Source of the DNA: Frankia alni ACN14a
Lineage (GTDB): Bacteria; Actinomycetota; Actinomycetes; Frankiales; Frankiaceae
NCBI RefSeq assembly: GCF_000058485.1
Contig: NC_008278.1
Span: 4,334,962 to 4,398,961 of the forward strand
DNA length: 64,000 nt
Direction of reading: 5' to 3'
In this document: in pieces, positions 1 to 64,000 of the stretch
Position numbering within the stretch: position 1 is the first letter of the stretch
Layout: every line of letters begins with the position of its first letter
The notes under the pieces: generated by a model
Seen by the model: the letters and a program-made list of their open reading frames with translations, nothing else
Databases searched by the model: none
Told to the model about the DNA's origin: nothing
Program-made: the position numbers and the translations under genes

Positions 1-495
1 CTGGTAGCTCGGCCGCCCGGTGATCGACAGGACGCTGGAGGCCGCCGAGATGTTGATGATCGCGCCGCCGCCCGCCGCGATGAGGTGCGGGATGGCGTAC
101 TTCGCCGCCCAGAACGTCCCGTACAGGCCGATGCGGACGATCTCGTCGAAGACCTCGGTGCTGACGTCGGCGACCTTGGTGTCGGGCCGTCCCGGCCCGG
201 TGAGGTGCGTCGCCGCCGCGTTGTTGACGACGGTCGTCAGCGAACCGTAGGTCGACACCGCCAGCTCGACCGCCGCGCGGACGTCGTCCTCCGACGCCGC
301 GCTGCCGGCGGCGAACGTGACGTTCTCCCCGCGGGCCTTCGCCTCCTGCTCGATCTGCGAGCCGGCGTCCACCGAGCGGCCGGTGAAGACGACGGACGCG
401 CCCTCCCGGGCGAACCGCTCGACGAACTCCCGGCCGATGCCCCGCGTGCCGCCCGTGATGAGGGCGACCTTGCCGGACAGGCGCTGCGCACTCAT
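1..495 (-). CDS. Short-chain dehydrogenase/reductase, 3' end beyond window
   Basis: The first 165 residues of an SDR are visible; the gene runs off the left edge. It starts at ATG 495, which overlaps the stop codon of the upstream gene in an ATGA arrangement, so the two are translationally coupled. The cofactor motif TGGTRGIG lies at about residues 14-21. NNAAA replaces the usual NNAG, and the strand before the active site reads IINIS. The window ends just at the catalytic Tyr (GRPSYQ), so the YxxxK lysine and the substrate-binding C-terminus are missing. Family knowledge: an NAD(P)-dependent oxidoreductase of small alcohols or ketones. Substrate unknown; the coupling to the next gene suggests a shared pathway. 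Confidence 0.85.
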   Translation of the reverse strand, partial: MSAQRLSGKVALITGGTRGIGREFVERFAREGASVVFTGRSVDAGSQIEQEAKARGENVTFAAGSAASEDDVRAAVELAVSTYGSLTTVVNNAAATHLTGPGRPDTKVADVSTEVFDEIVRIGLYGTFWAAKYAIPHLIAAGGGAIINISAASSVLSITGRPSYQ

Positions 496-1559
496 GACTG
501 CAGCGCCCCGGACACCACGCCGACCGGCGCGGGCAGGTCGAGCACCGTGACCCAGCCGGTCTTCTGCGTGGCGGCGACGCCGGGCAGGCAGGCGACCGCG
601 CGCGCGGCGTTGAGGGCGGCGACGTGGTCCGGACCGTCGTGCGAACCGGGCAGGCCGAACTGCAGCTCGATCGACGGGCTGCCCTCGACGACGACGCGCC
701 AGTTGGGCTCGTCGTCGTCCTGGCGCCAGTCGTCGCCGAGGCCGAGCACCGCGCTCTGCTCGTTGACGAGCTCGTAGAACGGCTTGCCGTTGGAGTAGGC
801 GGTCAGCGTCCACCGGGCCCCGGCGACGTGCCCCTTCGGGATGTGAAGGCCGCTGGGCTGCAGCGTGAGGTCCTCCGGCGCCGCGCCGAACTCCTTCTTC
901 GTCAGCTTGGTGCCGTCGTACGGAATGCCGAGGGCCCGGGCGACGATCTGCGCGGACTGGCCGATGCACCACTGCCAGGACGCGTCGGCGAAGGAAAGCT
1001 CGCCGTCGAGGTCCACCTTCTCGGGGATCTCCTGGCCGAAGCCGAGGAACTCGCCGAGCTGGAAGGCCGACGGGTAGTGCGGGACGTGGTCCTTCTGCCA
1101 GGCGCGCACGTACGTCACGTCGGCGCTGTAGCCGGTGGCGAACAGCGGCAGGACGTCGCTGATCAGGCCGGGGATGTTGCCGCCGGCGATCAGGGCGGAG
1201 CCGCCCTCCTCGCCCGCGGCCTGAATCAGGTCGTACGAGGGTTCGCTCGGCAGGAACCAGCCGCCGTGACTGGAGTAGACGCTGGTGCCCGCGCGCATGA
1301 ACCGCGCGATCAGCTCCGGCTGCCAGTCGATGCCGTGCCAGGCGAGGACGTCCGCCTTCAGCCCGATCAGCGCGTCGACGTCGCGGGTGGCGATGACGCC
1401 CGTGGGGGCGATCCCGACGATGTCGCCGGCGTCCTTACCATCCTTGTCCTCGCTGTGCACGAGAACACCGACGAGTTCGAACGCCGGGTTGCCCTGCACG
1501 AGCCGGACCACCGTGCTTCCGACCCCGCCGGTGTAGCCGACAACCACCCGTAATGCCAT
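492..1559 (-). CDS. NAD(P)-dependent DapB/native amine dehydrogenase-like oxidoreductase
   Basis: A 355-aa cytoplasmic oxidoreductase. The N-terminus is a Rossmann fold with a glycine-rich loop (GYTGGVG, residues 8-14) followed by ELVGVLVHSEDK, a pattern shared with dihydrodipicolinate reductase and the native amine dehydrogenase-like group common in mycobacteria and Frankia. The rest is an alpha/beta catalytic domain without a signal peptide. It starts at ATG 1559; the gene ends inside the start codon of the downstream SDR (4-nt overlap), so the two form an operon. Such proteins are often annotated as dihydrodipicolinate reductase, but it is not a true DapB in a lysine operon: it is longer and has no lysine-pathway neighbours. 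Substrate not predictable. Confidence 0.8.
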   Translation of the reverse strand: MALRVVVGYTGGVGSTVVRLVQGNPAFELVGVLVHSEDKDGKDAGDIVGIAPTGVIATRDVDALIGLKADVLAWHGIDWQPELIARFMRAGTSVYSSHGGWFLPSEPSYDLIQAAGEEGGSALIAGGNIPGLISDVLPLFATGYSADVTYVRAWQKDHVPHYPSAFQLGEFLGFGQEIPEKVDLDGELSFADASWQWCIGQSAQIVARALGIPYDGTKLTKKEFGAAPEDLTLQPSGLHIPKGHVAGARWTLTAYSNGKPFYELVNEQSAVLGLGDDWRQDDDEPNWRVVVEGSPSIELQFGLPGSHDGPDHVAALNAARAVACLPGVAATQKTGWVTVLDLPAPVGVVSGALQS

Positions 1560-1818
1560 GCGTCGCCTCCGCGTTCACCTCTGCGCGTCCAACCGGACGT
1601 GCCGAGGGTCACACGCGTCGGCCAACCCAGTCAATCGACGGTCAGGAAGCTGAACACTTGTACAGCACCCGGAATCTCCCCGTCCGGCGCGGTGTTCACC
1701 TCCGGCGACGGTGGACGGCAGGGTCGCCGGTCGGGCCTGGTGCGCCCGCCGGCCGCGGGGTGGCAGCAGGTCGGCGCCCCGCGACGGGCCCGCGACGAGG
1801 AGGGTGACGGTCGGACGC

Positions 1819-2463
1819 ATGCGCGTGGACATCTGGAGTGACGTCGTCTGCCCGTGGTGCTACATCGGCAAGGCGCGCTTCGAGCAGGCCCTGGCCGGTT
1901 TCGCGCACCGCGACGAGGTGAGCGTGGTGTTCCACTCCTACGAGCTGGACCCGACGCTGCCCCGCGGCGAGTCCGGCCCCCTGCGCGAGGCGCTGGCCGC
2001 CAAGTTCGGGCGCCCGGTCGAGGAGGTCGCCGCGATGGAGAACCGCGTCGCCGACGCCGCCCGCGGCGAGGGGCTGCAGTACACCGCCGACCGGCTCAGC
2101 GGGAACACCTTCGACCTGCACCGGCTGCTGCACCTGGCCACCGACGCCGGCCGGCAGGCCGAGGCGGTCAGCGCCCTGAACGCGGCCCACTTCGGCGCGG
2201 GCCGGCCGGTGTTCGACGCCGAGACCGCCGTCGAGGTCTTCACCGCCGCCGGCCTCGACGCCGCCGAGGTCCGCCGGGTCTGGAAGGGCGACGACTACAC
2301 CGACGCGGTGCGCGCCGACGAACGCGCCGCCCGCGACCTCGGCATCACCGGGGTACCGTTCTTCGTCCTCGACGACGCCTTCGGCGTCTCCGGCGCGCAG
2401 CCCGTCGAGCTGTTCACCCAGGCCCTCGACCAGGCCTGGGCGCACCACCGGGCCGCCGTCTGA
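1819..2463 (+). CDS. DsbA family (FrnE-like) oxidoreductase
   Basis: A 214-aa thioredoxin-fold protein of the DsbA/FrnE type. The N-terminus reads MRVDIWSDVVCPWCYIGK, with a CPWC redox motif at residues 11-14. The cis-Pro loop is visible near the end (GITGVPFFVLDD). There is no signal peptide, so it acts in the cytosol, as FrnE-like proteins do. Family members are disulfide oxidoreductases or polyketide/2-hydroxychromene isomerase-like enzymes. Start: ATG 1819 is chosen because AGGAGG lies at 1798-1803; an in-frame GTG at 1804 abuts that site and is unlikely. A perfect inverted repeat follows the stop. It stands alone, divergent from the DapB-like gene. Confidence 0.88.
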   Translation: MRVDIWSDVVCPWCYIGKARFEQALAGFAHRDEVSVVFHSYELDPTLPRGESGPLREALAAKFGRPVEEVAAMENRVADAARGEGLQYTADRLSGNTFDLHRLLHLATDAGRQAEAVSALNAAHFGAGRPVFDAETAVEVFTAAGLDAAEVRRVWKGDDYTDAVRADERAARDLGITGVPFFVLDDAFGVSGAQPVELFTQALDQAWAHHRAAV

Positions 2464-2466
2464 AGG

Positions 2467-2506
2467 CAGGTCTGGCCCCGGGTAAGGGCGCCCGGGGCCA
2501 GACCTG
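2467..2506 (+). terminator. Perfect 16-bp hairpin after the dsbA-like gene
   Basis: CAGGTCTGGCCCCGGG (2467-2482) is repeated exactly in inverted form at 2491-2506 with an 8-nt loop, beginning four bases after the stop codon. There is no T-run, as is common in actinobacteria, where such U-less hairpins act as terminators. Confidence 0.75.
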
Positions 2507-2554
2507 TGCGCGAGACGACGTGCTGAGGGAATCTCCTTGGGTCGTGAGTAGTGG

Positions 2555-2881
2555 CTAGGTCTCCCTTCGCCGTGCTGCTGCCTCGATGTCGGGGTTCGGG
2601 CTGCTGGGCGGCGCCCGCTGCCCGGCTCTGCGTTGGGGGCGTCGGGCGACCGGCGGTCCGGACGGGTGCGGGTGGGGACGGCACGCGGTCGGCGGTGGTC
2701 CCGGCGACGCTGGGCCCGGCACGGGTGGCCGCCCTGGCCTGCCCGTCGGAACGTCGCTGTCCCACCCGGCCGAGATGATCGCGTCGAACTCGGCGTGCAG
2801 CAGGTCGGGGTCGGCGCAGATCAGGTCGGCCAGTTGTGCCTCGACCGGCCGGACCGGCGCCGGCCCCGGTGGGGTCGTCAT
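2555..2881 (-). CDS. Small Pro/Arg-rich hypothetical protein downstream of hsp20
   Basis: A 108-aa protein. The first 40 residues are well ordered (LADLICADPDLLHAEFDAII, a helical acidic segment followed by a Trp), and the remainder is Pro/Arg/Ala-rich and probably disordered. The N-terminal pattern resembles a class of small actinobacterial hypothetical proteins; no function is known to me. It starts at ATG 2881, 15 bp after the hsp20 stop on the same strand, so it is probably cotranscribed with hsp20. The disordered tail means that the exact end, although fixed by the stop codon, is poorly supported by conservation. Confidence 0.6.
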   Translation of the reverse strand: MTTPPGPAPVRPVEAQLADLICADPDLLHAEFDAIISAGWDSDVPTGRPGRPPVPGPASPGPPPTACRPHPHPSGPPVARRPQRRAGQRAPPSSPNPDIEAAARRRET

Positions 2882-2896
2882 CGGTCCCGCCCCGGC

Positions 2897-3328
2897 TCAG
2901 GCGTGGATGGCCCGGCGGTCGTCGCTGGACGTCTCGATCGCGATCTTCCGGGGCTTGGCCTTTTCCGCGACCGGGATCCGCAGGGTCAGCACGCCGGCGT
3001 GGTAGCTGGCGGTGATCTTCTCGGTGTCCAGGTTGTCGCCCAGGATCAACTGGCGGCTGAACACTCCGCGGGGCCGCTCGGCGACCAGGACCTCGCGGTC
3101 TCCTCGCAGGGCCGGGCGTTGCGCCCGCACGGTCAGCACGTTGCGCTCGACGTCCAGATCCACGCTGGCGGGGTCAACCCCGGGCAGATCGAACTCCGCC
3201 ACGAACTCCTCGCCGTCGCGCCAGGCGTCGATCGGCATCCCGCTCGGCCGGGCCACCGTGCCCAGGGTGCCGAGCACCTGCTGGCTCAGCCGATCCAGCT
3301 CCCGGAACGGGTCGGTGCGCACCAACAT
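2897..3328 (-). CDS. Hsp20/alpha-crystallin small heat-shock protein
   Basis: A 143-aa small heat-shock protein, a holdase chaperone that binds unfolding proteins in the cytosol. The N-terminus [20 protein letters not shown] is the usual oligomerisation segment. The alpha-crystallin domain covers about residues 33-130, with [29 protein letters not shown] split over its first strands and the hallmark GVLTLRIPV near 113-121. Length is normal for actinobacterial Hsp18-type proteins. A GGAGG box precedes ATG 3328. A MerR/HspR-like regulator is transcribed divergently 151 bp away, an arrangement that implies stress regulation by that protein. Confidence 0.93.
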
Positions 3329-3385
3329 CGGAACTCCACCTCCACGATCACGATCTTGTAGACCAGCACGTCAGGTCATCCACTT

Positions 3386-3407
3386 ATCTGTGGCTGCTGA
3401 CATAGAT
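3386..3407. promoter_or_regulatory. Imperfect dyad in hsp20-merR divergent region
   Basis: ATCTGTG (3386-3392) and CATAGAT (3401-3407) form a 6/7 inverted repeat with an 8-nt spacer in the only A/T-rich island (about 3380-3415) of the 151-bp gap between hsp20 and the MerR-like gene. Position and symmetry fit a MerR-family operator. It does not match the classical HAIR sequence CTTGAGT-N7-ACTCAAG. Confidence 0.4.
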
Positions 3408-3479
3408 TTTGTATAGCACCGGTGGCAGACTGAGGCAAGACCCCGGCCGGCCGTCCGGGCGAGTCCCTGGAGGCGCCCC

Positions 3480-3818
3480 GTGAGCCCGTCCGACGTCGAC
3501 CCGGCCCAAGGGGTGTACGGGATCTCGGTGGCCGCCGATCTGGTCGGGATGGACCCGCAGAGCCTGCGCGCGTATGAGCGGCGCGGGCTGCTGGACCCGG
3601 CCCGCACCGGCGGAGGGACCCGCCGCTACAGCAGCGACGACCTGGCCCGGCTGCAACGGATCGGGCATCTACTCGCCGCCGGACTGAACCTCGCCGGCAT
3701 CGCCAGGGTGCTCGAGCTGGAGACCGAGAACGCACGGCTGCGAGCCGCACTCGAGCTGACTCAGGCGGCGGACGTGAAGCCACCACCTCGGCCGGACCGC
3801 CCTCGAGCCACGGACTGA
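3480..3818 (+). CDS. MerR family regulator, HspR-like
   Basis: A 112-aa transcription regulator. The winged helix (residues 11-75) contains GVYGISVAADLVGMDPQSLRAYERRGLL and RRYSSDDLARLQRI, the diagnostic pattern of HspR-type MerR proteins. A short coiled coil follows (LELETENARLRAALEL, about 80-95). There is no C-terminal effector domain, in line with HspR, which senses heat through chaperone binding. Start: GTG 3480 has GGAGG at 3469-3473. It is divergent from hsp20, so the simplest reading is an autoregulated repressor of that gene. The HAIR operator itself is not evident, which leaves the regulatory link an inference. Confidence 0.88.
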   Translation: MSPSDVDPAQGVYGISVAADLVGMDPQSLRAYERRGLLDPARTGGGTRRYSSDDLARLQRIGHLLAAGLNLAGIARVLELETENARLRAALELTQAADVKPPPRPDRPRATD

Positions 3819-3850
3819 GGCAGGACCGAGGCAGGACTAGGGCAGGAAGG
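3818..3850. repeat. Three copies of an 11-bp repeat
   Basis: Just after the MerR-like stop codon the sequence runs GAGGCAGGACC, GAGGCAGGACT, then a third degenerate copy beginning AGGGCAGGA. It is a noncoding tandem duplication. Confidence 0.5.
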
Positions 3851-3889
3851 CCGCGCCCGCGACGCGGACCGGCGCGGTGACGCGGACTA

Positions 3890-3953
3890 CCCGTCCAACG
3901 GACTACCCGTCCAACGGACGGCCCGTCCAATGGACCGCCCGTCTAACGGACCG
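3890..3953. repeat. 16-bp minisatellite, four copies
   Basis: Four head-to-tail units of CCCGTCCAACGGACTA and close variants (3890-3905, 3906-3921, 3922-3937, 3938-3953), each differing by 1-4 bases. The last unit carries the stop codon of the alcohol dehydrogenase gene (3943-3945), so the array has grown into the 3' end of that gene. No spacers, hence not CRISPR. Confidence 0.9.
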
Positions 3954-4878
3954 CCACGGTGCGCCCCTCGGCCTCGCCCCGGCGCAGGCGCTCGAGCCCG
4001 TCGGGGATGGCGTCGAAGCCGACGGTGGAGATGACCGGGTCGAGCGCGCCCGAGGCCAGCAGCGCATAGACCGCGACCAGGTCCTCCTTGGTGGCGCCGA
4101 GGGTGCCGCGCAGCTCCAGGCGGCGCACCACCAGGTCGACGATGCTGATGGTCGTCTCCGGCCGGCCCGCGCCGACCTGCACGACCCGGCCGCCGGGGCG
4201 GGCCGCGCTCAGGGCGAGCCGCGTGGTGCCGACGCCGGCGAAGTCGAACACCACGTCGAGGTCGAGGCCGGCGAACCGACCGGCGTCGGTGGTGAACGAC
4301 GCCGCGCCCAGCAGGTCAGCCGTCGTCGCCAGCTCGGCCCGCACGTCGGTGACGTGGACCTCGCCACCGAGCAGGACGGCCACCCGGGCGCCGATCTGAC
4401 CGAGGCCGCCGAGCCCGATCACGCCGACGCGACTGCCGCCGGCCACCTCGCCGACCGCGCTCACCGCGTGGTAGGCGGTCGCCCCGGCGTCGGTGGCGGC
4501 GGCGGCCTGCGCGTAGTCGACCCCGGCGGGCACCGGCACGAGCTCGTCGACCTGCGCCAGCGCCCGCTCGGCGTAGCCGCCGTCACGGCCCACCCCGGGA
4601 CCGTCGTGCAGGACCGGGGCGATGCCGACCCGCTCGCCGACGGCGAAGCCCGTGACGCCGGCGCCGAGTTCGGCGACCACCCCGGCGATCTCGTGGCCGA
4701 GCACGATCGGGAGGTGCGACGGCATGCCCGGCACCTCGCCGTTCATGAAGGAGATGTCCGTGTGGCACAGCCCGGCCGCGCGAACGTCCACGACCACCTG
4801 GCCGGGCCCCGCCACCGGGTCGGGAAGCTCCACCGGCCGCAGGGGCTCCCCGGTCGCCACGAAATGCCACGCCTTCAT
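3943..4878 (-). CDS. Zinc-type alcohol dehydrogenase (MDR family)
   Basis: A 311-aa medium-chain dehydrogenase. The GroES-like domain carries the catalytic zinc ligands Cys38 (GLCHTD) and His62 (GHE motif); the Rossmann domain has GLGGLGQIG. The segment that normally holds four cysteines for the structural zinc is replaced by a short loop (APVLHDGPGVGRDGGYAE), so only the catalytic zinc is expected. Start: ATG 4878 with AGGAG seven bases upstream is preferred to the in-frame ATG at 4896. It probably oxidises an alcohol with NAD(P)+; substrate unknown. The 154-bp gap to the SDR upstream allows a common transcript with that gene and the methyltransferase. Confidence 0.87.
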   Translation of the reverse strand: MKAWHFVATGEPLRPVELPDPVAGPGQVVVDVRAAGLCHTDISFMNGEVPGMPSHLPIVLGHEIAGVVAELGAGVTGFAVGERVGIAPVLHDGPGVGRDGGYAERALAQVDELVPVPAGVDYAQAAAATDAGATAYHAVSAVGEVAGGSRVGVIGLGGLGQIGARVAVLLGGEVHVTDVRAELATTADLLGAASFTTDAGRFAGLDLDVVFDFAGVGTTRLALSAARPGGRVVQVGAGRPETTISIVDLVVRRLELRGTLGATKEDLVAVYALLASGALDPVISTVGFDAIPDGLERLRRGEAEGRTVAVR

Positions 4879-5032
4879 CACGGTTCTCCTCGTCACGCGC
4901 CGCCCGCAGCGGTGGGAACTGGCCGCCTGGCGCCCCTATTCCCACTGGTGGGAGGGCTGACCCGGCCTCAGGGAGGCGGACGGGACGCGAGCTGACCAGG
5001 CGGCCGGGCGGGGGCTGACCGGCGCGGGCGGA

Positions 5033-5818
5033 TCAGGAGTAGAGCGGGAAGCCGCCGGTGACCTTGAGCGTCTCGCCGGTGACGAAGCCGCCCTCGGCCG
5101 AGCACAGGTAGATCAGCGCCGCGACGATGTCGGCGACGCGGCCCTGGCGGTGGATGAGCTGGCGCTGGTCGATGATGTCCCGGACGAGCTCCGCGGGCAG
5201 GTCGGCCATCGCGCTCTCGGTGTCCATGAGCCCGGGTGAGATCGCGTTCACCCGGATGTTGTCGGGCGCGAACTCGGTGGCGAAGGCGACCGTCAGGCCA
5301 CGGACGGCCAGCTTCGACACCGCGTACGGCGACGTCCCGAGGTGCGACGCCATCGACGAGATGTTGATGATCGACCCGCCGCCCCTGGCCGCCATCGACG
5401 GCCGGGCGGCCAGCGAGCAGTTCACGACGCCCATGACGTTCACGTCGAACAGCTCGCGCACGTCGTCGCGGGCCAGCGTCTGGAACGGCAGGTTGTACCG
5501 GGTCAGGTGCCGGCCCGCATTGTTGACCAGGATGTCGATCCCGCCGAAACGCTCGACGGCCGCAGCGACCGCCGCGTCGACGGTGTCCTCGGCGGCGACG
5601 TCGCACCGCACGGGCAGCACCGGGTGGCCGGCCTCGGTCAGGGCGGCCGCGGAACGTTCGGCGGCGGCGGCGTCGATGTCGGCGAGCACGATCGAGGCCC
5701 CGCGTTCGGCGAGTTCCCGGGCGAACGCGAGGCCGAAACCGGCCGCGCCGCCGGTGATGAAGGCGACGCGGCCGTCGAAGCGGCGGGCGGGCTCGTGGGT
5801 GCCTGACGGTGCGGTCAT
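5033..5818 (-). CDS. Short-chain dehydrogenase/reductase
   Basis: A complete classical SDR of 261 aa. Visible motifs: cofactor loop TGGAAGFG (22-29), NNAG, the active-site serine in IINISSMASHL and YAVSK for the Tyr-Lys pair, and ISPG in the C-terminal part. An acidic residue at the end of the second strand (ADID) suggests NAD(H) preference. It lies 23 bp downstream of the DUF574-type methyltransferase and upstream of the zinc alcohol dehydrogenase on the same strand. Two dehydrogenases in series suggest sequential oxidation of an alcohol or hydroxyacyl substrate, but that substrate cannot be read from the sequence. Confidence 0.9.
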   Translation of the reverse strand: MTAPSGTHEPARRFDGRVAFITGGAAGFGLAFARELAERGASIVLADIDAAAAERSAAALTEAGHPVLPVRCDVAAEDTVDAAVAAAVERFGGIDILVNNAGRHLTRYNLPFQTLARDDVRELFDVNVMGVVNCSLAARPSMAARGGGSIINISSMASHLGTSPYAVSKLAVRGLTVAFATEFAPDNIRVNAISPGLMDTESAMADLPAELVRDIIDQRQLIHRQGRVADIVAALIYLCSAEGGFVTGETLKVTGGFPLYS

Positions 5819-5841
5819 CGCATGAACCTCCGGCGCGGGGA

Positions 5842-6699
5842 CTACGGCTTGCGGGCGACTGCGCCGTACGTGCCGACCTGAGCGTCGGCCAGTCCGTCCG
5901 TGGTGCCGTCGGCCCGCCAGCGCAGGACGTTGACCAGGCCGGGGTCGACGAACTCGAAGCCCTCGAAGAAGCGGAGCACCTCGTCGCGGGAGCGCAGGCG
6001 CGTCGGGATGCCCTGCTGCCGGTAGATCTCCGCGGCCGACTCCGCCTCCGCCGGGGCGAAGTCCGCCGTGCCATGCGTGAGCGACAGGAAGCTGCCCGAC
6101 GGCAGAGCATCCGTCAGCGTACGGACCAGGCCATGCGGATCACCCTCGTCCGGGATGAAGTGGAGCATTCCGATCAGGGACAGGACAATGGGCTGCGTCA
6201 GGTCGAAGGTGTCACGCACCTCGGCGGAGGCCAGGATGCGTGCGGGGTCGTGGAAGTCGGCGTCCACATACGCGGTGCGACCCTCCGGGCTGCTGGTCAG
6301 CAGCGCCCGGGCGTGCACGAGCACAATCGGGTCGTTGTCGACGTAGACGACCCGGGAGTCCGGCGCGAGCTCCTGGGCGACCTCGTGCAGGTTCGGGCTG
6401 GTGGGAATGCCGGTCCCGATGTCGAGGAACTGCCGGACGCCCGCCTCCCTGGCCAGGTAGCGGGTCGCCCGCAGCATGAACGCCCGGTTCTGCTGGGTGG
6501 TGTTCTGGACGTCCGGGAAGACACTGATGATCTGCTCGGCGGCGGCCCGGTCGGCCGGGAAGTTGTCCTTCCCGCCGAGGAAGTAGTCATAGACCCGCGC
6601 CGAATGCGGGATGTCCATCTTCAGATCGGCCGCGATGAATCTCTGCGCCGCGGGAACATCCCGTGCCGCGCTCGACACCTCGTCCTCAGCCGTAGCCAC
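5842..6699 (-). CDS. DUF574/Methyltransf_19 family SAM-dependent methyltransferase (copy 1)
   Basis: A 285-aa predicted methyltransferase of a family expanded in actinobacteria. The signature ARVYDYFLGGKDNFPADR lies at residues 34-51, SAM motif I is FLDIGTGIPTSPNLHE (91-106), and an acidic residue for the ribose follows (VYVDNDP, 118-124). The substrate of this family is not known to me. ATG 6699 follows a GGGGAGAGG ribosome-binding site. A perfect palindrome lies 19 bp upstream of the start. A close paralogue of identical length lies at 35684-36541. The SDR gene follows after 23 bp, so it probably leads the operon. Confidence 0.88.
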   Translation of the reverse strand: MATAEDEVSSAARDVPAAQRFIAADLKMDIPHSARVYDYFLGGKDNFPADRAAAEQIISVFPDVQNTTQQNRAFMLRATRYLAREAGVRQFLDIGTGIPTSPNLHEVAQELAPDSRVVYVDNDPIVLVHARALLTSSPEGRTAYVDADFHDPARILASAEVRDTFDLTQPIVLSLIGMLHFIPDEGDPHGLVRTLTDALPSGSFLSLTHGTADFAPAEAESAAEIYRQQGIPTRLRSRDEVLRFFEGFEFVDPGLVNVLRWRADGTTDGLADAQVGTYGAVARKP

Positions 6700-6717
6700 C
6701 GCGACCGCCCTCTCCCC

Positions 6718-6735
6718 GTCTGACGCTCGTCAGAC
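6718..6735. promoter_or_regulatory. Perfect 18-bp palindrome before methyltransferase copy 1
   Basis: GTCTGACGCTCGTCAGAC has 8-bp arms around a 2-bp centre and lies between a possible TAAGGT -10 element (minus strand, about 6748-6753) and the ribosome-binding site of the methyltransferase. The position suits a repressor operator. An mRNA hairpin limiting translation is the alternative. Confidence 0.5.
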
Positions 6736-6962
6736 GCTCCGTGGACCTCACCTTAGCGGTCAAATCGCCCACAAGCAGTCATGGGTTCGGCCGTCCGGGG
6801 AGCCGGGCTCCCGCTGGGGAGAGGCTCTCGCGCACCTGCGCCCCGGACCGCCGTTTCGGTCGCCCGCACAGGGCCCGCAGCCCGGTCCGCCGTATGCGCC
6901 CTGACCTGGGATTTCACGCGCTACCGTGCCCGCTTCGGAGCCCGTGCTCCCCCGCGGAGGTG

Positions 6963-7753
6963 TCACGCGGGCACTGCGGGTACCTCCGTGACGCGGAACC
7001 GGGCCCTGATCATCGTCGTGATCACGGGCAGCGCGCTGGCCGCCGCGCTGGTCGTGGCGTCCCCGCTCCCGCGTACGAGCACCTCCCGCACGGCGTGATC
7101 GGAACCCTTGCGCACGATGACGTCGGCCCGCTCCCGGGTGGGCTGGATGTTCTCGACCAGGTTGACCTCGTTGATCTCCCGATAGCGCCTCGTCGCCTCC
7201 TCGGCGATCTCGGTCGCGGAAAGGCAGGCGTACCGACGAAGATGCGCGGGAGGATTTCCCTGTGCCGTCCGCAGGAGTGTCCGCAGGCGAGCCACATACC
7301 ACCGGCGCAGATCGTCGAGGTCGGCGTCCACATACAGGGTGAGGTCGAAGAGGTCGTTGAGGTGCACTGCCGGGCCGCGGCCGTCCGGGCCGCGACACGA
7401 CTGCAGCACGTTGAGACCTTCGACGATCAGGATGTCCTCCCGGCCCACCGTCACCGACCGGCCCGGCACCACGTCGTAGTGCTCATGCGAGTACACGGGA
7501 CTCGCACCTGCCGGCCCGCCCTCGCCGCCGTGAGGAACCGCAGCAGCGCCGCCTGGTCGTACGACTCCGGAAATCCCTTGCGATCCAGGATTCCGCGCCG
7601 CTCCAGGACCAGGTTCGGCTGGAGAAATCCGTCGGTCGTGACGCTGCCCGTGCTCGGGGCCGCCGGCCGGCGGGACAGCAGCTCGCCCAGCCTGCGCGCG
7701 ATGGTGCTCTTTCCGACGGCGACCGGCCCGGCGATCCCGATGAGGAAGGGCAT
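6963..7753 (-). pseudogene. Type I pantothenate kinase-like gene, single-base frameshift
   Basis: Two overlapping frames encode consecutive parts of a CoaA-like kinase. From ATG 7753 comes MPFLIGIAG, the P-loop [14 protein letters not shown] and KGFPESYD. At about 7496-7500 the homology jumps frame and continues with [21 protein letters not shown] and PTRERADVIV to the stop at 6963. One missing base in CCCGTG explains the jump, so this is either a real frameshift or a sequencing error. Reconstructed length is about 264 residues, shorter than typical CoaA because the usual N-terminal extension is absent. The reaction would be ATP-dependent phosphorylation of pantothenate, or of a nucleoside if it is a related kinase. 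Divergent from lysR. Confidence 0.75.
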
Positions 7754-7932
7754 TGTCGGCTCTCTCCCCGGTCCTGGCTGTCCGCCGTCGCACTGTCGGG
7801 GTCGGCACCCGCCCGGCGGCACCCGGGCAGCCGTGGCCGGGACCCGGGTCCCTGGACACGCCGCCTGCGAGGCCGCGGACGGGTTGCCGCCACGCTTCCG
7901 ATTCCGTGCACCGTCATCGTGCGGCGAATCTG

Positions 7933-7986
7933 GACCCAAGTCAATCGACGGGTTTTATCGAGCTGACCCAAGTGATAGCTTGGGTC
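7933..7986. promoter_or_regulatory. Operator candidate: perfect dyad plus third half-site before lysR
   Basis: GACCCAAG (7965-7972) and CTTGGGTC (7979-7986) form an exact 8-bp inverted repeat with a 6-nt spacer, ending three bases before the GTG start of the LysR gene. A third GACCCAAG at 7933-7940 lies exactly 32 bp upstream in direct orientation, about three helical turns. This is the layout expected of a LysR autoregulatory site with adjacent recognition and activation half-sites. Confidence 0.7.
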
Positions 7987-7988
7987 AG

Positions 7989-8876
7989 GTGACCCTCGAG
8001 GATCTCCGGGTGTTCGTCGCCGTCTGTGCTGCCGGCAGCCTGGCCAGCGTCGCCCGGGACAGCTCCCGATCCCAGTCCGCCGTGAGTCAGCACGTGAAGC
8101 GGCTCGAGCGGGCGACGGGCCTGACGCTCCTCGAGCGGCAGCCGCGCGGAGTGGTGGCGACGCCCGCCGGTCGGCTGCTGTACCTGGCCGCCCTGAGCGC
8201 CACCGCCTCGCTGGACGACGCACTGCAGCACCTGGACGACCTTCGCCGCGGCGTCGGCGGGGCCGTCCGGATCACCACCGGCGGTGTCACCGTGCGGCAC
8301 TTCATGGCCGAGGCCGTCGTCGCGTTCCGTGCGCGCTATCCGAAGGTGACGCTGGAGTTCCACGCGGCGAACTCGACCCAGCACTGTGTCCAGATCCTGC
8401 AGGCGGGCCAGGTCGACCTGGCCTGGATCACGCTGGGTCAGCCGCTGCCCGGCATCGAGCAGCGATCCGTGATCGACCTTCCGTGGGTGCTCGTCGTGCG
8501 CCCCGACGACCCGCTCGCGCAGCGCGCCGTGATCCGGCCGGAGGATCTGGGCCACATCAGTTACATTGCTCAGCCCGAGAACTCGACCTCGCGTCTGCGA
8601 CTCGAGGAAAGCCTCGTCCGACTCGGCGTCAGCCCCCCGGCACCGGCGGGAATCGCCGACTGGGACACGGCCCTTCTCCTCGCCGAACTCGGCACCGCCC
8701 CGGCCATCCTCCCGGCGCTGCCCGGACCCACGTCGCTGCCGGAAAGCCGTACCAGGACGATCCCGATTCCCGCTCTCACCCCACTCGCCGTGGGCTGGGC
8801 GGCCCGCAGCTGGCCGGCGCTGTCGCCCTACGCCACCGAGTTCGCCGACACCGTCGCCGCCACCCTGACGCCGTAG
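7989..8876 (+). CDS. LysR family transcriptional regulator
   Basis: A 295-aa regulator. The N-terminal winged HTH (1-60) reads LEDLRVFVAVCAAGSLASVA, then SQSAVSQHVKRLERATG, the usual LysR pattern. The effector domain begins near residue 90 (GAVRITTGG) and has the two-lobed periplasmic-binding-like fold. Start: GTG 7989 places the HTH at the expected position; longer in-frame extensions have no homology. It has no clear Shine-Dalgarno sequence because the upstream dyad abuts the start, so it may be leaderless or self-repressed. The pantothenate kinase-like gene is divergent, and a P-loop kinase follows after 10 bp. Effector unknown. Confidence 0.9.
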   Translation: MTLEDLRVFVAVCAAGSLASVARDSSRSQSAVSQHVKRLERATGLTLLERQPRGVVATPAGRLLYLAALSATASLDDALQHLDDLRRGVGGAVRITTGGVTVRHFMAEAVVAFRARYPKVTLEFHAANSTQHCVQILQAGQVDLAWITLGQPLPGIEQRSVIDLPWVLVVRPDDPLAQRAVIRPEDLGHISYIAQPENSTSRLRLEESLVRLGVSPPAPAGIADWDTALLLAELGTAPAILPALPGPTSLPESRTRTIPIPALTPLAVGWAARSWPALSPYATEFADTVAATLTP

Positions 8877-8886
8877 ACTGCGCGGC

Positions 8887-9480
8887 ATGTCGCAGGGTCC
8901 CGAGCGCGACCTTTACGTCGTCACCGGCATCTCGGCCAGCGGAAAGTCGACGGTGGCCCGACTGCTTTCGGACCGCCTCTCGCCGAGTGTTCTGGTCGAG
9001 GGCGACGTGCTGCGGGTGATGGTCCGCAACGGTCGCGAGGAAATGACCGCCCAACCCACCGCGCCGGCTCTGGCCCAGCTCGATCTGCGGTATCGACACG
9101 CCGCCATGATCGCCGACTCCTGTAGTCGGGAAGGGTTTCACACCGTCGTCGAGGACGTGATTGTCGGCCGACTCCTGGAGACATTCCTGTCGTACCTGCG
9201 AAGCCGTCCGCTGCGGCTCGTGATCCTGGCTCCCGACGTCGACGTGGTGCGACGACGAGAGGCAGGGCGCGACAAGGTCGCGTACGGCACCCGGTGGAGT
9301 CCCGCCCAGCTCGACGCGGTCCTGCGCACCGAGACCCCGCGCGTCGGCCTCTGGCTGGACAGCGGTGCGCTGACGCCGGAGCAGACGGTCGACGAGATCC
9401 TGCGCCGCCGCGACGAGGCCCTGCTGCCGGACCCGGCCCCGAGCCCGGACCCGGGCCCGGGCTCGGGCTCGGCGGCGTAG
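8887..9480 (+). CDS. P-loop kinase (AAA_33/zeta-like)
   Basis: A 197-aa P-loop NTPase. The Walker A motif GISASGKST lies at residues 14-22. A following strand (SVLVEGDVLR) resembles the second Asp of small-molecule kinases, and LRLVILAPDVDVVRRREAGR supplies a lid with arginines. The fold matches chloramphenicol phosphotransferase-like and gluconate kinase-like enzymes; the phosphorylated substrate cannot be assigned. The C-terminus is a low-complexity Pro/Gly/Ser tail. ATG 8887 is 10 bp behind the lysR stop, so the two are one transcription unit. An antibiotic- or nucleoside-modifying role is possible. Confidence 0.75.
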   Translation: MSQGPERDLYVVTGISASGKSTVARLLSDRLSPSVLVEGDVLRVMVRNGREEMTAQPTAPALAQLDLRYRHAAMIADSCSREGFHTVVEDVIVGRLLETFLSYLRSRPLRLVILAPDVDVVRRREAGRDKVAYGTRWSPAQLDAVLRTETPRVGLWLDSGALTPEQTVDEILRRRDEALLPDPAPSPDPGPGSGSAA

Positions 9481-9516
9481 GAGGCGGGAGTCGGGCGCCG
9501 GGTGTCGCCGCGGGAC

Positions 9517-10176
9517 CTACGCCTCGAGGACGACGACGACGTCGCGCTCCTTCGCGTCGACGAGGACGTCACAGACCCGCTCGCCGATGACGTCGGAGCC
9601 GAGCATGCCCGGGCCCGGCTCGCCGGGCTGGCCGAAGCCGTGGACCATGGCACGGATCATGACCTCGCGAACCAGCACCTCGCTGGCGCGGGCCTCCCGC
9701 TCCAGGTGCCGGTAGAGCATCCGCTGCGCGGCCTGGGCCATCGACACCACGCCCATCCCGCGGGCCGGGATGTCCGCCATGCCGCCGCCCATGCCCAGGT
9801 AGACCGCGCCGGCCGACAGTGCCGGCAGGAAGGTGGTCGCCGCGCTCAGGTGCAGCCGCAGGTAGGGGCCGAGGTGGTCGTCGGCCTGCTGCCAGGTCGT
9901 CGCCAGGACCGGCGTGGGCGTCCACGGGATGTTCACGGCGACGACGACGGCGTCGGCCGAGGCCAGGTCCAGGCGCGCCGCCAGCTCGGCCGCCCGCTCG
10001 GCGTCGGCGACGCTGCCCACGACGGTCTTGACGCCGGCGAACTCCTCGGGCAGAGCGTCGAAGCCGACGGTGTCGCGGTCGACGGCCGTCACCTCCCAGT
10101 CCCGCTCGCGGGCTGCGGCGACGATGCCGCGCCCGACGTTTCCGGTCGCGCCGACGACGATGAGGGAGAAGGCCAT
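9517..10176 (-). CDS. NAD(P)-binding Rossmann protein (atypical SDR/NmrA-like)
   Basis: A 219-aa Rossmann-fold protein. MAFSLIVVGATGNVGRGIV carries the GATGNVG dinucleotide loop (residues 9-15), and an acidic residue after the second strand (AVDRD) fits NAD binding. The middle contains VVVAVNIPW and a Gly-rich strand (VYLGMGGGMADIP). The classical SDR Tyr-Lys pair is not seen, as in NmrA-like or ActC-type atypical SDRs, where the protein may be an enzyme or a redox sensor. It is convergent with the P-loop kinase gene (37-bp gap) and has no same-strand partner within 130 bp. Confidence 0.7.
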   Translation of the reverse strand: MAFSLIVVGATGNVGRGIVAAARERDWEVTAVDRDTVGFDALPEEFAGVKTVVGSVADAERAAELAARLDLASADAVVVAVNIPWTPTPVLATTWQQADDHLGPYLRLHLSAATTFLPALSAGAVYLGMGGGMADIPARGMGVVSMAQAAQRMLYRHLEREARASEVLVREVMIRAMVHGFGQPGEPGPGMLGSDVIGERVCDVLVDAKERDVVVVLEA

Positions 10177-10257
10177 GGAGGAAACCTAGCGAAGGATGCC
10201 GTCAGGTGTCCGAAGCAGCACAGGGGCAGGTCTCCGCCCGATGCCGGGCACCGGACA

Positions 10258-10315
10258 CCCGACGGCCCGACGGCCCGACGTCGGACGTCGGACGTCGGAC
10301 GCCGGACGCCGAACC
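10258..10315. repeat. Short tandem repeats of 7-8 bp
   Basis: A run of CCCGACGG units changes into TCGGACG (three copies) and CCGGACG units, filling the gap up to the stop codon of the Rieske gene. It is noncoding and probably slippage-derived. Confidence 0.6.
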
Positions 10316-11245
10316 TCAGCCGACCGGTACCCGGTCGGGTGAGGGACCGACGGGGTTGGCGCGCAGGGCCCGGACCTCCGAGCGGCGCAGCTCCACCCGC
10401 CCGCCGCGCTCGCGGACCTCGTAGACCGGCTGCGGGCGGGTCGCCGGCCCCTGGACGACGTCACCGGAGGTCAGAGCGAACCGGCTGCCGTGCCAGGGAC
10501 ACTGCACGCAGTCCCCGTCGCGGTCGCCGTCGCTGAGAGGGGCGCCCCGGTGGGTGCAGCGGTCGTTGATCGCGACGATCCGGCCGTCGACCCTGGTCAG
10601 CAGCACGGGCACGCCGTCGACCTCGACCTGCCGCAGCGCCGTGGTGACCTCGCCGGCCGCCAGTACGTCCGTCCAGTCGGCCGGGCCCCGCTGGAACGCG
10701 GTGGTGTCCACCCCCACCCCGAGCGCGTAGGCGAGATGGCCGCCCAGCCACCCACCGACCCCGAGGGCGCTCGCCCCGGCGAGGCTCGCGGCCAGCCCGC
10801 TCCCAGCCACCCCGCCCTTAGCCACCCCGCTCCTGCCATTACGCCGCTGCCACCAGGATGCCGTGTAACACCCGATACCGACGATGTTGCAGGCGGCGTG
10901 CACGAGCCCGACGCGGCGTTCGGCGCCGTCGGTGTCGAGCCAGTCCGACCACCCGGCGACCGCCGCGGGACCGGCGGACAGCAGCCCGAGCCCGATGAGC
11001 CGCCGCGCGGCCGGGCGCAGGGCGGACCCGCCGGTGACGTCGAGCAGGGTCGCGCTCAGCAGCGTCCCCGCCGGCACGATCACGGCCGCGGGGTGCAGCG
11101 GATGCCCGAGTGCCCGGCCGCTGAGCAGATCGCGCAGCCGCGGCGAGCGAAGCGCCTTCGACCAGAACGCGTGGGCGCGCCCGGCGACCGCATCGAGCGC
11201 CTGCTCCCGTTCGAGCCGATCGAGTACCCGTTCGGACCCGCGCAT
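10316..11245 (-). CDS. DUF2231 membrane domain fused to Rieske [2Fe-2S] domain
   Basis: A 309-aa fusion. The N-terminal half is a DUF2231-type membrane domain with GHPLHPAAVIVP (47-58) and about four hydrophobic segments (55-70, 82-98, 112-128, 150-176). The C-terminal half is a Rieske domain with both cluster motifs, CTHRGAP (Cys230, His232) and CPWHGS (Cys249, His252). It is therefore a membrane-anchored ferredoxin-like electron carrier; no oxygenase catalytic domain is present. Start: ATG 11245 preceded by AGAGG. The long extension upstream in the same frame lacks homology. It is divergent from the AlkD-like gene and separated by 236 bp. Confidence 0.85.
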   Translation of the reverse strand: MRGSERVLDRLEREQALDAVAGRAHAFWSKALRSPRLRDLLSGRALGHPLHPAAVIVPAGTLLSATLLDVTGGSALRPAARRLIGLGLLSAGPAAVAGWSDWLDTDGAERRVGLVHAACNIVGIGCYTASWWQRRNGRSGVAKGGVAGSGLAASLAGASALGVGGWLGGHLAYALGVGVDTTAFQRGPADWTDVLAAGEVTTALRQVEVDGVPVLLTRVDGRIVAINDRCTHRGAPLSDGDRDGDCVQCPWHGSRFALTSGDVVQGPATRPQPVYEVRERGGRVELRRSEVRALRANPVGPSPDRVPVG

Positions 11246-11481
11246 ACCTACCTCTTCTCGCCAGATTCCGCCACCCTCGGCGGCGGCGCCGCTGCGCGGC
11301 GCGACCGGCGAACTACCCGCGTCCGCGTCCCGCACACGCCCCCGGCCCGCCAGGTCCCGTGGGCGGCGGCGATGGCTACGACGTTCGTGCCGGCGCGGTC
11401 GCCCGACGCGAAGAATCCCGCGGCCACGATCGCATCCCCCCGCGAGCGGCCTGCCGGTCGTGGCGGGCACCATGTCAAGCC

Positions 11482-12204
11482 GTGGCGGGAGAGCGTGACG
11501 CAGCGGTCGACGGCGCGGTCGACGGTGGGCTGGTGGCGGGGGTGCGGGCCGCGCTCGCCGGCGCCGCCGACCCGGCGAAGGCACCGGGCATGCAGGCGTA
11601 CATGAAGTCGGACATGCCCTACCGCGGCGTGCCGAAGCCCGCGCGGGAACGGGTGCTGCGTCCCGTCTTCGCCGCGCGGACGTTGCCGGACCTGGCCAGC
11701 TGGACGGCGACCGTCCTCGCGATCTGGCGGGACGCGGCCTACCGGGAGGAGCGGTACGCCGCGATCGACCTGACCGGCCATCGCGCCTACCGCCCCTACC
11801 AGCGGGCGCAGACGCTGGACCTGTACGAAGAGATGATCACTACCGGCGCCTGGTGGGACTATGTGGATGAGATCGCCGCCCGCCGGATCGGACCGCTGCT
11901 CGCCGTCGACCCCGCCGCGATCCGCCCCGTGATGCTGCGCTGGAGCCGCGACGGCGACCTGTGGCGGCGCCGCACGTCGATCATCTGCCAACTGTCGTTC
12001 ACGACGGCGACCGACCTCGAACTGCTGTACGCCTGCATCGACGCCAACCTCGACGACCGGGACTTCTTCATCCGCAAGGCGATCGGCTGGGCGCTGCGCC
12101 AGTACGCCCGGACGGACCCGGCGGAGGTCCGCCGCTTCGTCGGCGCTCGCGGCCAGGCCCTGTCGTCGCTGTCCCGCCGCGAGGCGCTGAAGAACATAGG
12201 CTGA
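11482..12204 (+). CDS. DNA alkylation repair protein (AlkD-like HEAT repeat)
   Basis: A protein of about 240 aa built of helical HEAT-like repeats. Diagnostic pieces are QAYMKSDMPYRGVP, LWRRRTSIICQL and DDRDFFIRKAIGWALRQYARTDP, all characteristic of the AlkD family. The family excises positively charged alkylated purines without flipping the base. The catalytic Asp and the Trp/Arg-rich DNA-facing helices appear to be present. The start is uncertain: GTG 11482 gives a normal length but has only a weak ribosome-binding site; GTG 11533 is an alternative. The stop lies just upstream of an 18-bp repeat array. Confidence 0.82.
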   Translation: MAGERDAAVDGAVDGGLVAGVRAALAGAADPAKAPGMQAYMKSDMPYRGVPKPARERVLRPVFAARTLPDLASWTATVLAIWRDAAYREERYAAIDLTGHRAYRPYQRAQTLDLYEEMITTGAWWDYVDEIAARRIGPLLAVDPAAIRPVMLRWSRDGDLWRRRTSIICQLSFTTATDLELLYACIDANLDDRDFFIRKAIGWALRQYARTDPAEVRRFVGARGQALSSLSRREALKNIG

Positions 12205-12209
12205 TCCGT

Positions 12210-12281
12210 CGACCAGAGCCCCACGAGCGACGAGAGCCCCACGAGCGACCAGAGCCCCACGAGCGACGAGAGCCCCACGAA
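12210..12281. repeat. 18-bp minisatellite, four copies
   Basis: Units CGACCAGAGCCCCACGAG and CGACGAGAGCCCCACGAG alternate (12210-12227, 12228-12245, 12246-12263, 12264-12281), giving a higher-order 36-bp period. The array fills the gap between the AlkD-like stop and the SRPBCC start. No spacers are present. Confidence 0.92.
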
Positions 12282-12297
12282 CGACGAGGACGACGTC

Positions 12298-12786
12298 ATG
12301 ACCGTGTCCGTCATAGACACCGGACCGCACCAGATCAGCCGGTCGGTCCTGGTGGCCGCGCCGGTGAGCGACCTGTTCGCCATCGTGGCCGACCCGCGCC
12401 GGCACCGCGAGCTCGACGGCTCCGGCACGGTGCGGGCGACCGTCTCCGGGCCGCCGCGGCTGGCCGCGGGGGCGACCTTCTCGGTGAACATGAAGGCCTT
12501 CGGCCTGCCCTACCGGATCACCAGCAGGGTCACGGCGTTCGAGGAGGACCGCCTCATCGAATGGCGGCACCCGGTCGGCCACCGGTGGCGCTGGCAGTTC
12601 AGCCCGGAATCGAACGGATCCACCCGCGTCACCGAAACCTTCGACTACAGCGGAATGGGACGCATCAAGGCCACCATTCGCTACTACGACCTCATCCGCG
12701 CGCCGAAGGCCAACGCGGCCGGCATCGAGGCGACCCTGACCCAACTCCAGGCCCGTTACGCGCCGCCCGGCCCGACGACCACCTGA
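12298..12786 (+). CDS. SRPBCC (START-like) family protein
   Basis: A 162-aa protein of the helix-grip superfamily. The pattern [31 protein letters not shown] split over strand 1 and helix 1 is typical of polyketide cyclase/dehydrase-like SRPBCC proteins, as are LIEWRHPV and [12 protein letters not shown]. These proteins bind a hydrophobic ligand in a deep pocket; some are cyclases, many are unassigned. There is no signal peptide. ATG 12298 is the first codon after a GACGAGGAC-rich leader generated by the repeat array. It is unlikely to belong to the distant PKS cluster 25 kb away. Confidence 0.82.
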
Positions 12787-12904
12787 CGGCACCGTCGGGA
12801 CGTCCCGAAGGGTGCCGATCGGAGCGTAGAGTCGGCAGTGACCGGGACGACGACATCCCACCCTTTCGAGGTGCCTGCCACACCGGCGAGGCAATGAGGC
12901 TGTC

Positions 12905-13885
12905 ATGGGTGTTCTGATCGCCGTGCTGGTGGCGGTGGTAGTCGTGGTCCTGGTTTTTCTGGCGGCGAGTGTGCGCCGGGTGGAGCAGTACGAAAAGGGC
13001 ATCGTGTTCCGGTTCGGCCGGGCGCTGCCGGCGGTGCGTGGCCCCGGCCTGAACATGATCCTTCCGGGTGCGGACCGCATGGTGAAGGTCCCCATGCGCA
13101 CCGAGGTCCTCGGTGTTCCCGCCCAGGGCGCAATCACCCGGGACAACGTCACGCTGACGGTGGACGCGGTGGTCTATTTCCGGGTGATCGATCCGATGAA
13201 GGCGATCGTCAACGTCCGGGACTATCGCAACGCGGTGTCGCAGGTCGCCCAGACCTCCCTGCGGTCGGTCATCGGCCGCGCCGATCTCGACACCCTGCTG
13301 TCGGACCGCGAGCAGATCAACCTGCAGCTCAAGAGCGTCATCGACGCCCCCACCGAGGAGCCGTGGGGGCTGCGGATCGAGCGGGTCGAGGTCAAGGACA
13401 TCGCCCTGCCCGACTCGATGAAGAGGTCGATGTCGCGCCAGGCGGAGGCGGAACGTGAGCGGCGTGCCCGGGTCATCGCCGCCGACGGCGAGTTCCAGGC
13501 GTCCCGCAGGCTGTCCGATGCCGCCGAGGCGATGGCCGCCACTCCCGGGGCACTGCAACTGCGGCTCCTGCAGACGGTCGTCGACGTCGCGGCGGAGAAG
13601 AACAGCACCCTCGTCATGCCGTTCCCGGTCGAACTGCTGCGCTTCTTCGACCACGCCAACACCTCCGCCGCCAACGTCTCCGCCACCAGCACCCCCACGG
13701 CCACCAGTGCCCCCACTGCCGCCGACACCACTGACACCACCGCCGCCGGCGCGGTGCGCACCACCGAGGCGAGGGACATCGTGGGAAGCGCGGAACCCCT
13801 GGGCGCACGTGGCAGGCTCCGCCGGCCATCGACGGCGAACGACGCGCCGACCCACAACGGAGCGGGTCCCGCTCAACCCGTGTGA
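12905..13885 (+). CDS. SPFH/band 7 (stomatin, slipin-like) membrane protein
   Basis: A 326-aa stomatin-like protein. One N-terminal membrane segment (residues 3-22, very Val-rich) is followed by the SPFH domain (25-185) with RRVEQYEKGIVFRFGR, GPGLNMILP, DAVVYFRV and GLRIERVEVKDIALP. A coiled coil with AEAERERRARVIAADGE (residues 180-200) supports oligomerisation. Family role: scaffold for membrane microdomains or a partner of NfeD-type proteases; no NfeD gene is adjacent. The tail beyond residue 250 is Thr/Ala-rich and repetitive (TSTPTATSAPTAADTTDTTAA). The gene ends 13 nt inside the convergent lipoprotein gene. Confidence 0.92.
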   Translation: MGVLIAVLVAVVVVVLVFLAASVRRVEQYEKGIVFRFGRALPAVRGPGLNMILPGADRMVKVPMRTEVLGVPAQGAITRDNVTLTVDAVVYFRVIDPMKAIVNVRDYRNAVSQVAQTSLRSVIGRADLDTLLSDREQINLQLKSVIDAPTEEPWGLRIERVEVKDIALPDSMKRSMSRQAEAERERRARVIAADGEFQASRRLSDAAEAMAATPGALQLRLLQTVVDVAAEKNSTLVMPFPVELLRFFDHANTSAANVSATSTPTATSAPTAADTTDTTAAGAVRTTEARDIVGSAEPLGARGRLRRPSTANDAPTHNGAGPAQPV

Positions 13886-14301
13886 TCAGGCGGCGCGACG
13901 TTGATCCCGTTGCTGCGCAGGCAGCCGGCCAGCGCGAGCAGTTCGTCGTTCTTCTGGGCGAGCTGGTCGGGATCCTGCTTCCCGCGCTCCTGCACCACGC
14001 CCGCCAGAATCCCGGCGCACGCCTTGTCGGCCGTCTGGAACGCGACCGACGAGGTGTCGACGCCCTGGTACAGCGACGCGGGATTGCTCGGCTGCGGATC
14101 CGGTACCTGGACTCCGTTGTCCCGCATGCACTGGGCGTAGGACAGCATCGGATCGCCGGTCGGGCTCGCCGCCGAACCCGGCGCCGCCGAGGCCGCCGCC
14201 ACCGGATTCCCGCCGGCGTCGTCGCCGCTGCCCGAGCAGGCGACCAGCGCCAGCAGCGGGAGGAGCAGGAGGAGCAGACGTCCGTTCATGAGTCGTGTCA
14301 T
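13873..14301 (-). CDS. Small secreted lipoprotein
   Basis: A 142-aa lipoprotein with a Leu-rich signal peptide and lipobox LVAC (Cys22), so it is anchored on the outer face of the membrane. The mature part has an Ala/Ser/Gly linker, then a globular region with MLSYAQCMRDNG and LAGCLRSNG, two Cys-bearing helices that could form a disulfide and occur in small actinobacterial lipoproteins of unknown function. Start ATG 14301; ATG 14289 also precedes the signal peptide. It is convergent with the SPFH gene (13-nt overlap) and lies 146 bp downstream of the kinase gene. Confidence 0.85.
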   Translation of the reverse strand: MTRLMNGRLLLLLLPLLALVACSGSGDDAGGNPVAAASAAPGSAASPTGDPMLSYAQCMRDNGVQVPDPQPSNPASLYQGVDTSSVAFQTADKACAGILAGVVQERGKQDPDQLAQKNDELLALAGCLRSNGINVAPPDHTG

Positions 14302-14447
14302 CGGCGATCGCCTCCGAGAGTCCGGTTCCAGTCACTGTCTGGCGCCAACCGTGACCCACGAACCTGCGACGCAGCTGAGCTCACCTGAGAGGGAGCTGAG
14401 TGCCCAGGCCAGCGGCTCGCACACGCCGACGGCCGGCGGCCGGGCGG

Positions 14448-15820
14448 TCAGTCGGTGATCGTCCCCGGCAGCGGCAGGCGAACCTCGAAGCGAGCACCGC
14501 CGAGGGGCGCCGTCCGCACGACGACGTCGCCCCCGTGGCGGCGGGCGATGCTCCGGGTCATCGCCAGGCCCAGGCCGACCCCGCCGCTCGGTCCCGGCCG
14601 ACGTCCAGCCGGAAGAAGCGGTCGAACACCCGCTCCCGCTGCTCGGGGGGGACGCCGGGGCCGTCGTCGTCGACGGTGAGGACCACCCGGTCCCCCTGCG
14701 TACCGAGCCGCACGGCCACGGTCGCGACGGCGTGGCGGTCAGCGTTGTCGAGCAGGTTGCGGGCCAGGCGGGCGAGCTCCGCCGCGACCCCGAGGACCTC
14801 GACGGGTTCGAGGGACACGGTCAGCTCGACGTGGCTGACGGTCGGCAGCTCGCCCGCCACGACCTCGTCGAACCGCAGCGTCTCGACGGGCCGGGTCACC
14901 GTCAGGTCCTCGGATCGGGCGAGGACGAGCAGGTCGCCGGTCAGGCGTTCCAGGCGCCGGGTGTCGGTGTGCAGGCGGCCGGCGACGGCGCGCCAGTCGG
15001 CCGCGCCGCGGTGGGTCAGCGAGACCTCCAGCTCCGCGCGCATCGCGGCAAGCGGGGTGCGCAGCTCGTGGGAGGCGTCGGAGAGGAACTCGCGTTGCAC
15101 CCGGGCGCCCGCGTCCAGGCGGTCGAGCATCTCGTTGAGGGTGCGCGCGAGGCGCTCCACCTCGTCGCCCGTCGTCGGCTCCGGCAGGCGTTCACCCAGC
15201 GTCGAATGGCTGATTGCCTCCGTGCGTACCCTGAGCGCCTCGATCGGCCGCAGCGACCGGTCCACCGCGAACCAGGTCAGCAGCCCCACGACCAGCGTGA
15301 GCAGGGGCGCGGCCAGCTCCAGCGACCGCTCGACGAGGGTGATGCTCTGCGAGATCTGGCCCAGCCGGGACACGGCGATCACCGTCCGTCGGCCCTGCGG
15401 CGTCATCACCGTCCGCGAGGCGACCCGCAGGTCTCGGGGCGGTGGCTGCCTCGGCACAACACCCGGCTGGGGCGCGCTACCCGGCTGGAGCGACGGGCGC
15501 GCCGACGGGACGGGCCGCGCCGAGGTCGCACCCGGCGACGCCGCGGGCAGGACCGCTATCACCCGGCCCGCGTCGTCGCGGACCTGGATCGCCGTGATGT
15601 AGCCGGCGGGGACGCCGGGACGGTCGATGATCGGCTCGCCGCGGACCAGGGCCTGCGCCACCCGGTCCACCTCGGCGCTCGCGGCGGCCTCGGCTCGTCC
15701 GAACAGCGTCCGGGACATGGCGATGACGAACAGGACGGAGGCAGCCGCCAACGTCAGGCCGACCGCGAGCGTGACTGTCAGGGTCAGGCGCACGCGCAGG
15801 GAGCGCAGGAACCTAGGCAT
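14448..15820 (-). CDS. Sensor histidine kinase, frameshift near the C-terminus
   Basis: Membrane sensor kinase. TM1 (about 11-35), an extracellular Pro-rich sensor (40-165), TM2 (168-188), HAMP (189-240), HisKA with the phosphoacceptor His251 in [11 protein letters not shown], and HATPase with [10 protein letters not shown] and DDDGPG. Near 14580 the frame is lost: the uninterrupted frame ends at 14558 with AWAWR, whereas [17 protein letters not shown] and the final strand up to 14448 are in another frame. One missing base in GCGGCGGGG explains it. Without repair the ATP-binding G2 box is lost. ATG 15820 overlaps the regulator stop by 8 nt, so expression is coupled. Confidence 0.8.
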
Positions 15821-16511
15821 CGGGGTCCAGCAGGCGATACCCGAGGCCCCGCACGGTGGCGATCCGGTCGCTGCCGATCTTGCGCCGCAGGCTCGACACG
15901 TAGACCTCGACAAGATTGCCCTCCCCCCCGCCGTCCAGACCCCACACCGCGGCCAGCAGGCGGTCCTTCGACAGCACTCGGCCGGGGTTGCGCAGCAGAA
16001 CCTCGAGCAGCGCCCGCTCGCGCGGCTGCAGCGACACCGGCGCAGCGCCGACGGAGCAGTCGCCCGACTCCGGGTCCAGCACCAGGCCGCCGTGGCTCAG
16101 CAGCCGCGGGCGGGGGCTGGCACCCCGGCGGGCCAGCGCTCGTAGCCGGGCCGTCAGCACCACAAAGGAAAACGGTTTGCGCAGGTAGTCGTCCGCGCCG
16201 GCGTCCAGACCGTCCGCCTCGTCGTAGTCGCCGTCCTTCGCGGTCAGCATCAGCAACGGCGTCCAGACCTTCTCCGCACGCAACCGGGCGGCGACCGCGT
16301 AGCCGGTCATCGACGGAAGCAGGATGTCGAGGACGACGACGTCATGGGCACCTTCCCTGGCCTGCCAGTACCCCTCGAGACCGTCATGGACGACGTCGAC
16401 GTCGAAGCCTTCGGCCCGCAGGCCTGAATACAGCACTTCCGCCAGCCGAAGATCGTCCTCGACCACCAGGATCCGCCTACGCCCAATGATCCCCGGGACG
16501 GCGCAGACCAC
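15813..16511 (-). CDS. OmpR-family response regulator
   Basis: A 232-aa response regulator paired with the downstream kinase. Receiver domain (13-125): acidic pair Asp19/Asp20 (VVEDD), phosphoacceptor Asp62 (VVLDILLP), Thr90 and Lys112 (RKPF). The C-terminal winged helix (135-230) has PRERALLEVLLRNPGRVLSK, VYVSSLRRKIG and VRGLGYRL, all typical of OmpR/PhoB DNA-binding domains. The start is uncertain; GTG 16511 gives a normal leader, while the extension further upstream is low-complexity. It is divergent from the MFS transporter, which is its most likely target. Confidence 0.88.
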   Translation of the reverse strand: MVCAVPGIIGRRRILVVEDDLRLAEVLYSGLRAEGFDVDVVHDGLEGYWQAREGAHDVVVLDILLPSMTGYAVAARLRAEKVWTPLLMLTAKDGDYDEADGLDAGADDYLRKPFSFVVLTARLRALARRGASPRPRLLSHGGLVLDPESGDCSVGAAPVSLQPRERALLEVLLRNPGRVLSKDRLLAAVWGLDGGGEGNLVEVYVSSLRRKIGSDRIATVRGLGYRLLDPDA

Positions 16512-16587
16512 GGCGTCAATGCCGCCGTCGAGACTTCCCGCTTTCCCGCCATTGCCATGTTTTGATGTGTACCGGCCACATCCGGGC

Positions 16588-16623
16588 GGGCCGGTGTCAG
16601 GCGAGGGGCCGGTGTCAGGCGAG
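16588..16623. repeat. Exact 18-bp tandem duplication in regulator-transporter gap
   Basis: GGGCCGGTGTCAGGCGAG occurs twice without a mismatch (16588-16605, 16606-16623) between the response regulator and the MFS gene. The spacing is close to two helical turns, so it could be a direct-repeat binding site for the OmpR-type regulator or simply a recent duplication. Confidence 0.75.
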
Positions 16624-16785
16624 GGGTGAGTCTCCACGGCGACGACCACGACACGAGACGAGGACGATGCCGGGCGGAGACCTTTCTCCCCGACCGCCAC
16701 CGACACCGCCGCCACTGCCACTGCCACCGACACCGACACCGACACAGCCCCCGCCGACACCGCCGCCGCGGCCCACCGGCGGACG

Positions 16786-18291
16786 ATGCGCGCCATCTCC
16801 GGTCTGCTGGTCGGGCTGTTCGTCTCGATGCTGTCGACCACGATCGTGACGAACGCGCTGCCGACCATCATGGCCGACCTGCACGGCAGCGCCACCGGCT
16901 ATACCTGGGTGGTCACCGCCCACCTGCTCGCGATGACGGCCAGCATGCCGATCTGGGGCAAGCTCGCGGACCTGGTCGACAAGAAGCGGCTGGTCCAGTC
17001 GGCGCTCGGCGTGTTCGTCCTCGGCTCCGTGCTCGCCGGGCTGGCCGGCTCACCCGGAATGCTGATCGCCTGCCGGTTCGTCCAGGGCGTCGGCGGCGGC
17101 GGGATGTCCGCCCTGGTCCAGGTGGCGATGGGCGCGATCATCCCGGCCCGGGACCGGGGCAGGTACAACGGCTACGTGGGGGCGACCTTCGCGGTGGCCA
17201 CGGTCACCGGGCCCCTCGTCGGCGGACTCGTCGTCGACGCCCCCTGGCTGGGCTGGCGCTGGTGCTTCTACCTGAGCCTGCCGATCGCGGCGCTCGCCGG
17301 TGTGCTGATCCAGCGCACGCTGCGGCTGCCCGTCGGTACCCGCGAGGTCTCCATCGACTACGCCGGCGCCCTGCTGATCTCCGGCGGCGCGTGCTGCCTG
17401 CTGATCTGGGTCTCGCTGGCCGGGGGCGCCTTCGGCTGGGCCTCGGCGCAGACCGGCTGGCTGGTCGGCGGCGGCGTGCTCCTGCTGGCCGTCGCGGTGG
17501 CGGTGGAGTTCCGGGTCCGCGAGCCGATGATCCCACCCCGCCTGTTCCGCGACCGCACCCTCGTGCTCTGCGTGGTCGCGGCCTTCTGCATCGGGACCGT
17601 GATGTTCTCGACCCCGGTCATGCTCAGCCAGTACTTCCAGCTCGGGCAGGGCCGATCCCCGGTGATCTCCGGGCTGCTCGCGGTTCCCCTGGTCGGCGCG
17701 ATGGCCTACGCCTCGCTCCACGTGGGCCGGGTGATCTCGCGATCCGGGCGCTGGAAGCGCTTCCTCGTCCTCGGCTGCGGGCTCGTGCTCGCCGGCCTGC
17801 TGCTGCTCGGGCTGGTCGGCCCGACGACGACGCCGGTGCTCGTCGGGCTCGCCATGGTGCCGGTCGGCCTCGGCCTGGGTCTGGTCCAGCAGAACGTCAT
17901 CGTGATCGCCCAGAACACCGCCCCGCTGGCCGATCTCGGGGCCGCGAGCGCGACCGTGCAGTTCATCCGCAGCCTCGGCGGAACGACCGGCGTCGCCGTC
18001 CTCGGCGCACTGATCGCGCACCGGATCACCGACCTGACCGCCGCCGGGCTGGCGGCCGACGGCCTACCCGTGGACGCCCTGGGAGACGGCCGGGACATCC
18101 CGGATCTTGACGCGCTCGGCCCTCCGGTGGCCTCCGTCGTCCGCCACGCCTACGGTACGGCGGTTCCCGAGGCCTTCCTGAGCGCGATTCCGCTCGTCGT
18201 CGTGGCCGCGGTCGTCATCCTGCTCATCGTCGAGACCCCGCTGCGCACCACGGTGCGGGTCGAGCCCACCGCCGACCCCGCGCCTCGCTGA
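16786..18291 (+). CDS. DHA2-type MFS drug exporter (14 TM)
   Basis: A 501-aa major facilitator with about 14 hydrophobic segments. Motif A-like GKLADLVDKKRL follows TM2, motif C-like GPLVGGLVVDAPWLGWRW lies near TM5, and the N-terminus has STTIVTNALPTI, the usual motif D1 of DHA2 exporters. These proton antiporters expel drugs or metabolites. ATG 16786 is the only start available, because the upstream frame back to a stop at 16627 has no ATG, GTG or TTG; that leader is a 6-bp-periodic GCC/ACC/GAC run. The divergent two-component system probably regulates it. Confidence 0.9.
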   Translation: MRAISGLLVGLFVSMLSTTIVTNALPTIMADLHGSATGYTWVVTAHLLAMTASMPIWGKLADLVDKKRLVQSALGVFVLGSVLAGLAGSPGMLIACRFVQGVGGGGMSALVQVAMGAIIPARDRGRYNGYVGATFAVATVTGPLVGGLVVDAPWLGWRWCFYLSLPIAALAGVLIQRTLRLPVGTREVSIDYAGALLISGGACCLLIWVSLAGGAFGWASAQTGWLVGGGVLLLAVAVAVEFRVREPMIPPRLFRDRTLVLCVVAAFCIGTVMFSTPVMLSQYFQLGQGRSPVISGLLAVPLVGAMAYASLHVGRVISRSGRWKRFLVLGCGLVLAGLLLLGLVGPTTTPVLVGLAMVPVGLGLGLVQQNVIVIAQNTAPLADLGAASATVQFIRSLGGTTGVAVLGALIAHRITDLTAAGLAADGLPVDALGDGRDIPDLDALGPPVASVVRHAYGTAVPEAFLSAIPLVVVAAVVILLIVETPLRTTVRVEPTADPAPR

Positions 18292-18373
18292 GGCCATCGG
18301 ACGACGCCGGACCTCCGCTCCGCCGGACACAGCCGGTTCACGGCCGGGATCACAGGCGGGATCGCAGGCGGAA

Positions 18374-18391
18374 CGTACATGTTGGTGTACG
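18374..18391. promoter_or_regulatory. Inverted repeat upstream of the EAL gene
   Basis: CGTACA and TGTACG flank TGTTGG, an exact 6-bp dyad about 64 bp before the EAL-protein start. It could be a repressor operator; no neighbouring TetR-type gene is present. Confidence 0.35.
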
Positions 18392-18454
18392 ACCGGTTAC
18401 GGGGGGCACGGCGGAGGCAGGCACCAATCGCGTGACGGCTGGGGGTGAGGGGCG

Positions 18455-19903
18455 ATGGCACGGGCGGAATCCGCCTCCGGACCCTCCTCGGACGGGCCCG
18501 CCCCGTCTGCGACCGCCTCGTCCGGGACCTCCTCGTCCGGGACCTCCTCGTCCGGACCCTCCTCGGACGGGACCTTCTCGGACGGACCCTTCTCGGACGG
18601 GACCGAACCGGACACGACGGTCATGGAACTGCTCGGGATACTGCGCCGTCACCTGCGGATGGATCTCGCCTATCTCGCTCGGGCGGACGGCGACGATCTG
18701 GTCATCCAGGTGCTCAACGGACCAGGCGGACAGTTCGGGCTGGCAACGGGGGCCAGGGTCCGCCCCGATCCCCGGTTCTACCGCAGCCTGCTGGCCGGCA
18801 CGCTGCCGAAGGTGATTCCCGACACCGGACGGGATCCCTTCCTGGTCGACACGCCGCTCGTGACGAGGCTGGGCATCGGGTGCTATGCGGCGACGGTGGT
18901 GACCGACACCAAGGGCAAGGTGTTCGGAGTGCTCGGCTGCATCAGCCGTGAGCCGCGGCCGTACCTGCGGGAGCGCGACAGCCGCTTCCTGGGGCTGGCC
19001 GCCGAGTACCTCAGCGACGCCGTCATCGACCTGCACCGGATCTGGGAGGCACGCAGCCGGGTCTGGTCCAGCATCAGCGAGATGATCGACGCCGGCGGCC
19101 CGAAGATCGTCTACCAGCCCATCGTGGACCTGACAACCGGTCGCACCGCCGCGGTGGAGGCGCTGTCCCGATTCCCCCATGAGCCCGGGCTACCCCACGA
19201 GCCCCGCAGGCCGCCTCGAGGCCCGTCGAGCTGGTACTTCGACGCCATGACGATCGGCCTGAGCGCCGAACTGGAGCTGGCCGCGATCCGGCGGGCGCTG
19301 CGCGTGCTGCCCCAGCTGCCCGCCGGCGTCTGCCTCACGGTCAACGCCTCGCCGGCCACCATCACCTCCGGGCTGCTCGACGTCCTCCACGAGGAGCAGA
19401 CCTGCCGGCGCCTGGTCGTCGAGATCACCGAGCACGAGTACTTCTGCGACGACGCCGAGGTCCTGCGCGCCGTACGGGACCTGCGCGCACGCGGCGTGCG
19501 GATCGCCGCCGACGACACCGGGACCGGCTACGCGGGGCTGGAGCAGCTCATCGAGCTGCATCCGGACATCGTGAAGCTCGACTATCTGGTCACCCACGGG
19601 ATGGACGCCGACCCGGCCCGCCGGGCGACCGCCGCCGCCCTCGTCATGATCAGTAGGGAGTTCGGCGGCTGCGTCATCGCGGAGGGCATCCAGACCCCCG
19701 CCGAGCTGCACACCGCTCTCGACGTGCACATCCCCTACGGCCAGGGATTTCTTCTCGGCGCCCCGACCCCCACCCCCTCCCTCGCCTGCGCGGGAGGCGC
19801 GGACACCGGTCGGGGGCGGCGGTCGGGAGGGCTCAGGCCAGGCGGGAGCGGGGGGCGCGCAGGCCCTCCAGCCGGGCGACGCGCCACGACCAGGCGACGG
19901 TGA
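18455..19903 (+). CDS. GAF-like sensor plus EAL domain, c-di-GMP phosphodiesterase
   Basis: A 482-aa cytoplasmic protein. Residues 1-52 are a Ser/Gly/Asp-rich tail encoded by a 15-bp tandem repeat. A GAF-like domain follows (57-200), then an EAL domain (215-440). The catalytic set is visible: EAL at 235-237, Asn297, Glu323 (EITEHE), Asp353-Asp354 (DDTGTGY), Lys374 (VKLD), Glu410 (AEGIQT) and Gln430 (YGQGF). It should hydrolyse cyclic di-GMP to pGpG; there is no GGDEF domain. A GAGGGG ribosome-binding site precedes ATG 18455. The last 24 codons overlap the convergent gene and are low-complexity. Confidence 0.9.
   Translation: MARAESASGPSSDGPAPSATASSGTSSSGTSSSGPSSDGTFSDGPFSDGTEPDTTVMELLGILRRHLRMDLAYLARADGDDLVIQVLNGPGGQFGLATGARVRPDPRFYRSLLAGTLPKVIPDTGRDPFLVDTPLVTRLGIGCYAATVVTDTKGKVFGVLGCISREPRPYLRERDSRFLGLAAEYLSDAVIDLHRIWEARSRVWSSISEMIDAGGPKIVYQPIVDLTTGRTAAVEALSRFPHEPGLPHEPRRPPRGPSSWYFDAMTIGLSAELELAAIRRALRVLPQLPAGVCLTVNASPATITSGLLDVLHEEQTCRRLVVEITEHEYFCDDAEVLRAVRDLRARGVRIAADDTGTGYAGLEQLIELHPDIVKLDYLVTHGMDADPARRATAAALVMISREFGGCVIAEGIQTPAELHTALDVHIPYGQGFLLGAPTPTPSLACAGGADTGRGRRSGGLRPGGSGGRAGPPAGRRATTRRR
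18516..18605 (+). repeat. 15-bp coding repeat, six copies
   Basis: Six 15-bp units derived from CCTCGTCCGGGACCT (18516-18605) encode the SSGTS/SDGPF-type tail of the EAL protein. The later units diverge (CCTCGGACGGGACCT). The period keeps the reading frame. Confidence 0.8.
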
Positions 19904-20504
19904 TCGCCACGGCGGTCGCGGTCACGGCCGTGCCGGTGACCCCGCGGATCGCCACGAACACGGCGGTGGACTGCGACACCAGCAGCCAGAAGGTGAAGGC
20001 GGCGTTGCCGAGATTCACCGCGGCCCACAGCAGGGTCAGGCCGAGGAACAGCCGGCGCACACCGATCCGCTCGGTGACGCCCGCGGGCAGCGGGCAGAAG
20101 TCGCCGGCCAACCGGTGGACCAGGGGCCGGGGGGTCAACGCCGACAACAGGAAGATCATGCCGATCACCCCCGCGACGATCACCGGCTGCAGGAAGTAGA
20201 GGAACGCATTGCCGTTGATGATCACAATCACCGTGCGGACGGTGAGCCCGACCGAGGAGAGGATCAGCAGGGCGGGGATGCGTTGCCGGCGCACGACGCG
20301 GCGGCCCAGGGCGACATAGCCCCAGGCCACGGCCGTCAGCGCGGCGAGGGTGAGACCACCGAGATGCAGAAAGACCAGGAAAAGCGCCGCGGGGATGACC
20401 GTCGCCTCGACCAGATGCGGCACCGCGTGTTTCGCGATGCTTCTGGGCCGGGGCAACTGGACGGCGGCCAGGTCGGTCACGGGCGCGGAGCCCGGCTCGC
20501 CCAC
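19833..20504 (-). CDS. VC0807-like integral membrane protein
   Basis: A 223-aa membrane protein with about six hydrophobic segments (35-50, 52-68, 78-95, 102-122, 150-172, 178-205). The pattern LGRRVVRRQRIPALLILSSVGLTVRTV and the distribution of charges resemble the VC0807 family of unknown function. GTG 20504 is the only reasonable start. The gene ends 71 bp inside the convergent EAL gene; both C-terminal tails are poorly conserved, so the overlap is tolerable. No clear role is suggested by the neighbours. Confidence 0.75.
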   Translation of the reverse strand: MGEPGSAPVTDLAAVQLPRPRSIAKHAVPHLVEATVIPAALFLVFLHLGGLTLAALTAVAWGYVALGRRVVRRQRIPALLILSSVGLTVRTVIVIINGNAFLYFLQPVIVAGVIGMIFLLSALTPRPLVHRLAGDFCPLPAGVTERIGVRRLFLGLTLLWAAVNLGNAAFTFWLLVSQSTAVFVAIRGVTGTAVTATAVAITVAWSWRVARLEGLRAPRSRLA

Positions 20505-20970
20505 GGGTGGACGCGGGGGTGGACGCGCAAGCGCCAGTTCGGCGGTCGGGTGAACGTCGGGAGAGACATGTGCTCCTAAGGGGCCATCCCCGGGTCGCGA
20601 TCACGCTGGAGGTGAAAACGGTACGCGACGATCGCTCGCGGGCGGCAGTGGCCCACCCCCGATGTGCCGATGTGGTGCTAAGCGTGCCCAGGACGTCCTT
20701 CTGCGCAATCCGCGCCCTGCGACCGCCGTCGGCGAGACGACGGCCACCGCCCGCCGCCACCACCAAGTCGCCTGCCAGCACGGGAGAACCGCCACGCCTG
20801 CGTCGTCCTGACGCCAGCCCCGCGTGCCACCACCACCTTTCGGCGAGGCCGTGGCTTCCGCCGGAGAACTCGTCTCCTCTCGGACGGATCTGATCAGGCT
20901 GAACCGGGCAACCCTGCCCGGGCCAGCCGCGCTCGACTCCCGGCGATCCGGCCCAGGCCGACGAACCGAG
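20505..20970. other. Gene-free stretch, 466 bp
   Basis: No frame here has convincing protein features; the open frames are antisense-like and Arg/Ala-rich. An A/T-containing patch at about 20620-20640 (GGAGGTGAAAACGG) is the only departure from the background. I see no tRNA, terminator or riboswitch. Confidence 0.5.
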
Positions 20971-21594
20971 TCAGCGAAACACCACCAGCGGCGTCAGAAT
21001 GGCCACGAGAACCACTGCGATCGCGGCGGTGACAAGAAAGGCGACCAAGAACGGTCGACGGTCGCTCAGGCCCAGGTGCAGACCGGGAAAGGACGCCGGG
21101 AGCTGGGCCACTCGGGCGGTACGAGCGACGACACGGACCGGTAGGCCCTTGCGCTCCAACAGCCTGCGCGTGCGCTCGCGATTCAGCGCGGCGCTGATCA
21201 TCATGACCGGTGGAGCCGATGACACGCGTTCGACGATGATGCGGGTATGCGGGCCCGAGGTGGCAGTCTGCTGAACCCTGACGAGGCTCGCGAGGCGCAC
21301 ATCGTCGCATGGGACCGTCGTCTCCCGCCCCCGCCAGTCGACGAGCGTCAGGTTCCCGTTGCGGACGACCACGCCCTCCGGAAACTTCAGGACGACCAGC
21401 CCGGCCACCAGCGCGACGAGGGCAATACCCAACCCGGCCAGGAACCACCAGTCGCCGATGGTGCCCTCTTTGTGTAGCGCCCGCAGGACGGAAGCGGCCA
21501 TACCTGCCGCGAGGAACGGCAGCAGACTTAGCAGGCGTGCCCGGGACGGTCGAGCAATCGGTTCCGCATCGCCTGCGCCCCCGTCATCGGTCAT
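20971..21594 (-). CDS. Membrane protein with PH-like domain, hypothetical
   Basis: A 207-aa protein. Two hydrophobic segments (about 22-36 and 42-62) are followed by a compact beta-rich region (65-140) with KFPEGVVVRNGNLTLVDWRGRETTVPCDDV, here read as two adjacent parts, like the bacterial PH domains of actinobacterial membrane proteins. A last hydrophobic segment (178-205) closes the chain. Function unknown; a membrane-associated structural role is likely. ATG 21594 fits the start of the acidic leader MTDDGG; the in-frame extension to 21741 is Arg-rich and rejected. It lies downstream of the DUF2142 gene on the same strand. Confidence 0.65.
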   Translation of the reverse strand: MTDDGGAGDAEPIARPSRARLLSLLPFLAAGMAASVLRALHKEGTIGDWWFLAGLGIALVALVAGLVVLKFPEGVVVRNGNLTLVDWRGRETTVPCDDVRLASLVRVQQTATSGPHTRIIVERVSSAPPVMMISAALNRERTRRLLERKGLPVRVVARTARVAQLPASFPGLHLGLSDRRPFLVAFLVTAAIAVVLVAILTPLVVFR

Positions 21595-21706
21595 GCCGTC
21601 GGTGTTTCCCGGCGGCGAGACAACAAACGCTCGGAGTAACGGCCGGAGTCGGCGCGAGCCGGGCGTGCGACGCCGGCCGGGAAGGGCACAGCCCGGCCGC
21701 GCCGCA

Positions 21707-23800
21707 TCACCGGTCCGCGGATACCTGGGCCGCCCCACCACCGATACTCACGTCCAGGCGCTCCTGGCGTTGCCGCCCGACCCCGGCGACGTCGCCCGGC
21801 GGGTCCTCGTGCTCGGCTGCACGCCACGGTCTGCCACCGACATCACCGCCGACATCACCACCGACATTGCCGCCGAGTTCCACCGAGCCGCCGAGTTCCA
21901 CCGACGGGTCGCCGAGCTTCCACAGGGCGACGGCCAGCAGGAGACCGCCGACCAGCGCGAATCCCGCCAGGCCGGGCAGGACGAGATCGGCCGGCCCGGG
22001 AGCCCCGGCCGCCCACGCCGTCCGCAGCCGGTCCACCGGCGACAGGGGCGCGAGCGCGCGGTTCCGCCACGCCAGGTCCCGAACGATCATCGTCACGGTC
22101 AGCACGGCGAGCGCGGCGACGAGCACGACCGTCGGCAACCCCCGCCGTCCCAGCGGCAGCGCCCGCCAGCTGAGTTCGACGACGAACGCGAGCACCGGCA
22201 GCATCGGCAGCAGGTACCGGGTGAACGCCGCGCCACCGGCGGCCGCGTATCCCACCAGCGTCGCGACGACGAGCAGGCAGTGCGCGGCGAGCAGGATCCA
22301 GACGACACCCCCGGCCAGCCGCGCACCCGGCGGGCCGGGAGCCGGAGCGAGGGCCAGGGTCGGAGCCGAAGACGGGGCCGGGGCCGAAGCCGACGACGGA
22401 GCCGAAGCCGACGACGGAGCCGAGGACGGAGCCGGCAGCCCGCTCCCCCGCGTCCCACCGCCGTACAACCTGGCGCTGACGGCCAGGGCGTCCGCAGCCA
22501 GGAGGTCCGCGGCCCGGGCGGCCCGGATCCGCGCCGTCAGGACCCGGAGCACCGCGGCGAGCACGCCCACACCGGTGACGATCGCGAACCCGACGACCAT
22601 CTTCTCGGCGTAGCCGGTCTGCAGCGAGACACGACCGAACAGGCCGCGATAGACGTTCCACCACCAGTCGGGATCGCGCACCACCTGCTGCGCCGACGGT
22701 CGCGGCCCGCGGATCGGGAGCATGGCGGCGATCCGGCCGAAGGCGGTGGGGTCGCCGTACCGGCGCACGTTACGCAGGTAGAACCAGCCGGTCGCGGCGA
22801 AGCTCAGCGCGGCGAGCCCACCGGCCACGGCCAGGCCGCGCCCGGCCCGCCGAACCGGGCGGCCGGCGGTGCGCGCCGCGACGGCGACCCCGACGGCCGG
22901 CACGACGACCATCAACGCCACCGCTCCGCTCGCCCGGCTGGCCGCGGCGGCCGGGCCGAGCACCGCGAGCGCCAGCAGCGTGCGCGGCCGCGGTCCCCGG
23001 CGCGCGATCGCGACGGTGACGGCGAGCAGACCGGTGATGGTCGCCACCGCCATCGTGTCGTTGTAGACCTGCCCGGCCGGGAACACGAACAGGCCGACGA
23101 CCCCGGTGATCGCGGCCGCCGCGACCGCGACGGCCGGCTGCCCCGGCAGCACGCCCCGGACCAGGGCCGCCGTCGCGATGAGGGCGGTCACTCCGAGCGC
23201 CACATTGATCCCTCGGGCGGCCCGGAAGCCGGCCAGCGGGTGATCCAGGGCGATGCCGGACTTCAGCGGGACGGACTCGACCGCGTAGAACAGCGGCGGA
23301 TGGTTCGCCGTGTAGACGACGTCGAAGTTGGTCAGCGGCCGCCGCAGCCGCCGCCCGCACAGGTGGTCGGCGTGCACGTTCACCGCGGCCCGGAACTGCC
23401 GGGGGGACACGCGGCACCCGGCCGGCAACCCCGGCATACCCGGAATGCGGGAGCGCACGGGTGTGTCCAGCCCGGGCAACGATCCATCGGCCACCTCAAG
23501 CGCGTACGCGGTGTGCTGCGCCTCGTCAGCGCTGGCAAAGGGCGGCACGACGACGGCGACCAGCAGTCCGAGCGCCGAGAAGACCATCGCGGCCGCGACC
23601 ACTCCGACCACCAGCCACCGATGTCCGGACCGACTGCCCGGGCCGGAACCGCCCCGGTCTGTGACCTTCAACCACCACACCCCAACGCCGGCCGGCCAGC
23701 CGGCCGAGGAAACATCGGCCACGCTCGGCCTGGCGGCAACGGTAGCGCCTGGCGCGCCACGACTGTCCGGCGGACCGGACTTCCGGCACTTACGGGACAT
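21707..23800 (-). CDS. DUF2142 family polytopic membrane protein
   Basis: A protein of about 697 aa with ten or more membrane segments. After TM1 comes PPFASADEAQHTAYA, the DUF2142 signature, whose Asp-Glu pair resembles the DE motif of membrane glycosyltransferases such as Pmt/ArnT. This suggests transfer of a sugar from a polyprenyl carrier at the outer membrane face. The start is uncertain: ATG 23800 gives a 70-residue cytoplasmic leader; a GTG about 40 codons later is possible. A cytoplasmic Ala/Ser/Pro loop (22330-22440) is repetitive (APSSASAPSS), and the tail beyond 21905 is built of GGDVGG repeats. Confidence 0.78.
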   Translation of the reverse strand: MSRKCRKSGPPDSRGAPGATVAARPSVADVSSAGWPAGVGVWWLKVTDRGGSGPGSRSGHRWLVVGVVAAAMVFSALGLLVAVVVPPFASADEAQHTAYALEVADGSLPGLDTPVRSRIPGMPGLPAGCRVSPRQFRAAVNVHADHLCGRRLRRPLTNFDVVYTANHPPLFYAVESVPLKSGIALDHPLAGFRAARGINVALGVTALIATAALVRGVLPGQPAVAVAAAAITGVVGLFVFPAGQVYNDTMAVATITGLLAVTVAIARRGPRPRTLLALAVLGPAAAASRASGAVALMVVVPAVGVAVAARTAGRPVRRAGRGLAVAGGLAALSFAATGWFYLRNVRRYGDPTAFGRIAAMLPIRGPRPSAQQVVRDPDWWWNVYRGLFGRVSLQTGYAEKMVVGFAIVTGVGVLAAVLRVLTARIRAARAADLLAADALAVSARLYGGGTRGSGLPAPSSAPSSASAPSSASAPAPSSAPTLALAPAPGPPGARLAGGVVWILLAAHCLLVVATLVGYAAAGGAAFTRYLLPMLPVLAFVVELSWRALPLGRRGLPTVVLVAALAVLTVTMIVRDLAWRNRALAPLSPVDRLRTAWAAGAPGPADLVLPGLAGFALVGGLLLAVALWKLGDPSVELGGSVELGGNVGGDVGGDVGGRPWRAAEHEDPPGDVAGVGRQRQERLDVSIGGGAAQVSADR

Positions 23801-24028
23801 GGTCGGGCAGGGAGTGGACTCGGACGGGGAGTGGACGTGGAGGGACGCCGTCGACCGAGCCGGCCTCCCGGAGTTCGACCCGGAGTTCGAACCGAAGTAC
23901 GACCGGGAGTACGCCGGGAGTGCGGCCGCCCGGACTGGTGAACAGCGTTGACACGTGCGCGGATGTTCTGCGACGCTGCAGCTCCCACAGCCGGCGAGGC
24001 GCGAGGGCGACGAAGACGGAGCTGTCTC

Positions 24029-26158
24029 ATGGGCGCTATCGATCTGTCCGGGTACGAGGTCACCGACGCCTTCTTCGGGGCGCCGTTCATCGAGGTGGAC
24101 GAGCAGCGTGAACGCCCGTCGCCGCACCGTTTCGTGCAGGGCGGCTTCGCGGGTACCGACACGGAGTTCGCCTTCTATCTCCCGCCCGCCGAGTACTACA
24201 CGGGCCGCATGTTCCAGCCGCTGGAAGGCGGCAACGGCGGTCACGCGGTCACCTTCGGCGGCGGCATTCTCGGCGAGATGTTCCAACGCATCGACATGAG
24301 CGCCCGCCTCGGCGGCTACATGGTCGAGTCGAACCAGGGCCACAAGGGCGACGACTACGACCCGAAGGCCGGGGAGGATCCGACGCTCTACGGCCACCGG
24401 GCCAGTGCCGAGGCCGCGCGGCTGTCCAAGTACGTCGCCGCCCAGGTGTACGGCAGCGCCCCTCATCACAGCTACGTCTGGGGCGGCAGCGGCGGCGGGC
24501 GGCGTTCCCCGCTCTGCCTGGAGAACGCGCCCGGCGTGTGGGACGGGTGCATGCCGTCGACCAGCGGCGGTGAGATCGCCGAGCCCGGCAACACCGAGCG
24601 GGTCAAGGCCGGCAGCATCATGTCCTTCGGCCAGATGTTCAACGTCCAACGGCTGCTCGGTCGCGACCGGATCATCGCACTGGCGGACCGGATGGCGCCG
24701 GGCGGCAGCGGCGACCCGTTCGCGGGGCTCGGCACGCACGAGCGCGAGGAGCTGGCGTCGCTGTACCGGCAGGGCTTCCCCCGCGGCAACGAGTTCATGA
24801 TCAGCGAGCCGATGGGCCAGATGTGGCTGTGGACCTCGCTGGCCGACGAGCTGCACCGCGAGGACCCGGACTACTTCGCGAACTTCTGGACGAAGCCGGG
24901 CTACGTCGGTCACGACTCCCCCGAGCTGGTCGAGGCGGACCTGATCCACCAGACCGGACGGGTCGTGCGCACCCTGTCGGCCCGCGACCTGAACGAGTCG
25001 GCCGACTTCGCCGGACCCGAGTTTCAGACCATGCGGATCCTGGCGGCGATCGTCGGCGCCGGCGGCGAGGCGTACGAGTTCCCCTACGCCGTCGAGATCG
25101 AGGGGCTCAAGGGCGGTTACCGCGTCGGCGCCGGCGTGAAGGTCCTGACCGGGAAGGCCGCGGGACGGTCGCTGTACGCCACCGGCGCCGCCGGGGACGT
25201 CTTCGCCTGCGACGGCCAGGGCGACGCGAACGTCCTGCGGTTCACCGGGGTCGAGCCGGGCGACGAGGTGCTCGTCGACAACCGCAGGTTCCTCGCCTAC
25301 TGCTACTTCGCCCGCCACCACGTCATGGCCGATCCCGCGTTCGCGCACCTGCTCGTCGACGGCCGGCCGATCTACCCGCAGCACCCCGTGCCGCGGATGT
25401 CCTCGCTGATGGGCGTCTGCTACTCGGGCCAGTACGAGGGCAAGGTGCTCTGGCTGCACCACACCCACGACTCGTCGGTCTGGCCCGCGTGGGGCACCCT
25501 GTACGACCGGGCCGTGCGCCAGGCCCAGGGCGAGGCGGGCGCGCGGGCGAACTTCCGCATCCGTTGGACCGAGTACGCCGAGCACGGCCCGTACGGCATG
25601 GTCCCGCCGGAACCGAACCGGGTGGCGGCGACTCGGCTGATCGACTTCCGCGGCATCACCGAGCAGTCGATGATCGACCTGATCGACTGGGTGGAGAACG
25701 GCGTCGAGCCGAACGGCAGCCACTACACGTTCGTCGACGGCCGCGTGCACCTGCCGTCGAGCGCGGCGCAGCGGGGCGGCATCCAGCCGGTCGCGTCGGT
25801 CACGGCGAACGGCGGGGCCCGGGCCGACGTCGGCGTGGGCGAGCCGGTGACCCTGACGGTCACCGCCGCCGTCCCGCCGGGCGCCGGGCGGATCATCGCG
25901 GTCGAGTGGGACTTCGACGGCACCGGCACCTACCCGTTGCGCCACGCCGGGATCGACGGCACCGCCGCCGAGCTGACGGTCTCGACCACGCACGCCTACG
26001 ACCGGCCGGGCACGTACTTCGCCACCGCGCGCGTGACGTCCCACCGCACCGGCGACGTGGCCGCGCAGCGGTGCCGGATCGAGACGATCGCCCAGGCCCG
26101 CACCGTCGTCGCCGCGCCCGCCGCGCCCGCCCCGTCCGCCGCCGGGACGGAGGCCTAG
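24029..26158 (+). CDS. Tannase/feruloyl esterase-like hydrolase with C-terminal PKD domain
   Basis: A 709-aa alpha/beta hydrolase. The nucleophile elbow VWGGSGGGRRS places Ser154 in a GxSxGGR motif as in tannases. The acid and base probably lie in the second half (HHTHDSSVWPAWG and the HGPYG region). Residues 605-690 form a PKD-like domain (VEWDFDGTGTYPLRH, then THAYDRPGTYFATARV). PKD domains usually sit on secreted enzymes, but no signal peptide or TM is visible from ATG 24029 (GGAG eight bases upstream). It probably hydrolyses an aromatic or complex ester. It is followed after one base by an SDR, so the two are coupled. Confidence 0.83.
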   Translation: MGAIDLSGYEVTDAFFGAPFIEVDEQRERPSPHRFVQGGFAGTDTEFAFYLPPAEYYTGRMFQPLEGGNGGHAVTFGGGILGEMFQRIDMSARLGGYMVESNQGHKGDDYDPKAGEDPTLYGHRASAEAARLSKYVAAQVYGSAPHHSYVWGGSGGGRRSPLCLENAPGVWDGCMPSTSGGEIAEPGNTERVKAGSIMSFGQMFNVQRLLGRDRIIALADRMAPGGSGDPFAGLGTHEREELASLYRQGFPRGNEFMISEPMGQMWLWTSLADELHREDPDYFANFWTKPGYVGHDSPELVEADLIHQTGRVVRTLSARDLNESADFAGPEFQTMRILAAIVGAGGEAYEFPYAVEIEGLKGGYRVGAGVKVLTGKAAGRSLYATGAAGDVFACDGQGDANVLRFTGVEPGDEVLVDNRRFLAYCYFARHHVMADPAFAHLLVDGRPIYPQHPVPRMSSLMGVCYSGQYEGKVLWLHHTHDSSVWPAWGTLYDRAVRQAQGEAGARANFRIRWTEYAEHGPYGMVPPEPNRVAATRLIDFRGITEQSMIDLIDWVENGVEPNGSHYTFVDGRVHLPSSAAQRGGIQPVASVTANGGARADVGVGEPVTLTVTAAVPPGAGRIIAVEWDFDGTGTYPLRHAGIDGTAAELTVSTTHAYDRPGTYFATARVTSHRTGDVAAQRCRIETIAQARTVVAAPAAPAPSAAGTEA

Positions 26159-26159
26159 G

Positions 26160-26939
26160 ATGGCGGGTTCACTGAAGGGCAAGATCGTCCTGATTACGGG
26201 TACCGGCAGCGGCATGGGCCGGGCCGGGGCGCTGCGGTTCGCCGCCGCCGGCGCCACCGTCGTCGGCGCCGACCTGAACGCCGAGGGCAACGCCGAGACC
26301 GAGGCCCTGGTGACGGCGGCCGGCGGTCGGATGCTCGGCACGGCGCCGGTCGACCTCGGCGACTACGCCGCGTGCAAGCGCTGGGTCGACGCAGCCGTGC
26401 GGACCCACGGTCGCATCGACGTGCTGTGGAACAACGCCTCGGCGTGCGTGTTCGCCACCATCGAGGCGATGACGGTCGAGCAGTGGGACTTCTCGATCCG
26501 CAACGAGCTGAGCATCGTCTTTCTCGTCACCAAGGCGGCCTGGCCGCACCTGACCGCCAGCGCCGGTGCCGGCGCGGACGCACGACCCGTGGTGATCAAC
26601 ACGGCGTCGGTGGCCGGGCACGGCGGTGGCCCGGGCGGAATCGCACATTCGGCGACCAAGGCCGCCGTCCTCGCGATGACGCACGTCATCGCGGCCGAGG
26701 GTGCGCCCTACGGCATCCGCGCCGTCAGCATCAGCCCCGGCGCGATGGACACCCCGGGCTCGGCCGAGCAGCTCGCCCTGCCCGGCGCCCGGGAGGCGCT
26801 GCTGAGCCACGCGCTCGTCCCCCGCCTCGGGGATCCGGACGAGGTGGCCCGGGCCGCGGTCTTCCTCGCCTCCGCCGACGCCTCCTTCATCACCGGCGCC
26901 GACCTTCTCGTCGACGGCGGCCTGACCAACCACGGCTGA
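26160..26939 (+). CDS. SDR family protein with His in place of catalytic Tyr
   Basis: A 259-aa SDR. The cofactor loop TGTGSGMG (13-20), the Asp after strand 2 (GADLN) and NNAS (91-94) are normal or near normal. The active site reads Ser150, then IAHSATK: His163 stands where Tyr is expected and Lys167 is kept. The C-terminal ITGADLLVDGG is intact. It could be a dehydrogenase using a His variant or a catalytically weak relative. GGAGG upstream lies within the end of the esterase gene, and ATG 26160 is separated from that stop by one base, so it must be cotranslated with the hydrolase. Confidence 0.88.
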   Translation: MAGSLKGKIVLITGTGSGMGRAGALRFAAAGATVVGADLNAEGNAETEALVTAAGGRMLGTAPVDLGDYAACKRWVDAAVRTHGRIDVLWNNASACVFATIEAMTVEQWDFSIRNELSIVFLVTKAAWPHLTASAGAGADARPVVINTASVAGHGGGPGGIAHSATKAAVLAMTHVIAAEGAPYGIRAVSISPGAMDTPGSAEQLALPGAREALLSHALVPRLGDPDEVARAAVFLASADASFITGADLLVDGGLTNHG

Positions 26940-27029
26940 GGCCGGCGCCCCGCCCCGCCGACCGGGACGAGATCCGGCCGCCGGTCCGGACCTTGGGCCA
27001 CAGGTCCGGCCGCCGGTCCGGACCTCGGG

Positions 27030-27893
27030 CTACAGGTCGGCGTGGAGCGGCTCGTCGGCGATGAGGATGCGCTCCAGCAGCCGCGGCGCCGACCCGTAGT
27101 TGCGGACCGCGTAGTGCACGGCCGCCCGGTTGTCCCAGAACGCCACCGAACCCGGCCGCCAGGTGAAGCGCACCTGGTTCTCCGGCTTGCGGTACTGGTC
27201 GATGACCGCGGTCAGCAGCTCCTTGCTCTCCGCACGGTCGAGCCCGATGATCGTCGGCCGCTGAGTGAAGTTCACCCAGGCGATCTTCTCGCCGGTCTCC
27301 CGGTGGATCCGGATGACCGGATGCGCCACCACCGGGTAGTCATGCCCGCTGGCGTGCAGCGCGGCCCGGAAGTCGTGGGTGACGTGGCGGCCGTCGAGCC
27401 GCTCCTTCACCTCGTCGGACAGACCCTGGTACGCCAGCGCCGCGTCCACCCAGATGGTGTCGCCGCCGACCTCGGGCAGCTGCACCGCCCGCAGCACCGC
27501 GCCCCAGGTCGGGACGAGCCGCCAGCTCGTGTCGGTGTGGTAGGGGTCCCAGATGTCGTCGTCGGCCTGCGGGGTGTGCACCTTCGCGACCTTGTCGAAG
27601 TCGGCGGAGGAGATGCGATGGATCGCGGTGGTGCGGGCGTCGGCCTTCGCCGCGCCCGGGTGCGTGTACAGGGGACCGAACTGCCCGGCGAAGTTCTCGT
27701 GCCCTTCCTGGGTCAGCTCCTGGTTTCGGAAGAACACGACCTTGTACTTCAGCACGGTCGCCCTGATCTCGTCGCGCACGGCCGGCGAGAGGGGCTGGCT
27801 GAGATCGACGCCAGCGATCTCCGCGCCGATGGTGGGCTGCAGCGGCCGGACGGCCAGCGGCGACTGGACGGATGCCTCCACAACAGTGGTCAC
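27030..27893 (-). CDS. TauD/TfdA family Fe(II)/2-oxoglutarate dioxygenase
   Basis: A 287-aa dioxygenase. The iron ligands are His119 and Asp121 (PYHTDTSW) and His260 (RAAVHYA); Arg271 binds 2-oxoglutarate. The N-terminus PTIGAEIAGVDLSQPL is the family hallmark. It hydroxylates a sulfonate, phenoxyacid, alkyl sulfate or related substrate and consumes oxygen and 2-oxoglutarate. Start: GTG 27893 gives the normal N-terminus; the much longer frame runs back through repeats and an SDR gene in another frame. An SDR gene on the same strand lies upstream, with a five-copy 19-bp repeat between them. Confidence 0.93.
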   Translation of the reverse strand: MTTVVEASVQSPLAVRPLQPTIGAEIAGVDLSQPLSPAVRDEIRATVLKYKVVFFRNQELTQEGHENFAGQFGPLYTHPGAAKADARTTAIHRISSADFDKVAKVHTPQADDDIWDPYHTDTSWRLVPTWGAVLRAVQLPEVGGDTIWVDAALAYQGLSDEVKERLDGRHVTHDFRAALHASGHDYPVVAHPVIRIHRETGEKIAWVNFTQRPTIIGLDRAESKELLTAVIDQYRKPENQVRFTWRPGSVAFWDNRAAVHYAVRNYGSAPRLLERILIADEPLHADL

Positions 27894-27911
27894 GGTCTGT
27901 CCCTTCGATCG

Positions 27912-28006
27912 AGTGGTGCAGGTCGGGTGGGGTGGTGCAGGTCGGGCGGCGTGATGCAGGTCGGGCGGCGTGATGCAGGTCGGGCGGCGTGATGCAGGTC
28001 GGGCGG
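27912..28006. repeat. 19-bp minisatellite, five copies
   Basis: CGTGATGCAGGTCGGGCGG is repeated head-to-tail (27950-27968, 27969-27987, 27988-28006) after two degenerate copies (27912-27930, 27931-27949). The three right-hand copies are identical, so the expansion is recent. It occupies nearly the whole gap between the SDR stop (28016) and the dioxygenase start. Confidence 0.93.
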
Positions 28007-28015
28007 TGAGGGCGC

Positions 28016-28792
28016 TCAGTAGTGGATGGGGCCCAGGGTGCCGCCGCCGGCGGCGATCGCCTCGCCGGTCACGGCGACCGCGAGCGGGGATGCCAGGAAG
28101 GTGACGACCGCGGCGACCTCGTCCGCGGTGACGGCCCGCCCGATGGCGATGCGGGTCGCCGCGGCCTGGATCTGCTCCTCGGACAGCACGACGCTCCCGC
28201 CGTGGTCGGCGGTCAGGGTCAGCCCGGGATGGACGACGTTGACGGTCACGCCGTGCGGACCCAGCTCGTCGGCCAGGGTCTTGGTGAGAGCGGCGACGCC
28301 GACGTTGCGGATGGAACCGGAGGCGAGGCCGACCTGGCGGGCCGCCAACCCGCCGATGTTGATGATCCGCCCCCAGCCCTGCGCGACGAAGTGCGGCGCG
28401 ACCGCCTGCGCGGTGCGCAGGTAGCCGAGCACCTTGACGTTGAAGTCGGCGGCGGCGTCCGCGGTGGACAGGGCGGTGACACCCCCGGGCCCGCCGGCGC
28501 CGCCGGGCCGGGCGGCGTTGTTGACCAGGATGTCGACGCCGCCGAGTTCGGCGACGGTGCTCTCGACCAGGGCCTGGACGGAGGCGTCGCTGGCGGTGTC
28601 GGTGACGATCGGCAGCACCGTCGCGCCGCCCGCGGCGGACAGCTCGGCGGCGGCCGACTTCAGCACGTCGACGTCCCGGGCCGCGATGACGACCTGGACT
28701 CCCTCGGCGAGCAGCGCGCGGGCAACCGCCCGCCCGATGCCGCGGCTGCCGCCGGTGACGATCGCGCGGCGGCCCGCGAGGTGCAGATCCAT
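28016..28792 (-). CDS. Divergent SDR lacking the Tyr-Lys catalytic pair
   Basis: A 258-aa SDR-fold protein. TGGSRGIG (13-20) and NNAA (91-94) are present, followed by RIINIGGLAARQ. In the usual alignment Tyr corresponds to Gly159 and Lys to Asn163 (SGSIRNVGVAALTK), and the catalytic Ser is Gly. The C-terminal VVHPGLT is preserved. The SIRN pattern recurs in a divergent actinobacterial SDR subgroup, so it is likely a genuine family trait. It may bind NAD(P) with other chemistry or serve as a non-catalytic partner. ATG 28792 is the start; the dioxygenase lies downstream. Confidence 0.82.
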   Translation of the reverse strand: MDLHLAGRRAIVTGGSRGIGRAVARALLAEGVQVVIAARDVDVLKSAAAELSAAGGATVLPIVTDTASDASVQALVESTVAELGGVDILVNNAARPGGAGGPGGVTALSTADAAADFNVKVLGYLRTAQAVAPHFVAQGWGRIINIGGLAARQVGLASGSIRNVGVAALTKTLADELGPHGVTVNVVHPGLTLTADHGGSVVLSEEQIQAAATRIAIGRAVTADEVAAVVTFLASPLAVAVTGEAIAAGGGTLGPIHY

Positions 28793-29738
28793 GCGTGCTC
28801 CCTGTCTGTTGGTTGGGCTCCCGCCTGTCTGGGCTCCCGACCGTCCGGCGGCCTGCGCCGCAGCCACGGCGCGGACCGGCAGGACGCCGGCCGCCAGGGG
28901 GCACGAGTCGGCCGGCCCGGAGCCGATCGGGCCCCGACCTCCGCGGTTGCGCAGGCAGGGTGACGGCCTGGTGCGGAAGGGAGGCCGGTGCGAAGCGGAC
29001 CGACCGAGTACGGGAGGCCGGGTGCGCAAGGCCGGTGCAGAGGGCCGGGTACGGAGGCCCCGTACAGACGGCCGGGTACGGAAAGCTGGTGCGAACGGCC
29101 GGGTACGGAGGGCCGGCCAAGGGGACGGGTACGGAGGAGTGCCTGACGGTCGACGAGGCGAAGCGCGCGTCACCGGCTCGACGCGGCGAGGACGTCGCGC
29201 CGCGGGTGGCGCTGGCGAAACCTCGCGCGCGGCGAGCAGACCGGGCGGGGTGCGGGACTGACCGGGCGTCGGGTGTCGGCGTCAGCTGCGGCGAGCCGGA
29301 CAGCTCGCGGAGGTGACCCGCAGCAGGTCGATGTGCTCGCGCCTGGTCAGAGAGGCGATCGTCAACACCTCCCCAACATGAACCCGATTTGTCGATCGGT
29401 CAAGTGGGAAAATAAGGTGACGCACACCACATGACGGGACTCCGTCGGAGGCACCGGACCGGGGCCCGGCTGGGGATTGACAGCTCGCCGAGGCGGGGCA
29501 CCATCCCCCTCGGGAAGCTTGACAATGGCTTCGACCCTGCCGCACAGTTGCGGCGCGCACCTGCTCCGGCGGCGCACCGCCGACACCTGCGCCTCCCGCC
29601 ACGCGGGTGCTCCCGGCTGGGAGGGCCTTCTCCGTACTCCGCCTTCACTCCGCCTTCGCTCCTGGCACCGGCGATGCCCTGGTGAGCCCGCGTCAGGCCG
29701 GTTCCCGCCCGTCATCGAGATGGAAGGACCAGACCCCC
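28793..29738. other. Gene-poor stretch with degenerate repeats and a likely promoter
   Basis: From about 28960 to 29140 the sequence consists of degenerate copies around ACGGCCGGGTACGGA (for example near 29030, 29071 and 29099), giving repetitive but meaningless peptides on both strands. The rest up to 29738 contains no supported gene; it carries the promoter-like pair at 29389-29418 and the leader of the aldolase gene. Confidence 0.55.
29389..29418 (+). promoter_or_regulatory. Candidate promoter of the class II aldolase gene
   Basis: TTGTCG (29389-29394) and TAAGGT (29413-29418) are separated by 18 bp in an unusually A/T-rich patch (AACCCGATTT, GGGAAAATAAGG). This fits an actinobacterial housekeeping sigma-type promoter about 320 bp upstream of the aldolase start. 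Confidence 0.4.
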
Positions 29739-30653
29739 ATGGCGCTCTCCACCCATGCCCCGGCCCCGACGACCCCGGTCACCGGGGCGTCCGGCGCCGC
29801 GGCACCCCACGAGGCGCCATCCCAGAAGGCGCCATCCCAGAAGGCACCATCCGAGGGCCGACAGGGGAGCCCCTGGGCCGGGGTCTCCCCCGCCGAGGGC
29901 GGGGAATGGCCCCGTCCGGTGCCGGTCCGCACGGTCGAGCAGGAGCGGCTGCACCGTAAGCAGAAGCTCGCGGCGGCGTACCGGATCTTCGCCAAGCTCG
30001 GTCTCGCCGAGGGCCTGGCCGGCCACATCACCGCCCGCGACCCCGAACTGACCGACCACTTCTGGGTCAACCGCGCCGGCCTCGACTTCAGCCGCATCAG
30101 GGTGTCGAATCTGCTGCTGGTCAACGCGGCGGGAGAGATCGTGGCGGGGCAGCCGCCGTTGAACAGGGCGGCGTTCGCGATCCACTCGCAGATCCACGCC
30201 GCCCGCCCGGACGTCGTCGGCGCCGCGCACACCCACTCGCCGTACGGCCGGGCGCTGTCCGCGCTCGCGGTGCCGCTGCATCCGATCTCTCAGGACGCCT
30301 GTGCCTTCTACCAGCAACATGTCATTTTCGAGGAGTACAACGGGGTCGTGTTGAGCGAGGAGGAGGGCCGGAAGATCGCCGCGGCGCTCGGCCCGCACAA
30401 GCTGGCGATCCTGCGCAATCACGGCCTGCTCACCGTCGGCACCAGCGTGGAGTCGGCGGCCGCCCGGTACATCGCCGCCGAGCGGGCCGCCAGGACCCAG
30501 CTCATCGCCGCGGCGGCCGGGCCGCTGCACATCCTGGACCACGAGACCGCCAGCTTCACCGCCGGTCAGGGACGCAGCGACGACTCGGACCGCTGGGCCT
30601 TCGACGCCCTCTACGAGATCATCGTCGAGGAGCAGCCCGACCTGCTCACCTGA
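29739..30653 (+). CDS. Class II aldolase/adducin family protein
   Basis: A 304-aa protein. The zinc ligands are His164 and His166 (GAAHTHSPYGR) and His228 (RNHGLLTVG). The helical N-terminal part of the domain (residues 65-120) has RIFAKLGLAEGLAGHITARDP. Family members are fuculose- or ribulose-phosphate aldolases or decarboxylases; the variant here resembles actinobacterial enzymes of unknown substrate. The leader (1-60) is disordered and contains a threefold repeat EAPSQ/KAPSQ/KAPSE encoded by 15-bp units at 29811-29855. GGAAGGA lies ten bases before ATG 29739. It stands at the end of the dioxygenase/SDR region. Confidence 0.86.
   Translation: MALSTHAPAPTTPVTGASGAAAPHEAPSQKAPSQKAPSEGRQGSPWAGVSPAEGGEWPRPVPVRTVEQERLHRKQKLAAAYRIFAKLGLAEGLAGHITARDPELTDHFWVNRAGLDFSRIRVSNLLLVNAAGEIVAGQPPLNRAAFAIHSQIHAARPDVVGAAHTHSPYGRALSALAVPLHPISQDACAFYQQHVIFEEYNGVVLSEEEGRKIAAALGPHKLAILRNHGLLTVGTSVESAAARYIAAERAARTQLIAAAAGPLHILDHETASFTAGQGRSDDSDRWAFDALYEIIVEEQPDLLT
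29811..29855 (+). repeat. 15-bp coding repeat, three copies
   Basis: AAGGCGCCATCCCAG and two near copies encode EAPSQ KAPSQ KAPSE in the aldolase leader. In-frame slippage product. Confidence 0.75.
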
Positions 30654-30728
30654 CCTCCCCGGCACCCTCCTCGGTGACGTCCCCGCCCCGGTGACATTCC
30701 CCGCAACACCGCCGAGCCGGGGCCGCGG

Positions 30729-31499
30729 TCAGGCCGCGACGGCGACGACCGCGTAGTCCTGGGGCCCGAACAGCGCCGAGGTCAGCGCGGCGCCGACCAG
30801 CCGGGCGGTCGCCTCGTCGACGCCGTCGAGCCGCAGGGTGGACAGGTCGACCTGCTCGCGGGGGTGCAGCCGGCGGATCTCCGTACCGGTGAAGCCGCTG
30901 GTGGTGACCAGGAACTCGGTGAGCGCCGGCGGCAGGGGTCGCCGGTGGGTCGGGTCCAGGTAGAAGTTGCAGGCCCCCATGGCCAGGTTCGTCGGGTCGG
31001 GCGTCTCCAGGATCAGCCCGCCGCCGGGGCGCAGCGCCCGACCGGCCTGCGCCAGCACGGCGAGCAGTTCGTCGGTCGCCAGATGCTCCACGACGTGGAA
31101 GGCGGTGACGAGGTCCAGCGTGGCGTCGCCGACCGTGCGGAGATGGTCGAGAATGTCCCCGACCTCGACGCGCAGTCCCCGCGCCCGCGCCGCCGCCGCG
31201 AACGTCGGATCGGCGTCGACCCCGACCGCGTCGACCCCCCGGGCGGCGAGCATCAGCAACCACTCACCGCGCCCGGGACCGAGATCGAGCACGCCCCCGC
31301 CGGCGACGAAACGGTCGACGTCGGGCAGGTAGACCTCCAGCCGCCGGCTGATCTCCTCCTCGCTGCCCCGGAAGCGGTCGGTGAACGCCGGATAGTGCTC
31401 GGCGAAACCGGCCTCGGCGGCAGGAACGGCGCTGGTGGGAGGCTCGGCCGGGTCGCGGCCGTCGAGGAGATCGCCGCTGTCGCCGGCATCGGTTCTCAT
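30729..31499 (-). CDS. Class I SAM-dependent methyltransferase
   Basis: A 256-aa methyltransferase. SAM motif I GGGVLDLGPGRGEW lies near residues 67-80, the acidic ribose ligand is in AVGVDADP, motif II is DLVTAFHVVEHL, and motif III is LRPGGGLILETPDP. The HVVEHL pattern and the following NFYLDPTHRRPLP resemble methyltransferases associated with glycan or sugar modification, though the substrate is open. GGGGAG precedes ATG 31499. No overlap exists with the upstream gene (gap 166 bp), so it may have its own promoter or share the transcript of the 335-aa gene. Confidence 0.86.
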   Translation of the reverse strand: MRTDAGDSGDLLDGRDPAEPPTSAVPAAEAGFAEHYPAFTDRFRGSEEEISRRLEVYLPDVDRFVAGGGVLDLGPGRGEWLLMLAARGVDAVGVDADPTFAAAARARGLRVEVGDILDHLRTVGDATLDLVTAFHVVEHLATDELLAVLAQAGRALRPGGGLILETPDPTNLAMGACNFYLDPTHRRPLPPALTEFLVTTSGFTGTEIRRLHPREQVDLSTLRLDGVDEATARLVGAALTSALFGPQDYAVVAVAA

Positions 31500-31665
31500 G
31501 TCGTAGGTCTCCCCGCCGCGCCCCGCACGCATCCCGAGGTCGGACACCGCGGCCCACCGCCGATGACGGCTGGTCGCCATGCGCGGGAGGACTGCGGTAC
31601 GAAGTGTGCGATGTGGCGCCGACCGCGCACAACGCACCGCAACCGGCTCCCGCCTGGTTCGGGCA

Positions 31666-32673
31666 CTATCCCCCGACGACCCGGGGCAGGGTCGCGCCGG
31701 TGTCGAGCAGGCCGATCAGCCAGCCCGGCGTGGCACCCAGGTAGAGGGCGTTGCACAGGACCGCGGCCGTGGCCGCCGCGGGGTCCTGGTTGATCACCGC
31801 GACGAACGCGGCCAGGCCCGCCGCCTCCATGCCGAACGTCAGGATCGAGCTCCAGCGGATGGTCTCGTCGAAGTAGGCGTCGGTCCAGACATCCTGCGCG
31901 TCCCCGCCCCAGGTGGTGTTGCCGAAGGCCACCGCGCGGGCCCAGATGTCGCGCAGGTCGGCCTGGCCGCCCTCGCCGACGATCGCCCTCTCGTAGGCGT
32001 CCGGGTGGGCGGCGACGGCCCGCTCGAACGCCGAGCGCCAGACCCTCAGATAGTTCGGGGTCGGCAGGTCGTAGTCGACCCGCATGAAGTGACGTGCGTT
32101 GATGCGCACCGCGGCCGGCCGGGGCGTGCGGTGCGGGCGGCGCTGGCCGATCGGCGGGTCCTCGGTCTTCACCACCTGAACCCCGGCGTTGTAGGCGATG
32201 CCGTGGACGGGGCCCGACGGCGTGTCCTCCCGCAGGATCGAGGGCAGGATCTCCAGGCAGCGTTCGCCGCCGTCGCGCAACGCCGCCAGCCGCTGCGTCA
32301 TCTGCGTGACGATGCCCTGCTCGACCTCGGCGAACGGCGGTGACAGGGCGATGCCGAGCCGCTCGAACACCGGTGGCATCCCCCAGTGCTCCCGCAGCTC
32401 CAGGCCACCCCAGTAGCTGGACGCGAGGATCGCCCAGGCCTGCTCGCCGACGTCGTCGACGGCGACGGCGCCCTGCATGATCGGTCCGGACAGCCGGTCG
32501 GTCAGCCAGCCGTTGAACCCGACCCAGTACGCCTGCGGGGTCGCCATCGTGGCCGCCGTGGGCGCGAACTCGGCCACGAGACGGTCCACGAGCGCCGGCG
32601 CGGCGGGCATCACCGCGGCCAGCTCCGCCAGCAGCGGCGGCCCGTCGCCGTCCACGTGCACGTGCACGGTCAT
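31666..32673 (-). CDS. Hypothetical protein, 335 aa, coupled to APH-like gene
   Basis: Not assigned to a family. The chain is soluble, with no signal peptide or membrane helix until a moderately hydrophobic C-terminal third (FGMEAAGLAAFVAVINQDPAAAT). It is rich in Trp and aromatic residues (YWVGFNGWLTDRL, SSYWGGLELREHWGMP) and contains VRINARHFMRVDYDLPTPNYLRVW as two consecutive elements. The coding evidence is strong: normal codon bias, ATG 32673 only three bases after the stop of the APH-like gene, and a clean end. The partner suggests it acts with a phosphotransferase, perhaps providing or binding its substrate. Confidence 0.7.
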   Translation of the reverse strand: MTVHVHVDGDGPPLLAELAAVMPAAPALVDRLVAEFAPTAATMATPQAYWVGFNGWLTDRLSGPIMQGAVAVDDVGEQAWAILASSYWGGLELREHWGMPPVFERLGIALSPPFAEVEQGIVTQMTQRLAALRDGGERCLEILPSILREDTPSGPVHGIAYNAGVQVVKTEDPPIGQRRPHRTPRPAAVRINARHFMRVDYDLPTPNYLRVWRSAFERAVAAHPDAYERAIVGEGGQADLRDIWARAVAFGNTTWGGDAQDVWTDAYFDETIRWSSILTFGMEAAGLAAFVAVINQDPAAATAAVLCNALYLGATPGWLIGLLDTGATLPRVVGG

Positions 32674-32676
32674 GCG

Positions 32677-34056
32677 TTACCTCCGTAAGGGCTGGCCCCC
32701 GGCCTGCCAGGCGTCGCCGGAGAGTGGTTGCAGACTGAGGTGGATGAGCTTCTCGTGCCGGGCACCCGTGCCGGCGATGAGGAACTGCTGGCGCTGCGTC
32801 CAGCGGTGGAAGTACTGCACCAGCGGGACGTCGAGGTCCGGGGAGGCGCGCAGCACGAACTCCTCCAGCGCCGCCTCGGCGGTGGCGAGGTCCGGCTGGC
32901 GGGCGCCGAGCAGCGCGGAGATCTCCTCGACGTCGGCGCTCTCCAGGTCGGCGCCGAAGGCGTGGACGTGCTCGGCGAACCGGGTCACCGCCCGGGCGCT
33001 GTCCGCCCGGAAGCCCTCGAAGGCGCTGGCGGTGGGCCACTCGTCGAGTAGTGCCATCAGGTTGGTGTAGGCGGCGCTCGCGTAGGACGACCGGCGCTGC
33101 GCGGGGGGTTCGACGGGGGGCAGCGGCGCGCCCGCGACCGCGGCGATGGCCTCGAGCGCCCACCGGCCACAGCCGACGAGCCAGGTGAAGTACTCCAGCC
33201 AGCTGTCGCCGGGCGCTGGGTTGCGTACGGAGTCCTCCCACTGGAACGGGGTCATCAGCGACCAGCCGGCGGTGTGGAACTCCACGGCGTCGCGGTCGAT
33301 CCGCTCGCCGGTGACGGCCTCGTAGCGCCGCGCGATCCGGCCGATGTCGCCGAGCGGCTCCTCGCAGTCGCGGCTGCGCATCGCGGCGAACTCGGCGATC
33401 GGGTCGCCGATGTAGGCGGCCTCGAAGTCGATCAGGCCGGTCAGCCGGCCCCGGTCGAACAGGAACTGCGCCGCATCGGCCTGGATGAGCCCCCGCTGCG
33501 TGCGCCCCGTCGGGACGTTGCGGCACAGCCACCGCCACATGAACTCGATCATCGGGCTGGGCGCGGTCTTGGCCCGACGGTAGTTGCGCTCGCCGGTGGC
33601 GTACATGGTCAGCGCCGCGGCCCGGTTGTCGGCCGGCACGGGCAGCCCGAGCGCGCCGAACTCGCGCACGTCGATCGCGTGCATGCGGCACATGGCGTCG
33701 ACGTACTGGTCCAGCACGGCGTCGCGTTCGGCGTCGTCGGACGCGGTGGCGAGGTTGACCCGGCCGGGCAGGCGGTCCATGACGATCGCGGGCGGGTCGT
33801 CGATCATCCCGTGGACGCGCGGGACGGGTACGCCGTGCCGGTGGAGCACCCGGTTGATGTCGGCCTCCTGCCGGAGGGTGATCATCTCCCGGAAGTTGCC
33901 GCCGCGGTGGCCGCGCACGTAGTACCGGTGCAGCTCCCCGTCGCTCGCCAGATCGGCGAACCAGGCGGCGCGCCAGCGCTCCTGCCGCTCGAACGCCACG
34001 ACGGTGCCGTCGAGCTCCCGCTCCAACCAGGCCCGAACCCGCTCATCCTGGCTCAC
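32677..34056 (-). CDS. APH-fold phosphotransferase-like protein with altered catalytic loop
   Basis: A 459-aa protein with the aminoglycoside/choline kinase fold: an N-lobe with YYVRGHRGGNFREM, VPVPRVHGMIDDPPAIVMDRLPG for the hinge region, and a C-lobe with LIDFEAAYIGDP for the metal-binding segment. The usual HGDxxxxN loop reads QADAAQF: Asp194 remains, His becomes Gln192 and the Asn becomes Gln197. Metal Asp210 (DFE) is kept. It could be a divergent kinase or a pseudokinase. The last 140 residues extend beyond the usual domain. Start: GTG 34056 behind GGGAGGGAG. Three bases separate it from the 335-aa gene. Confidence 0.8.
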   Translation of the reverse strand: MSQDERVRAWLERELDGTVVAFERQERWRAAWFADLASDGELHRYYVRGHRGGNFREMITLRQEADINRVLHRHGVPVPRVHGMIDDPPAIVMDRLPGRVNLATASDDAERDAVLDQYVDAMCRMHAIDVREFGALGLPVPADNRAAALTMYATGERNYRRAKTAPSPMIEFMWRWLCRNVPTGRTQRGLIQADAAQFLFDRGRLTGLIDFEAAYIGDPIAEFAAMRSRDCEEPLGDIGRIARRYEAVTGERIDRDAVEFHTAGWSLMTPFQWEDSVRNPAPGDSWLEYFTWLVGCGRWALEAIAAVAGAPLPPVEPPAQRRSSYASAAYTNLMALLDEWPTASAFEGFRADSARAVTRFAEHVHAFGADLESADVEEISALLGARQPDLATAEAALEEFVLRASPDLDVPLVQYFHRWTQRQQFLIAGTGARHEKLIHLSLQPLSGDAWQAGGQPLRR

Positions 34057-34228
34057 GACTCTCCCTCCCACGAACGTTCCCGGCGAGGCTACGGATCTTT
34101 CCTGGTCGAAGACCCCGATGCGCGAGCATGGCACCTTCGGGCCGAGCCGGGGGCCCACTGCCGTCAAACCTCGACGTCGACGAAGGCCTGCGCGTCGGCC
34201 ACCGGCTCGACGTCGGCAGCGTCGGCAG

Positions 34229-35215
34229 CTACCTGGCGACGGGGCGGCGCAGGCGCGTGGCGAGGCCGGCGGCGCCGAGGGCGGCCACGACCTTGGCGCC
34301 GAGTTCGATCATGCGATCCATGCCCGCGTCGCCGATCGGCGCGTAGGCCAGCGCCGCGAGTTGGTCGGTCCGATCCTCGATCCAGCGCCTGCGGCGGCGA
34401 CCCTCCGCCGTCAGCTCCGGCGTCACCGCCGCCGTCAGCTCCGGCGTCACCGCCGCCGTCAGCTCCGGCGTCACCTCTGGCGTCACCTCTGGCGTCGCGG
34501 CCTCGGTCAGCCAGCCCCGGCGGCGCAGGCTCGCGACCGAGGCGTCCCAGGCCGGTGGGTCCCAGCGCCGGGAGTCGCGCAGCAGCTCGCCGGGCCACCC
34601 CTCGTAGGCGGCGTGGATGACGAGCGCGTCGATGCCGCGCAGCCCCTCGAGGACGAGCCCGGCGATGTGCCCGTCGCCGCGGTGCTCGCGCAGCACCTTG
34701 GCGGCGTGCCAGATCACGAGATGGTCCTCGCGCGGCCACGGCAGCGCCGCGAGCCCGGCGAGCAGCGGACGGCCCTCCCTGTTCGCCGCCGCGGCCTGCC
34801 CGGCCGCGCGCGCGAGCTCGGCCAGCTCACCGAGTTCCGCCGGGTCGATCGGTGCGAGCGCCGCGGCGAGCACCGGCGCGAACGCCGCCTGTTGCGCCGC
34901 GAGGACGGCCTCGGGTGACGCCTTGCGCCACACGGCCGGAATGACGCTCTCGACCAGCCGGGGGTTGACGTTGTAGAAGGTCGCCACCACCACGTCGGCC
35001 GATGCGGGCCCCAGCAGCGCGGCGCGCGTCACCAGATTCACGACGGCGACGTCGTCGAGCCCGAGGTCGAGCCGGTCCAGCGCCGCGTGGACGGCCGGGC
35101 ACAGCACGCCGGCGCCGAACGTGGGCTCGATCGCCAGCAGCGCGGGACGGGTGCGGGCCACATCCACGCCGCCGTCCGCCTCGTGGCCGGTCAGGAGGTT
35201 CCCCTCCGTGGTCAC
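34229..35215 (-). CDS. SCO6745-family protein (HTH-containing)
   Basis: A 328-aa member of an actinobacterial family exemplified by SCO6745. Family-like sequence: LLAIEPTFGAGVLCPAVHAAL, GPASADVVVATFYNVNPRLV and AWDASVASLRRRGWLTE; the last part looks like a winged-helix wing. Function in the family is unresolved. Near the C-terminus the chain TPEVTPEVTPELTAAVTPELTAAV interrupts the domain and is encoded by a 24-bp repeat. GTG 35215 has GAGGAGA seven bases upstream. It is divergent from methyltransferase copy 2 (468-bp gap) and located upstream of the APH-like gene on the same strand (172-bp gap). Confidence 0.75.
   Translation of the reverse strand: MTTEGNLLTGHEADGGVDVARTRPALLAIEPTFGAGVLCPAVHAALDRLDLGLDDVAVVNLVTRAALLGPASADVVVATFYNVNPRLVESVIPAVWRKASPEAVLAAQQAAFAPVLAAALAPIDPAELGELAELARAAGQAAAANREGRPLLAGLAALPWPREDHLVIWHAAKVLREHRGDGHIAGLVLEGLRGIDALVIHAAYEGWPGELLRDSRRWDPPAWDASVASLRRRGWLTEAATPEVTPEVTPELTAAVTPELTAAVTPELTAEGRRRRRWIEDRTDQLAALAYAPIGDAGMDRMIELGAKVVAALGAAGLATRLRRPVAR
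34407..34490 (-). repeat. 24-bp coding repeat, three copies plus two 12-bp units
   Basis: Three 24-bp units begin GCCGTCAGCTCCGG (34407-34430, 34431-34454, 34455-34478) and are followed by GGCGTCACCTCT. They encode the TPEL/TAAV tract of the SCO6745-like protein and keep its frame. Confidence 0.85.
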
Positions 35216-35683
35216 AGTCCGTCTCCTCTCGTCGCGCGGGAGTCCCGCCACAACGGCGACCTGACCCGCCGGGCGCGAAGAACCGACCGAAAGAACGATA
35301 TGGGTACGCGCACCGAGAATCCATCGAGCGGACGGCGAGGTTGTCGGGCTCGATATCGGCGTTCGACGGCCGTACCGGGTCCCGCACAGCCTGCGTATGA
35401 CATCCGTCAGCATGCGGGAGAACAATGTCGGCAGACTATCCGGTCCGCGTGCGAGCCGGGCCGCAGCCAAGCCCGTCCGTGCTACTCGGCAACCCACATA
35501 AAGGTGGTCCGACGTCGGTCATGGTGTTCGCCGGGCGAGGGAAATGATGGTCACGGCGGCACCGTACCACTCCGCGGGCACGCGGTGAACAGCGTTGACC
35601 ATGCCGCAACTCGTGGACCCACCGAAGCCGAGGCGACTAGGGTGATTAGGGCAGGATCGTCCGGCTTTGAGGGGCAGGCTGCG
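35216..35683. other. Divergent intergenic region, 468 bp
   Basis: It separates the SCO6745-like gene (-) from methyltransferase copy 2 (+) and should hold both promoters. A TAGGGT element at 35638-35643, 40 bp before the GTG start, resembles the TAAGGT upstream of copy 1; a matching -35 element (GTGGAC, 35613-35618) is 19 bp away. No gene seen. Confidence 0.45.
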
Positions 35684-36541
35684 GTGACCGAAGCAGGAGC
35701 AGGGAACGCCCCCGGCGGGCAGTGGTGGACGTCCCTGGCCGACGAGCCCCAGCCGGCCGACCTCAGGACGGACGAGGCTCATTCCGCCCGCATGTACGAC
35801 TACTACCTGGGCGGAAAGGACAACTTCCCGGCCGACCGACAGGCCGCGGAGCAGGTGCTGGCCACGTACCCGAACGCCCGTAACGTCGCCCGCCACAACC
35901 GCGCCTTCATGATCCGCGCCACCCGGTTTCTCGTCGGCGACCGTGGGATCCGCCAGTTTCTCGACATCGGGACAGGCATTCCCACCTCGCCGAATCTGCA
36001 CGAGGTCGCCCAGGGGATCGCCCCGGACACCAGGGTCGTCTACGCCGACAACGATCCGATCGTGCTCGCCCACGCCCGCGCCCTGCTGACCAGCAGCCCC
36101 GCCGGCCGCACCGCCTACCTCGACGCCGACCTGCGCGACCCGGCCCTCATTCTCGACTCCCCCGAGCTGACCGAGACCCTCGACCTGACCAGGCCGGTCG
36201 CCCTGTCGCTCATCTCGATCTTCCCGTTCATCCCTGACTCCGACTCCCCGCTCGACATCCTCCGCACGCTGATCGACGCGCTACCGTCGGGCAGCTACCT
36301 GGCCCTCACCCACGCCACCGCCGACTTCGATCCCGCCTTCGAGGCGTCGGCGTCGGCGTACCGCAGTCGCCGCATCCCCAACCAGCTCCGCAGCCGCGCC
36401 GAGGTGGAGCGCCTGTTCCTCGACCTGGAACTGCTCTCCCCCGGCGTCGACCTCGTCCACCGCTGGCTCCCGGACCCCGCCCACGCCGGTCTCGCCGACG
36501 CCGACGTCAGCGTGTACGGCGGCATCGCTCTCAAGGCGTGA
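35684..36541 (+). CDS. DUF574/Methyltransf_19 family SAM-dependent methyltransferase (copy 2)
   Basis: A 285-aa predicted methyltransferase, the same length as the copy at 5842-6699 and sharing ARMYDYYLGGKDNFPADR (36-53) and FLDIGTGIPTSPNLHEVAQ (92-110). The acidic ribose ligand is in VYADNDP. The N-terminus differs (VTEAGAGNAPGG) and the C-terminal half diverges moderately, so the copies are old paralogues rather than a recent duplication. GTG 35684 is preceded by GAGGGG; longer upstream extensions have no family homology. Substrate unknown. It is a monocistronic gene between two intergenic regions. Confidence 0.88.
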   Translation: MTEAGAGNAPGGQWWTSLADEPQPADLRTDEAHSARMYDYYLGGKDNFPADRQAAEQVLATYPNARNVARHNRAFMIRATRFLVGDRGIRQFLDIGTGIPTSPNLHEVAQGIAPDTRVVYADNDPIVLAHARALLTSSPAGRTAYLDADLRDPALILDSPELTETLDLTRPVALSLISIFPFIPDSDSPLDILRTLIDALPSGSYLALTHATADFDPAFEASASAYRSRRIPNQLRSRAEVERLFLDLELLSPGVDLVHRWLPDPAHAGLADADVSVYGGIALKA

Positions 36542-36904
36542 CCCGCGGGCGGTGAGCGCGGTCCGCACCGGCGGGCCGGCTCACCGGACCGACGCATGGC
36601 GACATTGTGACGATTTGGACGGTATAGAGGCGCTTTCCGCCTGTTCGAGAACGGCTCCCCCTGCCGTTGTTTCTCGCGTCCCGCGAAGGCGCCGGCACCC
36701 GAATATGCCAGCCCGTCATTAGCCACGGAGGCGGGCCTCGGTAATGTTGCCGCACTGATCAGGACCACGGCATCGATCAGTACACAATCGAGTGCACGGA
36801 CGCCGAATCCGCCTCGCCGGCGCCAGGCCCATGTCTCCGGCGGATGTGCCGTGCCGCCACCCGATTGGCGCGTCCGCGCGCCCACGTCCGTACCAGGGAG
36901 TCCC
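36542..36904. other. Intergenic region before the substrate-binding protein, 363 bp
   Basis: It contains a small hairpin TCGCG-TCC-CGCGA (36674-36686) and an inverted repeat CTGATC/GATCAG with a 14-bp spacer (36755-36780), which could be an operator for the downstream lipoprotein gene. No coding sequence is supported. Confidence 0.4.
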
Positions 36905-38125
36905 ATGTTCACGTGCCGCCATTCCAGAGCTCTGGCGGTAAGCGCCATGTTACTTCTGGTGGTCGCGGGTGCCGGCGGATGTTCTACCTCCGGCGTGGCC
37001 TCGGCGTCCACCTGCGACACCCCGGGAGTGACGGCCGACCACATCAATCTCGGCGTCCTCTATCCCGACACGGGAGCGGTCGCGAGCGCCTTCGGCGCCG
37101 TCCGCTCCGGAATCGACGCCCGTCTGGGCGTGGCGAATGCCACCGGCGGCGTCCACGGCCGCACCATCGGTTACACCTGGCGGGACGACCAGGGCGCGGC
37201 GGCCACGAACGAGACCGCCGCCCGGGATCTCGTCGACGGCCAGCATGTCTTCGGCATCATCGAGGCGACCCTCGCCGCGAGCGGCAGTGCCCAGTACCTG
37301 GCGGACCGGGATGTTCCGGTCACCGGCCTGGCGGCCGAGCAGGTCTGGTCGAAGTACGCGAACATGTTCGCCTTCTCCTACGTCAGCGCCGCGCCCACGG
37401 ACACCTACGGGCAGTTCGTGCGGTCCCAGGGGGGCACCCGAGCGGTCGTCGTGCAGACCGCACTGTCGACCGGCGTCTCGGACGCGGCGGCGCGCTACGG
37501 GCGCAGCGTGGACGCCGCCGGTGTGCCGGTGCTCGACACGCTGAACTACACCCCGGGCGCGGACAACCCGCAGTCGGTCGCCCAGCGGATCGCCGCCCTC
37601 GATCCGGACACCATCATCAGCGTGATCCAGCCGGACGCTCTCGTCGCGGTCCTCGACGCGCTGCGCGCCGCGGGCCGAAACCCGAAGGTCGTCCTGTCGG
37701 CGAGCGGCTACGACCGGCGGTTGCTACGCACCTTCGGCCCCCGCATCGCGGGACTCACCGTTCCCGTCTTCTACCGGCCCTTCGAATCCGGCGGCCCGGC
37801 GATCGCCGCCTACACGGCGGCGATGACGCGCTACTCACCCCAGATCAGCCAGCCGGAGCAGGACATCGCCGTGACCTCCTACATCGAGGCGGACATGTTC
37901 ATCCGCGGCCTGGAGCTCGCCGGCGACTGCCCCACCCGAGAGGGCTTCATCACCGCGCTGCGAGCCGTGACGCGCTACGACGCGGGCGGCCTGATCAGTC
38001 CGATCAACATCAGGACCGGCCTCGGCAAACCGACCACCTGCTACTCCTTCGTCCAGGCCAACGCGAGGGGCACCGCGTTCGACGTGGTGGCACCGGATCT
38101 GTGCGGCAAGGAGCTCACCTCCTGA
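36905..38125 (+). CDS. ABC transporter substrate-binding lipoprotein (Peripla_BP_6, amino-acid type)
   Basis: A 406-aa type 1 binding protein. A signal peptide with lipobox AGAGGC (Cys26) anchors it outside the membrane. The mature chain has GVTADHINLGVLYPDTGAVAS, ANATGGVHGRTI and DDQGAAATNETAARDLVD in separate elements, typical of the branched-chain amino acid/amide family. No permease or ATPase genes are nearby, so it is an orphan, perhaps serving a distant transporter or acting as a sensor. AGGGAG precedes ATG 36905. It converges with the FkbH-like gene across a 41-bp gap and probably marks the border of the polyketide cluster. Confidence 0.9.
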   Translation: MFTCRHSRALAVSAMLLLVVAGAGGCSTSGVASASTCDTPGVTADHINLGVLYPDTGAVASAFGAVRSGIDARLGVANATGGVHGRTIGYTWRDDQGAAATNETAARDLVDGQHVFGIIEATLAASGSAQYLADRDVPVTGLAAEQVWSKYANMFAFSYVSAAPTDTYGQFVRSQGGTRAVVVQTALSTGVSDAAARYGRSVDAAGVPVLDTLNYTPGADNPQSVAQRIAALDPDTIISVIQPDALVAVLDALRAAGRNPKVVLSASGYDRRLLRTFGPRIAGLTVPVFYRPFESGGPAIAAYTAAMTRYSPQISQPEQDIAVTSYIEADMFIRGLELAGDCPTREGFITALRAVTRYDAGGLISPINIRTGLGKPTTCYSFVQANARGTAFDVVAPDLCGKELTS

Positions 38126-38166
38126 AGCCCCGACGCACCCGGTCCTCACAGGAACGCTCCGAAACA

Positions 38167-40053
38167 CTACTGAGAGTCGGGAACGATGTCGCTGCCGACG
38201 GTCAACGACAGGTGCACCGGCACCGGCACGATGTCGACGAGGCTGTGGCGATAGCTCGTCAGCCCCTCGGAAGCGGTCTCGACGGCGAATCCGTAATGCG
38301 GGTAGAGGTCCGCGACCTTGCCGTTCTTGGCAGTCCGGCGATACTCGCCGTGGACGGCGCCGTGGCCGGCCTCCCGGGCCGCCCGCAGGACCGCGCCCAG
38401 GCAGGCCTGTTCGATGCCGCGGGCGAACACCCGGCAGCTGAGCAGGAAGTTCTCGATGTGCAGCCCATCGGGGCGAGCCCGCACGAACAGCGCCCCGACC
38501 GTCCCGTTGCTGCCGAAGCGGTCGGCGGCGACGATCGAGAGCACCCGCGCGGCCGGATCCGCCGCGAAGGCCCGCACGTCGGACTGCGACCGGCGCTCGG
38601 TGGTGAGGTTGAACTGGTTGGTCCGCAGGGTGAGCTGGGACAGCCGGGCCAGATCGGCCTCACCGGCCCGTTCCAGCACCACCGAGACCCCGAGACGGTT
38701 GAGGAACTCCTCCGCCGAGCCCGCGGCCGACAGGAACTCCGTGCGCGCCGACTCCTCGTGGTAGAGCCGGGTGCGGGCCCGATCCTCCACGGTCAGCTCG
38801 GTCGTGACGAACCAGCCGTCGGCGAGCAGCCGCTCGCCGTGCAGCGCGGGCTCCCCGTCCAGACCGATCACGGACACCTCCGGCAGCTCGGCGGCGACCG
38901 CGGCGCACTCGGCCTGGCTGTCGTCGACGAACACGACGCTGTCGAGCCCGACGTTGAGATCCCGGGCCAGGTCCCGCAGGTTGCCCGGCTTCGGCGCCCA
39001 GTTCGCGATCACGCGGACGAAGTCCTCCTCGCGCAGAACCATGCCGGGATGCTCGCGCAGCGCGGCCAGCACCGTGTCCTGGTCGTTCTTGCTCACCGCG
39101 GCCAGCAACACTCCCTGTGACTGGAGCTGGCGGACCAGCCGCTGGAACCGGGCGAACGCCTCCCCGCGGTAACCGGTGCCGACCTCGACGCCCTCGACCC
39201 CGTCATCACCGAGAACGCCGCCCCACAGCGTCTCGTCGAGGTCGACTGCGAGCACCTTCCTGGTCCGTCCCCCGCGCGCGCGGACCAGATCGCTCACCTC
39301 CCGGGCGTAGGCCGCGAGCAGGGCGTCGGAGAGGTGCGCTCGGGCGTAGGCCTCGAAGCGGGGTTCGACGACGGCCACCCCCGACGCCACGATCGGGTCG
39401 AGGTCGAGCACCGTCACCGGCCCGGCCGCCGCGCCCAGGCCCAGCAGCTGCGCGTTCGCCGAGCGCCAGGCCGCGCCGAGCCGCGCCCGGGCCGGATGGT
39501 CGAGCAGCTGCGCCGACCAGTACCTGGGCAGCGGCACGGTGTTGAGCACCAGCACCCCGGAGCCGCTCGCGCGGTAGCGCTCGACCAGCCCGGTCCACAA
39601 CGCCAGTTTCTCGGTCAGCACCCGTTCGACGTCGTCCACCGTGAACGGCACGGCCACCTCGTCGAAGACGGCCGCCTGGTCCAGAACGCACAGGACGATG
39701 TCGGGCTGCTCGGCGTAGAGCGCGCTGGCCGGATCGCCCAGCTCGAAGACGTAGCTGTCGAAGTCGGCGACCCGTATCCGAGGCACCAGGCCGTGCCGGG
39801 CGAGCTGGCCGGCGAGCGCGGTCTGCAGGAGGTTCACCGTCCCATGGCCGGTGATCGTCACGGTGACGGCGGGAAGGTCGGGATGGATCCGGCGGACGGC
39901 GTCGGGGTCCACACCGGCCACCAGCCGCGCGGCGGCCAGCGCATCCGGCCCGGTGACGGCCCCGAGCAGCGGGCCGAGCGCCGGGTACCGGTCGGCCAGC
40001 AGGCCCGCTCGGTGCAGGGAGCGCACCTCGGCGAGCGCCTCGGCACTGTTCAT
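38167..40053 (-). CDS. FkbH-like glyceryl transferase/phosphatase (HAD-IIIC)
   Basis: A 628-aa FkbH-family protein. The N-terminal region (1-255) is a SGNH-like domain with YVFELGDP and VLVLNTVPLPRYWS; the HAD phosphatase domain (265-400) carries motif I DLDETLWGGVLGDDG (nucleophile Asp about 270), motif II SKND and motif IV FVDDSQAECA; the C-terminal part (440-590) is GNAT-like with LTLRTNQFNLTT. Family role: dephosphorylates 1,3-bisphosphoglycerate and loads the glyceryl unit on an acyl carrier protein, the C3 source for tetronates or methoxymalonyl units. ATG 40053 is 75 bp downstream of the last PKS gene. No fkbG/I/J/K-type gene is present, favouring the tetronate role. Confidence 0.9.
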   Translation of the reverse strand: MNSAEALAEVRSLHRAGLLADRYPALGPLLGAVTGPDALAAARLVAGVDPDAVRRIHPDLPAVTVTITGHGTVNLLQTALAGQLARHGLVPRIRVADFDSYVFELGDPASALYAEQPDIVLCVLDQAAVFDEVAVPFTVDDVERVLTEKLALWTGLVERYRASGSGVLVLNTVPLPRYWSAQLLDHPARARLGAAWRSANAQLLGLGAAAGPVTVLDLDPIVASGVAVVEPRFEAYARAHLSDALLAAYAREVSDLVRARGGRTRKVLAVDLDETLWGGVLGDDGVEGVEVGTGYRGEAFARFQRLVRQLQSQGVLLAAVSKNDQDTVLAALREHPGMVLREEDFVRVIANWAPKPGNLRDLARDLNVGLDSVVFVDDSQAECAAVAAELPEVSVIGLDGEPALHGERLLADGWFVTTELTVEDRARTRLYHEESARTEFLSAAGSAEEFLNRLGVSVVLERAGEADLARLSQLTLRTNQFNLTTERRSQSDVRAFAADPAARVLSIVAADRFGSNGTVGALFVRARPDGLHIENFLLSCRVFARGIEQACLGAVLRAAREAGHGAVHGEYRRTAKNGKVADLYPHYGFAVETASEGLTSYRHSLVDIVPVPVHLSLTVGSDIVPDSQ

Positions 40054-40128
40054 CGTCCTCGTCCTCTCACGGATCGTCTGGAGATCGGCGGGGCCGCCGG
40101 GCCGGCGGGGCCGGCGGGCTGGTCTTGC

Positions 40129-43100
40129 TCAGGTCGCGAGCCCGCGCAGGCACGACACGAGCCCGACCGAGGTGTGGTGCTCGAAGACCGCGCTGGGCGC
40201 CAGGTCCAGCCCGGTGAGCCGGCGGATCCGGCCGGCGATCTCCAGCGCGGTGAACGAGGTGACCCCGATCTCGGTCAGGTCGTCGTCGGGATCGACCGAC
40301 CCGGCGTCTCCCCCGAGCGCGTCGGCGACCGACTCGATGACCGTCCGGAGCAGGATCTCGTGGTGTTCGTGCTCGGGCACCCCGGCCAGCACGGAGACCA
40401 CCGGCTCCGCATCCAGCGCCGACTCGGCAGGGGGTGGCGGCTCCTCGGGTACCGGCGACTCGGCGGATCCCGCCGCGGGCCGGGCGGCCACGAACCAGTA
40501 GTGCTCGTGCTGGAAGGGATACGTCGGCACCGCGGCCGGGTCGGCGAACGGCCCCGGGCCCAGCACCGCGGCCCAGTCGACCGCCACTCCGCGGCCGTGC
40601 AGCGCGGCCGCCGCGGCCAGCGCGGAGCGGGCCTGGGAGTCCGGGTGGCGGATGAGCGGGGTGAGCGCGACGGCGTCCGGCTCGTCCGCCAGGCAGTCGC
40701 CGAGCATCCCGGTCATCGTCGGGTCCGGGCCGATCTCCAGGAACGTGTCGACGCCGAGCTCGCGCAGCGCCCGGACGCCGTCGTGGAAACGGACCGTCCC
40801 GCGTACCTGCTCCGCCCAGTACCCGGGATCGGCGAGCTCACCGGCGGCGGCGACCCGTCCGTCACGGTTGGACACCACCGGGACGCTCGGCTGCCCGACC
40901 CGCAGCCCGCCGGCGAAGTCCATCAGCGCCGGCAGCGCCGCGTCCATGTGGGCGGAGTGGAAGGCATGACTGACCTTCAACGCCTTGGTCCGTAGCCCCT
41001 GCGAGCGCCACCGGGCCGCGAGCCGGCGCAGCGCGTCGGCGTCACCGGAGACCACGGTGGACCGCGGGCCGTTCACGGCGGCGACCGACACCGTCCCGGC
41101 CAGCTCGGCCAGGGCGGGACGCACCTCGTCCACCGGCGCACGCACCGCGAGCATGGCGCCACCGCCCGGGGCGGCCTGCATCGCGTTGGCCCTGGCCACC
41201 ACGAGGCTCGCGACGTCGGTCAACGACAGCGCCCCGGCGACATGGGCCGCGCTGAGCTCACCGATCGAGTGCCCCAGCACGGCGGTCGGGGTGATGCCCC
41301 AGCTCCGCACGAGCCCGGCCATCGCGACGTGGGTGGCCAGCAGGGCCGGCTGGGTGAACTCGGTGCGGTGCAGCAGCCCCGCCGCCGACCCGGCCTCGGC
41401 GAAGACGACCTCCCGCAGGGACGGGCCCCCGCCGTGCTCCCGCCGGGCGTCGTCGACCGCGGCGCAGACGGCGTCGAACGCCGCCGCGTAGACCTCGGAC
41501 CGCCGGTACAGCTCCCGGCCCATCCCCTCACGCTGCGTTCCCTGGCCGCTGAACACCAGCGCCACGCTCGGCGCGGGCAGGGCGCGGGTCACCGGCGCGG
41601 CGCCGGCGAGCGCGCCGAGCTCACGGTCCAGCGCGGCGGCGTCCGCACCCGTCGCACCGGCCCGGAAGCGGAACTGGGAACGCCGGATGGCCAGCGTCCG
41701 CGCGACCGCGGCCAGATCGGTGTCCGTGGGCGCGTCGCGCAGAAACGCCCGCAGCCGGCCGGCCTGGGCCCGCACCGCGCCCGGCGTCCTGCCGGAGACG
41801 ACCCAGGTCACCGCCGTAGGCGGCGCGCCGCCCGGCCCCGGTTCACCCCGCGCCGGTCCGGCTGGGGCCGGTTCGGCTGGGGCCGGTTCGGCTGGGGCCG
41901 GTTCCGGGGGCGGGGCCTGCTCCAGGATGAGATGCGCGTTGGTGCCGCTGATCCCGAACGACGACACCCCTGCCCGGTACGGCCGGCCGAGCGCCGGCCA
42001 GGTCCGGGGTACGGCCAGGACCTCGACCGCACCGGTGGACCAGTCGACGAACTCGTTGAGCTCGGCGGCGTGCAGGGTCGGCGGCAGGACTCCGTGCCTG
42101 AAGGCCTCCAGGATCTTGATCACCCCGGCCACCCCGGCCGCGGCCTGGGTGTGCCCGATGTTCGACTTCACCGAGCCGAGGTACAGCGGGTGCTGCCGGT
42201 CCGGGTGCGCGCCGTAGGTGGCCAGCAGCGCGCCGGCCTCGATCGGATCGCCCAGCGCCGTGCCGGTCCCGTGCGCCTCGACGGCGTCGACGGCGTCCGC
42301 GCCCAGCCCGGCACCGCGCAGCGCGGCCTCGATGACCTTGCGCTGGGCGGTGCCGTTCGGTGCGGTCAGCCCGTTGCTGGCGCCGTCGGAGTTCACCGCG
42401 GAACCCCGCAGCACCGCCAGGACCGGATGGCCGTGTCGGCGCGCGTCGGAGAGTCGTTCCAGGACCACGATGCCCACGCCCTCGCCGAAGCCGGTGCCGT
42501 CGGCACCCTTGCCGAACGCCTTGCACCGCCCGTCGGCGGCGAGCCCGCGCTGGTGCGCGAACTCGACGAACACCCGCGGTGTCGCCATCACGGTCGCGCC
42601 GCCGGCCAGCGCCAGGTCGCACTCCCCGTGGCGCAGCGACTCCGCGGCGAGGTGCATCGCGACCAGCGACGAGGAGCATGCCGTGTCCAGCGTGAGGGCC
42701 GGGCCCTCGAAGCCGAAGGTGTAGGCGAGCCGCCCCGAGGCGATGCTCGCCGCGTTGCCGGTCATGAAGTAGCCGTCGAGCCCGGCCGGGCTCGCGCCCA
42801 GCGGCGGCGCGTACTCCTGGTAGATCAGGCCGGCGAACACACCGGTCCGGCTGCCCCGTAGCTCGCCGGGCACCAGCCCCGCGCGTTCGAGGGCCTGCCA
42901 CGCGGTCTCCAGCAGCACTCGCTGCTGTGGGTCCATCGCGAGGGCCTCCTTGGCGCCGACGCCGAAGAAGGCGGCGTCGAACCCGGCGGCGTCCGCGAGG
43001 AAGCCGCCGACCTCGGGGTAGTCCCCGTCGGCGGCCCAGCCGCGGTCGCGCGGGAACTCGGCGATCGCGTCGGTTCCCTCGGAGACCACCCGCCAGAGGT

Positions 43101-43254
43101 CCTCGGGTGTCTGGATCCCGCCGGGGAAGCGGCAGGCCGCGGACACGATCGCCACCGGTTCCGGGGTGCGCAGCTCGGTGAGCTCGCCCTTCACCCGGAC
43201 CAGCTCCGCGGTCGTCCACTGCAGGTAGTCGATCAGTTTCTGCTCGTCGGTCAC
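40129..43254 (-). CDS. Modular polyketide synthase, KS-AT-ACP (terminal module)
   Basis: A 1041-aa single module. Residues 1-28 are a coiled-coil N-terminal docking domain ([18 protein letters not shown]). KS at 31-443 with DTACSSS (Cys about 191), EAHGTGT and [10 protein letters not shown] at 565-878 with GHSIGE and HAFH, which predict malonyl-CoA. ACP at 968-1038 with a modified phosphopantetheine motif, [11 protein letters not shown]. No KR, DH, ER or thioesterase domain, so the product is a beta-keto thioester that must be released by other proteins. It lies 46 bp downstream of the two-module PKS gene and 75 bp upstream of the FkbH-like gene. Start ATG 43254. Confidence 0.95.
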
Positions 43255-43300
43255 GTCAGGTCACCTCCACGTCGGTCGTCCGGCGGCGGGCGGCACGGCG

Positions 43301-46300
43301 TCAGGGGCGCAGTTCCGCGTCGATGAACCGGAACAGCTCCTCGGCCTGGCTTGCGGGGGAACTGACGGTGATCTCCACCACCGGGGGAGGCACCGCCGGG
43401 CCGGCCTGCACCGGGGTGGTCGCCGGCGGGTTGGTCGCCGGCGGAGTGGTCGCCGCCGGGGTGGGCTGCGCCGGGACCAGCCGGTCGAGCAGGTACCCGG
43501 CCAGGGCGGCCGGGTTCGGGTGGTCGAACACGATCGTGGCGGGCAGGCGCAGGCCGCTCGCCCGGCCGAGCCGGTTGCGCAGTTCCACCGCGGTGAGCGA
43601 GTCGAAGCCGAGCTCCTTGAAGCTGCGATCGCCCGGGCCGTCGCCCTCGCCCGCGTCGCCGGCGGTGTGGCCGAGCACCGCCCGAACGTTGCTCACCACG
43701 AACTGTCCGACCAGCTCACGGCGACGATGTGGCTCGGCGTCCGCGAGTTGGGTGGCGAGATCCGCCACCACGGGCTGGGGGCGCGCGGCGGCCTGCGCCG
43801 GGCGGGCCAGCGACCGCAGCGGCGCCGGCAGGTCAGCCCCGGCCACCAGCCGCGCCGGGTCCAGCCGCACGGCGACCAACGCCGGCACGTCCGCGCCGAG
43901 GGCGGCGTCGAGCAGGGCGAGGCTGTGGGCCGCCGAGAGCGGCAGCACCCCGGCCCGGGCCATCCTCGCCTGGTCCGTCGCCGACAACGAGCCGGTCATC
44001 GCGCTGTCGGAACGCCACAGGCCCCACGCGACCGAGGTGGCCGCGAGCCCGTCGCGGGACCGGGCGACCGCGAGCGCGTCGAGGAACACGTTCGCCGCCG
44101 CGTAGGCGGCCTGGCCCGGGCTGCCCACCACGCCGGCCGCGGACGAGAAGAGCACGAACGCGGCGAGATCGACGTCCCGGGTGAGCTGGTGCAGGTGCCA
44201 GGCACCGTCCACCTTGGGCCGCAGCACGGCGTCGAGCCCCACCTCGGTCAGGGTGGCCAGGGTCGCGTCGCGCAGGACGCCGGCCGCATGCAGGACGGCG
44301 GTGAGGGGATGCTCGACGTCGATCCCGGCGAGGACCCGCCGCACGGCGTCGGCGTCGGCGACGTCGGCCGCCGCGAAGGTGACCCGCGCGCCCAGCTCGG
44401 TGAGCTGCGCGCCCAGCTCGTCGGCCCCCGGCGAGGCGGGCCCGCGCCGGCTGACCAGCAGCAGGTGCCGCGCGCCGTGCGCGGCGACGAGGTGGCGGGC
44501 GACGAGGGAGCCGACCCCGCCGGGCGCGCCCGTGATCAGCACTGTGCCCTCGGGGTCCAGCGGGCGCGACAGGCGCAGCACGATCTTGCCGACGTGCCGG
44601 GCCTGGCTGAGATGGCGCAGCGCCTCGGGCGCCCGCCCCGCCGCCCAGGCCGTCACCGGCGGTGGCGTGAGGACGCCGGCCCCCAGCAGGTCGGCCAGCT
44701 CGGCGAGCATCTGGCCGATCCGGTCCTCGCCGGCCTCCATCAGGTCGAAGGCGCGGTACTCGACGCCGTGCCGGGCCTGGATCTGCGCCGGGTCACGGAC
44801 GTCGGTCTTGCCCATCTCGACGAACCGGCCGCCGGGTCCGAGCAGGCTCAGGGAGGCGTCGACGAACGCACCGGACAGCGAGTTCAGCACGACGTCGACA
44901 CCGCGCCCGCCCGTCGCCAGGCGGATGTGCTCGGCGAAGGCCACCTCACGCGAGTTGGCCAGGTGATCCGCCGCGAGACCGAGGGTGGCCAGGAACGGCC
45001 ACTTCGCGGGGCTCGCGGTGCCGTAGACGGTCACCCCCCAGTGTCGGGCGAGCTGGATCGCCGCGCCGCCGACCCCCCCGGCCGCGGAGTGCACCAGCAA
45101 CGACTCCCCCGGCTGTACCCGGGCCAGGTCGCGCAGTGCGTAGTACGCGGTGAGGTAGACGGCGGGGATGGCCGCCGCCCGGGCGAAGCTCAGCCCGGCC
45201 GGGATCGGCACCAGCAGCCGGTGGTCGGTCACCGCGACCGGGCCGATCCCACCGGAGATCAGGCCCATCACGGCGTCGCCGGGTTCGATCCCGGTGACGT
45301 CCGCTCCGGTCTCGACCACGATGCCGGCACCCTCCGTGCCCAACTCGGCCTCGCCGGGGTAGAGCCCCAGCGCGAGCATGGCGTCGCGGAAGTTCAGCCC
45401 GCTGGCGCGGATCGCGACGCGGACCTGGCCCGGTTCGAGCACCGGCCGTGGCTGCCCCAGCAGGACCAGATCGTCGACGGTGCCGCCCTCGCCGCGGGCC
45501 AGCCGCCAGTCCCCCGCCGCCGGTGCGACCAGCGCCGGGCGCCAGCCGCCCAGCCGCGCGGCCAGCAGGACGCCGTCGCGCAACGCCACCTGGGGCTCGC
45601 CGCCGGCGACCGCGTCGCGGAGCAGGTCGGTCGACGGATCCGGCCGGTCGGTGTCAACCAGCACGATCCGGCCCGGCTCCTCCGCCTGCACGCTGCGCAC
45701 CAGCCCCCAGATCGGGGCCTGCGCCAGCGCACCCACGCGGTCGCCGGGCACGGCGGCCACCGCGTCGCGAGTCAGGACCACGAACACCGCCTCCCGCAGC
45801 CGTTCGTCGGCCAGCAGGCGCCGCAGGTCGTCGAGCACACCGGCCAGCGCGGTGCGGGTGGCCTGCGGCACCGGGCCCGTCGCGGCGGGCAGGAGCAGGA
45901 CCAGCGCGTCGGGCCGGTCCCGGCCCTCGTCGAGCGCGCCGAGGGCGGCGGCGAGATCCGGCTGGTCACCGCCGGAACCCACCGTCCACAGCCGGGCCGG
46001 ACGGGCGCGGTGCGCGCCGTCCACCGGTTCCCAGCCGAGCCGGTACAGCAGGCCCGCCAGGCCAGCGACGTCCTGCGGTCGCACGGCGTCCAGCTCGCCC
46101 GCGTCCACGGTGCGCAGCGCCACCTCGTCGACCGCCGCCACCGGTGTTCCATCCGGCGCGAACAGGTGGACGCCGACGGCGTCCGCTCCGGTGCGGCGCA
46201 GCCGGATCCGAAGCCGGCCGGCCGGCGGCGCGGGCGCGAAACGACGCAGGCCGCGCCAGACGAAGGGGAGTCGCACCGCGCCGTCCACGGCGCCAAGCCC

Positions 46301-49300
46301 GGCCAGGCCGACGGCGTGCAGCGCGGCGTCCAGCACGGTCGGGGCGACGACGAAACCGGCCGGCCCGGTCACGGCGATCTCCGCCAGCACGGTGTCACCG
46401 AGCCGCCACGCGGCTGCCAGCCCCCGAAACGCCGGGCCGTAGTGGTAGCCGGCCGCGGCCAGCTCGTCGTACACGCGGTCCGTGGCAAGCGGCTGCGCCC
46501 CCGGCGGCGGCCAGGCACCGGGCAGGGCGCCGAGGTCGGCGGCGGCAGCGGGGGTCAGGGTGCCGCTGGCGTGCTCGGTCCAGGACGCGCCCAGCGATCC
46601 GGGCGCCGGCACGGCTCGGGAGTGGATCCCGACCTCCCGCGCGCCGTCGGCCGCCGGCGCCCCCAGGGTCACCTGGATCTCCACGTCCTGCCCGTCGGCC
46701 AGGACCAGCGGGGTGCGCAGCACCAGCTCGTCCACTCGCCCAGCCTCGACGACATCACCCGCCGACGCGGCCAGCTCGGCGAACAGCGCGCCGGGCACCA
46801 GGACGGTGCCGGCCACCGCGTGGTCGGACAGCCAGGGCTGGCTGGCGAGGCCGAGGCGGCCGAGCAGCAGCAGCTCGGGCCCGTGCGCCGGGCGTAGCGC
46901 CGAGGTGAGCAGCGGATGCGCCAGCGGCACGGAGCCGGCCGCGGGCGGTCCGACCGGGGCGGCGTCGAGCCAGTGCTGCCCACGGTCGAAGGCGTACGTC
47001 GGCAGGACCGGGAGGCCGGGGTGGCGGGGACCCACCTGGGCCCGCCAGTCGACGGCGACTCCCGCCACCCAGGCCTCGGCGGCGGACAGCAGGAAGCGGT
47101 CCAGGCCGCCGTCCCCCCGACGCAGGGTGCCGAGCGCCGTGGCGGCTGCGTCCGGCACCTCGTCGACGATGTCCTGGAGGCCGACGGTAAGCACGGGATG
47201 CGGGCTGATCTCGATGAACGTCCGGTACCCCGCGTCGATCGCCGCCCGCACGGCGTCCTGGAGCAGCACCGGCTGGCGCAGGTTGCGGTACCAGTACTCC
47301 GGCTGGCCGAAGTCGTCGGCGGACTGCGGGTCGAGCCGGGCACCCGTCACCGTCGAGAAGTAGTCCACCCCGGACCAGTCGTGCTCCTCGACGCGCGGCA
47401 GGACCCGCAGCAGCTCGTCGCGGAGCACCTCGACCTGCGCCGAGTGGGAGGCGTAGTCCACGTCGATCGGCCGGGCCCGGAACCCGTCCCGCTCGAACAG
47501 CTCCCGCGCGGCCTCGATCGCCTCGGCGGTGCCGGCCAGGACGGTCGAGTTCGGGCCGTTGAGGGCCGCCACCGACAGGGCGCCGACGGTGACGGCGGCG
47601 AGCGTCGCGTCGACCCGGTCTCGCGGCGCCGACACGGACAGCATCGCGCCGCGGCCCGCGATCGCGGCGAGTGCCCGGGAGCGCAGCGCCGCCACCGCGG
47701 CCGAGTCGGCGAGCGACAGCGCCCCGGCCGCACCGGCCGCGGCGATCTCACCCTGGGAATGCCCGATCACCGCGGCCGGGCTGACCCCGACGGACTCCCA
47801 GACCGCGGTCAGCCCGGTCATGACGGCCCACAGCAGTGGCTGGACCACGTCCACCGACTGGACGGGGCCGGCCGCGTCGACCTCCCCGCCGTCCCCGCGC
47901 AGCCGCTCGAGCAGGGACCAGCCGGTCACCGGGTCCAGCGCCGCCGCGCACTCGGCGATCCGCGCCGCGAAGGCGGGGGACGAGGCCAGCAGCTCCCGCG
48001 CCATCTCGGTCCACTGCGCGCCCTGCCCCGGGTAGAGGAACACCGCCTCCCGCTCGCCGTCGCTGTGCCCGCTCACGACGCCCGCGGCCGGTTCGGCCTG
48101 CGCCAGCGCGGTCAGGCCCGCGATCGCCTCGCCGTGGTCCCGGGCGACGACGACGGCGCGGTGGTCGAACTGCGGGCGGGTGTGCACCAGCTCGGCGGCC
48201 ACCCCGGCCAGCGACTGACCGGGATGGCTGCGCAGGTAGGCGTGCAGCCGCCGCGCCTCGCCCCGCAGGGAGGCGGGCGACTTCGCCGACAGGACGAGGG
48301 GCACCGGTGGGCCGCCCGGCCCGCTACCGCCCGCCGCCGCGGCGTCGACCGTCGCGGCCGGGGCGCGCGACGGCTCCTCGATGATCACGTGCGCGTTGGT
48401 GCCGCTCATGCCGAACGCGGACACGCCGAACCGCCGCGTGCGCTCACCGTCCGGCCACGGGACGTCCTCGGTCAGCAGCGCCACCGCACCCCGGCCCCAC
48501 TCGACGTGGCGGCTCGGTGCGTCGACGTGCAGGGTACGCGGCAGAACGCGGTTCTCCAGCGCCTGCACCATCTTGATGATCCCGCCGACGCCGGCCGCGG
48601 CCTGGGTGTGGCCGATGTTCGACTTGAGCGATCCCAGCCACAGCGGCGGGGCCGAACCACGGTCGGCGCCATAGGTCGCGAGCACGGCCCGAGCCTCGAC
48701 GGGGTCGCCGAGGGTGGTCCCGGTGCCGTGCGCCTCCACGACGTCGACGTCCACGGCGGACAGCCCAGCGTCAGCGAGCGCCTGCGCGATCACGCTCTCC
48801 TGCGCGGGCCCGTTCGGGGCGGTCAGCCCGTTGCTCGCGCCGTCGGAGTTGATCGCCGAACCCCGCACCACCGCGAGCACGGGATGGCCGTTGCGCCGGG
48901 CGTCGGAGAGTCGTTCCACCACCAGCATGCCGACGCCCTCGCTGAACCCGGTGCCGTCGGCCGCGTCCGCGAACGCCCGGCACCGGCCGTCCGGCGAGAG
49001 TCCCCGCTGCCGGCTGAACTCGACGAAGATGGACGGGGTCGCCATCAGCGTCGCCCCGCCGACCAGGGCGAGGTCGCATTCGCCGTTGTGCAGCGCCTGC
49101 CGGGCGAAGTGCAGGGCCACCAACGACGACGAGCACGCCGTGTCGACGGTGACGGCGGGCCCGCGCAGCCCGAGGGCGTAGGAGATCCGACCCGAGGCCA
49201 CGCTGCCCGCGCTGCCGGTCGACAGGTAGCCGCCGTGCTCGGCGGGGTTGCCGGCGGCGCGCGCGCCGTACTCGGTGTAGATCAGCCCGACGTAGACCCC

Positions 49301-52300
49301 GGTGCGCGAGCCGCGCAGCCGGGTCGGGTCGATCCCGGCGCGCTGCACCGCCTCCCACGACGTCTCCAGCAGCAGCCGCTGCTGGGGGTCGGTGGCACGC
49401 GCCTCGCGCGGATTCATCGCGAAGAACTCGGCGTCGAAGCCGGCGACGTCCCCGAGGAACCCGCCGCGGCGGGTGTAGGACGTGCCCGGCGTGTCCGGGT
49501 CGTCGTCGAACAGGCTGGCAAGGTCCCATCCTCGGTCGGCGGGGAACTCGCCGATGGCGTCCGTGCCCGAACTGACCAGCTGCCACAGGTCCTCGGGCGT
49601 CACGACGCCGCCGGGATAGCGGCAGGCCATGGAGACGATCGCGATCGGGTCGTCGGCGTCGCGCGCCCGGCGAGCGCCGGCTCCCGCCACGGCGCCCGGC
49701 TCGGCCGCCAGGTGGCGGGCCAGGTCGCGGGGAGTCGGAAAGTCGAACACCAGGGTCGCGGGCAGGCGCCGGCCCACGGCGCGGCTGAGATGATCCCGCA
49801 TCTCCACCGCGGTCAGCGAGTCCAGGCCGAGGTCACGGAACGTGCGGTCGGGACGCACCACCTCCGCCGAGCGGTGGCCGAGCACACCGGCGACGGCGGC
49901 ACGGACCGCGCCCAGCAGCGCCTCGACGCGCTCCTCCCCGGCCAGCCCGGCAAGCGCGTCCGGCGTGAGCTTCGCGGCGGCGGAGCGCCCGCCGACGCGT
50001 GCCCGCTGCCGACGGGCCCGCGTACGCGCGGGCGCCACCACGTCGACGCCCGTGCCGGTGGTCGTGCCGGTGGTCGTCGAGCCCGCGCCGCCGGCGCCGT
50101 CCACCGCACGCAGGGTCAGGCCGGCCACGGTCAGCACCGGCGAACCGTCGACGGCGAACGCCGCGAGCGCGAAGGCGTCGGCGCCGGTGGGCGTGAGCCG
50201 GACCCGCAGCTCCCGGGCGCCGGTGGCGTACAGGTGGACGTCGGTCCAGGTGAAGGGGACCACGGCCGGGTCGGTCGGCGCGCGCGGCCCGGTGGCCCGG
50301 TCGAGAAACGCGACCTGCACGGCGGCGTCCAGCAGAACCGGGTGCAGCAGGTAACCGTGCACGCCTTCCCCTTCGGGCAGCGCGAGGTCGGCGAACACCT
50401 CCCCGCCCGCCCGCCAGGCCGACCGGACGGCGCGCAGCGCAGGCCCGTAGTGGACGCCGAACCCCGACAGCGCGGCGTAGGCGGCCGGCAGGTCGATCGC
50501 CTCGGCGCCCGGCGGCGGCCACGATGCGGGGCCGGTCGCGACGGCCCCGCCGGACTCGTCGGAAGCTGCGAGCGAACCGGTCGCGTGGCGCCGCCAGGTC
50601 GCGCCGGGACTCTGCCCGCCGACGCGGGTGTGGATCGTGAACCGGCTGTCCTCCCCCACGCTCACCTGGGCCTCGACCGGCCCGTCCGGCATGTCCACCG
50701 GGGCGAGCAGGACCAGCTCCTCGAGGGCGGGCACACCGAGCCAGTCGCCGGCGGCCAGCGCGAGTTCGGCGAGGGCGGCGCCGCTGAGCAGCGTGCGCTC
50801 ACCGAGGCGGTGCTGGCGCGCCCACCCCGGCCCACCCGGCAGCCGACCGGTCAGCAGCACACCCGACGCCTGGTCGACGACGATGCCCAGCACCGGATGG
50901 CCGGAGGCGGCGATCCCGGGACCGGCCGTGGGCACAGCGTTGGTGTCCAACCAGTGCCGGCTCTCCTGGAAGGCGTAGGTCGGCAGGTCGGTCAGCCGCC
51001 CGGCCGCCGCCGTGCCCCAGTCGACCGGCGTGCCCGCGGCGAACAGCGCGCCCGCAGCGGTCAGCAGCTGCTCGACGCCGCCGTGGTCGCGACGCAACGT
51101 GGCGAGCGCCCGCGCCGGCTCGGCCAGCCCGTCGAGCACCTCACGCACCGGGGCGACGAGCACCGGATGTGGGCTGACCTCCAGGAACACTCGGTGACCG
51201 GCCTCGGCGAGCGCCGCGACCGCCTCCGCCAGCCGCACCGGCTCACGCAGGTTGCGGTACCAGTAAGCGGCGTCGAGCTCCGCCGTGTCGATCCGGCTCG
51301 CCGTGACCGTGGACAGGAACTCGACACCCGCCGAACGCGGTCGCACCCCGGCGAAGGCGGCCAGCAGGCGGTCCCGCAGGGGCTCGACCGCGGCCGAGTG
51401 CGACGCGTAGTCGACCGGGATGAGCCGGGCGCGCACGCCCTGGGCCGTGCAGCCCTCGACCAGGGCGGCCACCGCTGCGGGCTGCCCCGCCACCACGGTG
51501 GCGTTCGGGCCGTTGAGCGCGGCGATGTCGATGCCGGGGAGGAGCCGGGCGCGCACGGCGGACTCCGGCAGGTCGATCGATGCCATGGCACCCGTGCCGG
51601 CGATCTCGACGAGCGCCCTGCTGCGCACCGCGACCAGTTCCGCCGCGTCGGCCAGCTCCAGCGCACCGGCGACGTAGGCCGCGGCGATCTCGCCCTGGGA
51701 GTGGCCGACCACGGCGGCGGGCTCGACGCCCAGCGCCCGCCAGGCCGCGGCCAGCGACACCATCACCGCGAACAGCGCCGGCTGCACGACGTCGACGCGC
51801 TCCAACGCCGCGCCGTCGCCGGTGAGCACCTCCCTGAGGTCCCAGTCGACGTGGGGCGCCAGCGCCCGCGCGCAGCGGTCCAGCTCCGTCCGGAACGGCT
51901 CGGACGTCTCCAGCAGCCCGGCCGCCATGCCCACCCACTGCGAACCCTGGCCGGGGAAGACGAACACCGGGCGGCCCGCGGTGATCGCCTCGCCGCGGGC
52001 CCCTCGGGTCGTCGGGAGGTCATGTTCGAGGGCGTCGAGCACCTCGTCGAGCTCGACGCGGCTCGTCCCCACCGCGACCGCACGGTGCTCCAGCGCGGCG
52101 CGGCCGTGCGCGAGGGTGTGCGCCACGTCCGCCGGGTCGGCCTCGGGATGGTCCGCCAGGAACCCGCGCAGCCGCCCGAGCTGGGCGTCGAGCGCCTCGG
52201 CGGTATGCCCGCTGACCACCCAGGCCACCGGCCCGGGTTGCTGTGGCCCGGGCGCGTCCGGGTCGATCCGCGGGCCGCTCGCCGCCGGCTCGCTCCCGGC

Positions 52301-53758
52301 TCCTGCCGGCTCACTCCCGGCTCCTGCCGGTTCGGCCACGGCCTGCCCGCCGTCCGGCGCGGGCGCCTGTTCCAGGATGACGTGCGCGTTCGTGCCGCTG
52401 ATTCCGAAGGAGGAGACCGCGGCCCGTCGGGGCCGCTCGCGCGACGGCCATGCGATCGACCGCGTGAGCAGGCTGACCGCCGAGGAGTCCCAGTCGACGT
52501 GGGGGGTGGGGGCGTCCACGTGCAGGGTGGCCGGCAGCCGGCCGTGCCGCATCGCGAGCGCCATCTTGATCACGCCGCCGATGCCGGCGGCGGCCTGGGT
52601 GTGACCGATGTTGGACTTCAGCGAGCCGAGCCAGGCCGGGTCATCCCGGGTGTGCGCCCGCCCGTAGGTGGCCAGCAGCGCGTTCACCTCGATCGGGTCG
52701 CCCAGGCCCGTGCCGGTGCCGTGCCCCTCGATGGCGTCCACCTCGGACGCGGCCAGGGCGGCGTCGCTCAGGGCGGCCCGGATCACCCGCTGCTGCGCCG
52801 TCCCGTTCGGCGCGGAGAGCTGGGTGCTCGCGCCGTCGGAGTTGATCGCGCTACCCCGCAGCACCGCCACCACCGGATGGCCGTTGCGCCGGGCGTCGGA
52901 GAGCCGTTCGAGCAGCACCAGGCCGACGCCCTCGCCCCACCCGGTGCCGTCGGCGCCGGCCGCGTACGCCTTGCAGCGGCCGTCCGGGGACAGGCCGCGC
53001 TGGCGGCTGAACTCGATGAAGGTCGCCGGGGTCGCCATGACGGTCACACCGCCGACCAGCGCGAGCGAGCACTCGCCCCGGCGGATCGCCTGCGCGCCGT
53101 AGTGCAGCGCCACGAGCGAGGATGAGCAGGCCGTGTCGACGGTCACCGCGGGCCCCTCGAACCCGAACGTGTAGGCCAGCCGGCCGGAGGCGATGCTGCC
53201 GGCGCTGCCGGTGCCGATGAAGCCCTCGAAGCCCTCCGGCGCGCGGGAATGCCGGGAACCGTAGTCGGAGTACATCAGCCCGACGAAGACCCCGACCGGC
53301 GCACCGGAAAGCGACCGCGGGTCGAGCCCGCCCCGCTCCAGTGCCTCCCACGCGGTCTGCAGCAGCAGGCGCTGCTGCGGGTCGATGGTCAGGGCCTCCC
53401 GCGGGCTGATCCCGAAAAGGTCCGCGTCGAAGTCCGCGGCATCGTGCAGGAAGCCGCCCTCGCCGGCATAGCTGGTGCCGGGGGTGTCGCCGGCGGGGTC
53501 GATGAGCTCGTCCAGCGGCCAGCCGCGATCGGTGGGAAACGGCGTCACGGCGTCCGTCTGTGCGGAAACGAGATCCCACAACTGGTCGGGAGTGCGCACG
53601 CCCCCCGGATACCGGCAGGCCATGCTGACGATCGCCAGCGGTTCCCGCGCGGCAAGTTCGACGTTCTCCAGTTTCGCGCGGGTGGCGAGCAGCTCGTTTG
53701 TTGCGCGCTTGAGATAGCCCCGCAACCGTTCTTCGTTCGACATCTCTTCGTTCGACAT
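43301..53758 (-). CDS. Modular polyketide synthase, two modules: KS-AT-DH-ACP and KS-AT-DH-ER-KR-ACP
   Basis: A 3485-aa protein with an N-terminal docking helix ([16 protein letters not shown]). First module: KS 36-462 (DTACSSS), AT 590-890 (GHSQGE, VDYASH: methylmalonyl), DH 950-1215 whose HxxxGxxxxP reads [13 protein letters not shown] 1276-1346 (LGLDSL), and no KR. Second module: KS 1370-1796, AT 1903-2222 (GHSQGE, VDYASH: methylmalonyl), DH 2278-2555 ([10 protein letters not shown] intact, LDAALH), ER 2743-3056 ([17 protein letters not shown]; Tyr in [10 protein letters not shown]), KR 3066-3259 (Ser, AAYAAAN), ACP 3346-3419. The C-terminal tail ([14 protein letters not shown]) is a docking element. 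Two in-frame ATG codons, 53758 and 53743, begin a duplicated MSNEE. Confidence 0.97.
53741..53758 (-). promoter_or_regulatory. Duplicated start codon region of the two-module PKS
   Basis: The 15-bp unit ATGTCGAACGAAGAG is repeated in tandem (last base changed), giving two in-frame starts, 53758 and 53743. A purine-rich AAGGGAAAAGG upstream fits the first ATG better. Confidence 0.7.
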
Positions 53759-53776
53759 CGCCCGCGCCTTTTCCCT

Positions 53777-56700
53777 TCAGTCCTTCAGCTCGCGGTCCAG
53801 CAACCCGAAAATCTCATCATCGGAGGCTGAATCCATTCCAAAGGCTCGTTCGTCGGCGTTGTTTTCCCCGGCGCCGAGCGTTCCGAGTGCGGCGCGCAGC
53901 GCCCGGACCAGATCACCGCGCCGCTCGTCGTCGGCGGGTAGCCCCGCGGTGGTGGCGACCAGCCCGTCCAGGGCGGCCAGATCCAACGCGGCCTGCGCCG
54001 GGGCGCACAGCTCCACCAGATGATCGGTCAACGCCCTGGCGGTCGGATGGTCGAACAGCAGCGTGGTGGGTAGGCGCAGTCCGACGTCCTCGCTGAGCCG
54101 GTTGCGCAGTTCCAGCGCGGTCAGGGAGTCGAGTCCGATGTCGAACAGCCCTCGGTCCGCCGGCACTGCGGCCCGCCCGCCGAGCCCGAGCACCTCGGCG
54201 ATCCGGGCCAGCACGGCTTCCTCGACGATCCTGCGCGCCGCAGCCGCGTCGAGGCCCGCCACCGTCTGCGGCAGCCGCACCGGCCGGGCCGCGGCGGCAC
54301 CACCAGCACCGCCGACCCCGTCGGCCCCGCCGTACTCTCCGGACGCGACCGGTCCGGCGGGTGCCGACGCGCCGGCGGTCGCCGGCACCAGATCGGTCAG
54401 GACCGCCGGCAGTTGACCGGCCCGGCGGGCCAGGGCGCGCGGGTCGAATCGGGCGGGCACGAGCAGCGCCGCCGTCCCGCCCGAGCCCCGGTCAGGCAGG
54501 GGCTGATCGAGCAGGGCCTGGTCGAGTGGCTGCTGGTCGAGTGGCTGCTGGTCGAGTGGCGGCTGGTCGAGGAGGGCCTGGTCGAGCAGGGCGAGGCCCT
54601 CGTCCACGGTGAGCGGGAGCAGGCCGAGCCGGCCGAGCCGGGATCGGTCGGCGGCGGCGAGCTCGCCGGCCATCCCGGTCTCCCAGGGCCCCCACGCCAG
54701 GGAGGTCGCCGGTAGCCCCACGGCCCGACGGTGCGAGGCGAGGGCGTCGAGGAAGGTGTTCGCCGCGGCGTAGGCACCCTGACCGGCGTTGCCGACGATC
54801 CCGGCGATCGAGGAGAACAGCACGAAGGCGTCCAGCCCCGACCCGGCGGTGAGGCGATGCAGGTTCCAGGCCGCGTCGATCTTCGGCCGTAGCACCCGGT
54901 CCACCTGCTCGGCGGTCATGCCCGCCAGGATCGCGTCGTCGAGGACGCCGGCCGCGTGCACCACGGCGGTGAGCGGATGCTCGGTGCCGACGCCGGCCAG
55001 CAGCGCCTGCGCGGCGTCGTGGTCGGCGAGGTCGCAGGCCGCGACGGTCACCTGCACGCTCGCCGAGCGCAGTTCGCCGGCGAGCGCGTGCAGCCCGGGG
55101 TCCGCGTCGCCGCGCCGGCTGACCAGCAGCAGGTGCCGCGCGCCGTGCGCGAGGGCGAGCTGGCGGGCGACCACCCCGCCGAGGGCCCCGCCCGCCCCGG
55201 TGACCAGCACCGTCCCGGCGCCGAACCGTCCGGTGCCCGGCCGCGGTCCCGGCCGGGGGCCGGGGCTGGGCACCGCCCGCAGCCGCGGCCGGTACGCTCG
55301 GCCGCGGCGCAGCGCGAGCTGGGCGGGCCGGGCCGCGATCGCGTCGGGAAGCAGCGCCAGCGAGTCCGGCCGCCCGTCGACGTCGATCAGGCTGATCCGC
55401 CCCGGGTACTCGGCCTGCGCGGTGCGCACCAGCCCCCAGACCGGCGCGTCCGACAGGCGCGGTACCGCGTCGCCGCCGCCGGCCGCGACCGCGCCGCGGG
55501 TGACCACGACCAGACTGGTCTGCTCCGCGGTTGCGACGATCAGCTCCCGGACCGCCTCGATCCCCGCTCGCGCCGCGGTCGCCGGGTCGCCGTGCGGGCC
55601 GGGGACGTCGCCGTCCGGCGCCCCACCGGGCGAGACGACGGCGACCAGCACCTGCGGGCCCGCGCCGGGGTCGCCGGCGGGCTCGGTGACCTCGCGGGCG
55701 TCGGTGACGATCGGGAAGGGCAGGCGGAGCTCGGCGGCGTCGGCGCCGAGGTCGAGCACGGTGACGCCGCGCGGTGCCGGCGCCGGTACGAGTGTCTCGG
55801 GCGCCCAGTCCACCTCGTACGCCGACGGTGGCGCGGCCCCGGCCCCCGCCCCCCGCAGCAGGGACTCCTCGACCGGCCGCAGGGCGATCTCGCCCACGGA
55901 GAACACCGGGCTGCCCGCGGTGTCCACCGCGGCAAGGGAGAACGACGTCGCGCCGGTCGGTGTGACCCGGACCCGCAGCGGGCCGGTCGGGACGCCGTGC
56001 GCCCCGTGCACGCGGATGTCGCGCCAGGTGTGGGGAACGTCGATGGTGCCGTCGTCGCGGTCCTCGCCCTCCCCCGCCGCGACGATCCACCCGTGCAGCG
56101 CCGCGTCGAGCAGCTCGGCGGGCCCGCCGCCGGCGACGTCCACCTCGGACACCAGGTGTTCGCCGTCGCGCCACAGGGCCCGCAGGCCCTGGAAGGACGG
56201 CCCGTAGTCGTAGCCCCGCTCGGCGAGGGCCGGGTAGACCCCGGCGACGTCCACCGGCCGCGCCGCCGGCGACGGCTCGCCCGACCAGGGCTCGCCGGCG
56301 GCCGGACCGCCCGCGTCGGCGGCGGCCACGAGGCTGGCCTGGGCGTGCAGGGTCCAGTCCTCGGCGCCGGGAACCCGACCGAAGATGCGGGCCGCGGCAC
56401 CGTCGGGTGTGCGCTCCAGGGTGACCCGCAGCCGCACGTCGCCGCCGCCGAGCAGCACCGGGGCGAGCAGCGTCAGCTCCTCCACCGCGGTCGTGCCCAC
56501 CCGGCCGGCCAGCCAGCCGAACAGGTCCACGACCGCGGCGGCGGGCAGCAGCGGTGCGCCGTGCAGCGCGTGGTCGGCCAGCCATGGCTGGCGCCGCGTC
56601 GAGAGCACCCCCGTGTACACGCTGTGCGCGCCGCCCGGCATCTCGACCGCCGCCGAGAGCAACGGGTGGTCCGGCTCGTCCATGCCGAGCGCGGCGGCGG

Positions 56701-59700
56701 TGGCGGGCTCGGCCGGCGGGTCGAGCCAGAGCCGCTCGCGGGCGAAGGCGTAGGTGGGCAGCGGGACGGTCACCGCGTCGTCGCCGAACAGCGCCCGCCA
56801 GTCCCACCGCACGCCGGCGATGAACGCCCGGGCGACGAACGACCCGATCGCCGCCAGCTCGCCGTGGCGTCGGTCCAGCGCGGCCAGGGCCACGACGCCG
56901 TCGCCGAGCTCGCAGTCGTCGGCCAACGGGGCCAGCACGGCGTCCGGCCCGACCTCCAGGAAGGTGGCGGCGCCCAGCTCTCGCAGCCGGGTCAGCGCGT
57001 CGGCGAACCGGACGGTCCCGCGGACCTGATCCACCCAGTGCCCGGCCGAACCCAGCGTCGGCGCATCGACCTCACGCGCGGTCAGGGTGGACACCAGGGT
57101 GCGGGTCATCGGGCCGGTGGCCGGCCGCCCGGCCGCGTCCCGGAACCGCTCGAGCATCGGGTCCATCCGGGCCGAGTGGAACGCATGGCTGACGGACAGC
57201 CGCCGGGTGCGGTGGCCCCGCTCGGCCAGGCGGGCGGCCAGCTCCACGACCTCGGTCTCGTCCCCGGAAATCACCACCGACCGCGGGCCGTTGACCGCCG
57301 CGAGGTCGACCCGCGACGCGGCCTGCTCGGCGAGGCTGCGTACCTCGTCGGCGGAGGCGCGCACCGAGACCATCGCGCCACCGCCGGGCAGCTCGTCCAT
57401 CAGGCCACCCCGGGCGGCCACCAGCGTGACGGCGTCGGCCAGCCGCAACGCCCCGCTGACGTGCGCGGCGGCGAGCTCGCCGATGGAGTGCCCGGCGACG
57501 AGATCGGCCGGCAGGCCCCAGGACTCCAGCAGGCGGAACAGCGCCACCTCGACGGCGAACAGCGCGGCCTGGGTGTACCTGGTCTGGTCGAGCCGGCCCG
57601 GTTGCGCGCCGGTGACGACCGCACGCACGTTCAGGCCCGCGACCCGGGCGAACTCGTCGCACACCGCGTCATACGCCGCCGCGTACACCCCGAACGCCTG
57701 GTAGAGGCCGGTTCCCATGCCGACACGCTGGCTGCCCTGACCGCTGAACAACACGGCCCTCGCGCCCGTCACCGGCTGGCCGGCGAACACCAGCGGGAGC
57801 GCCCCGGACGGGCCGGGGGGTACGACCTCGACCGGCCCGGGACCGGCGATCGCATCGAGTGCGGCGATCCGTTCGAGGCCGGAGATCAGCTCCTCGCGGG
57901 TGCGGCCGAGCACGACCGCCCGGTGCTCGAACGCGCTGCGGGTGGTCGCCAGCGACAGGGCGACGTCGGCGGCCCGTTGACCGGGTTCGTCCAGCAGGTG
58001 CTGCCGCAGCCGAACCGCCTGCCGGCGCAGCCCGTCCGGGGTGCGCGCGCTGAGCACCCAGGGCAGCAGCGGCGTTTCGGGACCGGCCTCGCCGGGGGCT
58101 GTTCCCCCGGCCGCGCTGACGCCATGCTCCGGCCTCGGCTCGGGGATCTGCGGGTGGACCTCCTCGGAGCCCGGCCCGGTCATCTGCTCGGCGTCCTGCT
58201 CGAGCACGATGTGGGCGTTGGTGCCGCTGATACCGAACGACGACACCGCGCTGCGGCGTGGCCGGCCCGAGTCGGGCCAGGGGAGCAGCGTGGTCGGCAC
58301 CGTGACGGTGCCCTGCGACCAGTCGATGTGCCCGCTCGGGCGGTCGAAGTGCAGGGTGGCGGGCACGGCGCCGTTGCGCATCGCCAGCACCAGCTTGATG
58401 ACCCCGGCCACGCCCGCCGCGGCCTGGGTGTGGCCGAGGTTCGACTTGAGCGAGCCCATCAGCAGGGGGCGGCCCTCGTCGCGGTCCCGGCCGTAGGTCG
58501 CCAGTACCGCACCCGCCTCGATCGGGTCGCCGAGCCGAGTCCCCGTGCCATGTGCCTCCAGCACGTCGACGTCGGCGGCCCGCAGTCCCGCGTCGCGCAG
58601 CGCGGCCCGGATCACCCGCTCCTGTGACGGGCCGTTCGGCGCCGTCAGGCCGTTGCTCGCGCCGTCCTGGTTCACCGCGGAGCCACGCATCAGCGCGAGC
58701 ACCCGGTGGCCGTGGCGGCGCGCGTCGGAGAGCCGTTCGAGTACCAGCACCCCGGCGCCCTCCGCCCAGGCGGTGCCGTCCGCGGCGGCCGAGAACGGCT
58801 TGCATCGGCCGTCCGGCGCGAGCCCCCGCTGCCGGCTGAACTCGACGAAGGTCGCCGGGCTTGCCATCACGGTCACGCCGCCCACCAGCGCGAGGCTGCT
58901 CTCACCCAGGCGCAGCGACCGGGCGGCGTCGTGCATCGCGACCAGCGAGGACGAGCACGCGGTGTCGATCGTCACCGCCGGGCCCTCCAACCCGAGGACG
59001 TACGACACCCGCCCGGAGGCGACACTGCCGGCGCTGCCGCTGACCAGGTATCCCTCCAGCTCGTGCGCGCCGCCGCGACGCTGGTGGACCCGCGCCCCGT
59101 AGTCGGAGTACATGACGCCGACGAACACCCCGCACGACGTGCCGCGCAGGGACGCCGGATCGATCCCGGCGTCCTCGACCGCCTCCCAGGCGGTCTGCAA
59201 CAGCAACCGCTGCTGCGGATCGACGGCGAGCGCCTCCCGCCGGCTGATGCCGAAGAACTCCGCGTCGAACTCGGCCGCGTCGTGCAGGAAGCCACCATGG
59301 CGGACGTAGGAGGTGCCCGGCCGCTCGGGATCCGGATCAAACAGGTCGGGGTCCCAACCCCGGTCGTCGGGGAACTCGGTGATCGCGTCGGTGCCCGCGG
59401 TGACCAGCCGCCACAGCTCGTCCGGCGTGCGCACGCCGCCGGGGAGACGGCAGGCCATCCCGACGATCGCGATCGGGTCCTCGCCGGTCCGCCCCGGCCC
59501 GCCCGCCGGTGCCGCGCCGGCCGCCTCGGCGCCGGCAGCCTCCGGTTCCGTGCCACCCTGCTGACTGGCGATGAGCCGGATCAGCGCGGTGGGGTTGGGA
59601 TGGTCGAACACCACCGTGCTCGCCAGCCGGACGCCGAACGCGGCGGTGAGGCGGTTACGCAGGTCGACGGCCATCAACGAGTCGAACCCGAGCTCGACGA

Positions 59701-62700
59701 ACGCCCGGTCGGCGTCGATGTCCGCCCGACTGGGGTGGCCGAGAACCTCGGCCACCGTGTCCAGAACCAGACCGGCGACGTCGGCCTGCGTCGCCGCAAC
59801 CGCCGCGAGTGGCGCCCGAGCGCGAGTCGCAGGCTCGCCGGAGCGCCCGAGCCGCCCGATCGCACGCGGATGGAGGTTCGCCGCGACGACCGACGGTACG
59901 CCGGCGCGCAGCGCCCGGTCGAACAGCGCAAGCCCCTCCGCCACGGTCATCGACCCGATGCCGGCGCGTTCAAGTCGAGCCAGGTCCCGCTCGGTGAGCC
60001 CGCCGGCCATCCCGGTGTCGACCTCCCACCGACCCCAGTGGATGGTCAGGGCGGACAGCCCAGCCCGGCGACGTTCGTGGCCGACCGCGTCGAGGGCGCT
60101 GTTCGCCGCGGCGTAGTTGCCCTGCCCGGCGGTGCCGAGGATCCCGGCGATCGAGCCGAACAGCACGAAGGCGTCCAGCTCGTCGCCACGGGTCAGCTCG
60201 TCGAGGTGCCGGGCCGCGAGGGCCTTCACGGCGACCACCGCGTCGACGGCGGCTTCCGAGAGCCGCTCGACGACGGCGTCCTCGGTCGTCCCGGCCGCAT
60301 GGATCACCGCGCTCAGCGGGGCGTCGAGGCCGGCGATCAGCTCGGCCAGGTCCTCGCGGCGGGTCACGTCGCAGGCCAGGACGAGCACGCGGGCCCCGAG
60401 CCCGGCGAGCTCCGCCTCGACGCGGGCGGCGTCGGGATGCGCCGGACCGGACCGGCTGACCAGCACAAGGTTGCGTACACCATGACGTTGCACGAGGTGA
60501 CGCGCGAGCTCGCGGCCCAGGGCACCGGTGCCGCCGGTGAGGAGCACGCTTCCGCCCGCGGCGCTGCGCGGCAGCAGCGGACCGGACGCCCCGCCGCCGT
60601 CGACCTGCCCCGCCGAACCCGCCGAACCCGCCGGCTCCACCGGTTCCGCCGCGTCGACCGATTCCGCCAGGTCTGCCGATTCCGCCAGGTCCGCCGCGTC
60701 CGCCAGGTCCGCCGCGTCCACCGGGTCTGCCGCGTCCACCGGGTCCAGCCTTGGGACCAACACCGTGGCGTCACGGATCGCGGCCCGGTCCACGGCGGCC
60801 CACTGGTCGGGCACCGTGACCGATCCGGCCTGGCCCACGTCGAGCAGCGCGAAGCGGCCCGGATGCTCCGCCTGCGCGGCCTGAACGAGGCCCCACACGG
60901 CGGCGACGACCGGGTCCGCAGCCTCACCTGCAGCCGTCGCGACGCCCCGGGTGACGAACACCAGCCGGGTGGACGCCGTCCGCTCGTCGGCCAGCCAGCG
61001 GGTGACGGCGAGCCTGGCCGCGTTCGCCGCGGCGCGGGGGTCGTCGCCAGGCGTCGGCGCGAACAGCACCGTGGCGGGCAGCGGCTCGCCGACGTCGCCC
61101 AGCAGCGCGTCGAGGTCGGCGAACGCCGCGTCCGCCGCCCCGCCGACGATGACGGTGCCGGCGCCGGGCGTGGTCGCCGGCCCCGCCTGCTCCCAGCCCA
61201 GGCGGTACAGCTCGGCCGCCGACGCCAGCGCGCGCAGCCGGACCCGCGCGACGGTGAGCAGCGGGGCGCCGGTCGGGTCGGTCAGCTCCAGTCGGTAGGT
61301 GCCGGGCGTGGCCGGCACGAGCCGCACGCGCGCCTGTCCCCCCCGCGCCTGCCGCTCCCGCACCGCATGCAGCCGGACCCCGTCAAGCGCGTACGGCACC
61401 CAGCGCGGGCCGCCGAGGTCGTTGAGCGCCAGGACATGCAGGGCGACGTCCACGACAACCGGATGCAGGTGGTAGTGCGCGCTGTCGGCCAGGACCGGCG
61501 TCGGGACCTCGATCTCGGCAGACAGCGTGCCGCCGTCGCGCCAGGCCGCGCGCAGCCCGCGGAAGGCCGGCCCGTACTGATAGCCGTGCTCGGCCAGCAG
61601 CTCGTACGTGGCCGTCGCGTCGCCGAGGTCGAGGCGCTCGCCCCTGCGCTCCCACGATTCTGCGGGTGCACGGGAGCCGGCGTCGGACGGGCCGGGGGCC
61701 TCGCCCGCCGGGCCCTGGTCGGTGAGCAGCGCGGTGGCACACGTGGTCCACGCGGCGCGCCCGTCCGGCCGGCCGGACCGAGCCCGCAGGACGCACTCAC
61801 CGGAGGGCGCGACCGTCGCCTGGAACGCGGCCTGCCCCTCGCCGTCCAACACCAGCGGGCTGTGCACGACGAAGTCGTCGACGCCCGGCCGGCCGGTGGA
61901 CGCGCCCGCGGCCCGGACGAGTTCGAGCAGCACCGCCGCGGGCACGAGGGTGCGCCCGTCGATCCGGTGGTCGGCCAGCCACGGCTGCGTGTGCGACGAG
62001 AGCAGGCCGGTGAACATCGAACCGGCCCCGTTCGGCAGCTCCACCGCCGCCGCCAGCAGCGGGTGAGGCGTGCCGTCCAGCCCCAGATCGGTGGGCCGCG
62101 CCGGCTCGGGCGCGGGATTGAGCCAGTACCGCCTGGTCTGGAACGGGTAGGTGGGCAGCTCGACGTACCGGCCGCCGGCGAAGAACGGCACGAGGTCCAC
62201 CGCCGTCCCGGCGACGTGCACTCGGCTGAGCGCCTCGCGCACGGACGCCGGCTCGGGGCGCCGCGGGTGCAGCAGGGGCACGGCGAGGACCTCGTCCACG
62301 GTGTCCTGCACCATCGCGGACAGCGACCCGTCGGGGCCTAGTTCGACGAACCGGGTCGTCCCCGCGCCGTGTGCGGCGCGGACGGCGTCGGCGAACCTGA
62401 CCGGGCGGCGAAGCTGCTCCAGCCAGTAGTCCGCCCCGGACATCTCCTCGGCGTCGGCGATCCGGCCGGTCAGGGTGGACACGATCGACGTCGCGGCGGG
62501 GGCGAACGTGACCTCGGCGAGGACCGCGCGCCAGCGTGCGAGCACGTCGTCCATGTGCGGCGAGTGGAAGGCGTGGCTGACCGCGAGCCGGGTGGCCCGG
62601 CGGCCGCCGTCCTTCCAGCGCGCGACGAGCTGGTCCACCGCGTCGGCGTCGCCGGACAGCACGACCGAGGCGGGCCCGTTGACGGCGGCGACGGCGACCC

Positions 62701-64000
62701 GGCCGCCGGTCTCGGCGACCAGGTCCCCGGCCTCGTCCTCGGTGGCGGCGAACGCGGCCATCGCGCCGCCCTCGCGGGCGGACTGCATCAGCTCACCGCG
62801 GGCGGCGACCAGGGCGCAGGCGTCGGACAGCCCCAGGATCCCGGCGACATGCGCGGCGGCCAGCTCGCCGACCGAATGGCCGAGCAGGAGGTCCGGTGTG
62901 AGCCCGTGGCTTTCGACCATCCGGTACAGCGCGACCTGCAGGGCGAACAGCGCCGGCTGGGCATACCGGGTCTGGCGCAGCCGGTCGGCGTCACCGTCGA
63001 CGAGGTCGTGCAGGCGGACGCCGAGCAGCGGGTCGAGGTGCGCGGCGACCTCGTCGAAGGCCGCGGCGTAGGCCGTCGACGCCGCCAGCAGGCCCGCGCC
63101 CATGCCCCGCCGCTGGGAGCCCTGGCCGGTGAACAGCAACGCCAGCCGCTGATCGGGCTGGGCCCGCCCGCGCCTGAGCGCGGGGTGCGCGGTCCCGCCG
63201 GCCAGCGCCCGCAGCGCCGGCAGGACGGTGTCGGCGTCGACCAGCACCGCCGCGCGCTCGGTGAACTGGGTCCGGTGGCGCGCCAACGTGAACGCGACAT
63301 CGACCAGCGCGGGCGCGCCCGCGGAGGCGAGCAGGTCACCGAGGGCGCTCGCCTGCGCCTGCAGCGCCGACTCCGTCCGCGCGGACAGCAGCAGCGGCAC
63401 CGGGCCGGCGTCCACAGCCGACTCGGTCGTGTCGGGCCGGTCGCGCGTGTCGGTCGTGTCGGAGGTGTCGGAGGTGTCGGAGGTGTCGGTGGGTGCCTGT
63501 TCGAGGATGACGTGCGCGTTCGTCCCACTGATACCGAACGACGACACCCCCACCCGCCGCGGCCGACCCCCCTGCGGCCACCCCACCTCCTCCCGCAACA
63601 ACGCCACCCCCGACCCCACCCACTCCACCCGCGGCGACGGCTCCTCCACAAACAACGTCCGCGGCAACACCCCCGCCCGCAACGCCATCACCATCTTGAT
63701 AACCCCACCCACACCCGCCGCCGCCTGCGTATGCCCCACATTCGACTTCAACGACCCCAACCACAACGGCACCTCACGACCACCACCCCCATACACCGCC
63801 GCCAACGCCCCCACCTCAATCGGATCCCCCAACCGCGTCCCCGTCCCATGACCCTCCACCACATCCACCTCACCCGCCGACACCCCCGCATCCGCCAAAG
63901 CCCGCACAATCACCCGCTCCTGCGCCCGACCACTCGGCGCCGTCAACCCATTCGACGCACCATCCTGATTCACCGCCGAACCCGCCACCACCGCCAACAC
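53777..64000 (-). CDS. Modular polyketide synthase, two modules KS-AT-DH-KR-ACP, 5' end beyond window
   Basis: The last 3407 residues of a larger protein; the start lies to the right of the window. Residues in this fragment: KS C-terminal third 1-165 (EGHGTGT, KSNVGHTQ), AT 280-590 (GHSVGE, HAFH: malonyl), DH 640-928 (HRIDGRTLVP, DVALH), KR 1147-1337 (TGGTGALG, NYAAAN), ACP 1410-1470 (LGFDSL); KS 1503-1930 (DTACSSS), AT 2077-2390 (GHSIGE, HAFH: malonyl), DH 2440-2733 (HALHGAPLLP, LDAALH), KR 2923-3113 (TGAGGALG, LDD for B-type), ACP 3257-3330 (IGLDSL). A C-terminal docking helix ends with DDEIFGLLDRELKD. The next PKS gene starts 18 bp downstream. Both modules should leave a trans double bond. 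Confidence 0.96.
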   Translation of the reverse strand: MLAVVAGSAVNQDGASNGLTAPSGRAQERVIVRALADAGVSAGEVDVVEGHGTGTRLGDPIEVGALAAVYGGGGREVPLWLGSLKSNVGHTQAAAGVGGVIKMVMALRAGVLPRTLFVEEPSPRVEWVGSGVALLREEVGWPQGGRPRRVGVSSFGISGTNAHVILEQAPTDTSDTSDTSDTTDTRDRPDTTESAVDAGPVPLLLSARTESALQAQASALGDLLASAGAPALVDVAFTLARHRTQFTERAAVLVDADTVLPALRALAGGTAHPALRRGRAQPDQRLALLFTGQGSQRRGMGAGLLAASTAYAAAFDEVAAHLDPLLGVRLHDLVDGDADRLRQTRYAQPALFALQVALYRMVESHGLTPDLLLGHSVGELAAAHVAGILGLSDACALVAARGELMQSAREGGAMAAFAATEDEAGDLVAETGGRVAVAAVNGPASVVLSGDADAVDQLVARWKDGGRRATRLAVSHAFHSPHMDDVLARWRAVLAEVTFAPAATSIVSTLTGRIADAEEMSGADYWLEQLRRPVRFADAVRAAHGAGTTRFVELGPDGSLSAMVQDTVDEVLAVPLLHPRRPEPASVREALSRVHVAGTAVDLVPFFAGGRYVELPTYPFQTRRYWLNPAPEPARPTDLGLDGTPHPLLAAAVELPNGAGSMFTGLLSSHTQPWLADHRIDGRTLVPAAVLLELVRAAGASTGRPGVDDFVVHSPLVLDGEGQAAFQATVAPSGECVLRARSGRPDGRAAWTTCATALLTDQGPAGEAPGPSDAGSRAPAESWERRGERLDLGDATATYELLAEHGYQYGPAFRGLRAAWRDGGTLSAEIEVPTPVLADSAHYHLHPVVVDVALHVLALNDLGGPRWVPYALDGVRLHAVRERQARGGQARVRLVPATPGTYRLELTDPTGAPLLTVARVRLRALASAAELYRLGWEQAGPATTPGAGTVIVGGAADAAFADLDALLGDVGEPLPATVLFAPTPGDDPRAAANAARLAVTRWLADERTASTRLVFVTRGVATAAGEAADPVVAAVWGLVQAAQAEHPGRFALLDVGQAGSVTVPDQWAAVDRAAIRDATVLVPRLDPVDAADPVDAADLADAADLAESADLAESVDAAEPVEPAGSAGSAGQVDGGGASGPLLPRSAAGGSVLLTGGTGALGRELARHLVQRHGVRNLVLVSRSGPAHPDAARVEAELAGLGARVLVLACDVTRREDLAELIAGLDAPLSAVIHAAGTTEDAVVERLSEAAVDAVVAVKALAARHLDELTRGDELDAFVLFGSIAGILGTAGQGNYAAANSALDAVGHERRRAGLSALTIHWGRWEVDTGMAGGLTERDLARLERAGIGSMTVAEGLALFDRALRAGVPSVVAANLHPRAIGRLGRSGEPATRARAPLAAVAATQADVAGLVLDTVAEVLGHPSRADIDADRAFVELGFDSLMAVDLRNRLTAAFGVRLASTVVFDHPNPTALIRLIASQQGGTEPEAAGAEAAGAAPAGGPGRTGEDPIAIVGMACRLPGGVRTPDELWRLVTAGTDAITEFPDDRGWDPDLFDPDPERPGTSYVRHGGFLHDAAEFDAEFFGISRREALAVDPQQRLLLQTAWEAVEDAGIDPASLRGTSCGVFVGVMYSDYGARVHQRRGGAHELEGYLVSGSAGSVASGRVSYVLGLEGPAVTIDTACSSSLVAMHDAARSLRLGESSLALVGGVTVMASPATFVEFSRQRGLAPDGRCKPFSAAADGTAWAEGAGVLVLERLSDARRHGHRVLALMRGSAVNQDGASNGLTAPNGPSQERVIRAALRDAGLRAADVDVLEAHGTGTRLGDPIEAGAVLATYGRDRDEGRPLLMGSLKSNLGHTQAAAGVAGVIKLVLAMRNGAVPATLHFDRPSGHIDWSQGTVTVPTTLLPWPDSGRPRRSAVSSFGISGTNAHIVLEQDAEQMTGPGSEEVHPQIPEPRPEHGVSAAGGTAPGEAGPETPLLPWVLSARTPDGLRRQAVRLRQHLLDEPGQRAADVALSLATTRSAFEHRAVVLGRTREELISGLERIAALDAIAGPGPVEVVPPGPSGALPLVFAGQPVTGARAVLFSGQGSQRVGMGTGLYQAFGVYAAAYDAVCDEFARVAGLNVRAVVTGAQPGRLDQTRYTQAALFAVEVALFRLLESWGLPADLVAGHSIGELAAAHVSGALRLADAVTLVAARGGLMDELPGGGAMVSVRASADEVRSLAEQAASRVDLAAVNGPRSVVISGDETEVVELAARLAERGHRTRRLSVSHAFHSARMDPMLERFRDAAGRPATGPMTRTLVSTLTAREVDAPTLGSAGHWVDQVRGTVRFADALTRLRELGAATFLEVGPDAVLAPLADDCELGDGVVALAALDRRHGELAAIGSFVARAFIAGVRWDWRALFGDDAVTVPLPTYAFARERLWLDPPAEPATAAALGMDEPDHPLLSAAVEMPGGAHSVYTGVLSTRRQPWLADHALHGAPLLPAAAVVDLFGWLAGRVGTTAVEELTLLAPVLLGGGDVRLRVTLERTPDGAAARIFGRVPGAEDWTLHAQASLVAAADAGGPAAGEPWSGEPSPAARPVDVAGVYPALAERGYDYGPSFQGLRALWRDGEHLVSEVDVAGGGPAELLDAALHGWIVAAGEGEDRDDGTIDVPHTWRDIRVHGAHGVPTGPLRVRVTPTGATSFSLAAVDTAGSPVFSVGEIALRPVEESLLRGAGAGAAPPSAYEVDWAPETLVPAPAPRGVTVLDLGADAAELRLPFPIVTDAREVTEPAGDPGAGPQVLVAVVSPGGAPDGDVPGPHGDPATAARAGIEAVRELIVATAEQTSLVVVTRGAVAAGGGDAVPRLSDAPVWGLVRTAQAEYPGRISLIDVDGRPDSLALLPDAIAARPAQLALRRGRAYRPRLRAVPSPGPRPGPRPGTGRFGAGTVLVTGAGGALGGVVARQLALAHGARHLLLVSRRGDADPGLHALAGELRSASVQVTVAACDLADHDAAQALLAGVGTEHPLTAVVHAAGVLDDAILAGMTAEQVDRVLRPKIDAAWNLHRLTAGSGLDAFVLFSSIAGIVGNAGQGAYAAANTFLDALASHRRAVGLPATSLAWGPWETGMAGELAAADRSRLGRLGLLPLTVDEGLALLDQALLDQPPLDQQPLDQQPLDQALLDQPLPDRGSGGTAALLVPARFDPRALARRAGQLPAVLTDLVPATAGASAPAGPVASGEYGGADGVGGAGGAAAARPVRLPQTVAGLDAAAARRIVEEAVLARIAEVLGLGGRAAVPADRGLFDIGLDSLTALELRNRLSEDVGLRLPTTLLFDHPTARALTDHLVELCAPAQAALDLAALDGLVATTAGLPADDERRGDLVRALRAALGTLGAGENNADERAFGMDSASDDEIFGLLDRELKD
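54503..54592 (-). repeat. 15-bp coding repeat, six copies, at the end of the last KR of the two-module fragment
   Basis: Units of CTGGTCGAGTGGCTG and variants (54503-54517 to 54578-54592) encode an LDQQP/LDQAL tract after the KR domain. It is an in-frame expansion of the normal LALLDQAL helix. Confidence 0.85.
60600..60745 (-). repeat. Degenerate repeat in KR linker
   Basis: Degenerate 12-15-bp units rich in GCGGACCTGGC-like motifs encode the acidic tract DAADPVDAADLADAADLAES before the KR nucleotide-binding motif of the first module. A comparable SDT-rich tract (63430-63490) follows the partial KS. Confidence 0.65.

Follow-up and report, generated by a model that had tools for sequence, protein, structure and literature searches.

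Layout of the locus

The window analysed here is a stretch of 64,000 nucleotides from the genome of Frankia alni ACN14a (C1:4334962-4398961 of a single contig of 7,497,934 bases). It contains four minus-strand open reading frames of interest (38167-40053, 40129-43254, 43301-53758 and 53777-64000), the last of which is still open at the window edge. In coordinates extended past that edge, these frames form part of a cluster of about 58 kb, 38167-96611 (C1:4373128-4431572), of which the window covers the left 26 kb. The features of the cluster are as follows.

38167..40053, minus strand: FkbH-like glyceryl transferase/phosphatase, AbyA2 homologue (TIGR01686, 302.6 bits)
40129..43254, minus strand: polyketide synthase (PKS) B3, extension module 6 (M6), KS-AT(mal)-ACP (Pfam, motifs)
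43301..49663 (border approximate), minus strand: PKS B2, second part, extension module 5, KS-AT(mmal)-DH-ER-KR-ACP (Pfam)
49664..53758 (border approximate), minus strand: PKS B2, first part, extension module 4, KS-AT(mmal)-DH remnant-ACP (Pfam)
53777..59476, minus strand: PKS B1, extension module 3, KS-AT(mal)-DH-KR-ACP plus C-terminal tail (Pfam, motifs)
59477..64000, minus strand: PKS B1, extension module 2, in-window part, AT(mal)-DH-KR-ACP (Pfam, motifs)
Beyond the edge, to 73075: remaining part of PKS B1, holding the KSQ-AT(mal)-ACP loading module, module 1 (mmal, DH-KR) and what is left of module 2
About 73131-73898: type II thioesterase
73973-75052: AbyA5-like eliminase (AbyA5, E 2.6e-108)
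75049-75804: AbyA4-like acyltransferase (2-oxoacid_dh, E 3.3e-22)
75801-76031: discrete ACP of GWDS type, putative glyceryl-ACP (minus-strand frame reading)
76077-77108: KSIII (PDB 5by7, E 2.7e-123)
77224-78144: SARP regulator
79087-81939: LuxR/LAL-type regulator (sequence and AAA match)
82037-82582: AOC-barrel protein, 181 residues (PF18678 AOC_like, E 6.7e-42)
82579-83601: aldo-keto reductase
83966-85153: first P450
85288-90647: ABC F4-F1 transport genes
91587-93077: MFS transporter
93412-94404: luciferase-type oxygenase
94674-95900: second P450
95982-96611: TetR regulator

Each gene outside the PKS from FkbH to TetR, along with the discrete ACP and the thioesterase, finds a match in at least five of ten related stretches that were fetched for comparison, one ABC permease being left out of the count. 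To the left of FkbH (26160-38125), none of the nine genes tested has a match in these ten stretches, and neither do the two genes to the right of TetR (96886 and 97770). Because conserved matches stop at FkbH and at TetR, we place the borders of the cluster there, keeping in mind that they hold only within the ten stretches. Two plus-strand open reading frames that GC3-based picking had put forward as genes, 84128-85174 and 88019-88672, were rejected as antisense to a P450 and to an ABC permease, respectively, and their own conserved frames stand in for the P450 and the permease in the conservation count.

A six-module assembly line on three proteins

The PKS is spread over B1 (loading module and M1-M3; 6432 residues at full length), B2 (M4 and M5) and B3 (M6). 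Ketoacyl-synthase and acyltransferase (AT) matches have E-values between 6.6e-59 and 9.7e-185, given which the domain reading is not a chance result. B1 starts with KSQ (DTAQSS)-AT(GHSIG, HAFH)-ACP and continues with M1, KS-AT(GHSQG, YASH)-DH-KR-ACP. The AT motifs inside the window read, in biosynthetic order, HAFH, HAFH, YASH, YASH and HAFH, that is, malonyl, malonyl, methylmalonyl, methylmalonyl and malonyl, while Pfam and NCBIfam give the domain order KS-AT-DH remnant-ACP-KS-AT-DH-ER-KR-ACP for B2 and KS-AT-ACP for B3. The line as a whole therefore has the build of an abyssomicin-family PKS: a KSQ loading module and six extension modules on three proteins, with DH-KR three times, no reduction, DH-ER-KR, and again no reduction.

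The original prediction, made from the window, had described five modules (two malonyl DH-KR, one methylmalonyl unreduced, one methylmalonyl DH-ER-KR, one malonyl unreduced), equated them with extension modules 2-6 of an abyssomicin-type spirotetronate line and anticipated only a loading module and M1 past the edge. Pfam domains and AT motifs bear out this series, only the loading module and M1 lie past the edge in addition to the rest of module 2, and the module reading of the whole line, together with the tetronate and cyclase genes considered below, agrees with the proposed type of line. Neither several additional modules nor a lack of KSIII and glyceryl-ACP genes, which had been named as findings that would speak against it, was encountered. 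Past the edge, a loading module and a DH-KR module are present as anticipated, but the malonyl specificity foreseen for M1 did not materialise, its AT carrying GHSQG/YASH.

The KRs of M1, M2, M3 and M5 retain the catalytic S-Y-N residues, and the DHs of the same modules retain their His and Asp. An LDD motif is present in the M1 and M3 KRs but missing from that of M2, so that the geometry of one olefin is uncertain. In M4, the DH is degenerate, its motif having lost the GxxxxP part, and no KR was found, the sole Pfam KR of B2 sitting in M5; the earlier description of this module as methylmalonyl with no working reduction was, if anything, too cautious. B3 carries an N-terminal docking domain and an ACP with the motif GVTSF. 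The Pfam domain scan finds no TE in it, which, along with the FkbH-like protein next door, is what had been noted from the window. A GMDS motif near the C-terminus of B1 had raised the idea of a glyceryl ACP fused to that protein; this was rejected, as the tail is docking-like and the domain scan finds one ACP.

Tetronate genes and a candidate barrel cyclase

As judged by sequence, the five-gene tetronate set A1-A5 is complete, comprising KSIII, FkbH, a discrete ACP, an acyltransferase of the 2-oxoacid-dehydrogenase type and an alpha/beta hydrolase eliminase. KSIII, a stand-alone glyceryl ACP and the acyltransferase/eliminase pair had all been expected to the right of position 64000, and that is where they lie. 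The FkbH-like protein has a match of 59-67% identity in seven of the ten related stretches. The glyceryl-ACP candidate, of about 76 residues, had at one point been considered absent, since a whole-genome search with Pfam PP-binding returned no stand-alone ACP near the cluster; reading the gap between KSIII and A4 in three frames overturned that conclusion, and seven of the ten stretches have a match between the same two genes. The ACP had been masked by an overlong A4 open reading frame.

A small beta-barrel Diels-Alderase gene was likewise expected, and the AOC-barrel gene is a good candidate for it. All 11 aligned members of its family match PF18678 as well. When the single sequence was searched against solved structures, the best match was 9qp8, an 'Rhs family protein' (3.7e-12), with AbmU (4e-11) and 5dyv (2.3e-8), which we take to be AbyU, behind it; PloI4 and Tsn15 were weak matches. 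A profile of 11 homologues instead places AbmU at the top (1.5e-15), followed by 9qp8 and the AbyU chains (2.2e-13 for the 5dyv chain, others down to 2.6e-13), with PloI4 far below AbmU and AbyU and Tsn15 absent among the matches to 0.01. The cluster thus appears to hold an AbyU-type cyclase gene, whose product is likely a [4+2] cyclase; these matches do not fix the face. The protein is far from both AbyU and AbmU (37-60 bits, with 37 bits to an AbyU chain), so that its reaction and face are inferred.

This distance also counts in favour of a different scenario, in which tetronate formation proceeds as predicted while the barrel catalyses another cyclisation, or none, so that the product is linear or differently folded. 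The weak matches to PloI4 and Tsn15 would fit, and precedents exist: TedJ is a Diels-Alderase of tetrodecamycin, a decalin-bearing tetronate (according to the available text of PMC12380092), and abyssomicin X is linear (PMC6100094). However, it is AbmU that heads the profile matches, with AbyU chains close behind and both far above PloI4, and the predicted chain would have the spacing of triene, ketone and methylene of the abyssomicin precursors. We consider a product of this kind unlikely and retain the spiro-forming [4+2] reaction as the preferred reading.

Among 35 Frankiaceae genomes, seven contain any match to the barrel at 1e-6 and one, the source genome itself, a close match, the next-closest Frankiaceae barrel being 53% identical. 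This patchy distribution fits the horizontal transfer suggested by PMC7176366, which, in the part available, mines AbyU homologues and lists Frankia clusters; neither 'ACN14a' nor 'alni' appears in the available main text. Against AbyV (7QAN), both P450s reach about 310 bits, and against the CYP105-type P450-SU1 they reach 420 bits.

The module 1 acyltransferase and the predicted methyl pattern

The M1 AT is 60% identical to the M4 AT and 52% to the M5 AT, whereas its identity to the malonyl-type ATs within the line is 36-40%. In a FastTree phylogeny of 80 AT domains (ATs below 250 residues or at or below 120 bits were left out, and some of the 80 are duplicates, the K. buriramensis C29 and L074 stretches overlapping), the 28 YASH ATs, that of M1 included, constitute one side of a split with support 1.0 and none misplaced. 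Note that the motif test gave no call ('?') for seven ATs and two KS domains, and that these seven ATs were classed as malonyl-type in the tree. The M1 extender is predicted to be of methylmalonyl type, AT motifs being predictive of the extender unit rather than proof of it. With M1, M4 and M5 all of methylmalonyl type, the chain would incorporate three propionates and carry methyls at C4, C6 and C12; 17 polyketide carbons plus three from glycolysis would yield a C20 backbone. Owing to its methylmalonyl-type M1, this backbone differs from that of abyssomicin C, with which the original prediction had compared the line and which has two propionates rather than three.

How does this pattern compare to that of known clusters? 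The aby cluster of Micromonospora/Verrucosispora maris AB-18-032 (atrop-abyssomicin C), as described in the available part of PMC3625739, likewise has a loading module and six modules on three proteins, split 4/2/1. It shares the DH-KR triene modules, the unreduced propionate module and the propionate DH-ER-KR module after it, and also the A1-A5 set, an AbyU-type cyclase, two P450s, a luciferase-type oxygenase, MFS, TetR, ABC F1-F4, and SARP and LuxR regulators. In aby, however, the loading module and all three triene modules use acetate, so that M1 differs from its methylmalonyl-type counterpart in Frankia and abyssomicin C contains two propionates; the M4 KR is mutated, whereas Frankia M4 is without a KR domain; and FkbH lies between A1 and A3 rather than behind B3. 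The abm cluster of Streptomyces koyangensis SCSIO 5802 (abyssomicin 2/neoabyssomicins; PMC5819245) has the same reductive pattern as the Frankia line and takes propionate at the first (C12 methyl) and fourth extension modules, but its fifth takes acetate (no C4 methyl) where Frankia has a methylmalonyl-type AT, and its fourth keeps an inactive KR where none was found in Frankia. The methyls of abyssomicin 2 are at C6 and C12 (PMC11318650).

A review (PMC6100094) defines type IIA by methyls at C12 and C4 and type IIB (abyssomicin 2) by a methyl at C12, and lists the stereocentres of ent-homoabyssomicin A at 4, 6, 12 and 13. Although it names only C12 and C4 for type IIA, abyssomicin 2 and these stereocentres suggest a C6 methyl as well. 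A type IIB line would combine propionate at M1 and M4 with acetate at M5, but the M5 AT reads YASH. Type IIA, with three methylmalonyl units that place methyls at C4, C6 and C12, is the class that motif and tree agree on. It includes the ent-homoabyssomicins A and B and abyssomicins M-X (abs cluster, Streptomyces sp. LC-6-2), to which the Frankia line is likened here by product methyls and not by abs sequence. Type IIA is further characterised by a 15S ('ent') spiro configuration, whereas the comparison made here concerns methylation. The idea that three propionates might be unprecedented among abyssomicins was dropped, being contradicted by the abm module table and by the type IIA definition.

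One might still imagine that the product is abyssomicin C itself or some other type I abyssomicin, built from only two propionates with a malonyl M1, given that aby is matched in modules 2-6, in the division over three proteins and in the accessory genes. The M1 AT, with its GHSQG and YASH motifs and its place among methylmalonyl-type ATs, argues strongly against this, and malonyl-type M1 modules do occur, in other lines (complete and aby-like in Acrocarpospora and Actinacidiphila; partial in Herbidospora, A. auranticolor cluster 1 and K. buriramensis C29). A type I product is, in our view, very improbable.

Predicted product

The cluster, then, probably encodes an abyssomicin-family spirotetronate with type IIA methylation, like the ent-homoabyssomicins and abyssomicins M-X; products of this family are spirotetronates with an 11-membered carbocycle. 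The KSQ-AT(mal) loading module would provide an acetyl start, and the DH-KR modules M1-M3 would lay down the triene, with the methylmalonyl unit of M1 supplying the C12 methyl. M4, without a KR, would leave the C7 ketone and its methylmalonyl unit the C6 methyl; M5 would introduce the C5 methylene through DH-ER-KR and the C4 methyl through methylmalonyl; and M6, without reduction, would leave the C3 ketone. If the later steps follow the aby pathway, FkbH would load a glycolytic C3 unit onto the stand-alone ACP, KSIII would help to couple that unit to the chain, which would be released as a tetronate, A4 would acylate and A5 then eliminate to give the exocyclic methylene, and the AOC-barrel enzyme would form the spiro-cyclohexene by [4+2] cycloaddition. 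One P450 may subsequently epoxidise the ring, at the trisubstituted alkene as for AbmV. Computed masses are 345.170 ([M+H]+) for the predicted spirotetronate, C20H24O5, and 361.165 ([M+H]+) for the predicted oxidised product, C20H24O6.

Abyssomicins are said to be the first natural compounds known to inhibit p-aminobenzoate synthesis (PMC6100094 and the available text of PMC3625739). A complete cluster in a closed genome, for which a three-propionate backbone is predicted, provides exact masses to seek in a model nitrogen-fixing symbiont.

Earlier reports and expression leads

In F. alni ACN14a (CT573213.2), Gottardi et al. 2011 (PMC3625739, available text) recognised a 'putative spirotetronate' cluster, FRAAL4069-4097, in which most aby genes have a homologue. 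The genome, the genes present and their position identify it as the locus analysed here. In line with this, the NifH match of the genome lies at 7420694-7421506, where PMC10252897 prints a start of 7420646 for nifH (FRAAL6813), and FRAAL4108 is printed at 4444365, shortly past the cluster. For the Frankia cluster, the available part of the 2011 paper offers a comparison of gene content but neither a module reading nor a product, and we found neither elsewhere in the accessible text of the open-licence literature on Frankia and abyssomicin, tetronate or spirotetronate. An antiSMASH match of 'Abyssomicin 10%' in a binned nodule Frankia is reported in PMC8674757, the available text of which draws no link to the present cluster. 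The initial suggestion of a new tetronate is limited by the cluster having been in print since 2011; what is added here is the chemotype reading, the conserved clade and the expression leads.

Two such leads come from published proteomes, as far as their available text goes. FRAAL4072, annotated as 'Polyketide synthase', was 4.56-fold over-abundant in Alnus nodules, where most secondary-metabolite proteins were undetected or under-abundant (PMC8951365). As it falls within FRAAL4069-4097, whose PKS genes are B1-B3, it should be one of those three. It is a protein of low abundance (printed NSAF 0.000), and the top list, as printed in the available text, contains no other PKS from FRAAL4069-4097. 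FRAAL4095, an 'FMN-dependent alkanal monooxygenase', showed a 4.2-fold higher abundance in nitrogen-fixing cells fed propionate than in those fed fumarate (PMC10252897). We infer that this is the luciferase-type oxygenase, from its name, and from gene order if TetR is FRAAL4097. We regard both signals as hints that some proteins of the cluster are made and not as proof of a product, and our weighing of the readings is the same with or without them; they raise the question of whether the symbiont makes an abyssomicin-type compound in culture or in planta. A cluster of undamaged sequence could nevertheless be silent or yield a shunt product, which would be in line with the lack of a product in the open-licence literature and with the chance that motif-active domains are in fact inactive. 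Uninterrupted PKS reading frames, conserved core KR and DH residues and the two proteome signals speak against this, and we consider it highly implausible.

A conserved group of related lines

An AbyA5 profile run against named genomes yielded 103 confirmed relatives, and the best 80 of these were carried forward. Among these 80, nine loci are 66-73% identical: three in Microbispora, one in Planotetraspora, two in Streptomyces, and one each in Amycolatopsis sp. GM8, Actinocorallia sp. API 0066 and Actinokineospora sp. NBRC 105648. The M1 AT reads YASH in all six of the nine that could be read, the other three ending before M1. A tree of AbyA5 sequences (82 rows) unites the source with ten others in a clade that has a support of 100/100; the group nearest to it (84/34, weak) includes M. 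maris AbyA5. AT order and module build are the same from loading to M6 in all six fully readable lines of the clade, these being the source line, Microbispora sp. H11081, Amycolatopsis GM8, Actinocorallia, Actinokineospora NBRC 105648 and the second cluster of A. auranticolor (the other of two Actinokineospora genomes), and Planotetraspora agrees with them over M3-M6. The domain scan called no KR in M4 of the other clade lines. Since YASH at M1 also occurs outside the clade (L064, L068, L075, L076 and S. monomycini, the last of these with different modules later in its line), it is the combination of features that marks the group. The K. buriramensis C13 stretch, which covers only M4-M6, has a methylmalonyl-type M4 and a malonyl-type M5, as in abm.

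Pushed further, these observations might describe a distinct subfamily, with a methylmalonyl M1 and a KR-less M4, spread over actinomycete families, through which F. alni makes a 20-carbon homoabyssomicin in nodules. We put this forward as a speculative reading with the odds against it; the product would possibly keep its enone and act on the folate synthesis of competing bacteria. Were it true, it would amount to a symbiosis-expressed abyssomicin with a testable mass. The masses computed above can also be sought in Microbispora, Amycolatopsis, Actinocorallia and Actinokineospora, and the clade is a natural source of PKS and cyclase variants, set apart from aby and abm by single methyl choices. 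Where the methyls sit is reported to influence whether folding follows type I or type II (PMC11318650).

Across the clade lines, some malonyl-type ATs read QAFH or HGFH, and automatic labelling did not call the loading AT of A. auranticolor. The motif test failed for the M2 DH of Amycolatopsis and the M5 KR of Actinocorallia, and was passed by the M4 DH of Actinocorallia.

Domain-level features of the assembly line

By motif reading, LDD is absent from the module 2 KR of B1 (window ~60535) and present in the KRs of modules 1 and 3. Because the module 2 KR lacks this motif, its alcohol configuration and the resulting olefin geometry could differ from the module 1/3 type. The same kind of reading finds GVTSF in place of GxDSL in the module 6 ACP of B3 (window 40129-43254), the domain from which the chain would be handed over to the tetronate enzymes.

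Related lines in other genomes

Kutzneria buriramensis has, in addition to its cluster on contig C29, a second line at locus L142 (G401:C13). Modules 4-6 of this line are similar to those of the window, except that module 5 is malonyl-type; the pattern is abm-like, and module 4 lacks a KR. A homologue of the AOC-barrel protein (55%) accompanies the line.

Actinokineospora auranticolor contains two clusters (loci L139-L141, on G402:C1, and L071). Module 1 is malonyl-type in one, whose line was read as far as module 2; the other is of the window's type, and its module 1 is methylmalonyl-type.

RNA matches and other PKS-like regions

Rfam search of the window returned two ASpks (RF01782) matches:

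52616-52690, plus strand, antisense to module 4 KS-coding DNA
58445-58519, plus strand, antisense to module 3 KS-coding DNA

Both scores only slightly exceed the gathering score, and the matches are probably not RNA genes but a product of coding sequence that KS domains have in common.

Elsewhere on the Frankia alni contig (G000:C1) lie two modular-PKS-like regions:

~375000-409000, carrier-protein matches in runs, long ORFs
~4497000-4532500, carrier-protein matches in runs, long ORFs
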